From: Liolophura sinensis
Lineage: Eukaryota > Mollusca > Polyplacophora > Chitonida > Chitonidae
Reading direction: 5' to 3'
DNA length: 64,000 nt
Assembly: GCF_032854445.1 (NCBI RefSeq)
Contig: NC_088306.1
Coordinates: 16,711,764 to 16,775,763 of the forward strand
The notes under the pieces were generated by a model. It saw nothing but the letters and a program-made list of their open reading frames with translations. It was not told where the DNA came from and did not search any database. Each line of letters begins with the position of its first letter. Position 1 is the stretch's first letter. Below, in pieces: positions 1 through 64,000 of this stretch. Made by a program: the position numbers and the translations under genes.

Positions 1-602
1 AATTCACAGTATAACTTTGTGTATGACGAAATATACACAAAGTTCCACAGACAGGGCCCGTGTACTAATAAGCACTGTATACACAAGAGCACGAATTAAA
101 TATACAAGTTCAGACTGAACAAGAGCTCGGTGGAGATATGATATAACAAAGCCAGAGGCTATAACGACACCAAAATTCAGCACAAAAGGCCTACTAAGGT
201 AACACACAGCGAAAGCATCCAAAACTTTCAATAATTCTCCTTTCTCCTCTTTTGACCTTCTTCCATAGGTCTTATATAGACTGGTGGAATTTTCTAGAAT
301 AAGAAAATTCCTGAACAACAGGCCCCGAACTGAGCGTATTCTGGAACATTCTAAAGCAAAGGCAGACAGCAGGCCCTGAACTCAGCATATGTAAACAGTG
401 GCAAGCTAAATTTAAAAGCTGACGGCAGTTGTGCACATAACATTAGTAAGCGTAAACGATTATCAAGGTGTAATTCTGAATTCCTATTCAACATTGCACA
501 ACGATCCCTATAATGCCATGATGTGAAGCTATGACCAGTGTAAACATTCACAGTGACTGACTTCACAGCATTCCAGCAATACTTCAGCGGGATCCTCAAG
601 AG
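1..602. other. Upstream flank, no gene supported
   Basis: I see no exon with convincing splice sites or a recognisable protein here. Open frames on the minus strand up to about 100 codons exist (4-318 and 351-599), but they show no family similarity I recognise and no codon pattern distinct from background. Confidence 0.4.
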
Positions 603-1236
603 ACGATCTGTCTATGTACCATACAGCCATATAGGGCGACGATTGGTTTATCTGTGTAGCATACAGCCATATAGGGCGACGATTACTTTATCCTTGTACC
701 ATACAGCCATATAGGGCGACGATTGGTTTATCTGTGTACCATACAGCCATATAGGGCGACGATTGCTTCATCTGTGTACCATACAGCCATATAGAGCGAC
801 GATTGCTTTATCTGTGTACCATAAAGCCATATAGGGAGACGATTGCTTTATCTGTGTACCATACAGCCATATAGGGCGACGATTACTTTTTCTGTGTAGC
901 ATACAGCCATATAGGGCGACGATTACTTTATCTGTGTACCATACAGCCATATAGAGCGACGATTGCTTTATCTGTGTAGCATACAGGCATATAGGGCAAC
1001 GACGGCTTTATCTGTGTAGCATACAGCCATATAGGGCGACGATTACTTTATCCTTGTAGCATACAGCCATATAGGGCGACGATTGCTTTATCTGTGTACA
1101 ATACAGCCATATAGGGCTAAGATGGTCTTGTTTGTGTAGCATACAGCCATATAGGGCGACGATGATCTTGTCTGTGTACCATACAGCCACACAGGGCGAC
1201 GATGGTCTTATCTGTGTACCATGCAGCCATATAGGG
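603..1236. repeat. 40-bp tandem array, about 15 copies
   Basis: The unit is 40 bp with the core CATATAGGGCGACGATTGC followed by TTTATCTGTGTACC. About 15 copies run head to tail with point differences such as AGC/ACC and GGTT/GCTT. A unit of 40 is not a multiple of three, so the open frames across it are a by-product and not a protein. It lies about 600 bp upstream of the CCDC39 start codon. Confidence 0.9.
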
Positions 1237-1830
1237 GCCTATGCATATTTATAGACGAGTAGACTCGTTACATTAAATTATTTTTTGATTTCTGTACATT
1301 ACACGGCATTTGGATAGAGAAATGGAAGTATCACATATTCAACAAAATGATAGAACTTGTATACCGAGACAGGGACACTCCAGCAGGAGTAAAGGTAAAG
1401 ATATAAAACTTCAAATGTCCTAATAGACCCATGTACCGGTACTATATGTTCTTTGACTGGTCTTTCACTTTTTGATATAGGACGCTTCTGCATATATACA
1501 CATACGTTTATATATTTAATACACACACACTAATTTAATTGTTATAAGTACCACGCAGTAAGCCAAGAGTTTATCTGCAATACATTATTAGCTACATGGT
1601 TAGTCGATGATACCTTACGGAAATGCATTGTCAGAAACCCCCCCATCTCACCCGCCAGTCAGTTGAAAATGTCTATAAGAGTTACCTCCTCTTGCCGGCA
1701 GGCTACATCCGGGCTCTGCGTCGCCACAGCAATCAAAACAATCAGCAGCCACAGCGATTTGTGCGGAAAGCAAGTGACAGAAGACGGAAGACAGTAAACT
1801 TTCGTGACATTACAAACAGAATCGTCTAAA
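1237..1830 (+). promoter_or_regulatory. Presumed promoter and 5'UTR region of CCDC39
   Basis: This holds the roughly 600 bp between the 40-bp array and the CCDC39 start codon. I see no TATA box that I would defend. The last 200 bp are relatively GC-rich and purine-rich and are the likely 5'UTR. The assignment rests on position only. Confidence 0.3.
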
Positions 1831-4800
1831 ATGAGCAACAGAGGGAGTAACGCGGGTACCCTGAGTATCCTAAGCGAACTGGGATGGGACGAAGGATTTA
1901 GCATGCCCGTGGCAAACAAGGAAAATAAATATCTGGAGGATGAGGTATGTACCAATACAACAACAACGCCAAACGATTAGAGTCGATGGATAATTCGTAG
2001 AATTTACCTTACACGACATAGTGATAAATGTTTAGACAGTCTTTACTCCGAGTTTGAGAATGACAAGGGAACATGTTTTTATCTACATTTTAAAATTCTG
2101 GATTGTTTACATTTTACGTCAAGGTAAAATAATTAAAAAGAAACTTCATTGTCAACAAGTTCTGAAAAAAAAAACAAACAAAAAAAAAAAACAAAACAAA
2201 AGAACATTACAGTTTATATGTACTGTATCCCAGTTTAGGTTGTTTATGTAAATTACATATGTATAGTGCCGGTATTACTGACATCGAATTTATCTGATGA
2301 CAAAGTAACTCGCAGTCTGAGATAGCATTAATTCATATAGCACATATGCAGCTATGCCGAATGCTGAATATGACTTATATCTGAAATATCTGCTTTAAAC
2401 TGTGTGTTGGTTAATTACCCATGGTCAGTGTAAAGTAAATCTAGTAATGTAAGCCCTGTAGCTCATATATACAGATTATGAGAAACTTTACAGCATGCAT
2501 GTACAGTTTGTTTTTACTGCATGTATAGATTCATACTCATCTGTAAAATGTATGACGTTTGCAGGTCACCCAGAAACAGCGGTCAGTGGTCAGGCATATC
2601 AATGACCTGGAGGTCACCACTGACCGCATTACAGCCATGGCCGAGCATCTGAAGAATGTACGACAGGAACTACAACATACACAGGTTGGATATTCAATAT
2701 TCTGATCATTGAATTTTTATAATACTGGTAGAAATCAGAGTCATGAAATACCAGCCCATATATATATATGAAGTGATGCTGTTGATTTAAGGCTTCTTTT
2801 AATATTAATCTTTGCTCTGCAATATTCATCAGTGACAGATAGGTGCATGCTTGCTTATTTGCTGTCTACTAAATTGTAACACCTACATATCCATTTTTAC
2901 TACATAAATTGTTGCTTTATTTCTCCCCATTCATTGCTGCCTGTGAAATATTACTTGTCATATACATGTACATGTGCACAATCATTAAGACTTACATCCG
3001 CTTTTAATGCAACTTGGTTAATTTGCTTTGATGTAATGGGTATTTCAGGGTCTGGTCAATGCTAAGCAGAAGGAGATAGAAACAGAAAGTCACTTTTCCA
3101 AGATAGCAGAACGTGAGGAGGGCCGTCTGAAACAAGAAATACTGCGGCTTCAGAAGGAACAGGAGGAACTGAAGGAAAAGAGAAACGTCTTTGAGGTGAG
3201 ATTGCAGATGTAATACTTTGACATCATACCTGTTGTGGGTCTTGTTTGCTGTGCTAATTCAGATTTATTAGTCCCTGGGTGCCCTTCAGCCATGATGAGT
3301 GGTGAAATAAGAAATAATCCAATATATGGTGTTCGTTCATTTCTGACTGTTTGCGTTTCCATTTTTCTTCAGAACAACATTTTCCGTCAAACCCAACGCC
3401 TGGAGGAGATGAAATCACAGATGAACTGGGACCAGCAGGCACTGGAGGCGTGGCTGGAGGAGTCAGCCAGGAAGGATGAGGATTCCATGACTCTACAGAA
3501 ATACTCTAGACATGACGAGAGCAAGATTAAGGTCAACACAACATAACATGAACTCTGTTGATAATGGGGTAGTTTTTACACATAATGAAAGTGTAATTGC
3601 TCATTTAAAAATCTCTTTGTGATAATAAAAATACAGTCAATACTCACAAGGAATCTATCAGTGTTGTAATGAAACCAGTGTGCCATGACAACACCATCTC
3701 TTATGGTAGTAGTAACAGAAGCATTGCAGAAAATGAAACTACACGTACATGCATAACTAAAGATGTTGAAAACGTTGACAGTAGACGTCTGAATGGCTAC
3801 TTATGATACATGAATCACTGTGTGATTGTTTTTATTCTCTGTGATTGTAGGAACTGTCGCTGAGAATGGAGAAGCTGACAGCAGAAGTACAAGGCAAACG
3901 TAAAGCTCTGGACCATGAGACTACAGAGACATTGACTGCTCAGGTAGGATTATCCACCAAATCCTCCGATTGAATTAGTATTCATTAAAGACCCTAATTA
4001 AAGAAGCTGGAGATTTTGTTAAAAAGATTATTAGTGGCTACTCAAATCAAATTTTCTCCCATCTTCCAAGTACAGCTCAACTTGTGAAATGTTTCTAAAG
4101 TTTGAAGACGTTAAGATCCATTCGACATTATAAATTATACAAACTTAATTACTGATTTACTGATTACTGTACCCATGACATGGGTACAAATGAGGCTGCC
4201 TGCTAGTCCATGTGCAAAGTTCTTGCGAGCAGTTAAGATATGGAATATGAAGGCAGCGGTGCAAGTATGGAATTTGAAAAAATAGAAAGGCAGAGTGGCC
4301 TGAAAGCAGTACCAATTAACAAAACTGAAAGGGAAAATTAAGAGACAAACAGGTTTGGCTAAACAGTTTTTTTGACATGTATCGGAAGGTGTTTCATTTG
4401 TATGCACTTTATGGTGACAGATTGAGCTTGACAAGACAGCTGAGGATTTTAGGAAGGCTCACACTGAACGTCAGAATCTGATCTCTCAGTGGGAACATAC
4501 CATAGAGCAGATGCAGAGGAGAGACACCGAGATGGACCTGCTGGCAGCGGTAACTTTCACTTTCTCTTTTGCGAAAAAAACAAAGGGTAGGGTCAAATGT
4601 CCGGAAAGCGAAACCATAATAAAATGCTGAAGTATTATAATACAAAGTGGTCTCATTTGTCACCATTTTGCACTCGTATGTGAGCAAATACTGTGCTATT
4701 ATAATGAATTGCTTAAATATTCAGTGCCAAATGGTTTCTTTGATTTTTTTTTTCGCTGATATATGTCTTACCATAAAGTACTTCATTTTTTTTTTTTAAA

Positions 4801-7800
4801 GCCAATATGAATTCTTTTATTTGGTGTTTTGTGCCCGACAGCAACTGGCACGAGTAAAGGCGGAGGTAAGGAAGCGTGAAGACATGATTAAGGAGAGGCA
4901 GCAGTTCTATGAGAACGAGATGGATAACAACCAAGAGTTTGAGAAAAAGATTTCTGTGGCAGAGCGAACAGCTGCTAAAATGAGGCAGGATTACACCGAA
5001 GCTGAGACCCAGAGAGTGCAGTTTAGTGACGAGGTATGCACATGTAGTAGATGGAGGATTTTACACACGCACTTGATTTATTTATTTATTTATATGATTG
5101 GTGTTTTTATGCTGTACTCAAGAATATTTCACTTATACGACGGCGGCCAGCATTATGGTGGGTGGAAACCGGGCAGAGCCCGTGGGAAACCCACGACCAT
5201 TGGCAGGTTGCAGTCAGACCTTACCACGTATGACCAGACAGGAAACTAGCATGAGCAGGACTTGAACTCACAGCAACTGCATTGGTGAGAGACTCTTGGG
5301 TCATTAAGCTGCACTAGCACGCTAACCAACTGAGCCATGGAAGCCCCTCATATGCACTCTGAGTCAGTGCAGTAAATGACCCAAACTTTCCCATTGGTTA
5401 AGTCATGGGCATATTAATAACACATTTATTGATGAGAGTTCTAGTCATCTTTCTAGGAAGCTGTGTTGAGGTTTATTTGTAAGGTAGGATTATATCCTAC
5501 TGTAAACATGCAAATTTCAGCATTGAAAAGTGATGTTTAATTTATTTGCCTCTCAAATGGATATAGAATTGAATCTGATTGGCTGGTGTGAGAGATAGAC
5601 AAGTCCAGGTTATGTCTGGCCTTAGCTGAATTTTAGATATGGTACATTTATTCAAGCGTGACCAAGGCTGCAACGTTTAACCCAAGAGGCTGTATTTCCA
5701 CTGTCAGTCAGTCAGCGACGATTCTGTATCCCTTTAAAATGCAATTGTTGCGGCTAAAATTTTAGCCATTTGTGGTTCTCTCTTTAGTCCAAGACCTTTA
5801 TTGCACATGTCCCTCTGGTATAACAGCCCACACATCTCAACACAGTGACGTGGAGCTATCTAATTAACACAATCCAGTTTGACCAATGGGAACAAGTGTG
5901 CTAGGCCATAAAAGATGGCAGTAGTTGTAAAGCTACCGTGACAGCGCCTGGAAGGGCAAAGATTTCACTGCTACAGAGCTGGTCTTTGAGTTAAAAAACA
6001 AAAGTTATCATTCCTGTGAAGAATATATACTTGTCCTTGTCATCACAGAATTTCTCCAACAACAATAAGATCATCTTTGATCCCTGCAAATTTATTTGGC
6101 TTTGACATGTTGGGTGGTCGACATAACTGTTTGGTACTCTTTCACTAGGCTTATTTGGCTTTGACATGTTGGGTGGTCGACATAACTGTTTGGTACTCTT
6201 TCTCTAGGCTTATTTGGCTTTGACATGTTGGGTGGTCGACATAACTGTTTGGTACTCTTTCACTAGGCTTATTTGGCTTTGACATGTTGGGTGGTCGACA
6301 TAACTGTTTGGTACTCTTTCACTAGGCTTATTTGGCTTTGACATGTTGGGTGGTCGACATAACTGTTTGGTACTCTTTCACTAGGCTTTAGGCTCATTTG
6401 AAGCATTCAGTGGGGTACCATAATTGTGTTGCTGTCTGCTCATATTAGGAAACTGAGTTTCTTTTAACAGGGTGTACATGTATACATTAACCAATAGGTT
6501 AGAATGGTCTGTCGAGGAGACAGTATTCAGCGGTGAGGTATGGAGCACATTGTTCAGGATTATTCAGTTAAAAAAGAAACAGTGTCTGTGAGAACTTTGA
6601 ATTATACAAATCTCTCTGTTATTGTTAACAGTTGGAGGCGCTGAAAAGAACGGTGGACCGAACAGCTACTGATCTCGAGGTGACAAGAGCAAATGTCAAC
6701 ATGCTCAAAAAGGACATCGTTGACAAAAATAACAAGTTAGTATGTTTGTGTTTGAGAAAGCACTGTTTTGTTTTGTTTAACTTGGTAAATGGTATCATTG
6801 TCCTCTTACCCCATGAAAGCATTCATCTGTAAACTTACTGATGACCTCTAGCTCTAAAGGTGTTGTCTGGAATTCTTCAAGCCAGCATCCGCTGGACTAC
6901 TTTCACCTCACCAAGTATGTGCACTGCACTCCCACGGCGATGTTTGCCTAGCAATTGGTCTACAATATGGTGAGCAAACATTCACCCACCCCACCGTTGC
7001 GGAACTGTTTTAAGTTTCGATCATTCTGAGTGAAAGTGGCAAATTTCACGGCCTGGCACACAGCTGTGGCTTGACGCCATAAAGGTCAACAAATAACAGT
7101 AAACTTAAATCATGTATAAATTAATTGATCTTGTGTAAAGTTATTGATCATGTATGTATTTCTTGATCATCTATAAGTTTATTGATCATTTGTGAACTCA
7201 TTGATCATGTATAAAGGCCTTGATTGTCTAGTCGTGGTAAGGAATGTATCAATGCCGTAACTTTTTCACCCTTCATGTCTCCCTCAGACTTATACAAGTG
7301 CAGGAACTGCGCGAAACCCTGGTGGAGAAGCTGAAGATCGCCACAGAATCCACGCTGAGCGCTGAGGAGCGCGCTGCACGCATGGATGAGATAATGGAGG
7401 ATGAAGAGAAGAGACAGAAAGCCCTGGACATGGAGCTGAAGAACCTGCGAGATACCTGCTTCAAGAAGTCACAGGAGCTCCACGAGAAGAAACTGAAAGA
7501 GAAAAACATTGATGCTGAAATACAGGTATTGGATTGTCGTAATATGTACACCTGAGTTTTTTTACACGACGTTTGATTTTCTGGCTGTTAAATATTTGAA
7601 TTTTTAGTCATACCATGTGTAATCTAAAATCCCTCTCATCTAAGAGTCAGTTCTGAAATATTATCATTATATAATAACTGAACAGTATGTGCTTCTCTTA
7701 TGTTGATATCAGATACAGTGAGGGTCGGATTTAGTTTGTTTATTCTTGGCCAGGAACATCGTTAGTCATGATCGATTTAAATTATTGTTGTCAAATTCAA

Positions 7801-10800
7801 TGAAGGTTTCTTTATATTTCATAATTTCGCAAGTAAAAAAAATTATTTTTCTTAAATTTCAGGGAAGCTCAGCAGCCATTCGAAATTTGAACAGTAAAAT
7901 CAACAAAATGGACACCAACTCTCTCAAACAGCAGGAGATCATCTACAATCAGGTCAGTTGGAGTCAACAGAGCTGTCAGTGTTGGAAATTGCTTGAACAG
8001 TTGCCAAATGTGTAGATTTGCCTTGACTCATGCGTGCCTTGGTGGAAGAGTCATTTGTTATTTTCTGTCAAATTCTATATTGTTTAAATTTAATGATAGT
8101 TCCAACTTGAAAAGTGGTCATAATTTGACTCAGTTATCAGGAGAATGTTGTGGATCAGGGTACCAAAAACAGAAGCTAAAATTTTCAAAATCTACTTGAT
8201 GTGTTCCCTGAAGGTGATAGCAAAATGGAAAAAGACGGAAGCTGTACGTGTTGGTTACAATGTCAAATGATTATTAGCTGAATTTGAAGCTGCCAGTGTT
8301 TTTTGAACGCACTGTTATATTAGATTACATGTAGTTTTACTGTATTATGCCTTAAATCTAAGCTTAAATGTTTTTGGTGATAAAACGCAACAATGACACT
8401 TCTTTTTTTGCCCTTTACTCTCAGGACTTCACCATCCAACAACTTGAACGGAGGATCAACCGCATGCAGGGAGAAAAGTCTAATGATGAGAAAATCCAGC
8501 TGGAGATGAAAATCAATGAACTTACAGAGGAGCTGGAACAGAAAAACACAACCCATGCCTTACTGACAGCTCAACTCAAGAGACTACAGGTAAAGTTCAA
8601 TCAAATATGCTTATTTTTCAAAACCCAAGTTCAGCTAGCAGCCAAAAGGGAAAAAAATAGGTTGTAACTGAAATATATATTTTTTTTTTTTATTTTGTAT
8701 AAATTTGATGATGAAAATGTGGAAGTTGGTAACTCTCCAAATGACAACATTCATTACAACTAAATATTAAGACACAAACCACATAGCAACAAACATACAT
8801 CCTTGTTTAATGTTGTTTACACATTATTGATTGACATCTGACATAGGCACTGGTTTATGGGTACATATGTTAAAGCCATACCACACTGGCCTATGACAAC
8901 ACAAACTACATGTCGATAAGGTTTTGGTGGAAGCCATATGGTTGAGGCATCCCAGCTATCGGCCAGCACGAAGGATGGTTTCCGACATTCTGGAATTTTT
9001 TCTTTAACTTTTCTAAGATTTGGAATCTGGAATTCTCATTTGTATGTTAGTGAGTTATCACATGTCACGAATAGACATGTAATTTATATACTCCTACAAG
9101 TACATGGTACCGCTGAAATGCAAGGGTTTCTTCAATGTGGAATCAAAGGTATAGGGAATGAATGTAGTGTACAATGACACTTTATGAATGTCATACATTT
9201 GTTTGTTTCTAGGATGACACAAGGAGAGTTGCGAGAGAACTAGAGAAGAGTGGAGCAGAAAAGGCTGATCTTACCTCCAAAATAGAAGAGTTAGACTTGT
9301 ATACTGAAAATTCTGAGAAAGAACTGCGTAGAACTGTTGCTAAGAAGCAGGTAGGTCATATCTTGTTGTCTTAACTCTGAAATGAATGAAGGGTAGAGAG
9401 CAGTGTGTTTTGCATCCTCAATTTGAATTGTTCTGTTACTCATAAAATAATTAATGTGTTTTTGGTTTTTTTTGTAAACTTTTTAAAAGTTCAAATTGAA
9501 ATGTAGAGCCTGTCTTGGATATACATGTAGTTTTATATCTAAAAACACAAAATAAGAACGTTTTTTCAGTCTCTGTTAAAATGAACAGGCATTACAATAG
9601 AAGTTTTGAAGACCATATTCAAATTGAAAACTTTATTTCTAACTTATGTCAAATGAAAATGTTAACAAAAACCAGGGTAGCTATAGGTATGTTTTATCTC
9701 ATACTTACATTTCTTTCAGGACATGATGGTTGATGAGAACATACTAAAACTTGAGCTGAAGAGACTCAGACAAATCCTCTACTCCAAATCTGATGAGGTT
9801 CTCACCATGGAGAAGAGGAAACTTCAGCTGGAAACAGTGAGTTTCACTCTCAGTGTGGATTGTTATCTTCTGTTATCACATTTTGTGAGAATATATTGAT
9901 CAAATTTATTTTCGTTTTTAGTGTGCTGAGAATAATTTTTAGTTTCAGTGATCCATTGCTTTTTATTGTGGTTTTCACATTCTCTTTCCTTTCCAAAGTA
10001 CTTCATGTTTTTACATAGGTACATGAAATTAATCATATTTTGATCTTTCAGCATTAAATTTTTTGAGAACGCGTTTAAATATTTCGTGACAGCTAAAAAG
10101 AAAATAGCTTTTAAAATGACTCGTTATAGCGTTAGCCAATTTACTACACTTCTAACAGGCAATGAAAGAGCGGCGCCAGGAGATCAGTATTCACAGAGAG
10201 ATGTTGACAGCCCAAATCCGTGCTGGTGATGATGAGAGGCAACAGATCAGTGCTGAACTTCATGAAAGAATCTCCAAAATTGACAAACTTCGTAAGCGGT
10301 AAGTTCATTATCTCATCTACATGTGGCTCCTTGGTGGAAAAGGAAGGGAGATAATGGGGACAGTGTGATGCCTTAAACTTTTATTGGGCTTATTTGTGGT
10401 ACTGTTTCTTCTTTGACTTAAGTCTCCTTGTCAATGCAAGAAACTCTCTCGTGCACAGTGTTGAGCCCAGATTGTGCATTTGTGTGATGGCTCAGATTTT
10501 CAGAGTTGTGTTTTTGGGGATCACTGTATTGTACTCTCACTAATCAGAGCCCATGATGTCAACAATTCTTCACTGTGTGAGATCTGTTGAGAAGCATGGT
10601 TCCAAGCTCAACACTTCCCTCGACCAATGTCACTCATAAATCAAATCTTGATATTTTTTTCTCTTCAAGATATGAGATCCTGATGGTTTCCATGGCACCC
10701 CCAGAAGGTGAAGAGGAAAAATCTCAGGCTTATTATGTCATAAAGGTATTTAGCCCTAAACTTGACCCACATATTTGGCATATTGTCATAAATGTTTGGA

Positions 10801-13800
10801 ATCTACATTAATTTATAGACTGATCTAATGTTGGTTGGTCTGACATATTAAGGCAATAAGCAGTTGTGGACGCTCGTGCTGCTATATGTGCAGTCTTATG
10901 TAGCACATATTGAAATGACTGATGTATATTTTTGTGTAGCTTGGTATGAGTAATACTACAGCGTGGCATACACCACCACTGATCAAATCAACTTTTGCAT
11001 GCGTCAGGCTGCCCAGGACAAAGAGGAGCTCCAGAGGGAGGGAGACGAGTTAGATGCTCGGATACGCAAAGCCGAGCGGGAAATCCGTGCCCTGGAGAAC
11101 ACACTGAAACTGATGAACAGTCGCAATGAGACGTACAGGAAAAGCTTCAACAAAGTCACAGATACAAGTGAGTTGTGTCCCATTTTTTTAATGCTGAAAA
11201 CCACTCATGATGCCCTACCCAGTCAGATTGTACTGATTTTCTGGCCAGTCAGTACTCCCATGTATGCAGAAGGCTATATATCTAGATACTAATCCAGTGG
11301 GGTGTGGCAGGATTTGTGGGATGTTTGTGGGAGATTCACATGCTATCAGATAGACTTGTGTTTCACATCGTTTTTGAGGAAAATTCACGAAGTGTATCCC
11401 TGATCCCTAATGGATGACTGTTTTCTGCTGGAATCAGGTGATGAGATGGAAGAGAAGCAGCAGCTGGAGGAGCAACTGAGAGCGGTGATGGACAAGTACA
11501 AGTACAAAAGGCGTCAGATCCGAGAGCTACAGGAGGACTTACAGGTCAGAACATTTATACATGTCTACAATACATACACAGCTAAACTTTCACTTTCACT
11601 TTGAGTGTGCCATGCAGGTGATGTAGAGTACTGAACAGAAAGCTTGTTACACAGTACCTTCCAGTTGCAAATCCGTGTAGTACTGCACAGTGCCTGCCTG
11701 GTATCACTGTACAGCACTGTCTACAGGTAGTTGCACCTTACCTTTTGACTTACAACTACAAAGTCTGTCATTTCCCCTGTGCTTGTGGCCTCTGATATTG
11801 ATACTGATATGAAATTGTCACACAGTGACAAGTAACTGCTGCAGAGAACTGCCTTGTGTTTGTACCTTTTTTGAACAGCGACTCACAGTTATGAACCACT
11901 CAGTTCCATATTCAAGTCACAGCTTTGTTTATTTCACTGGTTCTTAAATCCTCCTGAAAATTTTTTCTCACAAATCTCATGTTTCTAATTTAGTCTTTGT
12001 GGCACCCATTATGTTTAATGTAATGTTTTCTCTCTGTGAGGGTAAAATCTAAATAGGTGTTTGTCTAAGTAGGTGTATATGGTTTTTTTTTATTAAGGCA
12101 GATGTTTTATTTTCAGACGATGAGCAGTACTCTGGATAACCTGACCCGTGATGAAGACGCTTATGTTGAGCTGATTGAAGAGAAAAAGGTGAGTAGACAG
12201 GGTCAAGTATTTTATAACTTACTTACAGGTATCAGTGGTAGTCGGGAATATCTACATGTAACTGTAGGTTGAAACTCAACCTGCTCAGTGGGAAACCTTT
12301 CCTGCCTGAAGTAACTTGGACCTAAACTGTGTTGTTCATTGTTCAACTCGTTGTGTTGTACTCGTATAACACCAGAACATGTCAGCCTGGCATGGGCCCG
12401 AATTGCCGTTGCATGGGAACCATTTCACCGGTTTACCTGAGCATAGTCTATGTCTTGCACTACTGTCCCGCCAAATTGCTAGTATCCCCTCTCGCATTCA
12501 CTGAGTATCAGTTACATCATTTCAGTTCGACCTGTAAATTGGTCTTTCTACAGTTGATTAGTGATATGGTGTGCCATCTGAAGACAGTTTGTATTAGAAG
12601 GAAGTGCATTTTCAATGTTCATTTCCCTGTGTTTTTTAATGTCTGACATGTTGTTTCCCTCAGCTTTGTGCCTTTCACATGCCCGCCTATTTTATCTCTC
12701 ACACGTTGTCTCCCCCCACCCTGTTTTGTTTCCTCATTTTATATTTCACGTTTTTTCATCGTTTTATGTCTCACATGTTGTTTCCTCGTTTTACTTCAAA
12801 CACATTGTTTCTCTGTTACATGTCTCACCTATCTCTTCCTGCTCTAGTCTAAGGTGAATCAGCTGATGAAGGAGTTGGATGACCAGAAGGCCAAACTGGA
12901 GCGTGTGGCCAAGCAGAACGCCAAGTACACTCGGGAGCTGAGGAACCAGACCAAGTCTAAGGATGAGTCCCCACAGGAGGTACGACAGTTATCTGGTCAA
13001 TCATGGAATTTGTGTCCAGAACGTTTGTGAACAATTCACCCAGAGGACAGATGGATCCATTGAACATAATCCAGACTGCTTGCCTAAGGTTATTTTATGT
13101 GGTCATGGTGTATTTTGAAATGTGCATATTGTGCCTACTATAAAGTTGTTTGAAAATTTCAGTGTATTTGTAAAAGAAAGGCTATGGCAAGTGTTCAGTA
13201 AGACCTTGGGGCCTCGGAGGCCCTTTGGTTAGGGTGCTGGTGCAGCACATTAGTCCAGGAGCTTGTCACCAATGCGATCCAGCTCATGCTGGCTTCCTGT
13301 CTGGACGTACATGGGAAGGTTTGCCTGCATATGGTCATAATGTTTCCTTCGGGCCTGGTTTCCTTCCCATCATAATTCTAAACGCTGTTGTATAAGTGAA
13401 ATATTCTTGAGTACAGCGTAAAACAGGAATCAAATAAATAAATCAGTAAGATTTTCTGTGATGTTATGATTGTTGATGGCATGTTCTTGGGTGTCAAATA
13501 GCCATTTATCTGTAAAAGAACTGTTTTTGTCTTTCTTCAGCGTGATTTTGAGGTGCGCGAGATGCGAGAGTTCAACAAGACAGTGATGAAGCAGATTGGG
13601 GATGTGGTGAACCAGCATCAGGACCTGGGGGAGATTGTCAGCCTTTACTTCTCACAGGTCAGTCTTTGGGGAGATTGTCAGCCTTTACTTCTCACAGGTC
13701 AGTCTTTGGGTAGATTGTCAGCCTTTACTTCTCACAGGTCGGTCTTTGGGTAGATTGTCAGCCTTTACTTCTCAAAGGTCAGTCTTTGGGGAGATTTTCA

Positions 13801-16800
13801 GCCTCTACCTGTACTTCTCACAGGTCAGTCTTTGGGGAGATTGTCAGCCTTTACTTCTCACAGGTCAGTCTTTGGGGGAGATTGTCAGCCTTTACTTCTC
13901 AAAGGTCAGTCTTTGGGGAGATTGTCAGCCTTTACTTCTCACAGGTCAGTCTTTGGGGAGATTGTCAGCCTTTACTTCTCGCAGGTCAGTCTTTGGGGAG
14001 ATTGTCAGCCTTTACTTCTCACAGGTCAGTCTTTGGGTAGATTGTCAGCCTTTACTTCTCACAGGTCGGTCTTTGGGGAGATTGTCAGCCTTTACTTCTC
14101 ACAGGTCAGTCTTTGGGGAGATAGTCAACCTCTACATGTACTTCTCATAGGTCGGTCTTTGGGGAGGTTGTCAACCTCTACATGCACTTCTCACAGGTCA
14201 GTCTTTGGGGAGATTGTCAGCCTTTACTTCTCACAGGTCAGTCTTTGGGGAGATTGTCAGCCTTTACTTCTCACAGGTCAGTCTTTGGGGAGATTGTCAA
14301 CCTCTACATACACTTCTCACAGGTCAGTCTTTGGGGAGATTGTCAGCCTTTACTTCTCACAGGTCAGTCTTTGGGGAGATAGTCAGCCTCTACATGCACT
14401 TCTCACAGGTCAGCCTTTGGGGAGATTGTCAGCCTTTATTTCTCACAGGTTGATCTTTGGGGAGGTTGTCAGCCTCTACATGTACTTCTCACAGGTCAGT
14501 CTTTGGGGAGATTGTCAGCTTCTACATGTACTTCTCACAGGTCAGTCTTTGGGGAGATTGTCAGCCTTTACTTCTCACAGGTCAGTCTTTGGGGGAGATT
14601 GTCAGCCTTTACTTCTCAAAGGTCAGTCTTTGGGTAGATTGTCAGCCTTTACTTCTCACAGGTCAGTCTTTGGGGAGATTGTCAGCCTTTACTTCTCGCA
14701 GGTCAGTCTTTGAGGAGATAGTCAGCCTTTACTTCTCACAGGTCAGTCTTTGGGTAGATTGTCAGCCTTTACTTCTCACAGGTCGGTCTTTGGGGAGATT
14801 TTCAGCCTTTATTTCTCACAGGTCGGTCTTTGGGGAGATAGTCAACCTCTGCATGCACTTCTCACAGGTCAGTCTTTGGGGAGATTGTCAGCCTTTACAT
14901 GTACTTCTCACAGGTCAGTCTTTGGGGAGGTTGTCAACCTCTACATGCACTTCTCACAGGTCAGTCTTTGGGGAGATTGTCAGCCTTTACTTCTCACAGG
15001 TCAGTCTTTGGGGAGATTGTCAGCCTTTACTTCTCACAGGTCAGTCTTTGGGGAGATAGTCAGCCTCTACATGCACTTCTCACAGGTCAGCCTTTGGGGA
15101 GATTGTCAGCCTTTACTTCTCACAGGTTGATCTTTGGGGAGGTTGTCAGCCTCTACATGTACTTCTCAAAGGTCAGTCTTTGGGGAGATTTTCAGCCTCT
15201 ACCTGTACTTCTCACAGGTCGGTCTTTGGGGAGATTGTCAGCTTCTACATGTACTTCTCACAGGTCAGTCTTTGGGGAGATTGTCAGCCTTTACTTCTCA
15301 CAGGTCAGTCTTTGGGGAGATTGTCAGCTTCTACATGTACTTCTCACAGGTCAGTCTTTGGGGAGATTGTCAGCCTTTACTTCTCACAGGTCAGTCTTTG
15401 GGGAGATTGTCAGCCTTTACTTCTCACAGGTCAGTCTTTGGGAAACTGTCAGCCTCTACACGTACTTCTCACAGGTCAGTCTTTGGGGAGATTGTCAGCC
15501 TTTACTTCTCACAGGTCGGCCTTTGGTAGATTGTCAGCCTTTACTTCTCACAGGTCAGCCTTTGGGGAGATTGTCAGCCTTTACTTCTCACAGGTCAGTC
15601 TTTGGGGAGATTGTCAGCCTTTACTTCTCACAGGTCAGTCTTTGGGTAGATTGTCAGCCTTTACTTCTCACAGGTCGGTCTTTGGGGAGATTGTCAGCCT
15701 TTACTTCTCACAGGTCAGTCTTTGGGGGAGATTGTCAGCCTTTACTTCTCACAGGTCAGTCTTTGGGGAAACTGTCAGCCTCTACATGTACTTCTCACAG
15801 GTCAGTCTTTGAGGAGATTTTCAGGCTCTACCTGTACTTCTCACAGGTCAGTCTTTGGGGAGATTGTCAGCTTCTACATGTACTTCTCACAGGTCAGCCT
15901 TTGGGGAGATTGTCAGCCTTTACCTCTCACAGGTCAGTCTTTGGGGAGATTGTCAGCCTTTACTTCTCACAGGTCAGTCTTTGGGGAAACTGTCAGCCTC
16001 TACATGTACTTCTCACAGGTCAGTCTTTGGGGAGATTTTCAACCTCTACCTGTACTTCTCACAGGTCAGTCTTTGGGGAGATTGTCAGCTTCTACATGTA
16101 CTTCTCACAGGTCAGTCTTTGGGGAAACTGTCAGCCTCTACCTGTACTTCTCACAGGTCAGTCTTTGGGGAGATTGTCAGCCTTTACTTCTCACAGATCA
16201 GCCTTTGGGGAGGTTGTCAGCCTCTACATGTACTTCTCACAGGTCAGTTTTAAGAGTCTGGGTCAGGCTTTAAGCTTGATCTGAAGACAGAACTTTGTAC
16301 TGGTCTGGTACTGGCCACGTACAACTCATTCAGAAACACCCAGACTCATCCTGACTTAGAGCCATGGCCAAACCAGCAAGATCTTCATTAGTGTGTAACG
16401 TCAAGCTTTGTTTCAGAACATTGTTAATTGGCATTTTACTGCATAACTATTGTTATTCTCTTAACTGTTATTCATTCTTTAAGCCCATGTCAATCTGGAC
16501 TTCTTTTCTCACCAGGCTAATCTTCCCGCCCTGACGCCCACCCCGAGGGGTTCCCGATTAGGCAGTGCGCGGAGCAGCCTCTCCTCTGTGCGGAGCATTC
16601 GGTCTGTCGCCTCCACTCAGAGTCGTCCCAGCCCTGTTGATATTGGAGCAGAACTAGGTAAGAACAAGGTGATTGAAGGGATTCAGGATGTCTGCTGTGA
16701 GATATCGACAAGTACAGACTATGCTTTGGTTAACACTTAGCTAACGAGGCATAACCAAACATGCAGTTTACCCAGGAAATTCTGTCAGCCAATAGGCATT

Positions 16801-17445
16801 GATTGTTTATCCCTTTAAGGATGAATCAAGTGAGTTTTGCAGTTAAAATAGGGCCTTGAATTTTTTGGCACACATACAGCATTGTTAGTGTCGGCAGTAC
16901 ACATACACACTTGTAAAATGTTCAGTATATGCACACAGTAATCAGCTCCAGCAGCAGTAAAAATACTAAGTGCAATTTTTAGAATAATGTCAACACAACG
17001 CTACCAATACATACAGACAGCAGTGGATCCGAACCCAAGTATGCGTGTAAAAGGAAAGTCAATGTTAAACCTAGTAGGCAGATTATCAGAAATACTGCAT
17101 TTTACCTTTTGTTTTCAAGTTTGGTGTGTAAATATGCACAGAAAAGCCTTAAAACTGGAAATTTCCTGTGGACACTTAAGTTTTTCTGCTGAACAATTAA
17201 TCAGACTTCACAAAAAACCTCTCAACTGACTCACATGAAAAATGCTAAACTCTAGGTGAAATACGATAGTCTACAGCCCACTGAAAACCTGGTGCTTCAT
17301 CAGCATTGATCATTTAATCATTGATTTTTTCACCAGTATGTGTTCTCGTTTTACAGGTTCGCCAGCAAGTTCCCGCAGCGGTAGTTCCATTGCAAGTGTT
17401 CGCAGTCAAGCGAGCCGGTCAGGTGCAGGCACTGGACGTCGCTAG
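1831..17445 (+). CDS. CCDC39: CCDC39 orthologue, coiled-coil axonemal ruler protein
   Basis: With CCDC40, CCDC39 forms the 96-nm ruler that positions inner dynein arms and the nexin-dynein regulatory complex in motile cilia. Exons (all GT-AG, phases consistent): 1831-1944, 2565-2684, 3049-3195, 3373-3531, 3851-3943, 4421-4549, 4842-5033, 6632-6735, 7288-7525, 7863-7952, 8425-8589, 9213-9350, 9720-9836, 10159-10298, 10670-10745, 11008-11167, 11438-11544, 12117-12188, 12848-12979, 13541-13657, 16516-16657, 17357-17445. The sum is 946 residues; human is 941. Seen directly: an N-terminal ELGWDEGF motif, [16 protein letters not shown] in exon 4, [12 protein letters not shown] in exon 7, [17 protein letters not shown] in exon 15, and [12 protein letters not shown] in exon 17. 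These match the vertebrate protein closely. Nearly all of it is heptad-rich coiled coil, and a Ser/Arg-rich tail fills the last two exons. The only oddity is the intron after exon 20, filled with copies of the exon end. Confidence 0.97.
5071..5346 (-). mobile_element. tRNA-derived SINE, near full length, in CCDC39 intron 7
   Basis: Read on the minus strand it begins with a tRNA-like head (TGGCTCAGTTGGTTAGC A-box region, then GAGTTCAAGTCC B-box region). It continues through a conserved body and ends in a TAAATAAATAAA tail. The same family recurs at least eight more times in this window, in both orientations. Confidence 0.85.
6091..6386. repeat. 59-bp tandem array, 5 almost identical copies
   Basis: Five copies of a 59-bp unit (TTATTTGGCTTTGACATGTT followed by GGGTGGTCGACATAACTG and so on) lie in CCDC39 intron 7. 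The copies differ at about one base, which points to a very recent expansion. Each unit ends in a pyrimidine tract plus TAG, so it resembles an acceptor site, but no exon matches it. Confidence 0.92.
7105..7217. repeat. Short degenerate repeat with TTGATCATG core
   Basis: About five copies of a roughly 25-bp AT-rich unit built on TTGATCATGTATAAAT sit in CCDC39 intron 8, just upstream of exon 9. Confidence 0.65.
13208..13443 (+). mobile_element. tRNA-derived SINE in CCDC39 intron 19
   Basis: This is the same family as the minus-strand copy at 5.1-5.3 kb, here in plus orientation. It has a diverged tRNA-like head, a body containing GTATAAGTGAAATATTCTTG, and an AAATAAATAAATC tail. It sits about 100 bp upstream of exon 20. 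Confidence 0.8.
13658..16250. repeat. About 60 copies of the exon-20 3' edge plus its splice donor
   Basis: Each unit is the first 10 bases of the intron (GTCAGTCTTT) followed by the last 30 bases of CCDC39 exon 20, which encode [10 protein letters not shown], and ends at CAG before the next GTCAGT. Two unit lengths alternate: 40 bp and 46 bp, the longer having a 6-bp CATGTA-type insertion. Most copies keep an intact CACAG/GTCAGT donor. The first unit abuts the real exon end, so the source is unambiguous. The array fills most of the 2,858-bp intron between exons 20 and 21. Confidence 0.95.
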
Positions 17446-18863
17446 CATTCTCCATCTTACAACATAGGCAACTGGATCGTTTTAAACCATAACTCTATTT
17501 TTAAGACATGATTTTTTTTATCTTGATTATCTGATAACTTCTTTTATCCTGGTTTTCTAATGATCTTTGTTGAACAGCATTGTGTAAAAGCTGCAACTGT
17601 GTGTTTTGTGCAAGCACAGCACGCGTTCATTCCAGGGAACAATTTTTTTTTTATACGGCAATAATTTTTTTTATAATTTGTGGCCGTATATTTTAGTTTT
17701 TTTTACAGAGGTCCAAGCTGTTAAATGTGATAGACACAAATTTTACCTTTATTCTACAGCATTTTACTTTATAATTTTGAAACAGTTACTTATTTTTCAT
17801 TTTACTGGAGGATTTGACCTTCTGAAAGGGCTGCCTAGATATATGTCCGTCCAAATACATTTTACGAGGAATTTCTAACTACCAGTAATATATTTCTCTT
17901 CAATCAGATGTATATAAATTTATAATGTATTTATTTGTCTGTATTACATGTCCATACCATTGTGATCTTCTCATGTACTATAAAATCTTTGGCTGACAAA
18001 TACAGGCACGTGGTATGACTTGCAGTTTGACATATGAGTACTTGTTGTGAAGGAAGCCTGTAGCAGTAAAGATACCTGGTGTCTTTGCTGACTGAAAAAT
18101 AAGGTCTTCTTATGAAAGTTCTCGGGACCCTGGACAAGGAGGTTTTTTAGATCAAATCCAGCAGAGGCTTGTCATGAAATTTGTGTCAGGTACCTGGCAA
18201 GATTGATGGTTTCTCCATTTCCTCCACCCATAAACCTGACATATACTGTATTTCACCTGAAGTTTGGTATGTAAAAGTGCACTTTCCAAAACATGTAAAG
18301 GCCTTCAAAATGATACTTTTTCTTGTGAGAAATTAGTCAAATTTCACAAAAAAACTCTTTAAGGTGTCAAGTGGATGAATCAGTCATTCTGAATGATTGT
18401 AAGTGAAACATTGTTCAGTATGCAATCAAACAAATCATCGTGTAGCAACAGTTGTAAATAACAGTAGCATCTTCCTGAATCCTTTGATTGTCATTGATTG
18501 GTACAGCACTGCCACCTTGCCTCCTATGGTGATCACAGCTGTAATATGCAGACTTAGCATCAAGGATGGTTGTTGGTTTACACCAAACTCCAGAATTGTT
18601 CACTTAAATTGCTGACAGTCAGTTTTATAGATGGAGGAACCTGGATTGCCTATAGGTTAAACCACCTATCTTTTACTGACAAATTTCCCATGGTGATGTA
18701 CAGACATCCACTAACATATGAATAATGAAAGAGGAGGTCTTCGATGAGCGAAAGACTGTACAAACAGCAGTTGACCACTTTGTCACAAAGTCCCCTACAA
18801 ACCACTAGAGTGAGGAGATGTACAAATTCTGTATCCAAGGCTGGGATTGAACCTGCGCCTCAT
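17446..18863. other. CCDC39 3'UTR and downstream intergenic DNA
   Basis: No coding sequence is supported. Segments near 17,100-17,225 (in the last intron) and 18,243-18,365 are diverged copies of one interspersed repeat, sharing AAGTTTGGTRTGTAAA and a CACAAAAAA(A)CTCT ending. No unambiguous AATAAA lies close behind the stop; one occurs near 19,301. Confidence 0.5.
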
Positions 18864-18995
18864 TTTATTTTATTTATTTGGTTGGTGTTTTACTCAAGAA
18901 TATTTCACTTATACTACAGCGGCCATCTTTACGGTGGGAAGAAACCGGTCAGAACCTGGGGGAAAACCCTGAACTATCCGCAGACCTGTGACTCA
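18864..18995 (-). mobile_element. Truncated tRNA-derived SINE
   Basis: The tail and body of the recurrent SINE are present in minus orientation (TTTATTTATTTGGTTGGTG, then ACTCAAGAATATTTCACTTA). The tRNA-like head is missing. Confidence 0.75.
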
Positions 18996-19004
18996 TATAA
19001 TGCA

Positions 19005-19110
19005 CGTATGTATGTATGTATGTATGTATGTACAAGGAAGCTTGGGGCTTTACATCGTACCCCAAAAATTTTGAGTCGTATGACAACGAGGCATGTGCCT
19101 CTTGGTTAGG
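19005..19110. mobile_element. Fragment of second SINE-like family with GTAT tail
   Basis: A (GTAT)n run is followed by GCTTGGGGCTTTACATCGTA and a GTATGACAACGAGG motif. It matches the family seen more completely at 62,989-63,318 and in part at 42,421-42,520. Confidence 0.6.
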
Positions 19111-19739
19111 AGCCACGCACCCAGTAGATGATGCTGATACTCCTCAGTATCAGGCAAAATGAATACCTCAGTCATGAGGTTAGACCTCATTAAGACCTCA
19201 GAAGCAAGTCAAGAGTACCACCTTTCCAAACAGGTGAATAACTTAGGCAGCAGTTAGAAGAAAACACAGAACACAAGAAGTCTTTGTCTTTACATATTAT
19301 AATAAACAGAAGAACCCAACTGTACACATGACAATAGCTCTCTTACAGCCAGGATGCTATCATATCCACTGTGACAGAGATGTACAGTGTACGACAGACA
19401 GATAGACAGACAGACAAATGTCAGAGTTATAGTATCTATAAATTAGCATTAATAATACATACAGGTACAGTACTCAAGGTATGAACAGGTGAAGAATCTG
19501 TGTGACGATGATATCCTCTTCCAATTTCACCTTCAGTTTTGTCGTTACATCAACCTTTTTTTTATTATTTATATTCTTTTCTTGAGGCGAAGTATGTACA
19601 ATTTCCTACATGTCTGATGCATGTACACCTGATGATTATTACAGTGACAATGAATCTGGAATTGTCGAGATTCCAAAGTGGCTTGTGAAGAAACTGTTCT
19701 TCTAGGGGCTGTTCGCTGCCTAGGAGATCAAATGACAAT

Positions 19740-20300
19740 GGTGTGTCATTCTTTTTGAAGTATAAATGACACTTATGACCAGTGTTGTGCAACACTTCTT
19801 GAAATACAAATGACAGTTTTGCACTTTTTTGGCCTTTCATATGTCGGAGCATTACAGGTTTCGAGTTGCAAGTGAGGCTTCCTTTCAATGTTTGCCTTTC
19901 AAATGTTAGAACGTTACATCTTTTGAGGTACATTTTTTGCCTTTCATACAATGTATGCAAGAACACTAGAATTTCCAAGCACAAATAACACTTCTTTACC
20001 ACTGCTTTGCCTTCCACATGAATGAACATTAGAGCTTTTGAGATACAAATGACACTTTTAACTGCTGCTTTGCCATCCTTTCTGAAATACATGACACTTC
20101 TTACCACTATTTCATTTTTCATATATGAATGTTGGAACGTTAGAATTTCAAGGTACAAATAAACACTTCTTTACCCCTATTTTGCCTTCCACATGTAAGA
20201 ACATTACAGCTTTTGAAATAAAAGTGACACTTCTAACTTCTGTTTTGTTTTCCATATGTCAGAACACAATGGTTTGAAGTACATACAAATGACACTTATC
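19740..20300. repeat. Degenerate tandem repeat, about 60-bp period
   Basis: Recurrent modules read TTTGCCTTCCACATG, AGAACATTA, GCTTTTGARATACAAATGAC and ACTTCTT. About nine diverged copies are present. A minus-strand open frame of nearly 200 codons crosses it but is explained by the repeat. Confidence 0.75.
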
Positions 20301-20561
20301 TCGGGTCATGCATTAATTCACCATCAGCATCAATTGTCCCCTAACAACAACCGACACATCTGGTAAACACATTCTCGTGCTCCGTCAATTCTCCCTTCCT
20401 CCTGACATGCTTAATTAGGCAGGCACACTATTACAATTCCAGGCATTGATTGTCTACACAACTGACTGCACAATCCCAAACAAGTGCATATCACAAGCCA
20501 GATAAATGTAACTACTAATGTAAATTCTGAGCCTTGGAAAGTTTCGTGAATGGATTATCAC

Positions 20562-20757
20562 TGATGGGCAGGATCTCTATAATGGACTCCTGGGAGAAAT
20601 CATATGGTTTGGGTTGCAGAAGGGCAGGATCTCTTTAATGGACTAATGACAGAAATCATATAGTTTGGGTTGCAGAAGGGCAGGATCTCTTTAATGGACT
20701 AATGACAGAAATCATATGGTTTGGGTTGCAGAAGGGCAGAATCTCTTTAATGGACTA
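20562..20757. repeat. 56-bp tandem repeat, about 3.5 copies
   Basis: The unit starts at AATGGACTAATGACAGAAAT and includes GGGTTGCAGAAGGGCAGGAT. Copies start at 20,581, 20,637, 20,693 and 20,749 (partial), and differ at only a few bases. Confidence 0.9.
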
Positions 20758-21989
20758 CTCTACTGTCTGGAAAAGCGCGTCCGCAGGTATAAGAGTTTTC
20801 CAGGTGTTTTCGAATGTCAAGACTCCTTTACTTCTTGTTACTTTCACACCCTCATCTCATAGCCGAATTTCAAATCATGCCAGTTTCACAAAAAAAAAAT
20901 GAGGAACATGCATTCTAAGAGCTCCTTATACATAAGCATATAGCTCCTGACAAAATTATACTGAATATTTGAATACATTCCAAAACCAAGATGAAAGTCA
21001 TCCTCAGAACCTGTTCTGTGTGATGTGAATATCCTTCACATACTTTTTACAGCACATATTTCAGATGATGGTTAGAATCATGTCATGGATCAGTATGAAG
21101 TATTATTAGACACAAAGCCAAGGTTGGCACAGAGCTATTTGTGTTTTCCAACATCACTTCCTGACCCCAAGGTCCAAAATTTGCTAGTGGTGGCAGCAAT
21201 GTAAAGCAAATGTTAAAGAGTGACGTATGTGCTCTAAGGAGTGTGCTTTCTCCATTTATATCAACACAATTTACTCCATGATGAACACATTTTGTAGAGG
21301 TCATACAACATAACATCAATGTTTACAAGGACGGCAGATTACCCCAAAAACTTCCAAACTAGTATGTCTGAAAGGTATGACACCCCTTTCATAATCTTCC
21401 AACCAAAATGTCTCAGCACTTTCTAAACAACTCATGGCTTTCAAACACCACCAATTAAGGGCTTAGTTTTTAACACAGGTTGTTAACATCAAACTTCCTT
21501 CAGAGAAAGAAACTTTAAGCCAATCACCCTGCACTAATGCTCACTGACACGGGCATTTGTAGAAATGTCATATATTCCAGTTTGTCCAACCAAAAGCTCA
21601 TTCAAGGTACTACGTTTCTTTTCTTTTAACAGTCACAATGTCTACTTGTAATTGTTTCCAACACCTACATTAGTTCAGGCCCCCTCTTGGTGATCATGAA
21701 GTTTACAGGCACTCCTTATTAACATTACATGATGAACAGCCACTTAACCAGAATTAACACTGCCTGTATGTATACTGGCTGACAGGATTTATACTGCGCT
21801 GATCTCCAAGCAAACTATTATTAGATATTTCACCTTTCTTAAATAAAGCTCCCTTTTTATAAAACAACAGCTTTACTTATCCCTCCATGCTGGAACGAGT
21901 CTGGAACAATCCATTTGATATACACATGTACATGTAAAGCACATCTGCATGACACTGGTGTAAACTCGTCTTTGTGCAGCTGGTGTAAA

Positions 21990-22160
21990 TCTTCGACCTT
22001 TTCAAGCACTAAAGCAATTTTTTTTTCCAGTGGTATTTATGCTCACAATTATCATCAAAATGATGCCAGTGATTTGTTCGTTGCACATGTGACTAATACA
22101 AGGCTTCCCTAAAGATGCAAGCGTCATAAAACAGTGCAAATTAGTTCTCTACACACCACA
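21990..22160. repeat. Interspersed repeat copy, paired with 37,485-37,625
   Basis: The two segments share CGACCTTTTYAA..., TTTATGCYCACAATTAT, a GATTTGTT motif and a GTGCAAATTAKTTCTCTACA ending. The second copy lies in a USP intron. The family is unknown to me. Confidence 0.6.
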
Positions 22161-22200
22161 GTAATCTCAAAATGTTTCCAAATATTGGTGGCAGAGGGTA

Positions 22201-22376
22201 TTAGGGTATTACAGTATTTAACTTTCCGGGGCCCTCGCTGGTGTAGTGTCTGAAAATGTCATCCTCAGAGCAGCCAACTAGAGCTGGCACATTGGAGTCC
22301 AGCTCTTGTTGGTCACGCTGTGGCTTAGTCAACACCCGAATGCCAAGTACGTCCCCCAAGAAAGGAAGTTCTATCC
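22201..22376 (-). CDS. Candidate alternative terminal exon downstream of the USP gene
   Basis: On the minus strand an acceptor (TTTTTAACTCAG) is followed by 57 codons and a stop. The peptide looks protein-like (for example LGDVLGIRVLTKPQRDQQEL and VGCSEDDIFRHYTSEGPGK). It enters in the same phase as the known last exon of the upstream USP gene, needing one base from the donor exon. It could therefore be an alternative 3' end of that gene, or the end of a separate undetected gene. The opposite strand is also open here, which weakens the call. Confidence 0.3.
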
Positions 22377-25300
22377 CTGAGTTAAAAACCATGAATGACA
22401 GTGTTTTAGAGGAAAGTGAGGAAAACACACCTGGTGTACAGGTATCAGTGTTGAGGATGTCAAGTGGAATTCCGATGTGCATGTCAGTTCTATGAGCATG
22501 TTTTTGTATATTGCATGACGGATCTTTCATTTGAAAATGTACAAAAATAGGGATAAAAATTATTTGTGGTTTGTGACTATACTTATATCAAGTCTTATTT
22601 AAACATCAATGAATTGTTAAGAATCTATGAAATATTTTTAAATGATTGATCTCATGGTGCTAGGTGTTAAAATGCCATGAAGAGTTGACATAAATATTTC
22701 AGTTGACCCTGAGGTGTGTATGTGAGTGGGGCAGCCTCATGGGTAAAGTCATGGTTTCCCACTGGGGCAAGGAAGCGGGGAGGGGGTGTTTTTTTTAATC
22801 CCAGGAACGAACTAAATAAATGCACATGTGCAAGATCATTATAAAGCCACGTCAGTGGTTGACAACTTTTATACCATCACTATGCCAGCATTTGCAGACA
22901 CTCCAAACCCAGTTATCATTGGATTTAGCCTAGTATAATCTTGGCACAACATGGGAACTGCATTGCACACTTACCTCTACGTAAAAGTCGGGGACCAAAA
23001 AAAAAAAGGCACCTCCTGGATTTGAACTTGGTATTTTAAAGATGAATTGACATTGTTTTTATTCCAGAACAAATTGTAGTTTAACTCTACCAATCATAAC
23101 CCCCCCCTCTCCCTTCTCCACTCCTTCACCACTCTTTTAATATACCCTACAAAATGCTACAATTGGAATTCTTCGTGTACATCGTCATCACTTTTGCAAT
23201 ATAAAACCCAATACCATTACATGTATACACACTAACGAAACAAAACATATGCCATATGACTAATAATACATCAAATTACACACACTGTCTGTAAGTCCTT
23301 ACTGGTCCAGACATATTATTTTTACCTCTTGTAACCTGGATTCTTATCCACTTAGGCAGATTTCATTCCAGAACACCTGAATTAAAGTGCCTCTCCAAAT
23401 TTGACAGCATGTTCATTAATATAACAATAATTTAAGCGCCTTTTCAAATTTTACATATGCTTCTGAGTAGATAGTGGCTTCGCTAGCAAGCAGGCCACTA
23501 AACTGTTTTCATGACAATGCAACTTTTGGGTAATATTGCAAGCTTTCAGCAGCATTAAACTTTTGTTTTCTTTGCCACTTTGCAACTTTTCTCACTTTCA
23601 ACCAAAAGGTAACTTGCAGTCTTACACACATTTGGCAACTCCCCAGCCAGCCAAACAGCAACATTTAGTCATATACATGTAAGAAGTCAATATCCCTTAA
23701 TTTGTAGCTTTCACATAATATCTGTCATAAGCAACAGGGGCAGATTCCATAAAGCCCTTTCTGATGTTAAAGTCAGAATTTTACCATTCTGTTCCATGCT
23801 TAGTTTTTGATACTAGAAGCTGAAATTCAGACACTTTTGTTTTTAAGACAACATTGACGAGGGGTACAAAATTTCAATTTCTAAAACTCAAAAATAAGCT
23901 TTGAGATCGTATATCAGCTTTTGTCAGAAGTCAGAAATAGCTCTGTTGAATTGGCCCCAGAAGCTGCACTACTAGTTACTAAATATCCACTTAGACAAAC
24001 AAGGGCAGACCAAGCAGCAAATGTTAAACAATTGAAAAAATTACCCAAAACAGAATGTTTTCACGTAAACGTTTTGCGATCATCTCTAAAAAATGAGCAC
24101 AACAAAAGGCAGTAAAGTCATGGCTGGGATTCATCAACCTGTGCTTTACTTAATACTGATTGGTTACTTTGGATTTGATCTAACCAATTGTAACCAAGGT
24201 AAAAAGACACTGTTGAAAGACAATTGGTCAGGTATCACAATGACAGACTTTCATGTGAGACTACACCAAAATATACACATACTGCAAAACACTTTAAGTT
24301 ATGACTTCTACTTTTTACAACACATTTTTCCCCCCATAATCAATGATATTGTAACATGATGGAGAAATACTTCAAGAAGACAAATGTTGAGAAAACATGG
24401 AAAAATTAGGATTGTTGAAAATCCAGGTGAAAACGTGTCAAGACCAAACATTCAGGTATACAAGAAAACACAAAAATAAGGGGCATATATGTGATTATAC
24501 ATGTGTATGTCCATAGAAATATCTACATAATATTATTCTTCCAGATATATGAAGTGTTCACTGTCCAGCGTTTTTTTATTATCTGAAAAGGGGTAAAATT
24601 AAGTACTCTTAACATGGAATTCACAAATATTATTATGTTGGTCGCATTTAAAAGCTCTCTACGAAGCGAAGCAAATCATGTAATTCCTGGAACAAATCAT
24701 GTTATTCCTGGAAAAAATCATGTTATTCCTGGAAAAAATCTTGTAATTTATGGAATGAACCCTTCTTAGTGTTTTCATGACAAAACTACTTAACATTAAT
24801 GATAGCAGCTGTTACTGTTATACAGCTAGATGCAGAGGGCGTTACAAGATTTGCCTCCCTTTGTAGAGGGCTGATGAACTCCACTGGAACTTGTCACTGG
24901 ACAATGATTGTCGTATTATACAGGTGTTATGACTGGAAACAAAGATCCGTGAATATAACACTTTTAACATCTGTGATATGGTAGAACTTGAATGGCTTAT
25001 GTTGTGGATGTTGCTGTTTCAGTTACAAATATACTGACAAATCAGTTACCTGTGTTCAAGTTGTAAAATAGAAAAAAAAAAACCAACAACTTTTCTGGCA
25101 ATAGCTTTTGTAAGGTATTTCCCTGAATTTTTCATCAAGTTTGTTGTTGATGACTTTGATCATAACAAGAAAATTAGGAATTAGAAAAACCTCCAGCTCT
25201 TTTATCCATTACTCAAGCAAAACCTGGCAGAAAATTCAAATTATCTGAACAATAGTAATTAGTAAATAGCATATAATGGCAAAACAATTCATAAATACAA

Positions 25301-26030
25301 TGCTGAACTGTTCAGCCTCTGACAATCACATAACTCCACATCACTGAGCATACACCAAGAAGATATAGGATCATAGAATAAGAATTTATTTTTTAATCAA
25401 ACTCTCTCTTAAGCAGAGAACACAAATGTGATAATCAAAACCATATTCAAACTCTCTCGACAGCCCCATGCACCCCCCCCCCCCCCACCGCCTCCAAAAA
25501 AAAAAAACAAACGTAAGTTTCCATCTGGGTTAACACCTGGTATTCACAGAACAAACAGTCTACTATAAACCCTCATTACAAGCACACTAATTTGAATTAG
25601 AAGCACACTGATTCAGCACACTAGCACACTATACATGCACACCAAAAATGGTGGATGCTTACAATTAGTAGCAAAACGTGTCCTACCTAGTTTTGTTGAT
25701 AAGGATACCTAGGGAGCAGTACTCCCTAGGCTTAACTCGCATGAAGCCATTTTACCCCATACGGGTCACCTAATGCTAAGAGGGCTTCCCACAAGTGTTC
25801 CCTGTTCACCTTGAGGATAAAAAGTGCAAGGTGTGAACTACTGGCTGTGACAGTGAAGCACACAATACTGATGAAGTGGTGAACAGCAACGTTCAGAACT
25901 CAGAAAAACACCCAAGGGTAACCTACAGATTGTCTCGCAATGTGAACAACATTTTGTAACCTGCACAATTCCATGCACTTAAGTTTGTACCGTTGTAAAC
26001 AAAATCTTGCAGCTAAAAACTGTACTGTAT
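22377..26030. other. Intergenic DNA without supported genes
   Basis: This is AT-rich sequence. A four-copy 25-bp repeat (AATCATGTTATTCCTGGAA) lies near 24,675-24,755. A homopolymer C run followed by an A run lies near 25,470-25,508. I see no exon or RNA gene in it. Confidence 0.5.
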
Positions 26031-26033
26031 CAT

Positions 26034-27010
26034 GAAGTCAGACAGCCTCAGTGAAAACAATAGAGAAAATCAGCATTGCTTAAGGCAGCAAAAACTGTGA
26101 TATATCACTCAGTCACAAAGCTTTACTGAAAACCCACAGAACATCATCATCACTACCGGCAGCAAAAACTGTGATACACCACTCAGTCACAACGCATTAC
26201 TGAAATCTGTTAGAAAATCATAGCCAAAGGCAGTAAAAACTGTGATATACCACTCAGACACACAGCGTTACTGAAATCTGTCAGAAAATCACAGCCAAAG
26301 GCAGCAAAAACTGTGATACACCACTCAGTCACACCGCGTTACTGAAATCTGTCAGAAAATCAAAGCCAAAGGCAGCAAAGACTGTGATACACCATTCAGT
26401 CACAACGCGTTACTGAAATCTGTCAGAAAATCACAGCCAAAGGCAGCAAAGACTGTGATACACCATTCAGTCACAACGCGTTACTGAAATCTGTCAGAAA
26501 ATCACAGCCAAAGGCAGCAAAAACTGTGATATACCACTCAGACACACTGCGTTACTGAAATCTGTCAGAAAATCAAAGCCAAAGGCAGCAAAAACTGTAA
26601 TATACCACTCAGTCACAAAGCTTTACTGAAAACTCTCATAACATCATCACCACTTCCGGCAGCAAAAACTGTGATACACCACTCAGTCACACCGCATTAC
26701 TGAAATCTGTCAGAAAATCACAGCCAAAGGCAGCAAAAACTGTGACATACCACTCAGACACACAGCGTTACTGAAATCTGTCAGAAAATCACAGCCAAAG
26801 GTAGCAAAAACTGTGATACACCACTCAGACACACTGTGTTACTGAAATCTGTCAGAAAATCAAAGCCAAAGGCAGCAAAAACTGTAATATACCACTCAGT
26901 CACAAAGCTTTACTGAAAACTCTCATAACATCATCAGGGCTATAAGCAGCAAAAACTGTGCTGTACCACTCCGTCGCACAGCTTTACTGTAAACTCTCAG
27001 AACAACGTCC
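26034..27010. repeat. 71-bp tandem array, about 13 copies, beyond the USP stop codon
   Basis: The unit reads GGCAGCAAAAACTGTGATAC, then ACCACTCAGTCACAACGCGT, TACTGAAATCTGTCAGAAAA and TCACAGCCAAA. Inner copies are close to identical and flanking copies are more diverged. It starts about 215 bp beyond the USP stop codon in transcript direction, so it may lie in the 3'UTR. Confidence 0.9.
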
Positions 27011-27226
27011 TCACTACAGGCAGAAATTGTTCAAATCACAAAAACAAGCCATCAAGGCTAATGCAGCTAAAGATAGCGCCTCTCAGCGGCTCAGCTCTAA
27101 TGGCTAATATTCCAGCAAACCACAGCTACTCAACCCTATTTTAAATCTCAACATCTGGTAAAGTTTGGCACACCCACAAATCTCTACCCCAGACTGACCT
27201 ATCTCACATGAGCATACATTATTCTA

Positions 27227-30200
27227 CTACAGGTAGAAATCAAATGTTGTGTCGGGTTCGCACGTTTGCACCGTCGACTCTTTCCTCTCCTTCAAGTTCT
27301 GCAGGATTAAGGCTAGGTTCTCAGCATTGACGGGGTTTTTGTTCTCCACGCTGCTGGAGGGCCGGATATCTGACAGACTGGTCACTGAGAACCCCTCACA
27401 CGTGCTGCTACACGGATCAGGGCCATCTGCTGACTTCCTCAGCTCTGTCAGAGGATCAAACCTCGTATCTGTTCCTAAAACGGATAGACAGAGACAAATG
27501 TTACTACGGCTGTTTCGCACTGTGCCGTACTAATCAAAGTCACCCAATAGCTTCTCACCAATACCGTCAGGTTGTGTGTTCAAGTCCAGCTCATGCTGGT
27601 TTTCCCCACACCATCATGCCTGTCGCCGTGGTATAAGTGAAATATTTTTTTAGTACAGCGTAAAACACCAATCAAATAAATAAATCAAATACTCCAAGTC
27701 TTTCACTGTGATCAGATACAGATATACATTTATCTTTTATGGTATTTGTCCTACAATGTCAGTTCCTCACTACAAAGTGGCATGTTTTGCCTGATTTTTT
27801 GCTGATCTTAGAAAGATTTTTCAAGGATTGCTTGAAAGGCAGGAGGATATCTTCCTGGAAAAATGTGATGTTCCTAAGCAACATTTTATGACCCTGATAT
27901 GCTGCTATATAGACACACTTCTCAGGGCAAATACATAACCGTAACTCAATGCCCACAATTTTTTTAGTTTCTACTGTAACATTGTTCTGCCCTTAAAGTG
28001 ACGTCATTATGATGAGCTGGGAATGGAACTTCTGATGTCAATATTTATTTATTTATTTATTTGATTTGTGTTTTAGTCTGTACTCAAAAATATTTCATCT
28101 AATCGACAGTAGCCAGCATTGTGGTGGGAGAAAACCGGGCAGAGCCTGGGAGGGACCCACAACCATCTGCAGGTTACGGACGGACCTTCTCTACAATGGC
28201 CAGAGAGGAAGCCAGCATGAACTGGACCTAAATTCACACCGACCACATTGGAGAGACTCCTGGGTCATTGCGCCACGATGGCATGTACTAACCACCTCGA
28301 CCATGGAGGCCCATGAAGTTAAAAAAAATAAAAATGACCTCATAGTTCTTCTGCCAGACGCTTGCCATGTCACCAATCTCTCTATTTAAGCTGCTGTTTT
28401 GTCAGCAGCTTTGGGATGTACTTGGTGGTTTCTCCCACCAATAAATGTCACTTCCGCGACAGGAGTGAACAATTTCTAAATATGCCTTTATCTCTTGGAC
28501 AATTTATCCCCAAAACTATGTGTATTACTAAGCAATTATGTGATCATTAAACACACCTTGTCTCTGGTAAAACAAGACGTATGCGCTGCTGTGGTCATCT
28601 TCCCGTGGCTCTCGCGCTGTCACTGTTTCGTCGTTGTAGTAAAACCACTGCTTGAGCAGTGGATGTTTGGTATAAGCTGTATAGTGGCCAGCATTAGCAC
28701 CTGGGGGGATTCAATTGTAGCATATTAATTATCACAACCAGTCATTTTATTAGCTCAACCACAGAACATACTCAAAAAAGGTAACTTGAATTGGAAAATT
28801 TTAAAGATATCTTCAGCATATTGGAATCTGAAAAGAGTACTCTTTGATACACTTTGCACAACCTCTAAGATACATCATGTATTGTAACTGATTCTAAATG
28901 TACTTCAATAATGCTGAACTACACAAAATGCAGACATAATCACAGTGCCGACTCACTAGAATGCTATGCTGAATACACTAAACAGCTTGCCCCATTCCCA
29001 GTTAAATAAGATTGGGCCAAGAAAACTTAAGATTGAATTTAATTCTGTTTCAGGTCTAAAAATGCCTTTTTTGTACTGATTGAAAAGTGAGGAGAAAATA
29101 AATACTTGGACTTTCGGAGAAGGCAAACATGAGCATCATCTTACCGCCAAAGTGACAGACAATACCATGTAAGTCATAGAGCAGTTGTTTGGTTCTTGGG
29201 CCGGATAAAAACTCGCTGAGATCCAAATTGTCCAGAGGAAAAACAACTTTGTTGTCAATCTTTGTGCTGGACAACTCATGAAAGACAAATCTGTAAACAA
29301 ACAAATTAGAGATCTTAAGCCTGAGCCTGAGGATGGAGACAAAAAAAACACAACATGTAAACATACCATCTGAATATTTTATTTTATTTATTTTGATTGG
29401 TGTTTTACGCCATACTCAAGAATATTCAAGGTGGGAGGAAACCGTGCTGAGGCAGGGGGAAACCCACGGCCATCCGCAGGTTGCTGCCAGACCTTCCCAC
29501 ATAGGGTACCATCTGAATAAGAAACATAGAAATCAGGTTCATAGAACAAACTAATACCAATATTACAGAATCCTTTGTGGTGAGAATCAGCAATAGGGGG
29601 GTTTCAAGTTTGTATTCTTTCACTGCTTAAGGTAAAATACCTTCTACTGTATCACATGACCTGTCAGAAATGTTGAGCAACTATTTTTATTTACATTTAC
29701 GATAACATGGGCACCTGAAAAAGGTTTCCGAAAAAGTTATTTAGAAAAACCGAACAATGGAGAAAATCGAGGAACAAAGCCTTTGTGAACTAAAGTTCCT
29801 GAAGCAAAGCCGTGTTAGTGATCTATCCAAATATGCAGAGACATTTGATAGGTAAATTAATGTCTTTTAATGTTTCCAAACATTTCTGATACAAAAGGAC
29901 TATTTTTACCTTTAGCGACAAAAGCGTTCGAACTCAAAGCTCCTCTATTCACAAAGACGTCAAATTAGTGCACTTAAAACCTTTCTGGCATAATGCGTGT
30001 GTTGTATGCAAACTCTCTTCAGCTGAGTACCTTAATGTCGAATTGATCGATTTGAAGTGAAATTGTTTGTTTACCTGCAGTGGATTTATCCATTTTTAGG
30101 AAATTTTTTCTCACAGAAACAGATAATGTTATAGGCACCCTGTGTCCGATTTTCAAACTCGCTAACTGAATAGCAAGTTCTCAGTTTATCCAGAAAAAGG

Positions 30201-33200
30201 TGAGACGGGTGACTGGTAAATTAATCTCAACAAATGTTGCCTAAGTCACATGATACAGAAGGACTTTTTTACCTTTAGTGACAAAAGAATTTCCACCTCG
30301 AAATTCCCAAATTGTCTTATTTATCCTGTTTCAACATATTGCCAGTATACAAACTTGTCACAAATATAATTAATCAGGCTCAACTTATTTTCTGCTGTTG
30401 ATACCATTACTCCACACTTGTATAGGCCAATACAAATAGTTATTAAGAAATTCATCCAAGACTTTGCCTAAATTTTCTCCACACAAACTGTAAGGCATGA
30501 CTTCTAACAAGCCATCTTTCTTCTGTTCAATGGCACTGAGTATGCTAGAAGGCCCTAACTACAATAAATGACATAAAATTTCTTCCACAAATTAAAGCGC
30601 ATTTTTAGAGGCAAACAAATGTCACAAATCTTATTTTTGGTGCTGAAACTTTCAATTTTCCAATAGAATATCTTCCCATATTCCAAGCAAACCTCAAAAC
30701 GACGTTCTAAAATAAATAGAAATCTCAGGATCCTGTTAATCATGGCCAAAATCTGTAGTCATTTAAGGTAGTTTAACTTGTGTCTGCAGACACACACACA
30801 CACATACACACACACACGACTGACTAAACCTGCACACTGTGGTTACCGTTTGAGGTGGATGATGAGAGTATCGGGATATCGCCAGACTGTCATGGTTTTT
30901 CTCGCTCTCTGATTCTGTGTGCATTGAGGGCAGTACCAGGGGTTGTGTTCATCTAATATCTCACTGTAAACAACAACAACATCACCCATAACTGAGGGTA
31001 CTACCAGGGGTTGTGTTCATCTGATATCTCACCGTAAATACCATAAAAATTCACCAAGTGTTTTGAAATCAACATACGACTTTTCATATATCTATATATC
31101 TGATTGTCACCTAACACGTTACTGAAGAATCTAATTATACTATTTTTATTTTCACTAACATGATTGTGAGCAGGTTTATGGGTGCAAGAAACAGAGGTGT
31201 TCAGGATAAACAACAGGCCTTTGGCAAGTTACTCACAGACTTTCCCACATGTGATATGCACACACACATATACAGCACACTTTTGGTGGACAAGTTGTGA
31301 AAAGTGGGAAGTGGGAGATGGGGGAATTTACAAATTCCACGTTCTCATCAAAGTATAGTTTTATACCTACATCTTGTATGTCCAAGCAACTAACAGAGAG
31401 GCTTTTAACTGCACATGTAGTTCTTGAATATACAAATACATTTTTTAAAAAACCTACATTTTAGTGTACATATCGTATCCTCTCCCACATATCCCAATTT
31501 TCACCAAAACATTCCTGTTTTAGAAATTAACATATAGGCCCTCACTATTTTCTTATTCCTCAAATCTGTATCCATTTCCAAGCCACACTCACCTTTCTGT
31601 AAATGCTCTGAAACAGTCATAAATGGTGATGGGGTCACGTGGGCGGAGTTTCTCCATTGACTTGTGATCCTGAGTGGGCGGGGCTTGTACCCCTGACAGG
31701 TCTGACACAGTGATGGTCAGATGGTCACCAGGCTGGAGGTTCACCTCTGAATCTCTGAGCACCAGGCAGCCTGTACAGTGAGCCGTGAAACCACACCGTG
31801 AACAGTGCAGGCCCTGGGGGGAAACAACAACAACATGTGAATCTTTTTAGTAACAGCGGAAATGGATAATACTGGTTTGCTGTGTAATACTTTACTAAAG
31901 ATCGTATCACCTTGCATGACAGTGCCCAGGTTTATGAGAGCCAGGAAAAAGGTCAGTGTAAACCCCCTCCCCGACACCTGATTCTGACTGCTGCTCTGAT
32001 GTTCGGTCAACATGAGCTGATTTGAAGACAATATCTGCTGTGTTCAACACAGTTCCCTGTGCGCATCTTGCTATTAAAAGTAAGATCTATTAACTGGTCC
32101 ATATCCCAGTCTCTCTACATTGTTTGTCCAATCAACTGGTTAGTTTTGAACTATGAGAAGTCAAGACTGCTTGTTACTTCACCAATTTGTGCTCTGAAAA
32201 GAAAATTCTGACAGGAATGAAGGTCTCACCTATCCACTCACAGAGATGTCATGAGATAAGAAGGAGGCAGGTTTAGCTTCAAACATGTCAGACATATTTT
32301 GCAACAAGTCAGAATTTAGAAACACATGCTAGGTGACAGTTTAGCGAGACTGTTGTCAGAGCTGAAATAGTTTGAACTTATCAGTCAGCCAGGTCCCAGG
32401 CTCATCCAACCAATCAATAATAGGTCATGACAAAAACTCACCTCTATTCCCAGTACAGGCACATATCCACATTAATGATTTTCAACACACATACCAGTCT
32501 TACAGACAAACGGACTGAGAGTTACATGTACATGCACAGAAGCACATAGAAGACAACAACATGGTGGTATTAGTACCTGTCCGTCTGTGAGAGAGATGTT
32601 GAAGGTTGTAGGGAAAGGTATGATGGTGTCAATCAGATCGTATAGGTCCTGCCCCCTCATCCTGCTGTACAGGTAGACCACATTAGGGTGGGAGAAGAGA
32701 TGGAGGCCTTCCCCATCCTGGTCAGAGTCCAGACGATATGCCACATGGACTGCTAACAGCCTACAGGTAAAAACAGGTAAAACAAACAATTAAAGTTTGC
32801 TATACAGGTAGACCACACTGGAGTGAGAGAAGAAATGGACGCCTTCCCCATCCTGGTCCGAGTCCAGACAATATGCCACAGGGGACTGCTAACTGCCTGC
32901 ATGTAAGAAACAGGTAATACAAACAATAAACCTTGCCATACAGGTAGATGACATTGGAGTGAGAGAAGAAATGGACACCTGCCCTATCCTGGTTTAAGTC
33001 CACATGAAATGCCACAGGGACTGCTAACAATAAAAGCTTGTAGTACAGGTAGACCATACTGCCAGACAATGTTCCTCTCATCAAACTAAAACAGTTTGAT
33101 CTATTAGCATCAGGTCAGACAAGTTTACCTATGCTGACTGCAATGCCAACCTTCAAGTTATATTCAAGCACCTCATAAAACTGTCACACAAGGCAGGACG

Positions 33201-36200
33201 CTGTCTTGTGTGACAGTGTGACGCTGAGCATTGAAAGAGACTGACCTTACACTACCTGAGTCTACTCGCACACAGAACCGAACTTACCTCGTTTTGGAGT
33301 TCCTGTTACTTTGGCCCCCCAGAGGGAGAAAGCCTTCCACAGGGTTGACTGGGATAGAGCACACCTGCACAAGGAAACATACGGCCTTCATCAGTGATCT
33401 ATGATCAAAAAGTATGGAACCAGTAAATTATACTTTGAGTTTGAAGAACTGTATTGACTGCTGAGTTTGGCTAAAAGTTTAAACATAAAATATGACCTAT
33501 TACCAGTATTAGCTAATACACTTTTGAACAATGGGGCCCTGATGAACTAGTGCGTGTTTGTTGTCAAAGAAAATTCTTTGGAAAATAACAGATAACTCAC
33601 TGGACAGGTAAAAGCAACATCTCCATAATGTTTGAATGACATCTGCAAGAAGAAAAATCAATACAATATATACATATATATGTAAACTGATTAATATTCA
33701 ATACTAGAGCCTGTGCTTTTATCTAAACAGCTGTACAAGAAGACACCAGATACCCAATAGCTACTTCACACCAGCTTGAGGAAGGACTACAGCAACACTA
33801 CATGAATGGGCCCCAGGAAATCATTGCACTAATCTTTGGTGGTTAAGAATCAATTGTGTCTCTAAGAGTAACCACAACTGCTGCATCTAGAAAGAAAATG
33901 CCCATTCAACTTGTTTATGCTATAACATTGTTGGGTCATTTGCTGCAGACTGTCTGCAGAGGAACAGCTCTGACAAAGTGTGCCCTCACAGAACAAACTC
34001 ACCTCCAGATAGCTCTGACAAAGTGTGCCCTCACACAACAAACTCGCCTCCAGACAGCTCTGACAAACTGTGCCCTCACACAACGAACTCATCTCCAGAC
34101 AGCTCTGACAAAGTGTGTCCTCACACAACAAGCTCGCCTCCAGATAACTCTCACAACAAACTCGCCTCCAGATAGCTCTGACAAAGAGTGCCCTCACATA
34201 ACATACTCACCTCCAGATAGCTCTGACAAAGTGTGCCCTCACACAACTAACTCATCTCCAGACAGCTCTGACAAAGTGTGCCCTCACACAACAAACTCAT
34301 CTCCAGACAGCTCTGACAAAGTGTGCCCTCACACAACAAACTCACCTCCAGACAGCTCTAACAAATTATGCCCTCACACAACAAACTCACCTCCAGACAG
34401 CTCTGACAAAGTGTGTCCTCACACAACAAACTCACCTCCAGACAGCTCTGACAAAGTGTGCCCTCACACAACTAACTCATCTCCAGACAGCTCTGACAAA
34501 GTGCGCCCTCACACAACAAACTCACCTCCAGACAGCTCTAACAAATTATGCCCTCACACAACAAACTCACCACCAGACAGCTCTAACAAATTATGCCCTC
34601 ACACAACAAACTCATCTCCATACAGCTCTAACAAATTATGCCCTCACACAACAAACTCACCTCCAGACAGCTCTGACAAAGCGTGCCCTCGCATGACGGA
34701 TGAACCATGAGATCGCTGTCCACCATCTCCTCCAAACAGATTGCACATGAACGCCACTGCTGCGTGCTAGGAACGTCTACCTGCTGGGATGGTGGGTCAA
34801 CCACAATATCCATGGTCCAGGTTCCAACAACGTAATCTGAAGAAGTCACTTCTGATCTGGATCCTGACGTAGATGACCAAGCCTGGACACCAGTGATATC
34901 CAAATCTGGAGAATTCATTCTCGGCGTTTCTCCATCAAAACCAGCCGAAAATCCAGATCCTGCCACCCCTGCTGGTAGCATGGGCTCATCCAACTCAAGC
35001 GGAAGTCTCTGCTCCAACACAGCTGGTGATATGTCTCTTGTAGTGTCTGGCATGTCAAGTCCCTCCTTGTCTTCTTCCAGTTTGTGAGTGGAAAACAAAC
35101 CCACATTGGAGAAAATGTCCTGCTCTGTGGATTCCGCAGACGTGCACGTCGCTGTTGATGAACTGCACCTCATCTCATACTCCTGGCCAGTACATGTATT
35201 CAATAGGCAGGATTTATCAGTAGGGGATTGGTCCATGGATTCAATCTCAGTTATCTCCCCTTCAGAGATCAATGGGGGAGGTGCTGGCAGCATATTGAAG
35301 GCGTAAATGAGACGTGTAGAATCATTCACATAACCCAACATCACACTATCATCCTACAAAACAGAAGCACTGACGTTAACATTCAATACACACATGTAAA
35401 TACCACAACACAATACACACATGAAAATACCAGACAAAATACACCTATTGTAAATACCAGAACATAATACACACAAGTAAATACCACAACACAGTACACA
35501 CATATAAATACCAGACAAAATACACATATTGTAAATACCATAACACAATATACCATATGTAAATACCACAACACAGTACACATGTCAATACCAGACAAAA
35601 TACACATATTGTAAATACCATAACACAACATACCATATGTAAATACCAGAACACAATACACACATGTAAATACCAGACAAATACACCTAATGTAAATACC
35701 AGAACACAATACACACACGTAAATACCAGACAAAATACATACATTGTACACACCAGAAAATAATGCACATAAGTTCATGTACCAGAAAACAATACACATA
35801 TGTAAATATCAGAAAACAATACACATGTCTAAATATCAGAAAACAATACACATACATAAATACCAGAACACAACAAACATATGCAAATTCCAGAAAAAAA
35901 ACAAACATATTGTAAATAACAGAAAACAATGCACATACATAAATATCAGAAAACAACACACTTATAGTATGTAAATATCAGATAACAACACACTTATAGT
36001 ATGTAAATACCAGACAACAATATATGTATGATGAAAGCTTGTTTTCCCTCAAAGGCTAGTGCCAATGTTCCCATTGTTTTGTGTATACACTGTTTCAAAC
36101 AAATTCAGCTCGTTTTCCACACCTGCTAAGCTCTTGACCACAATGAACCCAAAGAATTTACATTTGGTGGCAAGGGTACCAAAGAGCTCGCTTAAGAATG

Positions 36201-39200
36201 CAAAAACTTCTGCTCCATACATAAACAACTTAAAGGATACATGAAAACGAACTAGAAAACTATAAAAAAAATTATGTTTCTATACCAAAGGCAAAAAAAA
36301 TATGCCCCAGAACTTTTGTTAAAAAAATTTCATTTTGGGTGTATTTTTATATCTATTACCCCTCTATATTATGCTTATTTTCCATCAGTGGTGGGATTTT
36401 TTCAGAAATTATGTCATCGTTGATCTTGCTCAGATCTTGGTGAACGACCCTGAAGTGCCCCGAGCCCAGTGAACTGTGCCACTACAGTGTGTGTAAGGTG
36501 ACATGTACACAGGCACTGCATGGCTTCTTCTGGCCAGCTTAGCGCCCATCCGCGCCCCTACACTTGCCTCCATTCAGTTTGTTTCTCGCACCCCTGCCCC
36601 CAATTCAGCCAGATCTGTACGGTTTGTCCCCTAGAGAGATCTTTTTAAATTGGAATCATTGTCGACGTCACCACTGTAAGCTACTTAATTTCAGCTGAAA
36701 ATTTGTTTGTACTGTTATATGTTATTACAAATGATAATCTGCACATTAAGCCATAAAACCAAAGTGTTTCATGTATCCTTTAAACGTCAACAATGGAACA
36801 TCGCCTTCGTCATATTGTGCTTTATATGCATGTACAACCTGAGCTCCAGACATACACTGCTTTTTGAGATACCACCCCTGACATTTATCTGAACATTGTT
36901 TTATCTTTCATTGGGTATTCCCAGGTATTACAATATCTATGCCTGTATTTTGTACAAGAGAGCTCAGTACATATAAAAGTTCTATTTCATGTTTTAGGAC
37001 AAAAGTTTTACGGTTTCTTTGGGAAAGATTCACCACCAAAGGTAGTATATTATGACCTTTATTTGCCTTTTTGGGGGTAAAGACGACGTATTCTATCATA
37101 CTGACCAGAATCCTGGAGATGTGAGAATCGAGGACCTCAGCCATGATGATGTCACAGTTCTCAAGCCCTAGCAATGTCCTCAACTCCTTCTTCAGCTTCT
37201 GAATGTTGTCATTCTTGTGCATTGTGAACAGATAGCGTGTTGGTGGCATATCACATGTTATAAATATCACACCTGCCGAAAAAAAGAGCAATTTTTTTAC
37301 ACTGAATTTTATAATCATGCTGTCACTTTTGTGTAAGGTTTATGACATGTTACAAATAAGTGATGTTTAAAGCCACACTTAAGAATTTAGCAACTCTGTC
37401 ACGAAAAATCATTTCCAAAATTACAGCAAACAAAATATCTGCTAACATATCTAGTGTCTGTACATAAATGTATATACACTGTAAATATTTGACCTTTTTA
37501 ACCTCTAAAGTACTTTTTTCATTGGAATTTATGCCTACAATTATAATGAAAATGACACCAAAAATGATTTGTTTGTGTCGCTAAATATGCAAGCTTATAA
37601 AATTGTGCAAATTATTTCTCTACATCCCATAGCTCTCTACATTTATCGCAGAGGTGGTTGAAAAGGTCAAAGAAGGGTATATACAATGGTTCTGGCCAGG
37701 AAGGAGTAAGGGGAGATAACTCACTAATCTGTCTCTCCATGGCATGGGGCAATGGTACTGACAGGTACATGAATGGTTCATGAGTTACTGACACGTGCTG
37801 GCATTCAGAACATATCACCTACAACAGCAACAACATGGCACAGGGTTATAATTATTTAAGTGGTCGAATTAATAATTCATTCCAGCTACATTCACATGTA
37901 TAAATGAAACTCGTGTATGGAAATGAAAAACAAACAAAACCATTCTGCTGTGTAGGAAGGATGGGCTGATTGATCGATCGGTGTTTAACACCATAATCAA
38001 AAACATGTGGTTGGAGTTATGGGGGGAGGAAACCAGAGAGAGGAAATCACAGGCCTTTGACATATAAATGACAAACTTTCATACATGAGGCGCCCGAATT
38101 TTCACTAGCTCGGCAAACTCTGTATATATGATATCGGGAGAAGGGCAGAGAAAGTACTGCATTTGATATACTTGATATTTTGCCTGATTATACTCAGATT
38201 AAATATGTAGCATAATCTACCATAAAAATGCAAGTTTCAACACAAAATGTAACATTTTATGGCATATATTTGTCTCTAAAAATGCACTTTGTTGGGCAAA
38301 TTTGAGGGGCAAACAAGGCCTACTCCCACCCGTCTCAGCGTCCGATTACCTGATGCTGCCATTCCCTTGAAGTGCCCTTTGCGTCAAAAAAAAGGAAAAA
38401 AGCAACAGTCCGAACTCATTATAAGATTCGGATTATCTGCTCGCAAGGCTTCGACTAGCCACATTAGGTTTGGCGAATATAATTTTGCCAAAAATATATG
38501 CCTGGAGTCCCTTCGCCACAGTGGCGAAAGCAATGGATGCCTTTCAACTTCAGTTGTTTAGGGTTAAAGTTTGTAAATTTACTCAAATCTAATTTTGGAT
38601 CCAGAATCAAGAAGGAGCGAGTGACTTCAGTGTGAAAGAACTCGTTTATAAAAACAAGTTTTTAAAGAGCATTTAAAGTCGTTAATGTATGCCCTGAAGC
38701 AGGTGAAGGCAATCTGACAGGCAATTAGTCCATTAACATTCAGATTATGTGGACCGGGAATTACTTTCAATTTACTTTCAAAAAAAAAAAAAAAAAGCCG
38801 ACTGACCGGACTTCAAAAAATAGGGTTTGTTACCTGCAACAAACAACTTTTTAATGATGGCCTGGGGAAGTATAATACATCCGGGACAGCAGAGTTCTCC
38901 ACATATCAGCAAATACAAGCCATCCTTAGACTGAATTTTGGGGCTAGGTACATATACCTGTAGTGGGGTGGAGTTCAACCGTAGGAACCAAGGCCCTTAA
39001 AGATGTACAAGAATCGAACTATTCAACAATGAGGTGCCCTTCACCGGTGGTTCCACCCTCTTCTTATCTGAGGCTAGATTAGGCCCTAGCAAATACAGTG
39101 AACTACTTTGTAACATCACCTGACCTGCCCTAGGAGTGTTTAAACAATACAGATATACATATACATTAATGCAGAACTTACAGTGCTACGGAACTGCCCT

Positions 39201-42200
39201 TGGAATGTATCCACGACAATGCTACGATTTTTCTCCAGATATTCATTCCAGGCCTGATTGGCTGCCTCAATATTTTCTGGTGTGGCGCTCTCAACTTCAG
39301 CATGATGGGAAACCTCCACAGGGCTGTTACGGGAAGTTGAGCTCTGACCTTCTTCACCCATCTCCACAAGGTTGTCATTGTTGCCATCGTCTTCGCTACT
39401 GGAGTCAGCATCGCTATGCGTTGTTAAAATGTCCGATTTGTGGAAAAGAAATTTCTCTCGGTTCACCTTATGCAGAGCTTGCCGTTTTATATTTTTTTCT
39501 GTGCCTTCAAACTTCATTCTCTTCACATTGTTGATGCTCAGAGAATCATCTGAGTCTGCTTCAAAACTTTGAGAAGGTGCATTATTTTTACCGCCAAAAC
39601 GAAATTTTTTCAGATTTTCAGCCTGGATATTGGTATCCTTCACTAGGCGGGGCTTGTCTTTCTTCTGCTCTGTCGTCAACGCCAACTCATTAACATGAAT
39701 GCTCTCTAACCCCTCTGTGGGTCTTGTTGTGTTCTCGGGCTTTGCAAACTTCTCACTGTCCACCTGCACCTCTTCATCCATATAGTCTGTAGCCAACACA
39801 TTCGTGTTCAGTGTTTTCGTATCTTTGGCATACAGATCTTCTAAGGTCGGCAGACGTGCTCTTGGGGTGACATTGTTTGGAACTGAAATGCAACCTGCTG
39901 CGTCTACACTCTCCACAGTGGAGGATTCCGCCTCCCCCGGAACTGCGCCTGAGAAAATATCATCCATGGCAATGATACTGTCTTCCTGTGAGCTTGAGAC
40001 TTCAGCAGGTTTTGAAAGACTGATAGCAGGGGGAAGTGCAGTGAAAGAGGAGGAGCTTTCAGGCTGGGACATGCCTTCAGGGATTGAGTTGTTCATGGTG
40101 TTTGGCAAAGAGTACCGCGAGTTTGACACTGTCACGCCCAAATCGGACATGTCAGCAGCTTCCTGAGGCAAGTCCGTTGAAGATGACACCTGAGTTTCTT
40201 TGTTCTGGTCTTTCAGTTTCAAGCGACTGATTGCGACAGACTGTTCCGAATCCGAGCTCTGACATGATAAATTGCTGTCTTCGTTCAAATGATGTGACTG
40301 ACTGAGTATATAAGGTGGAAACGATTTTGAATCCATTGGATTTTCAATGTTGCGGATTGAATCAACGCTACCACTTGGGGATTCCACTTCAGCCTCTCTG
40401 TTCACGCGGATACTAATATCACCCGATGCACGTTTGATATGGCCAACTGCCAGAGAAGCGGTGGACACCTTGTTGTTGGCTGTGCATGGCTCTAACACAA
40501 AATCAGGCTGAACAGAGGGTGATGGACAGCTGGCAGAGTGCATGGTGTGGTCGTAGGACGAGGAACAAGATGCCGCTGCAAAGCTGGGGTATGGTGGGTG
40601 TAGTGCATGCACTGCCGCGTTCAGCTGTTCATGTAGAGTGTCCAGGAGTAAAGCCAGCATCTCCTGACAGTCGTGCTACAAATTATAAGAAAACTTGTTA
40701 CCCTAATTCTTCAACGCTTTCACATATCAAAGAGCCGTTTTCAGTACAAGCTATGCACAGTTACAACTGGATATTGAACACAAAACTACAATGGTTAGAT
40801 TGTTCAGTTTCAGGGCTTCACAAAAAGTATTTATATTTCATCAATGTACTCAGAATAATATGCTTAAACAAAACACCTTGCAAACATGCAAAAAGGTTGA
40901 AGAATTACCGGATATGTATAATTTTTATACATTTATGTGGTTTAACGCCATACTCAAGAAGATTTCATTTATATGATGGTGGTCAGTGTAATAAATCGGG
41001 AGAGCTCTTTGTAAACCACTGACTTCCTCCAAGTTCATATTACACGGTAACATACCTGTCTGTAGTCCTGGAACTGAGGGTGGTACATGCCCAGTGTCTG
41101 CTTGAACTCCAGCGGATGGATGACGGCGTACTGGGAGCTCCAGACCTTGTAGAGTAGCTTGGTGAAAGTACCTGTCAGTGTGTCCTCGTTAGCTTTGCTC
41201 AGATGGTATTGGTTCAGGAAGAACTTAACCAGGTGAGCGTTGCTGAACAGGCACTGTAACCCGGAGTTCATGAAACAGGTGTTGCCAAGGTTAAACAGGC
41301 CAGCTTTACCTGGACCCACAGATGGATCTGAGGACAAATAAAGTGTTCAGAAAATTACACGCTGCAAAGTTAGAATGGTCACTCTGGCTTCACAGTTGTA
41401 CCTCAGAGCAACACATACATGTATACCGATAATTCTTGGTGTAGAACAAGACCCAAAGCACCCTGGTTTGAACGGAGGTAACAATGAATCAAAATGCTAA
41501 GGCCTTACCATTTTGATTTGGAATGGAGTTTGATAGGAGTTTTATGCCATGCTCAACAATATCACTTATGTGGCCCGCATTACTGTGTGGGCAAGTCCAT
41601 TGTTTTAATGACAAAAACACATTCTACCACATATAAATGTATGGGAGCTGTGATTTCTTGCAGACCTGATATAGTGAATAAAATGTTTCATTCGACGGGT
41701 GTTTTATGTCACTTTCAAGCATATGGCTGAACTCTAACACTTAATCTATTACAATAGAATGTAAATGCTTCCAGACCCCAATCTCTCACCCAAGATCCCC
41801 CCCCTCTCCCCCCCCCCCCGACCCCTTCTCCCAACCCCCTTCTTCCGACCCCCATTCCCACCCTATATACCCCCCACTCCCATTTCTCACCCGAGACCCC
41901 AAACTACCACCCATGAAACAACAAATTCCCATCACCTTTGACATCTTTGGTAACAGCATGATGCTCCTTTTCCAGGAAAGGTTTGTGGACAGGGCTGGTG
42001 TACCTCACTGAAACACAAACATAGATATTCACTTTAATATTAAACAAGTCAGCACAATGGAAAGGTATCAATGGTACTTCTCACACTATATGTCCCATTT
42101 TACAGAAGAGTTAAGGACTATGTGGTAAGTAAATGACAAATTAGGGTATTAACAGGACTGCTGATAAAGACCAAAACTCGTCGCTTTTCTTTTCTTTTCA

Positions 42201-43909
42201 TAACACTTCTTTCAACATTACTTCAGTCACATCATAACAGTGGTTCCATCTATACAGTAGGCAGGATCCAATGTCGCCATATTTGTCGCCATATTTATAG
42301 TGCAGTCTCACTGGAAAGCCATGTCGCAGATACTACACACATTGCACCAGTCACATCATACAGACACCTGGCCAACCAGTACTTGATATAACGTGCCTCT
42401 CTTTGTGCTACATATACTGTATGTATGTATGTACATGTATGCTTGGAGTTTTATATTGTAATTAACAATTTTTTCAGTCATATGATGACAAGGAGTCATT
42501 ATGTGTGTACACATACTGTGTCTTCCTGTGGCAGAAGTAATGCCGCCAAAGCACTATCCCCACTGAAGTACCATACCAAAGACACCCCATCCAATCACAT
42601 TTCAATGACGCCGGGCAAAGATTTCCTGTTTCCTTACTCTAACCTCCCAGTGCTGAGCACCAACCGAGGCAGCAACAAGTACCATTATTTTAAGTCTTTA
42701 GCCAAGGTTAGATCCCAGGTCTCCCAACTATGATATCACAATTTCCACATTACCCTTTGTATGGCTCAATCCGGAGCATGACCCAGGAAGACCAATATTT
42801 GATTGCCTACAACTACAAAAATCTACACCAGAGTAATTTATGAAAACATTAACAGAATGATATATATGTTGTAACACGAGATCTACCCATACCTGTCTCA
42901 TTAGGCTGTCGTTCCAGGAGGGGCATATCATCAAAGGCTACCTTTTTGACCACACCAGAGGTCTCAACACCCGCTGAAAACATAGTATCAGCAAAAATTA
43001 CAAGCCTCTCTATTAAAGAGGCTACATGAGGGACTTTTGGCAAAAAATCTATCAGCCAAAAATCCAATCATGTTTTTGCTATTATTTTAAAAAAGCCCAA
43101 ATAATTACATTTTCATTAATAGTTATAAAGTTCCTAACATTATAAAGAGTTTTCAGAGGCTTAAGAATCATTTTAACACTGATCTTAACGGAAAGGTAAT
43201 AATTTTATCAATTGCTGGTAAATACTGAAATTTTGATTTCCTTAGCACACATGGACATATGCAGAAAATCTCCGGTACAACCTCATTAAGAAAAATAATA
43301 ATGTGAAAATATGGTTGCTCTGCAATAATATATTCAAGGCAAAGGAATATGGTAAATCATTGTATTGGAGGTTGTATGGGAGTTTCATATCATTGTAATA
43401 GGGACTTCGTAAAACTTCTTCCCGCCTATATGAAGACGGTCCAAAGCTGTGAACTCATTTGTTCTTTCCTTTATTACGTCCCAATTACTGGCCAATATTT
43501 GCTTATAAAAAATATCTGAAGTACACAAGCACTACAACATCACAGAAGAAAACAGTGCATTCTGGTGTCATTTGGACAGCCTGTGTATCTCGTCCTCGAG
43601 TCTCCGATCACCATTATCCTAAATGATCAGAATACACAAATCTTTAAATGTTACAGAGGTTTACAGCATTAATGACACAATAATGGAAGTCTGCACAGCT
43701 GTGAGCATGAACAAATTTTACAGTTTTAACAGAAATGGTAAAAAAAAAACAGAAAAAAATACTGTCAGATGTATATGCCGATGCTTTAACAAACCTTCAA
43801 AGGGTGGCATGTTTTGGTCAGTAGTTTCTTCAGTTGACACCGTAGAGCTGATAGTTTCCACTTTCAAAGTTTCGTTTTCACTGGACATCACCTCAGTCAA
43901 AACTTCCAT
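27227..43909 (-). CDS. Ubiquitin-specific protease with inserted RING finger
   Basis: This is a cysteine deubiquitinase. Exons in transcript order: 43909-43795, 42973-42893, 42007-41936, 41327-41056, 40675-39182, 37818-37725, 37272-37106, 35353-34661, 33642-33601, 33364-33288, 32760-32577, 31813-31593, 30963-30847, 29290-29145, 28700-28557, 27474-27227. All are GT-AG with matching phases, 1,388 residues. Seen directly: Cys box NLGNTCFMNS (Cys about 107), DYRQHDCQE (about 177-185), RST-VICSEC (about 676-684), a ubiquitin-like stretch around 710-770, RING residues from about 968 to 1012 (CAIC, HPSC, LCQSC, CPVC), CSRC and YCPQC zinc ligands, IIHLKRF (about 1205-1211), GANAGHYTAY with His about 1264, and WFYYND with Asp about 1282. 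Exon 5 alone encodes 498 residues, a Ser/Glu-rich insert in the catalytic domain. The layout resembles the USP4/11/15 group but has no DUSP domain and an extra RING. No vertebrate symbol is assigned. Confidence 0.93.
27556..27690 (+). mobile_element. Truncated tRNA-derived SINE in the last USP intron
   Basis: B-box region GTTCAAGTCCAGCTCATGCT, a GTATAAGTGAAATATTTTTT body and an AATAAATAAATC tail are present. The A-box side is missing. Confidence 0.75.
28041..28312 (-). mobile_element. tRNA-derived SINE, near full length
   Basis: The copy is in minus orientation in the last USP intron. It has TTATTTATTTATTTATTTGA as tail, GGGCAGAGCCTGGGAGGGAC in the body and a head ending at CATGGAGGCCC. Confidence 0.82.
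29378..29508 (-). mobile_element. Truncated SINE with internal deletion
   Basis: It shares TTTTGATTGGTGTTTTACGC, ACTCAAGAATATTCAAGGTG and the CATCCGCAGGTTGCTGCCAG region. The segment between the ACTTATAC motif and the GGTGGGAGG motif is deleted. Confidence 0.75.
29628..30286. mobile_element. Probable non-autonomous DNA element with imperfect inverted ends
   Basis: The left end (AAGGTAAAATACCTTCTACT then GTATCACATGAC) is an imperfect inverted copy of the right end (GTCACATGATACAGAAGGAC then TTTTTTACCTTTA). A second copy of the right-end motif lies at about 29,885-29,925, which suggests nesting or internal duplication. It lies in the USP intron between exons 13 and 14. No transposase is present. 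Confidence 0.5.
30993..31039 (-). repeat. Second copy of the USP exon-13 5' edge with acceptor
   Basis: Relative to 30,925-30,970 this segment repeats the exon start encoding EI(L/S)DEHNPW and its upstream AG, offset by 68 bp. The copy has mutated to carry a TAG after the Trp codon, so it is not usable as an exon. It sits immediately upstream of the real exon in transcript orientation. Confidence 0.85.
32801..33068 (-). repeat. Decayed tandem copies of the USP exon-11 5' half with acceptor
   Basis: The first about 95 bp of exon 11 plus about 40 bp of preceding intron occur again at 32,801-32,937 and 32,938-33,044, with a partial fourth copy to about 33,068. The third copy still reads LLLAVPVAFHVDLNQDRAGV in frame, matching LLAVHVAYRLDSDQDGEGL of the true exon. 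The second copy has a frame-shifting extra C. All are upstream of the real exon in transcript order. Confidence 0.9.
33963..34660. repeat. About 16 copies of the USP exon-8 3' edge plus splice donor
   Basis: The unit is 45 bp: on the minus strand GTGAGTTTGTTGTGTGAG (intron start) followed by the exon-end bases encoding EGTLCQSCLE. It directly abuts the real exon end at 34,661. The length is divisible by three, so frame is preserved through the array except where copies carry TAG; the first copy already does. It occupies about 700 of the 1,018 bp of this intron. Confidence 0.94.
34661..35353 (-). other. USP exon 8: linker plus first half of RING finger
   Basis: This exon of 231 codons carries a low-complexity linker and the RING start: CAICLEEM, then HPSCEGTLCQSCLE, where the exon ends. 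The next two exons supply MSFKHYGDVAFTCP and VCSIPV. The completed ligand set is C-x2-C ... H-x2-C ... C-x2-C ... C-x2-C, a C3HC4-type arrangement typical of E3 ligases. The donor GTGAGT at its end is the start of the tandem array at 33.96-34.66 kb. Confidence 0.88.
35390..36015. repeat. AT-rich minisatellite with TGTAAATACCAGA core
   Basis: Many diverged copies of an about 20-26-bp unit (ATACACACATGTAAATACCA with variants) lie just upstream of USP exon 8 in transcript order. I find no exon homology in this one. Confidence 0.85.
36020..37100. other. USP intron between exons 7 and 8, no further features
   Basis: There is no supported exon, RNA gene or repeat that I can define beyond the adjacent minisatellite. 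Confidence 0.4.
40783..40907. repeat. Interspersed repeat copy, paired with 44,246-44,384
   Basis: Both segments contain CAAAACTACAWTGGTT, CAGTTTCAGGRCTTCACAAA, an AGAATATGCTT(A/G)A stretch and GGTTGAAGAATTAC. The copies lie in a USP intron and in the USP upstream region. The family is unknown to me. Confidence 0.7.
41765..41905. repeat. C-rich low-complexity tract
   Basis: Long CCCC runs punctuate a pyrimidine-rich stretch (CCCTCTCCCCCCCCCC and similar) in the USP intron just before exon 4. Assembly or sequencing errors are likely in such a tract. Confidence 0.8.
42421..42520. mobile_element. Fragment of second SINE-like family
   Basis: (GTAT)n precedes GCTTGGAGTTTTATATTGTA, then TTTTTTCAGTCATATGATGA. 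This matches the start of the element at 62,989-63,318. Confidence 0.6.
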
Positions 43910-44745
43910 GTCTCAGCCACTTGGCCATACAACTTGTCTATGCACCACCTACAAAGGAATTAACTTTGAAATTGAAAAATAAGAGTCTATAAGAAAGAGA
44001 AAACTGGTTACATCCAATCATACTTTGTTTTAACCAAGAGACTTCCATACACCTTCTATAAACCTTCCGTATGAAGTCACAAGAACGAGACAAAACTGTG
44101 TCAAAATTCTCATTCTGATATTTTGTGGTGTAATAAAGTCTAAACTTTTACAAGAGAGTCATGTACTACCCTAATTCATGTACCTTTTCGCATCTGATAG
44201 AACAACTTTCAGTCTAATTTATGCACATTTTCTATTTGATTTTGGAAACAAAACTACATTGGTTGAATTGTCCAGTTTCAGGACTTCACAAAAAGTGTAA
44301 TTTTAGCAGTCAACACAGAATAATGCCTTCAGAATATGCTTGAATAAACACCTCGCGAACATGTCAAAAGGTTGAAGAATTACAATAGTATATCTTGGCT
44401 TGCTAAATTCTAACAGTCAACATAGGAAAATATGTGACCTTTTTCTCACTTTTTACATTTTACTTTTCCCTCATCTAGCTATGCTGTGTTTTCCACACAT
44501 ACATAGGAAACCTATGAAAGCACTGCAGAGGAATTTTGAAATTCTCTGTCTTAAAAGAGACTGAACCCATGACTCCTTAAAATGACTGTCAATCATGAGC
44601 CATTGGGTATGTTCAAAGTTCTCTAGGTTAATGTGACCCCAAGAAAGTGCCCATATAAATTAGTTTCATTGGTTAGGGTGGTGAATTAAGATGATAGTCT
44701 TCAAGTTTCAACTGGAAAATGAAAGAAATGAGCATACAGAGGTAT

Positions 44746-44823
44746 TTACTTATTTATTTGAATGGTGTTTTACGCTGTACTCAAGAATATTTCACTTATA
44801 ACGCAGCCAGCGTTATTGTGGGA
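44746..44823 (-). mobile_element. Short SINE tail fragment
   Basis: TTATTTATTTGAATGGTGTT, then TACTCAAGAATATTTCACTT are visible; the rest of the element is absent. Confidence 0.65.
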
Positions 44824-45739
44824 CATACACAGGTACGATCGATTGCCTGGAGTCAGAAGGAGGTGGGAGTATGAAATCCATGGTAATTTTTTTCAGTGGA
44901 ATCAGTATTACAATCATTACCAGACTTTTTATATAACAGTCCATCTACAAGAACTATTCTGAGATAGAGTAAATGAATTATATTCCTAATCAAGTCATGG
45001 ATTATAGTCAAAATGCCTGCTAGCCAGAGTGACTGCTACCAGCATGCTCGTTACCTATGTGCAGGATACAGCAGAGCGGGGCTGAATGTGATTTTGGAAA
45101 TGTTGCTTGTATGTATAATTTAAATATTTTTTCTTAGTCTTTGAAGTCAGTATCTAAAATGATCAGGTCAGTGTCATCACCTAAGTTGACATATTTATCT
45201 CTGCCAATGTCAGACACCACAGTCACACGAAAGCGCTGTAACAGTGCATTTTACCTTGTCACAATATCTCCTATGAGTCAAGTTAATACTTGGATAAGGT
45301 TAATTTTATATCTAAGCACACTACCACTGTAACAATAACATCCTGGCTCTGGCAGAAAACAGTTTATCCAGCAAGTTCTTTGACCTGAATCCAAAATTTT
45401 ACATCAGCCATAAATAATAAACTTATAAATTAAAAAAGAAAAACACTAAGTAAATATAATATGACCAAGTTCTGCCTCATTAGATTTGAGACCATGGGTA
45501 GCTGTTTAAATAATATTAACTTGCAATGAACGCTAAGAAGCAGGCAACATCTCTATCTGCTTACAAAACAACAGATTTTTTTTGTTGTTGTTCTTTTTTT
45601 GGCCAGGAAGAAAATTACTGAACAGACAATACACAAAAGTTGCATACAATTTCGCGGATTCCCAATGTCTTACTTATCGCTTAGTGTTTAACAGGAATGT
45701 AACCTTCTCAAAATCACCCTAAAATATGAACATATTACT

Positions 45740-46000
45740 CACTCTTTACTCCGCAGTAAACAAAAATATGAACGGTGTCGTTGTCGTTGATTACAGCTGC
45801 ATGAACACGGACACTCGCAGTGACACTGACAGTCGCGAGAGCGGAAACATGTTATAGGATTTCGCCAAGATCTTGTGCATCCAATTTGTCATTGATTGAC
45901 CTACGACTCTGCAACCAATCTCGGTCTCATTGCTAAGGCATGCCTGGTTTTTCTTACCTCGATCAGGAACAACGAAAATCGTTCAAATTTGATCGTCTTC
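45740..46000. promoter_or_regulatory. Probable promoter and first non-coding exon of the USP gene
   Basis: On the minus strand a GC-richer stretch ends in a GTGAGT donor near 45,745, upstream of the first coding exon at 43,909. This fits a 5' non-coding exon. The ASCC1 gene starts in the opposite direction at 47,038, so the interval may be a shared promoter region. Support is position plus one donor motif only. Confidence 0.3.
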
Positions 46001-46449
46001 TTACACAATTTTCTCTTTCCATCAAGGCCATATTTTCAGTTTCGCGCAGATGGGATACGACTTCCGGAATTTGAATGTTTTAAAAATTATGCACTTAAGA
46101 AAGAAACGAAATGTTTATTACATTAGAATTATCCAGGTCATCATCTAATGATGGCCTGAAACCAGGCTGGCAAGTTTGCCATAGATTTTAGTTTTATTTC
46201 TAACACAATCCTGAGACATTTTCCTAAACAGCTTTCATGTGATATAGTTTTTCCGGACTTTTGACAGATTTAGATGTCGTATCGCATGTGGCTCGCTACA
46301 CGTTTTTAAGCAGACGAAGCAGGCTTGAGTCGATAATGTGAGCTCAGCATCTTGGGGCTTGATCTTTTAGGGGTGACAAAGGATACTTGATCTTTAAGCT
46401 TATTCAGCTTTAGAAATTAATGTTGTGTCCACCTGATCAGTGTTATCTT

Positions 46450-46658
46450 AAGATTTATTTATTGGATTTGTGTTTTGCGCCGTACTCAAGAATATCTCCC
46501 TTGCCTGACGACGGCCAGTATTATTGTGGGAGGAAGCTGGGCAGAGCCTGGAGGAAACCCAAGACGATCCGCAGGTTGGTAATAGACCTTCCCATGTACG
46601 GCTGGGGAGGAAACTAGCATGAGCTGGACTTGAACCCGCAGCAACCGCATTGGTGATG
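46450..46658 (-). mobile_element. tRNA-derived SINE between USP and ASCC1
   Basis: The tail, body (GGGCAGAGCCTGGAGGAAAC) and B-box side (reverse of GGTTCAAGTCC-like) are present and the A-box end is lost. A further decayed plus-strand tail lies near 46,880-46,965. Confidence 0.75.
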
Positions 46659-47037
46659 TTACCTATTGACAAATGTGTCCAAATTTCAACTTTCAGATCC
46701 AAAAATTAAGCATTTTGAAGAGGTTTTAAATTTTTACTTTAGTCAGAAATGACTTTGTGGAATCAGGCCAATGTTTCATAAACAATACGACCTTGACTAT
46801 TGAGGGCACATGTTCAAATCCAGGTTTTGTTCAGTTTTAGTTTTATGTCAGCTATCTTGCAAACTGAAAAGCTGATTTTTCCCTGCCTATAAGTCTGGTC
46901 GCTGTAACATAAGTGAAATATTCTTAAGTCTAAATTGAAACTCCGGTCAAATAATTACATAAAAGAAATATGGCGATTAATTGTTTTCCAGATTTGTCAC
47001 ATAGTACAGAGCTGTCTCCCTTGTGTACAGTGACATC

Positions 47038-50000
47038 ATGACCAGCATGGATATCCTAAGGCCGCCTATCATACAGATTGGCAGACGGCGTTACAGGAGA
47101 AACCCAACATCACTAGAAGGGTCAGAGGTCGAGCCAGTGGAAGACGAGGTCATTTTTACAGGTGAAGTGGTGTGGAGAATATTTTACTCTCACAACAAAG
47201 GATAGGTACACTAGGGGATGCCAGACAAATTAGTAAAAATCTGACTATGGCTTTATGAATGTCTTGAATGATTATATGCATAATTATATCTCGCAATTGG
47301 CTGATAATTAAGACATCTTTGCGGGCCCAATGGTTTACACTACATGTATTTTGCTTGAGGCCATTATACCTTGACCATTGAGATCGCTCCTTTGAAACAA
47401 GCCTTTGATAGCATGATTACTCTCACTTAATTTTAATAACATCAGATCTGGTTCTTACTGTTCTTTGAAATACTTTTAAGGGCTTTGTCTTGAATTTTGT
47501 TTTAAGGCTTCAAGACCTTGAAAGTCCTTGAAGAAAGACTTAAATTCTGAGATTTCCATGAAAGCTCATGATTTTTCAATTGTAAACATCCTGTTTTGAT
47601 ATACAGTTCAAAGCTTATTGATGTTAGCTGTGGAAAAGAAAAATGAAGAATATGTATAATTTTTGATTTAGTTATGTTGATAGGTTTTTCTTGAAATATC
47701 ACCATTTTTTTTTTCTCGAAATATCTTTTCTTGCAATTTTGGCTTTTTTCTAGAGAAATCTTGAGAGACTCAAACTTCATGTGGATCAGTCTTTTTGGTT
47801 GGATTTTAGGTACTTGAATTCGAGAAAAAGATTTTCTTATATGACTTTCATGCAGGGACCTGACTGCAGTTGGTGGACATATTCTTGAATAATATGTAAG
47901 CTGGATGCCGAATACATGAACATAATTCGATGTGGTGCAGTTACATGGTAGAAAATGTGAAAAGTTTTTGACTGAGAATTACTTTCTTCCTTTAGATAAG
48001 CCAAAAGGAGAAAAGGTTTTTTTTTCAATTTTTTTTTTTTTTTGACTTAATTTTAAAAAGATGTGGAAATTACAGGATAGATTTTTGCATGTATCTGCTA
48101 GCAGTTAATTAAAAAGAAACTGTAAGGTACATGTATGATATTGTAAAATATCTCTCTGTATCTCTCCACAGAGGGAGGGATTTGTAGCACATGGGATGAT
48201 GAGGTTTGTGATACCAGCGCCAGTTTAAATATTGAAGAAATGGACAGTGGTCAATTTCGACATTTCATGGACGTCCCCAGCCCTTATTTCAAGTTTCTTT
48301 TCGGGAGGAAAGGCGAGACAAAAAGAAGGTTGGAGACAGAGACAGAAACTCAGTTGACAATCCCGGGACATGGAAAAGAGGGGCCTATAGGTAAACCAGC
48401 AGTAATCTCTGAACTGCACCTGACTCTTTTTCCCATGTAGAGTGTTTATTTGCATCTCTTGCTAAGGCCACAGCATTTTAAAATGTTGCTTTTACGGGAT
48501 GGAGAATATAGAGGAGTGTTAGAGGAGGATATAAAACTGAAAGTAAAACCTAAAAATCATGTAATTCTGGGAAAATATGGAATATTTCCTGGGCAAGATT
48601 CCTGTTGATGACATGTTTACACTCTTAGAAAGCCTTAAAAAAGCATGAGAATCATAAACTCATCAAGATCGGAAATAAGAAAAGGTAGGTTTTCAGGTTT
48701 ATTTCATTTTTTGATAGAGTTGGCTCACCCAACTCTGACTTTTTATACATTCAAGTTCTGTGTAGATCATTTCTTATCCAAGATAAAAGTCATCAGTCAT
48801 GTTCGTTGGCATTTTAAGTTATTGTAGGTCACCACAGGAAAGGTGTGTTGTCAGCCAAGACACGCATAGAGTTGTTAGTGAACTCTGCACGCCAGAAACT
48901 ACCATCCACTCACTTCCTATCTCTACCTATGAACAGTCCGGAAATCAAGGACAGTTTTCAGGATTTCAAATCCGAAGTTCTGCTACACTGTGATGGGGTA
49001 AGGCCTGCTTAGATTAGGCGTAGTATCATTTTAAAATTCTCTTGAGAAACTGGTTTTATGAAGTTTTTATGAAGAGATATGGGCATGAAAGAGGAGTGAA
49101 TCATGCCTGAATGGTTAAGATGCTACCTCTCATTTACTAGATTACACAAGGTTCAGGTTCAATCCCAGCTTTGAACAGTGAAGTTGTGGATTCTCTTACT
49201 GTTCGTGAGGCCTTGTTGACGTGTTGATTAATGTTGTACATCACTGTTCACTACATCGCGTTTCAATTTTTAACATTTGATGAAAGTACGTGTATTTCAC
49301 CAAAACTTCAGCATTTTTCAAGGGACACATTTCTCTAAATTCTGACTCAGTCTGATTCATTCACCTTATAAGGTCACTTGGGGGTTGTTTTGTGAAGTTT
49401 GATGAATTTCTTATTTGAAAAAATTCAGTTTGGCAACACAATCATCATTATAGCTTTTATGTGCATCTCAGAGTGAACTTTTACTTACCAAACTTAAGGT
49501 GAAATACAGTAACTGTAATGAACATGTAAACAAGCAAACCTATCACATTTGGACTTGTGTTTGATTTGAAGGCGCGAGGTTTAGATGGGACGATATTCCA
49601 GAACCCTGACAAGCTACACCTGACGCTAGGCATGCTGGTCTTGTTGAGCGACGCTGAGATCAAAGCTGCTCGTAGTCTCCTCCAGGACTGCCAGGATTCT
49701 ATAGTTGAGTAAGTGGTTTATTCTCAACTGATTCATAGATTGTGTACAATGACCCAGGAGCATCTCACCATTGCAGTCGCTGTGAGTTCAAGTCCAGCAC
49801 ATGTTGGTTTCCTCTCCAGCCTTACGTGGGAAGGTCTGGCCCGGAGGTTCTGCCCCATTTCCTCTCACCATAATGCTGGCCATTGTTGTATATGTGAAAT
49901 ATTCTTCAGTACGGTGTAAAACACCAATCTAATAACTAAATCATAGAGTGTGTTAACTTGCACGGAAGTCCGTGGCTGGTTTCTTCTGCCAGAAAGCATT

Positions 50001-51453
50001 GTTCTCTTTGTGGCTGATCAACCCCTGACCAATGAGATAGCAGGGACAAACTGAGCTCTTGGTAGTTCGACAACAGCTTTAAATCAGGAGGTTTGTCAGG
50101 TACCTAGTGAAGGGTGATGATTTTCTCCAGGTACTCCAGTTCCATCATCCATATTCAGAACCTCACCTCTGTCACAGAAGTGCAGAATTCTTCACCACAG
50201 CATTTAAACCCAGATGAATTTTAAAGCAAAAAAGGAAAACTGCTCTCTATCACTTAAACTGTATCATAATTCATAACTTTTTTTTGTAAGTTCTGTCTTT
50301 TTCCCAAAGCAAAGAAACTTTAAAACTAAAAATAAAATCAGTTATATTTAACAAATTAACTGAACTTGTGGCCATTGGATTAATGTTGGTGTCCACTGTC
50401 ATGTTACATCATCAGTCAGATTTTCCAGTAAGTTATGCAACGATATATCAATTTGTATCTTTTGCTTATGCCCCCGCAGTCCTATATTGAAAGCAGAACC
50501 TTTAATTGCACAAGTACAAGGCCTTGAGTACATGAACGATGACCCAGGTGCTGTGGATGTCCTGTATGCTAAATTAGACCTCCTGTCATCATCAGACAGG
50601 TGAGTTGTGATGTAAAACAGGTACCATGTCCCTAATGACTGAGGTATGAGCTCTAGGTACGTGAACGATGATCCAGGTGCTGTGGACGAGTGAAAGGCAC
50701 CTTACGGCACTTATGTGTCATTATTTGCCATACATGTACAACCTTTTCCTTTCCTATTAAAATACATGTACAACCTATTCCTGCCCTAATTAAAATACAT
50801 GTACATCCATTTCCTGTCATTAGCACAGTACATGTACAACCTTTTCTGGCCATTATTACACTGTACTTAATGTGCAACATTTTTTATTTGCAGACTGCAG
50901 ATTTTAGTGGAGAGGCTAGTTGAGAAGTTTGTGGCTGCTGGACTGATGCAGAGAGAGCATGAGCGTGTCAAACTCCACATGACGGTGATCAACTCTCTGA
51001 TGAGGAAGGATCCCACTGGTGTCGCAGTATCCAAGGGAGACAACAAGAAAGGACCCCCAAGAGAGTCGTTTGATGCCACAGATATTCTGAAGGTACTGTA
51101 GGTACCTGGTCTTAGCTTTGAAATTTTCTAATTTAATTTTCGATTTTGTCAAGCAAGACTTAAGCCAACATGGTCAAAGAACTTTATACTTTAATTTAGG
51201 TTGATAGTAAAATAAATGAAAGCTTTTGAGTACAATGTTTAACAGTGATGAAATAAAATAATTAAATAAGTAAATAAATATTGTATCATTGTTTAATATT
51301 AGCAGTGAAATGTCTTTTGTTTCATTTCTCCTGCAGAATTTTGGCGATGTTGACTTTGGTGAAATTCACTTGAAGGAGCTTCACTTGTCAAAGCGGTACA
51401 CAACTGATGATAATGGATATTATGCCTGTGAGGGACGATTGTTTCTGCCGTAA
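47038..51453 (+). CDS. ASCC1: ASCC1 orthologue, KH and 2H-phosphoesterase-like protein
   Basis: ASCC1 is a subunit of the activating signal cointegrator 1 complex, which works with the ASCC3 helicase and ALKBH3 in transcription coactivation and alkylation repair. Exons: 47038-47161, 48172-48390, 48828-48997, 49572-49708, 50480-50599, 50894-51092, 51337-51453. All are GT-AG with consistent phases, 361 residues, close to the human length. Seen directly: N-terminal MDILRPPIIQIGRRRYRRNP (human begins MEVLRP), KH GxxG loop as GRKG at about 86-89, HLT at about 187-189 and HMT at about 285-287 (the paired HxT motifs of the 2H fold), IFQNPDKLHLTLGMLVLLS, and EYMNDDPGAVDVLYAK. The first ATG after an in-frame stop is 47,038; the ATG at 47,047 aligns with human Met1 and may be the true start. 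The terminal exon end is repeated behind the stop. Confidence 0.96.
49103..49178 (+). repeat. tRNA-like sequence, probably a SINE head or tRNA pseudogene
   Basis: TGCCTGAATGGTTAAGATGC resembles an A-box region of a Leu/Ser-type tRNA, and GGTTCAGGTTCAATCCCAGC contains a B box. A clean acceptor-stem pairing is not evident, so a functional tRNA is unlikely. It lies in ASCC1 intron 3. Confidence 0.4.
49748..49946 (+). mobile_element. tRNA-derived SINE in ASCC1 intron 4
   Basis: GACCCAGGAGCATCTCACCA, B-box GAGTTCAAGTCC, the body with ATAATGCTGGCC and a degenerate AATAACTAAATC tail are present. The A-box end is truncated. Confidence 0.8.
50657..50688 (+). repeat. Copy of an ASCC1 exon-5 fragment in the next intron
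   Basis: The 32 bp repeat 50,528-50,559, the exon-5 bases encoding YMNDDPGAVD, with three to four substitutions. It lies 57 bp beyond the exon-5 donor. Confidence 0.85.
50729..50870. repeat. Short tandem repeat, TACATGTACAACC core
   Basis: Four copies of an about 35-40-bp unit (ATACATGTACAACCTWTTCC with spacers) fill the 3' part of ASCC1 intron 5. Confidence 0.8.
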
Positions 51454-51466
51454 AGGGAAGTGACTC

Positions 51467-51712
51467 TTGTCAAAGCGCTATACAACTGATGAGGACAGTT
51501 ATTATGCCTGTGAGGGATGATTGTTTCTGCCATAAAGAGAAGTAATTCTTGTCAAAGCGCTATATAACTGATAAGGACATTTATTATGCCTGTAAAGTAC
51601 GATTGTTTCTGTCATAAAGGGAAGTAACTCTTGTCAAAGCGCTATTCAACTGATGAGGACAGTTATTATGCATGCAAGGGACTATTGTTTCTGCTGTAAA
51701 GGGAAACAACTC
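51467..51712 (+). repeat. Three extra 82-bp copies of the ASCC1 terminal exon end
   Basis: The last exon stretch encoding LSKRYTTDDNGYYACEGRLF plus stop (51,385-51,466) is followed by three direct copies at 51,467, 51,549 and 51,631, each exactly 82 bp. Each copy keeps a TAA at the matching position, but all lie after the functional stop and so in the 3'UTR. A unit of 82 is not a multiple of three. Confidence 0.93.
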
Positions 51713-53100
51713 TTACTTCTGTACGCTTGAAGTTATAACAATGGTTTCTCCTTGTAACTTTATTAAAGAGGACATTGATGATGGATAAAAAAACTTTTTG
51801 TAAATATTCATAATGAATTAAGAATTAATCATATTTACATGTATGGTAGAGAACTGAACGCCCTTGCGGGTCAAGTGTGGATATAAAAATGATCACTGTA
51901 GTCTCTCACCATGGAGTTTGTGAGTTCAAATCTTTTATTGTCCCATCCAAATTCACCATCCTCAGGAATGTCCTGGACCCCTTACATGTGTACCCTTACA
52001 ACTGGACCTTTTGTCAGGAAGATTGTCCAGTACTCGGCTTTATGGTGGTGCACCTGTGCGTTTCTGTGAATCGACACTTTTTCCATTAGTCACAGAACAG
52101 AAAATAGGGGTCGGAAAGACGCACAAGCTTTAGTTTTCGCAGAGCCTTGCTCAGTGTCCTCTATCCAGAATTGCAACAAATGTAAAACACTTTTGACTGC
52201 AATGTGAAAGACCAGTCATCTGTATAAATGTTTGTATGTGAAATGTGGAAAAGTAGTAGGCCTATGTAAATACCTCAATCCATCAAACCCGATTTTTATC
52301 TCCCCTGTACAAAGTGCAGGTGTAGCTATTGTCATACCTCAAGCGTACAGCGCATGCGTCGCTCTCCACCATTTGCTTTACATCACTTCCACCATCAGCT
52401 AATTTGGTACAGGAATCTCGAACAACGCCGAGGTCACTGGGGTCACGGTGATGAGGTAGGAAGTTATGTCAGAAAATACAAACAGTCTGTCTCTACCTTT
52501 ATAATAATGCTTTATACACATGCATTCTCTTTATCTAGAGGATGCTCAACATGATTCTAACCAAAATCTAAAACAATTTTATTGGTGAATGCTGAGTAAA
52601 TAGTTCCGTAGGAGGACAAAAGTGTTGAGGCTAAGTCTAAAGGTGCGTCCCCCAGGCTCAGAAGGTCAAACTTGTCTGTTGGTAGCGGTGATGTAAAGCG
52701 AAACGTAGAGAGTGACGAATGCGCTGTAAGCAATATGCATCGGCGTCAGTGTCCGATATAAAAGCACTGTGAAACAAAATGCTTTGGGCGGCATCTTAGA
52801 ATTTATTGTATGTATTGAGTACACACATATAAAACACATTCACACGAAAATGATGTTCTTTAGTTGAAGCTCTTTGTGCATATTAATTCACAAACTCACG
52901 GCTTCAGTACTTTATATTCGGAGATGAAGTTTCGCATTCATATAATTAAAGACAGTATAGCATAAGGAGCAATACCAGAGCAATGACGACAGTGTGATAG
53001 CTGCCAAAAGGTCACACGTGAAAACCTGTGAAATACGGCCTCTTGACAATTAGAGGCACCCTCAGTCAGGGTTTTATTATGACTTTTCATTCCTCTCCTA
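51713..53100. other. Downstream of ASCC1, no supported gene
   Basis: A possible poly(A) signal variant (ATTAAA) lies near 51,761. A weak plus-strand open segment at 52,354-52,450 ends at a GTAGGA donor-like site, but its protein is unrecognisable and other frames are equally open. Confidence 0.4.
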
Positions 53101-53103
53101 CAG

Positions 53104-53119
53104 GCTAGCTGTACCAGAT
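53104..53119 (+). other. Candidate 16-bp microexon
   Basis: A strong acceptor (CATTCCTCTCCTACAG) and a strong donor (GTAAGT) bracket 16 bases. There is no flanking gene model to confirm it. Confidence 0.2.
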
Positions 53120-53442
53120 GTAAGTATTGACGTTATACTGCAGGGAGAAGTACGAGGGGGTGGGGGGTGGGGGGATTATACAGTAATTACTTGGGCAGTG
53201 CAAGGCGCAAGATTATGTTGTTGCTAAAAGTAAACAAACAAGCTTTTCAGGTGTGAACTCGCATGTTTATTCATATTCTGAGCAAGCAGAAAAATAGAGT
53301 CATTTAAAGACAATGGATAACACAAAATTTGCATCATGACAATGGTACATTATGAAAATGGACAGCATTTCATTAAGCACTAAGCACTAAATTACTTAAT
53401 TACTCTATAAGGTATTAAAATAGATTTAAGTAAATCATATCA

Positions 53443-53665
53443 AAATGGCTCCTGTAGTGCTTCGTGAAATGCTTCTGTAATGCTCCATGAAAATGGACAC
53501 CATGTCATTAACCATTAATGGCTCCTGTAGTGCTTCGTGAAAAGCTTCTGTAATGCTCCATGAAAATGGACACCATGTCATTAACCATTAATGGCTCCTG
53601 TAGTGCTTCGTGAAATGCTTCTGTAATGCTCCATGAAAATGGACACCATGTCATTAACCATTAAT
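53443..53665. repeat. 73-bp tandem repeat, 3 copies
   Basis: The unit reads ATGGCTCCTGTAGTGCTTCG, TGAAATGCTTCTGTAATGCT and CCATGAAAATGGACACCATG. The three copies are nearly identical. Confidence 0.92.
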
Positions 53666-54082
53666 TTGAAAATTATGTATAAACTGAAAGAGAAACGTAT
53701 TAAAATAGATATAAGTAAATGATATCAAAATTGATTCTATAAAAATGAATAGCATAAAAGTGCAAAGTTTTCAGTATTCAGGCTGTCGCCAAGACGATCT
53801 GTACAAACTCGCGCCAACTGATATCTGGCCAGCAATACTGTATGTGTCTGTCTATACATGTACTTCCCCCAGATTGCAGTAAAGAAAACAATGCATATGC
53901 GTATTTAATAGCATTACTCTGAATTACCTCCCTTGTTACAAGACATCGACTATTACCTAACGCAAAATTCGAGGCGTGAGACTACAAGAAGTGGGACCTC
54001 GCCTTGTAAAGTGAGATAGTCATACCTTACCCGAGACTGGAAAGCCCTTAAAACCAAGCAGTTACTTAACGTTGTCTCCCAG

Positions 54083-54154
54083 GCAGTCGAATTTCGATAT
54101 GAAAATCCACAGACTGATAACATCTACAGCCAGGTTCACGGAAGTTCTTTTTGA
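54083..54154 (+). other. Candidate coding segment of an unrecognised gene
   Basis: After a GTCTCCCAG acceptor-like site, 23 codons read with tyrosine motifs (YENPQTDNIYSQVHG) and end in TGA. A second forward frame is also open and ends at a GTGAGT donor. I cannot say which, if either, is used. Confidence 0.2.
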
Positions 54155-54439
54155 GCGTGTGAGTAGGAACTGTTGTTTTGTGCATTTTCTGTGTTATGTC
54201 CATCACACAACAACATCCTAAGCCCCAAGCTGTTGGCACGTTCGTCTGATCTGGAGGTAGAATGGACTGACAAAGGTGTCTGATAAATCAGAACTTAGTT
54301 CTTTATGCCGGTATACCGCTCCCATCCGGGTCGGTTCGGTAACGGTACTGGTAACGTGGTTATCGCATGGACATACTTCATTTCACAGATCACGTAGTAA
54401 GAATCCATCCCACTGATACATGTATAATAACCAATTGAT

Positions 54440-55040
54440 ATTGATAACATATTATTATCAGATGGGAAAGCAACATGTCAAACTATACCCCCGTCACCAA
54501 CATCGGTATCCTCGTCACAATCAATATTGTTATATCCTCATCATCAATATCGTTATCCTCGTCATTAATATCGTAATTATATCCTTGTCACCAATATCGT
54601 AATTAATTCCTTGTCACCAGTATTACTATATCTCGTGATCAGTACTATTATGTCCTCATCACCAATATCGTAATTATATCCTCGTCACCAATATTGTTAT
54701 ATTGTCGTCACCAATATTGTTATATTCTTGTCAACAATACTGTCATATCCTCGTCCCCAATATCGTTCTTGTATTGATCGCCAGTATTGTTATCCTCGTT
54801 ATCAATATTGTGATATCCTCGTCATCAATATCGTTATCCTCGTCACCAATAACGTAATTATATCCTCGTCACCAATATCGTAATCATATCCTCGTCATCA
54901 ATCTTGTTATATACTTGTCATCAGTATTGTTATATGATCATCATCAGTATAGTTATCTCCGTTATCAATATCGCTATATCATCATCACCATCCTCGTATC
55001 GTTATCCTCGTCATTGATATGATCGTGTTCCTCGTCTCTT
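54440..55040. repeat. Degenerate minisatellite with TCCTCGTCACCAATATCG core
   Basis: More than 20 diverged copies of 18-33 bp units run up to a pyrimidine-rich acceptor-like site at 55,046. Being pyrimidine-rich, it could have grown from a polypyrimidine tract. Confidence 0.85.
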
Positions 55041-55046
55041 CCTCAG

Positions 55047-55158
55047 TATCCCCAGTCACAGAGACAATCCCCATAGTATATATGCTCCACCTGACGTCAG
55101 TGTTCCTCAACTGGAACAATTCCAGTGTCTGGATCAAGGAGAGTCTGACAACACATGA
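55047..55158 (+). other. Candidate terminal exon of an unrecognised plus-strand gene
   Basis: An acceptor (TCTCTTCCTCAG) is followed by an open stretch. In one frame it reads RDNPHSIYAPPDVSVPQLEQ and ends in TGA at 55,156; a second frame is also open. There is no family match and no joined upstream exon. Confidence 0.22.
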
Positions 55159-56025
55159 AGATCAGCAGACTACATGAGATAACTATGTTTAATTGTTGTA
55201 TTCTATCTGTTTATTTTATGAAACGTGCTAACGTCATACTTCCAATACACAACGATACGGACAGGTTAATGTAGGTACCCAAGAAACTACTTCACCTCCT
55301 AAAGAATCAGAAATAACCCAAGAAACAGCTGGATAACGTTGGATTCGAACTCCCAGTTTTATTATGCTGGATACGGTGTTGTCCCTGCATCTCCCAAACT
55401 ACCGCTTTGGATGAAACTTACTCTACATCGTGCCTATCATCTGCACTTGTGCATGTTTAAGCTTAATGGCAACCGGGTAATTATTTTTATAATTTCCCAC
55501 CTTTTAGAGATTTGCGTAATATACTGCTTTTCCATGTATTCTGATGTCGCCTTGGCAACTGTTCCTAAAGAAGTGAACCTATTTCCATGCATCGTAGCAT
55601 CCATATTTTCTATCATCTAAACTTGTGCATGCTTAAGTTAAAATACAATCGGGTGATTATTTTCATATTTACTCCCATTCAGGTACCTAGCGCGGTGTAA
55701 TGGATTTTAATGTACTCAGATTTTGTCCGTGCGGCTCCTGCTAAAGTATAGCACCAATTTCCCTGAAAATATATATAAATCTTTTTTATTTTCTTTCTTT
55801 TATTCTTGGAAATGTTGGGAGATGAAAAGGAGGTCTTTCGGACATCTGGATTCTAGATTTTTTAATACTTGAAGTTGTCTTGAACATTTACAATAAAATG
55901 GAAAATTTGAGTTTAATTTAAAACCTAAGTTCAGGAATAACACGAGCTATGAAAACCGAAATAGTAAAAAGTTTCATTAAATAACAATGCAACAAAATCA
56001 CCTGGTCCCTGATTTGAAAACTTAC

Positions 56026-57353
56026 CTTAATGGCACTCCTGGAGATGTCTTTACCTTGATGACATTGTTCATAGCTGCTACTGGATTCTGAATGACTGCT
56101 GAGAGACACACCGTCTTGGTCGGAAGAACCAACAAAGTAAACTTCAGTGTAGTTGGGATCGTACGGAAGATCGGGAAGTTTCCGTGTGTCGGTGAACGGA
56201 ACTACTGCAGTTTCAAGGTTGTGCAGTTTGAAAGATGTTTGGAGCTTGGACGATTTCCTGTGGGCAGTGCTCTTGTTACGCGTTTCACGCATAGAACCGG
56301 GTCTGGTGACGTCAAAAGCGTCAATGACGTCATCAAACATGGGATCTCTTACGCCAGACTTCTGACTGGGATTTCTAACTTGGAAGAATAGACCACCGAC
56401 TCCATGCTGTCTGTAAACTTTCTTTCGCCATCTGCAGGGGGAAAAATCAAGAAGTTAAGATTGAGACAGGGAGGTTGTGCTTTTCAGAAAATTCAACCTT
56501 ACAAAACATCAGACCAACGCTTACTTTCATGGCACTCACTCTGACTTTCAAATACTTACATCTACAGCCAAGTGACATGTCGACTGTTCATTTTGCGACT
56601 TTGTAAACCGTTGTCTCTGAGCTGTGTTTTGTTTTATGTATTTTTCACGAGTAACGTGGATCCTATATGAATAATTAGCACATCTAATTGAGCCTTTGAC
56701 CATGCGCTTTGGCCATACATATATACGTTATATACGTTAGTTTTTTATACACAGTGTCAGACCGTTCGTAAAGACATGCCCTCGTGGTTCCCACCTTCAC
56801 TTATTGTAGAACATCTGAACTTGTGTGTGCATGAGGTAAGTCTATCAACTAAAGATGAATCGGAGAATTTGGGCAACAAATCGATTAGCCCAAATCCAGT
56901 AGAATTTTTGTACTGTATCAGCCTCTTTTGCTCATGTGTTACTGTCCAGTATGGGTAACAAATTTCCTAAAACTCATAAAGCGTGTCGCACAATCACTAG
57001 TTCAAATTTTAGAATCATATTAGCGCTATAAATAGTAAAAGTACCGTGCTGAAAGGAATCCATTGGCGAATGTGACTTTTTTTTGCAAGTCTCCTCTTTA
57101 CAGACCGATACAAGCTCACTGTATTCCCAACGCCACAGAAGAGAATAAGTTATGTACATCTCCTTCACACTAATTTGTGTTCCTTTATTTCATAAAACAA
57201 TCTGACTATACCGTGTGCCCATGCTTCAGGTATGTTGCTAATCAAACTGTAAGCTTACCTTTTCCTCAGGATGTAGACAATCAGCACGATAATGACGACC
57301 AAGAAGACGCCAGCCAGACTTCCCAGTATAATAGCCAGCATTGTAAATCGACA
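56026..57353 (-). CDS. Single-pass membrane protein, transmembrane and tail exons (partial)
   Basis: Two exons splice in phase: 57353-57259 and 56431-56026. The first encodes a strongly hydrophobic helix (LAIILGSLAGVFLVVIIVLI) ending in YILRKR. The second continues WRKKVYRQHG, a basic stop-transfer flank, then a cytoplasmic tail of about 130 residues with DLPYDPNYTEVYFVG and a Ser-rich segment. The exon ends at a GTAAGT donor, so more tail exons lie further on and were not found. The acceptor of the first exon is weak (CCAAG with little pyrimidine tract). Alternatively translation starts at the ATG at 57,341, giving a signal-anchored protein with almost no ectodomain. The family is not recognised. 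Confidence 0.5.
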
Positions 57354-58110
57354 CTTGGTCCCTCACCTGTATGCAGTTACTTCTGGTACTGGTGTGTAAT
57401 TTCAAATTATCCCTCAAATGTACGGAAGTGCTCTTGTTTGGAAAAGTATGTAAAAGTGATACTGGATCCTACACCTCTAAGCCGTTTTCCTGGTGCCGGT
57501 GTGTTATTACAACGCTTGGTCCTTCAGCTGTACGGAAATCTTCCTGTATTGGCATATAATTATGATACTGGATCCGTCAACTCCACGCAGTTCTTCTGGT
57601 ACTGGTGTGTAATTACGACACTTGGTTCTTCAGCTGTACGCAGTTCTTCTGTTACTGGTGTGTAATTACGACACTTGGTTCTTCAACTCCACGCAGTTCT
57701 TCTGGTACTGGTGTGTAATTACGACACTTGGTTCTTCAGCTGTACATAGTTCTTCTGTTACTGGTGTGTAATTACGACACTTGGTTCTTCAACTGTATGC
57801 AGTTCTTCTGTTGTTGGCGTGTAATTACGACACTTGGTCCTTCAACTGTACGCAGTTCTTCTGTTACTGGCGAGTAATTACGACACTTGGTTCTTCAATT
57901 GTACGCAGTTCCTCTGTTATTGGGCGTGTAATTACGACACTTGATTCTTCAACTGTACGCAGTTTTTCTGTTACTGGCGAGTAACTGTACGCAGTTCTTC
58001 TCTTACTGATGTGTAATTACCACACTTGATTCTTCAACAGTACGCAGTTCTTCTGGTGCTGGCGTACCATCATAGTACTGGGTTTCTCAACTGTAAGCAG
58101 TTTTCCTGGT
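57354..58110. repeat. About 14 copies of an about 53-bp unit carrying the TM-exon boundary
   Basis: The unit contains GTACGCAGTTCTTCTGTTAC, TGGTGTGTAATTACGACACT and TGGTTCTTCA. The bases spanning the transmembrane-exon start (AAATCGACACTTGGTC, then TGTATGCAGTTACTTCTGG) match the unit, so the array grew from, or into, that exon boundary. It runs away from the exon on its upstream side. Confidence 0.85.
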
Positions 58111-59084
58111 ACTGGTATGAAGTAACGTTAAATATGGAAATTCACCGCCGTAGCTGTCAATAACATGCCGTATTAGACATCCCAGCATGTCTTCTTTATG
58201 GATAAAAAGGTCTCCAGTTGTATTATATACAATATTTCACTACAGTTCCCACTAAAGCTTTCCTATGTCACTAAAAGCATCCAGTATGTTCAACATTAAC
58301 TTTGCAAAAGATGTTCCAGTTATTCAGTACAACTTTACACACAGTTCCGTTAATTTGTCTTCTAAAGCGTTAATAAAACCTCCTTACAGAATTATTATTT
58401 CACAATTTTTATTTACAATTTCACAGTCGTTCACTGACACCCATTTTAAAATGGGCATTGCTTTCAGCTGTACAACTCTTGAATTTCGAACTCCTGTGAG
58501 GTTACAATGTCTATATAGGCATAGTTGTCAATAGATATTTGCACAAATTACACGAAACTCAGTCGTTTACATCCTCAAAGGGCTGTGAAGGCGTCGTGGC
58601 GATATCCAGATTACCAAACAGTTCGTGTGTTAAAACTTCTAACGGTACTGTTTTCACACCGACGCAATTGTTCGTCTGGGTACAGAGACACATCTATATT
58701 CCGTCTATTGCACATCCATATAGAACACACCTTGGGCAAATCTATACACTTTGTTTGTCACTATTGTACAGGCGTAGATTTGAGCTGATGAGATTCTGGC
58801 TGTATATATGGTTTTCTTCAGGTCGTCATTACATTTTTCTTCATATAACCGAGCCGTGAATTATTTTAGAAATAGTTTCAAATCCCATAATCTGTAATAT
58901 GAAATGAAATCTCAAATAAAAAGAAAAGACATAAGCCACAGACTACAAGGCTTTAACTTGAATTTTTTTTAAAGTGGGAAAGTGTTTCCATAACCGTGAC
59001 CAATTTTACGAACAAAAATTTGTTTCCCATAAAAAGAACCCTACAAATATGCTTCATACATATTGACCAGGACTAGATTAGATA
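58111..59084. other. No supported feature
   Basis: Open frames of up to about 106 codons occur near 58,525-58,859 on the plus strand, but without recognisable domains or splice context. Confidence 0.4.
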
Positions 59085-59450
59085 GGAGCCTTATGAATGT
59101 TACTTATAACTCCAGTAACTGCAGAGACCCCAGACTGAATGTTACTCATAACAGTAGACGATTACCTGAGACCCCAGACTGAATGTTACTCATAACTGCA
59201 GATGATTACCTGAGACCCCAGGCTGAATGTTACTCATAACTGCAGACGATTACCCAATACCCCAGACTGAATGTTACTCATAGCTGAAGGCGACTACTTG
59301 AGACCCCAGACTGAATGTTATTCATACCTGTAGACGATTACCTGAGACCCCAGACTGAATGTTACTCATAACTGCAGACGATTACCTGAGACCCCAGACT
59401 GAATGTTACTCATAACTGCAGACGATTACCTGAGACCCCAGACTCATAAT
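59085..59450. repeat. 44-bp tandem array, about 8 copies
   Basis: The unit reads CCAGACTGAATGTTACTCAT, AACTGCAGACGATTACCTGA and GACC. On the minus strand each unit contains TCTCAG/GTAATC, resembling a donor, but no exon is identified beside it. Confidence 0.9.
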
Positions 59451-60269
59451 ATAACCTATAACATGTGGACAACGACTCGTTCAGAGAACCACCCCAAAAT
59501 ATCTTCTTCATAACAAGCTTTTGTTTTGATAGGAACCCTGTAAATGTTACCCACAGCTTGGCAAACCTTTCTCTGGGAACCTCAAATGCAGCCCTCTGTG
59601 GACAACGACTCTTCCAGGCAGTCACCCCGTGGACATGCTGCTCAACTGTCAGAAAGGCGACTCTTTCTAACAGGAACCCTCACCTTAACTTCTTGTTAAA
59701 ATAGCATGAAAACGTTGCTAAGACATGTCTCAGAAATGAAGTTTCATGGATCACAACTTACCTTTTTACCTGAACGTTATATGATATGTTCTGGGATTAA
59801 GACAGACGTCTATCTTAATCCCAGATATGACTCATATCAATTGCGGGCAACCATGACACATTTTAAGATTACGTAATTACAAAAATGTATTTTCGATTTT
59901 GGAGATTATTAATCTCCAAAACTTATAAAACGAAGACACAATTAGCTCTTTTAAAATATGCATAAACGTGCGTGGGTGATATACGTATTCGATGAATCGA
60001 TCTATATATAGCGAAATTACTTTGGCATAGATAGGTTAGACTGAACAATTAAACTTTCCTGGTACTTGAACGATCATGATATTCCTCACACGTAACCCTC
60101 GTTCCTTATTACTGATTATAAGGTTACCAGAATTAAAATCCCATTAATTGGGAACTGACATTAACGACCCAGTCCTACGAGTACGCAACTTCTCTTCTAA
60201 ATTACTTACCTGTTCTGTATGCCTTCCTTCCACCAATTTGGCACGCTTGTCTTAGGCAGCACTTTCTAT

Positions 60270-60664
60270 TATTTCTCAACAAGCGGAGCGACGACCTAGG
60301 TCTTTGTTCAGAATTCCACACGTAATGTATTCAACCGGATACACTGCATTTTAATGAGCCTCGCGCCTCCCCTGGAATCCACTCCCCATCATTAAACCCC
60401 TAAGTTATTCAGCTGACCCCAGGGTCTTGTGTGTAATGACTGGCCCGCGTGTAACCCGATACTTTGGACATTGGGATAAAATTCCAACCTGGAGTGGGTG
60501 GGTGTACTGAGGTGTCGCTATCTGACAGCTCATTAGCTATACTGTAAAACAATACAGGCCTGTATATAACCTTGAATTAAGCGTATGCTCTTGTCACGTT
60601 AGATAGAAATATCTAAACAAAGGCTATCTGAACAAAGACCTAGGTCGTCGCTCCGCTTGTTGAG

Positions 60665-60669
<5 letters not shown>
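60270..60669. mobile_element. 400-bp MITE with 43-bp perfect terminal inverted repeats
   Basis: Bases 60,270-60,312 and 60,627-60,669 are perfect reverse complements (outer end TATTTCTCAACAAGCGGAGC). The outermost dinucleotide on both sides is TA, as expected of a TA target-site duplication of the Tc1/mariner type. The 314-bp interior encodes no transposase. Confidence 0.85.

Positions 60670-60732
<63 letters not shown>
60669..60732. repeat. (AT)n microsatellite
   Basis: About 32 uninterrupted AT dinucleotides directly abut the right end of the MITE. Confidence 0.97.
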
Positions 60733-60734
<2 letters not shown>

Positions 60735-62186
60735 TTATACTGTTAATGTTAACCTTTTAACGTGATACGTGGAATTGAGTTTCGAAGACATTTCGATTAT
60801 TCTTATCTGATTAAAGTTGACAGTCATTACGAAATGTATATTTATATAAAGAGATGAAACTTTGTGATGCAGAGTAGGGGCCGGAGGTGGGACAGCTGTC
60901 ATCAGTTAATCTGAGAGGTTGGCTATTCTTAAGGTTGGCTTAGGAAGTATCTCTTAAAGAAAAAGTACGCGATAATATTACAAATATTGTAAGTAAAGGT
61001 TGCAGTAACATGATATTACGTACATTTCAAGCTCATCTCTAGCAGTTTAGTTCGTTCTTGAGGGTCGGCTCATCAACTAATTAGCCAATGAAATATCCCA
61101 GGACGAAGGAAGAAATCTGACTGTAAATCAGTTCGTGGTTTAATTATTCTGTTGTTTTAAAATGCGTAGCACAGGACTGTCAATTTTCATGGCAAAATGA
61201 GACAAATACCTAAATAATATGTTTAAAAAAAATTGAATATGTTTTAGCCTGTATTATACCTTTAAATAAGTTACATCATTGGCCAGTTTTCACTTTCTTA
61301 TTGGTCAGATGTTGGATGTGAACATTTGAGCCAAACAGCACGGATATCCAATCCATATTCACCGCAGAACGATCCTAACTAAATCCAAAACGTCACAGAT
61401 ACAAATTTTTAATATTAACTGTATTCGATCTCACTGTTTCAATTCAGTTAGTTTGACCAATCATTGGACCGTTTAAAAAAGCCGTTACAGCGGATACTAT
61501 GGAAATGCAAATCTTCGTGATGCCCGTTGAATATGACCCCCTAAATGATATTAGTAGAAGGAAAGAAAGAAAAGGGTATGAACCAATATAATAATATGGG
61601 CCTATGAATGATTGCCAGGACATCTAGTGAACAAATCTCCGTACAGATAGCATCTCACACCAGGTAAAGGTAAACATGGATCAAAGGGTACCGCCTTATC
61701 GCCTTAGCGAGATGGTAGATGTTCGGGTGAAACCTATAGCTCGTATATATTTTTTCCTCCTTGACCGGAGAACGACCCCAAATTTTTAGCTGTGCGTCTA
61801 TAGACGTTTGGAGTAGTTGCGGACAAGGTTCTATCAAAGATCACAGTTTCTGTTCATTTAAATTTCTCACCCAACCATGACAGCTTTGGTGTTCAAGAGG
61901 GTTTATACCAATGCAATCAACACAAGCTTTATTCTGCATTATTAACTGACACGACCTGAAATGACGTTGGTGTCTGTTAACGCTGAAAAAACCCGACCGC
62001 CAAGTGAGGCTCACGTGCTGATCTGTTGCTCTCTTGGAAAGCGTACTGCTGTAGGTCAGCGTTGACCATGTCAGCGCCTAAGCCAGACCAAATGCTCCAG
62101 GAGCGACTTTCCAGCTGGTCATAAAGAATCAGCCTAAATAATGCAAACAATCTGCAACAGTGTAATTTAATAAACCAAATATACAT

Positions 62187-62190
<4 letters not shown>
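60733..62190. other. No supported gene
   Basis: Two minus-strand open stretches (61,655-61,837 and about 61,977-62,130) look mildly protein-like but have no start or splice context and no family I recognise. Confidence 0.35.
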
Positions 62191-62191
<1 letters not shown>

Positions 62192-62218
<27 letters not shown>

Positions 62219-62226
62219 TGTATGTA
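62192..62226. repeat. (GTAT)n microsatellite
   Basis: About eight tetranucleotide repeats. The same motif is the tail of the second SINE-like family, so this may be a tail remnant. Confidence 0.9.
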
Positions 62227-62555
62227 GAAGAAAAAACAAGGGAAACCTCAAATTTCTACATCGTTGTATTCCAATCGAAGTTTCGAACTTTCATTCTCAT
62301 CACGGATACTGAGCGTTAACAGTGTAAAGTCATGATTATATGCAGTCTGTGGTCAGTGTGTACTTGACAACAGTGGTCGCTTAACAAAACGAAACCAGAA
62401 GTGGAGAGTACTGACTTGATTTTAACACTTTATGCTTAACACAACTGAGAGATCAAATAAGATAATCCTAGTGTAATGTAATACAAAGACAGCTGTTAAA
62501 CCTGACAAACAGGTGAAGACAAGTCTAATATACAGTTTTATATGTTAAATATGAA

Positions 62556-63522
62556 CTAGTGGGGGTGATTTCCGTTTAACACAGGTTTGTATTTTTCAAG
62601 AAATAGAATTTCTTTCACGTCGATCAAAGCTTGGTTTTCACGTAGTACCTTGTAAAAAGGGAAGACAGTAAATGATGGTGAAAGAGAAATAGCACATCGC
62701 CTGAAATGACGGCTAACGGGGAGAAAACAAAGGTTTTCGTTATTGTTGTGTTGCCTGGGAACAGTTAGCCTAGATTGCAGATCTGTAGTTTGGCCAATGT
62801 CTTTTTTACCACCCTCGGTACAAATAAGGCAGTATATTACAAATTTTGATTCGAATGACGTATTAAATTTGAGTTTAAAAACAGAGTTTACATTAAATCT
62901 AACGCTAGGACCCTTCACGATATGGACACAAGCTCCACATCTGGGTTTGTTACATTTAGTGACTTGTGCATTACACGGATTGTCAGAGTGAGTGAGTGAG
63001 TGCTTGGGGTTTAACGTCGTGCTCAACCATTTTTCAGCCATATGACGACGAAGGAATCCTTAGGGTGTATGTAATGTACCTCCTTGTTGCAGGACGGATT
63101 TCAACCGCTCTTTTACCTAGTGCTGCTTCACTGAGACGACTTAATGAAGGTAAGTAAGTCGCCCCGCCCGAGACATTATACTGATACGGGTCAACCAGTC
63201 GTTGCACTATCCCCTTCATGCTGAATGCCAAGCGAGAAAGTTACAACATCCTCTTTTAAAGTCTTAGGTGTGACTCGACCCAGGATTGATCCTGGATCTA
63301 CCGCTCCTGAAGCGGACGCGGATTGTCAGAGAAGCGAGTCCGAGTTAATATTTTCTTTAAGTTAGGGGCTTGACGATTGCTGTTAATAATAACTGATTTT
63401 GATATTATATATTGCATTCTATCGCTATTGCTTAGTATTGATAATGTATTCATGACAATCGGAAATAAATTATTGTTGTTAGGATTGCAGGTAATTACTA
63501 GAGGTATAATGTAAGCAGTGGC
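62556..63522 (-). pseudogene. Penelope-like retroelement remnant with GIY-YIG endonuclease domain
   Basis: On the minus strand two pieces (about 63,522-63,319 and 62,975-62,556) are collinear with the region between reverse transcriptase and endonuclease of Penelope-like elements. Visible signatures: PLVITCNPN, RQAPNLKKILTRTRF, CNKPRCGAC, a diverged GIY-YIG core (VIYCLICTEGGKKDIGQT), LPVSRHFRRC, and a C-terminal ILFLEKYKPVLNGN. The reverse-transcriptase part is missing, an in-frame stop lies upstream near 63,524, and a 330-bp insertion splits the frame. This is a host-genome retroelement relic with no complete enzyme. Confidence 0.8.
62989..63318. mobile_element. 330-bp SINE-like insertion with 13-bp target-site duplication
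   Basis: The 13-mer CGGATTGTCAGAG flanks it exactly at 62,976-62,988 and 63,319-63,331. One end is a TGAGTGAG microsatellite; the other end carries a B-box-like motif on the minus strand (GGGTCGAGTC). This fits a tRNA-related retroposon inserted in minus orientation into the Penelope-like element. Confidence 0.85.
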
Positions 63523-64000
63523 TTATCGCCACTTCCAAAATACCGCTACCATGTCGCGGCGAGGGCTTGAACTTGTCTCTCGTCGTTTTGGCTGTGGATG
63601 TACATATATAAAACTCTAGAGAAAGTGGGGGGTGACCGGGTACTAATATAACACGTGGTCCTTGTTTGTTTTCACTCTGCAGCTTTGTTTCTACACTCAT
63701 AATCAAAGGTGTTGTACTATAGTAAATTCTCCGCACATTTTTACTCTCCATATTCTCGTTTCCGTTTCTTATAGCTGGATAATCAACGTGGCATTCATGT
63801 AGCCTATCACGCGAACTCACGTGAACACCGTGCCTTGTCGCCCAATCCCATGTTGTATATTTCACTCTCAGACCAGTTTATTATACATATTAATGAAAGA
63901 GTATTCCGGTTTGATCTACAGGTGTTTGTTTTCTAATTCCTATTTTTAGATATTAAAACACAAATGGGTTACAGGCTCTACAAAATTCTTCATTTATTCC
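63523..64000. other. Distal flank, no supported gene
   Basis: A minus-strand open frame at 63,479-63,865 overlaps the retroelement remnant and shows no recognisable domain. Confidence 0.4.

Follow-up and report, generated by a model that had tools for sequence, protein, structure and literature searches.

The analyzed window, a stretch of 64,000 nucleotides, originates from the chiton Liolophura sinensis, which was named L. japonica in the original publication and in whose genome short tandem repeats are abundant. Copies of exon sequence are found at exons of CCDC39, of a USP gene, of ASCC1 and at an exon encoding a transmembrane segment (TM exon); an Rfam search of the window yielded no matches. 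The exon of CCDC39 at 13541 to 13657 (plus strand), which aligns across the junction with the solved CCDC39 chains (PDB 9fqr and 8j07), ends at the authentic donor CAG/GTCAGT after 13657 (a slash marks the junction), and the annotated NCBI protein P0001 of L. sinensis fits this position exactly with FSQ/ANLP. Repeat and copy scoring revealed an array from 13628 to 16243 (plus strand) with 62 copies of the exon end, which resemble donor and acceptor alike. As the authentic copy is included, 61 are additional, in good agreement with the approximately 60 copies of the original prediction. The unit consists of the final 30 nt of the exon and 10 nt of the intron, and a 46-nt variant contains 6 nt more; among the 61 units, a length of 40 nt is found in 33 and of 46 nt in 23. 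About 270 nt of non-array intron separate the array from the next exon (16516 to 16657, plus strand).

The USP gene is located on the minus strand and its protein P0121 (LOC135479234) could be mapped exactly. The exon at 34661 to 35353, which comprises a RING-like insert and ends with SCLE (junction SCLE/MSFKHYG), carries a duplicated 3' edge. The corresponding array (33964 to 34690, minus strand) consists of 16 units of 45 nt, except for one of 28 and one of 49 nt, as expected from the predicted number of about 16. Each unit combines about 28 nt of the exon with 17 nt of the intron. The unit starts (n = 16, the first being the authentic donor) read GTGAG in eight, ATGAG in five and GCGAG in three cases, and GT is retained in 7 of the 15 decoys; the unit ends, CTGTCTGGAG, are not pyrimidine-rich. 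At the exon 32577 to 32760, the copy that P0121 uses (SKTR/LLAVHVAYR), the 5' part is duplicated upstream between 32803 and 33029 (minus strand). The copy at 32803 to 32936 extends from 40 nt before the acceptor through 93 nt of the exon (117/135 identical), and the copy at 32939 to 33029 contains the exonic part alone (74/91 identical), so that two extra copies were found instead of the three that had been claimed. The third exon (30847 to 30963, FTES/EILDEHNP) shows the single extra copy of its 5' edge that had been proposed, at 30994 to 31055 (minus strand), with 23 nt of intron and 38 nt of exon (52/62 identical).

At the TM exon (57259 to 57366, minus strand) a 53-nt array from 57564 to 58119 (minus strand) contains 10 copies of the 5' edge with a score of at least 40; it had been described as weaker with about 14 copies. 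The acceptor of this exon is below the cut-off in the splice-site scoring, and the junction is therefore less certain. The two cases in ASCC1 had to be rejected as splice-edge cases. What had been considered as the duplicated end of exon 7 belongs to the terminal exon (51337 to 51453, plus strand), which the Pfam match to AKAP7_NLS covers almost to the end and which contains an in-frame stop codon; an 82-bp x 4.0 array (51384 to 51714, plus strand) covers the last codons, the stop codon and the 3'UTR, a region without a splice site. A copy of the presumed exon 5 fragment does exist (50657 to 50686, plus strand, 28/30 identical), but its source, a 30-nt piece at 50528 to 50557, lies in the interior of the exon.

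The arrays in the window are real, but both the case count and the interpretation have to be revised. From the seven cases originally listed, four clear splice-junction units remain (CCDC39 13657 and USP 34661, 32760 and 30963) together with the weaker one at TM 57366; the ASCC1 entries are exon-derived. Compared with shuffles of their own flank the four clear edges reach z values of 23 to 35 and the TM edge 14; the highest z among the splice edges beyond those five was only 4. The copied units do not start at the true exon boundary, as had been assumed; their start lies about 25 to 38 nt (four junctions) or about 93 nt (USP 32760) within the exon, from where they cross the boundary. Since the units span the junction, this geometry forces the layout with the authentic site next to the exon and the extra copies on the intron side. 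Both 5' and 3' edges are affected. Head-to-tail copies with variant units, as in minisatellites, were found at CCDC39, USP 34661 and TM; with about 136 bp, the USP 32760 unit exceeds the usual minisatellite size (about 10 to 100 bp) and USP 30963 has a single extra copy. Long tandem arrays are easily mis-sized and the HiFi coverage is 14x according to the available text of the genome report (PMC11068029), but that the arrays are an assembly artefact is scarcely conceivable: the mean HiFi read (8,347 bp) is longer than the 2.6-kb array, the copies are distinguished by numerous substitutions that occur in mixed order, and the short cases with one or two copies can hardly be attributed to assembly error.

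In the annotated proteins of CCDC39 and USP only the exon-proximal sites are used, and the copies at all four arrayed junctions are skipped. Use of a decoy donor would break both proteins, because none of the scored decoys leaves the frame intact (0/61 in CCDC39 and 0/15 at USP 34661). Together with the occurrence of such arrays elsewhere in the genome, the skipping of the copies supports the proposal that arrays of decoy splice sites are tolerated. The other half of this proposal, that the decoys are selected, found no support in anything tested, the frame analysis included. We nevertheless considered functional arrays, with dual-specific AG/GT sites that serve stepwise intron removal or act as a splicing buffer under selection. 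GT is retained at 60 of 61 unit starts in CCDC39; the copies score as acceptors (median 6.1) about equal to the real acceptor before 16516 (5.4), and 42 of the 61 decoy donors reach or exceed the authentic donor (4.9) on a crude score. A unit boundary that fits both donor and acceptor consensus was found in CCDC39 only, and the retention of GT in fewer than half of the USP 34661 decoys argues against function. Moreover, young arrays retain sites without selection, and equal invariance is seen in many columns that do not belong to the splice site. The constancy of the AG at the copy ends adds nothing, as this AG is part of the pattern used for splitting the CCDC39 array. Steps of 40 nt would also be below usual intron length, since introns are usually longer than that. 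Even with the dual-specific tandem arrays used by human UBC as a precedent (available text of PMC10809524), we regard a selected function as very improbable.

A second reading concerns the origin of the CCDC39 intron itself, which could have been born when an exonic AGGT segment was duplicated in tandem. The unit boundaries AG/GT with a pyrimidine-rich end are what this model requires, as far as it is set out in the available text of PMC3443670. In such a case both splice sites should lie in copies of the unit. However, the array stops at 16243 and is followed by the non-array intron, the edge at 16516 does not rank with the ten edges of highest score (lowest of the ten, 21), and the acceptor in front of this exon does not lie in a copy of the unit. 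Intron gain was rejected and is extremely improbable.

Arrayed junctions amount to 5 of 88 in the window. Self-similar islands occur at 15 to 34 per 100 kb across five scanned stretches, with 22 in the window, densities of 18 and 33 per 100 kb for two blind-chosen blocks, and two 20-kb flanks that contain 3 and 5. With the repeat rate of the window itself, the founder null predicts 1.48 to 1.92 arrayed junctions, so that the observed number is 2.6 to 3.4 times the expectation; the probabilities of at least five (0.018 to 0.046) and of at least four junctions (0.064 to 0.129) are nominal, as the window was chosen for the pattern. With the rate of 240 kb elsewhere, 0.74 to 2.08 junctions are expected and P for at least five is 0.001 to 0.060, again for a window chosen for its pattern. 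This range depends on the counting of islands with long units (0.74 and P 0.001 when units above 140 nt are omitted), and the pooled rate is driven mainly by a single block, C2 (4.2%, compared with 1.0% in C1 and 1.2% and 1.5% in the flanks). An earlier founder null with 72 junctions and some unit lengths taken by eye (1.4 to 1.6 expected, P 0.013 to 0.024) is superseded. A per-base null (13.4% of positions repeated versus 5/72 junctions) was dropped as it counts all copies and not founders; taken at face value, junctions would appear depleted.

For a genome-wide comparison we used the 5'-splice-site word CAGGTAAGT and its reversal as control. CAGGTAAGT occurs at twice the Markov expectation, and therefore roughly half of its occurrences should be real donors. 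Pairs per occurrence are similar for CAGGTAAGT (411/9807, 4.2%) and the reversal (226/4849, 4.7%). On C1, 15 array loci per 1519 scaled occurrences of CAGGTAAGT compare with 9 per 751 for the reversal, a ratio of 0.82 (0.34 to 2.14). AAGGTGAGT has 11 array loci per 958 scaled occurrences on C1. Among the first 100 occurrences listed, multi-copy clusters were found in 6/48 and 10/47 cases for the splice words and in 7/59 for the control (splice words pooled versus control, P 0.49). Control words may also arise through mutation within arrays; a rough, guess-based model of word origin inside arrays gives some donor excess.

Among eight exons adjacent to arrays a Pfam search gave matches over the cut-off for L040 and L047, a weak one for L036 and none for L035, L038, L041, L042 and L048. 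In a PDB search L036 (E 2.4e-6) and L035 (E 0.037) gave matches and L041 had none. In ab initio exon prediction with a score of at least 6, 16 to 18 of 19 to 23 predictions overlapped known exons, and many known exons were missed; in the 240 kb elsewhere it yielded nine exons, too few for a test, with copies at 2 of 18 predicted edges, both in doubtful predictions.

The claim that junctions are duplicated beyond chance has the nominal excess in the window on its side and the genome-wide word ratio against it. It is possible but unlikely that splice junctions are a genuine, if modest, hotspot at which tandem duplications arise, for instance by AG-GT microhomology or by breaks linked to transcription or splicing. 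Beside the excess in the window, this reading can draw on AAGGTGAGT, whose pairs are 2.5-fold above its reversal (4.0% versus 1.6%), and on C1, where exon edges account for 9 of 15 array loci of CAGGTAAGT, a share that exceeds a rough equal-rate model. On the other hand, AAGGTGAGT occurs at only 1.05 times the Markov expectation, so that its excess may be unrelated to donors; the array rate of CAGGTAAGT per occurrence equals that of the control, the window was selected for the pattern, and the presence of both edge types makes a single donor-specific mechanism insufficient. Because donors are mixed with background words, a donor preference of up to about 3-fold would escape the word test and only a stronger one is excluded; this value follows from the upper limit of 2.14 if half of the CAGGTAAGT occurrences are donors. 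A wider proposal, in which such a hotspot of at most about 3-fold leaves exon ends throughout the genome with many equal or better decoys, resolved by position alone or by stepwise dual-specific removal (CCDC39, for example), appears doubtful.

The best reading is probably ordinary minisatellite birth, roughly irrespective of gene structure, combined with tolerance at junctions. Tandem duplications of about 25 to 140 nt would arise at a high rate and then expand, presumably through slippage, unequal exchange or template switching. A founder segment that by chance spans an exon-intron junction would give rise to copies bearing the splice site; the copy joined to the exon body would remain the authentic site and the extra ones would fall on the intron side. 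We infer that chance is also the reason for the number of junction arrays. Additional units would merely lengthen the intron, and dozens of copies could be tolerated if the spliceosome keeps to the exon-proximal site; exon definition and proximity may explain why the decoys are ignored.

Even as ordinary minisatellites, the arrays represent a natural experiment in splice-site choice. The authentic CCDC39 donor faces 42 competitors downstream with an equal or higher score (crude scale), about 40 to 46 nt apart, and the annotated protein takes the first one. If about 1 to 2% of junctions are arrayed, as extrapolated from the founder rate, the effects of position, spacing and strength could be told apart without constructs. 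A true excess at junctions would indicate a mutational process tied to splicing.

A narrow literature search retrieved no report of exon-edge arrays in chitons, from which we do not claim their absence. Gao and Lynch (2009) and Zhuo et al. (2007) reportedly described internal gene duplication and introns derived from tandem arrays. These cases share with the chiton the tandem duplication of partial exons inside genes, but no new coding exon or intron was seen here. The gain of introns through tandem genomic duplication (PMC3443670; see also PMC4974935) likewise involves a tandemly duplicated segment bearing AGGT; as described in the available text of PMC3443670, that duplication makes the intron, whereas in the chiton it enlarges an intron whose acceptor is no copy of the unit. 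Dual-specific splice-site arrays are described for human UBC and VCX3A in the available part of PMC10809524. The CCDC39 array resembles them in its AG/GT unit boundaries, each a potential donor or acceptor, but the UBC units are coding and either retained or removed, whereas the chiton units, judged from sequence and annotated proteins, are intronic and frame-breaking. Human segmental duplications contain minisatellites with a mean unit of about 30 bp, some of which are located at exon-intron boundaries and alter the splicing (PMC2812944, available text). According to the same text they vary between recent paralogs and are often associated with alternative transcripts; in contrast, the chiton arrays reside in conserved genes, reach up to 61 extra copies and are bypassed in the annotated proteins of CCDC39 and USP.

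The window lies at G000:C12:16711764-16775763 and was compared with the genome of 609,464,459 bases on 632 contigs, including C1 (scaffold_1 of the Liolophura assembly, 96,433,062 bases). The assembly is described as 609.5 Mb in 632 scaffolds from HiFi reads at 14x with a mean length of 8,347 bp (PMC11068029); its species name was later amended to L. sinensis (PMC12441733). The window was matched by NCBI proteins of L. sinensis. P0001 (CCDC39, 946 aa) matches 22 exons residue by residue, and P0121 (LOC135479234, the USP with RING-like insert, 1388 aa) likewise maps exactly onto 16 exons; donors are GT or GC and acceptors AG in both genes. For ASCC1 (7 exons) and the TM gene (2 exons), models were assembled manually on the basis of ORFs and splice signals, and Pfam matches to AKAP7_NLS and KH back the ASCC1 model. 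All gene models of the window together contain 88 splice junctions. An ORF is also present at 62556-63059 (minus strand), which we take to resemble the GIY-YIG endonuclease part of a Penelope-like element, and tail sequences like GTATAAGTGAAATATTCTTGAGTAC...AATAAATAAAT occur at 13340-13450 and 49860-49940, presumably resembling a common molluscan SINE.

For each exon edge, 40 nt of exon and 12 nt of intron were aligned to the adjoining 1 kb and z was calculated against shuffled flanks. In the first exon set 6 of 74 edges stood out (z 14-35; seventh-best z 4). Among the 88 splice junctions five stood out, with scores of 84, 80, 72, 64 and 48 and a next-best score of 26. The window thus contains four clear splice-junction arrays and a weaker one at the TM exon (57259-57366, minus strand), whose acceptor fell below the cut-off in splice-signal modelling. 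The original prediction had listed seven cases; these five remain, and the two in ASCC1 lack a splice site. The 82-bp array at the end of the ASCC1 CDS, the sixth edge of the first scan, runs from the last codons through the stop codon into the 3'UTR, so that its unit contains no splice site, and the piece copied at 50.6 kb is a 30-nt fragment from the exon interior.

The largest array adjoins the CCDC39 donor at 13657, where 62 exon-end copies in 61 units were counted, in agreement with the predicted number of about 60. The units are 40 nt (33), 46 nt (23), 41 nt (3), 45 nt (1) and 39 nt (1) long; the 40-nt unit combines the first 10 nt of the intron with the last 30 nt of the exon, and GT is kept at 60 of 61 unit starts. 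The two main types, 40 and 46 nt, follow each other in mixed order (13658-16243). The 46-nt unit would encode SLYMYFSQ and the exon has SLYFSQ; the array may keep a variant lost from the exon, or may have gained it. It is the exonic copy that is conserved: the alignment with solved CCDC39 chains runs through the junction, where three molluscan orthologues have MYFSQ or MYFAQ, then ANLP. By a crude score, 42 of the 61 decoy donors, the copies beside the authentic site, equalled or exceeded the authentic donor, and the copies scored as acceptors reached a median of 6.1 versus 5.4 for the real acceptor. None of the 61 decoy donors gives a stop-free in-frame extension (59 would introduce a stop codon and 2 a frameshift). 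Another tandem array, 59 bp x 5, lies in a CCDC39 intron at 6092-6388, away from exon edges; with 99% matches it is nearly perfect and so probably very young.

At the USP donor (34661) 16 unit starts were found, against about 16 copies predicted, with GTGAG at 8, ATGAG at 5 and GCGAG at 3; the authentic donor is the first of them, and 0 of 15 scored decoy donors give a stop-free in-frame extension. In contrast to the nearly invariant position in CCDC39, the copied donor +1 is among the two most variable unit columns (33964-34690; 5 of 14 full-length units differ). Upstream of USP 32760 there is a 134-nt copy that takes in the acceptor region, plus a second copy restricted to exon sequence, two instead of the three extra copies predicted. 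USP 30963 has the predicted single extra copy (62 nt), and the TM exon (edge 57366) has 10 copies at a score of at least 40 rather than about 14.

The original prediction held that arrays are anchored at the true exon boundary. The authentic copy is indeed outermost, but the unit crosses the junction in 5/5 cases, and since tandem duplication of a junction-spanning segment leaves the exon-attached copy outermost, the anchoring is a matter of geometry. The annotated proteins contain FSQ|ANLP, SCLE|MSFKHYG, SKTR|LLAVHVAYR and FTES|EILDEHNP, so that, as annotated, the four CCDC39 and USP junctions are spliced at the exon-proximal sites.

The same scan found 22 islands (self-similar repeat patches) in the window; two blindly chosen blocks had 18 and 33 per 100 kb, and two 20-kb flanks had 3 and 5. 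From the unit lengths, with 16 nt set aside for overlap, we calculated how likely a junction is to fall within a founder unit, the originally duplicated segment. This probability was 2.18% for the window and 2.36% for the 240 kb elsewhere, the latter resting mainly on one block (C2 4.2%; C1 1.0%; flanks 1.2% and 1.5%). When all islands are counted, 88 junctions should give 1.92-2.08 cases versus 5 seen, with P(>=5) 0.046-0.060 and 0.13-0.16 for at least four, in a window picked for its pattern. When units >140 nt were left out (the longest junction unit has ~136 nt), the expectation was 1.48 cases for the window rate (P(>=5) 0.018) and 0.74 for that of the other 240 kb (P(>=5) 0.001), the selection of the window again applying. 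Comparing with the rate of the window itself is fairer, because the question concerns junctions and not repeat-rich regions. The resulting 2.6- to 3.4-fold excess, from a window chosen for this pattern, would fit a modest junction hotspot for tandem duplication, which is possible. In a genome-wide word test no such excess was seen. The 5'-splice-site word CAGGTAAGT occurs 9,807 times and its reversal TGAATGGAC 4,849 times, 1.97x and 0.72x the first-order Markov expectation, so that real donors probably make up about half of the CAGGTAAGT occurrences. Pairs in tandem at a distance of 24-54 nt numbered 411 (4.2% per occurrence) and 226 (4.7%), respectively. A second splice word, AAGGTGAGT, is a poor donor tag (1.05x Markov expectation) and gave 244/6,053 pairs (4.0%) versus 103/6,501 (1.6%) for its reversal; neither word looks donor-rich, and this 2.5-fold difference therefore shows the spread of the measure. 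On C1, lists grouped by eye gave 15 array loci for CAGGTAAGT, 11 for AAGGTGAGT and 9 for TGAATGGAC. With occurrences scaled from genome counts, the ratio of CAGGTAAGT to TGAATGGAC was 0.82 (0.34-2.14), and 0.88 (0.40-2.12) with AAGGTGAGT pooled. Multi-copy clusters at 350-nt linkage, among the first 100 listed single occurrences, amounted to 6/48, 10/47 and 7/59 (pooled P 0.49). If every second CAGGTAAGT occurrence is a donor, the overall upper limit of 2.1 leaves room for a preference of about 3.2-fold at donors; an excess like that of the window, if general, would thus be compatible with this test, in which none was seen.

Exon-edge arrays are also found elsewhere, and the pattern is genome-wide. 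For the 15 CAGGTAAGT pair loci on C1 and 4 further clusters, we read 0.9 kb at the upstream end, and 0.75 kb more at four of them. A coding-exon-like start was present in 9/15 pair loci, with homology support for L036 (PDB 'Helicase-like protein', E 2.4e-6, which we take to be Mot1/BTAF1), L040 (GH31, 7e-13) and L047 (EGF, 3.7e-6) and weak homology for L035. L038, L041, L042 and L043 were called from open frame, splice signals and coding score, and L045 by eye. Exon status is unsure for L034 (G000:C1:2202450-2203350), a 45-bp array with one open frame, VSTVLTTDDNTHCLQ-like repeats and CTGCAG|GTAAGT at several unit boundaries, which could be coding or consist of dual-specific sites. No exon was seen in the upstream stretches of L033, L037, L039, L044 (a pair without array) and L046. 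An exon is possible at the clusters L048, L050 and L051, and none was found in the stretch read at L049. At G000:C1:14949719-14951562 a dynein heavy chain DHC_N2 match with several stops covers ~380 profile positions in 1.8 kb, hence with hardly any intron, and may be a retrocopy.

The plainest account of the arrays is heavy minisatellite turnover in this genome, in which some founder segments span splice junctions and the resulting arrays would be tolerated, since splicing still works from the exon-proximal site. Minisatellites are known at exon-intron boundaries of human duplicated genes (PMC2812944), and UBC contains tandem arrays of dual-specific AG|GT sites (PMC10809524). The unusual feature of the chiton CCDC39 array is its size: 61 decoys behind a single donor of a conserved ciliary gene.
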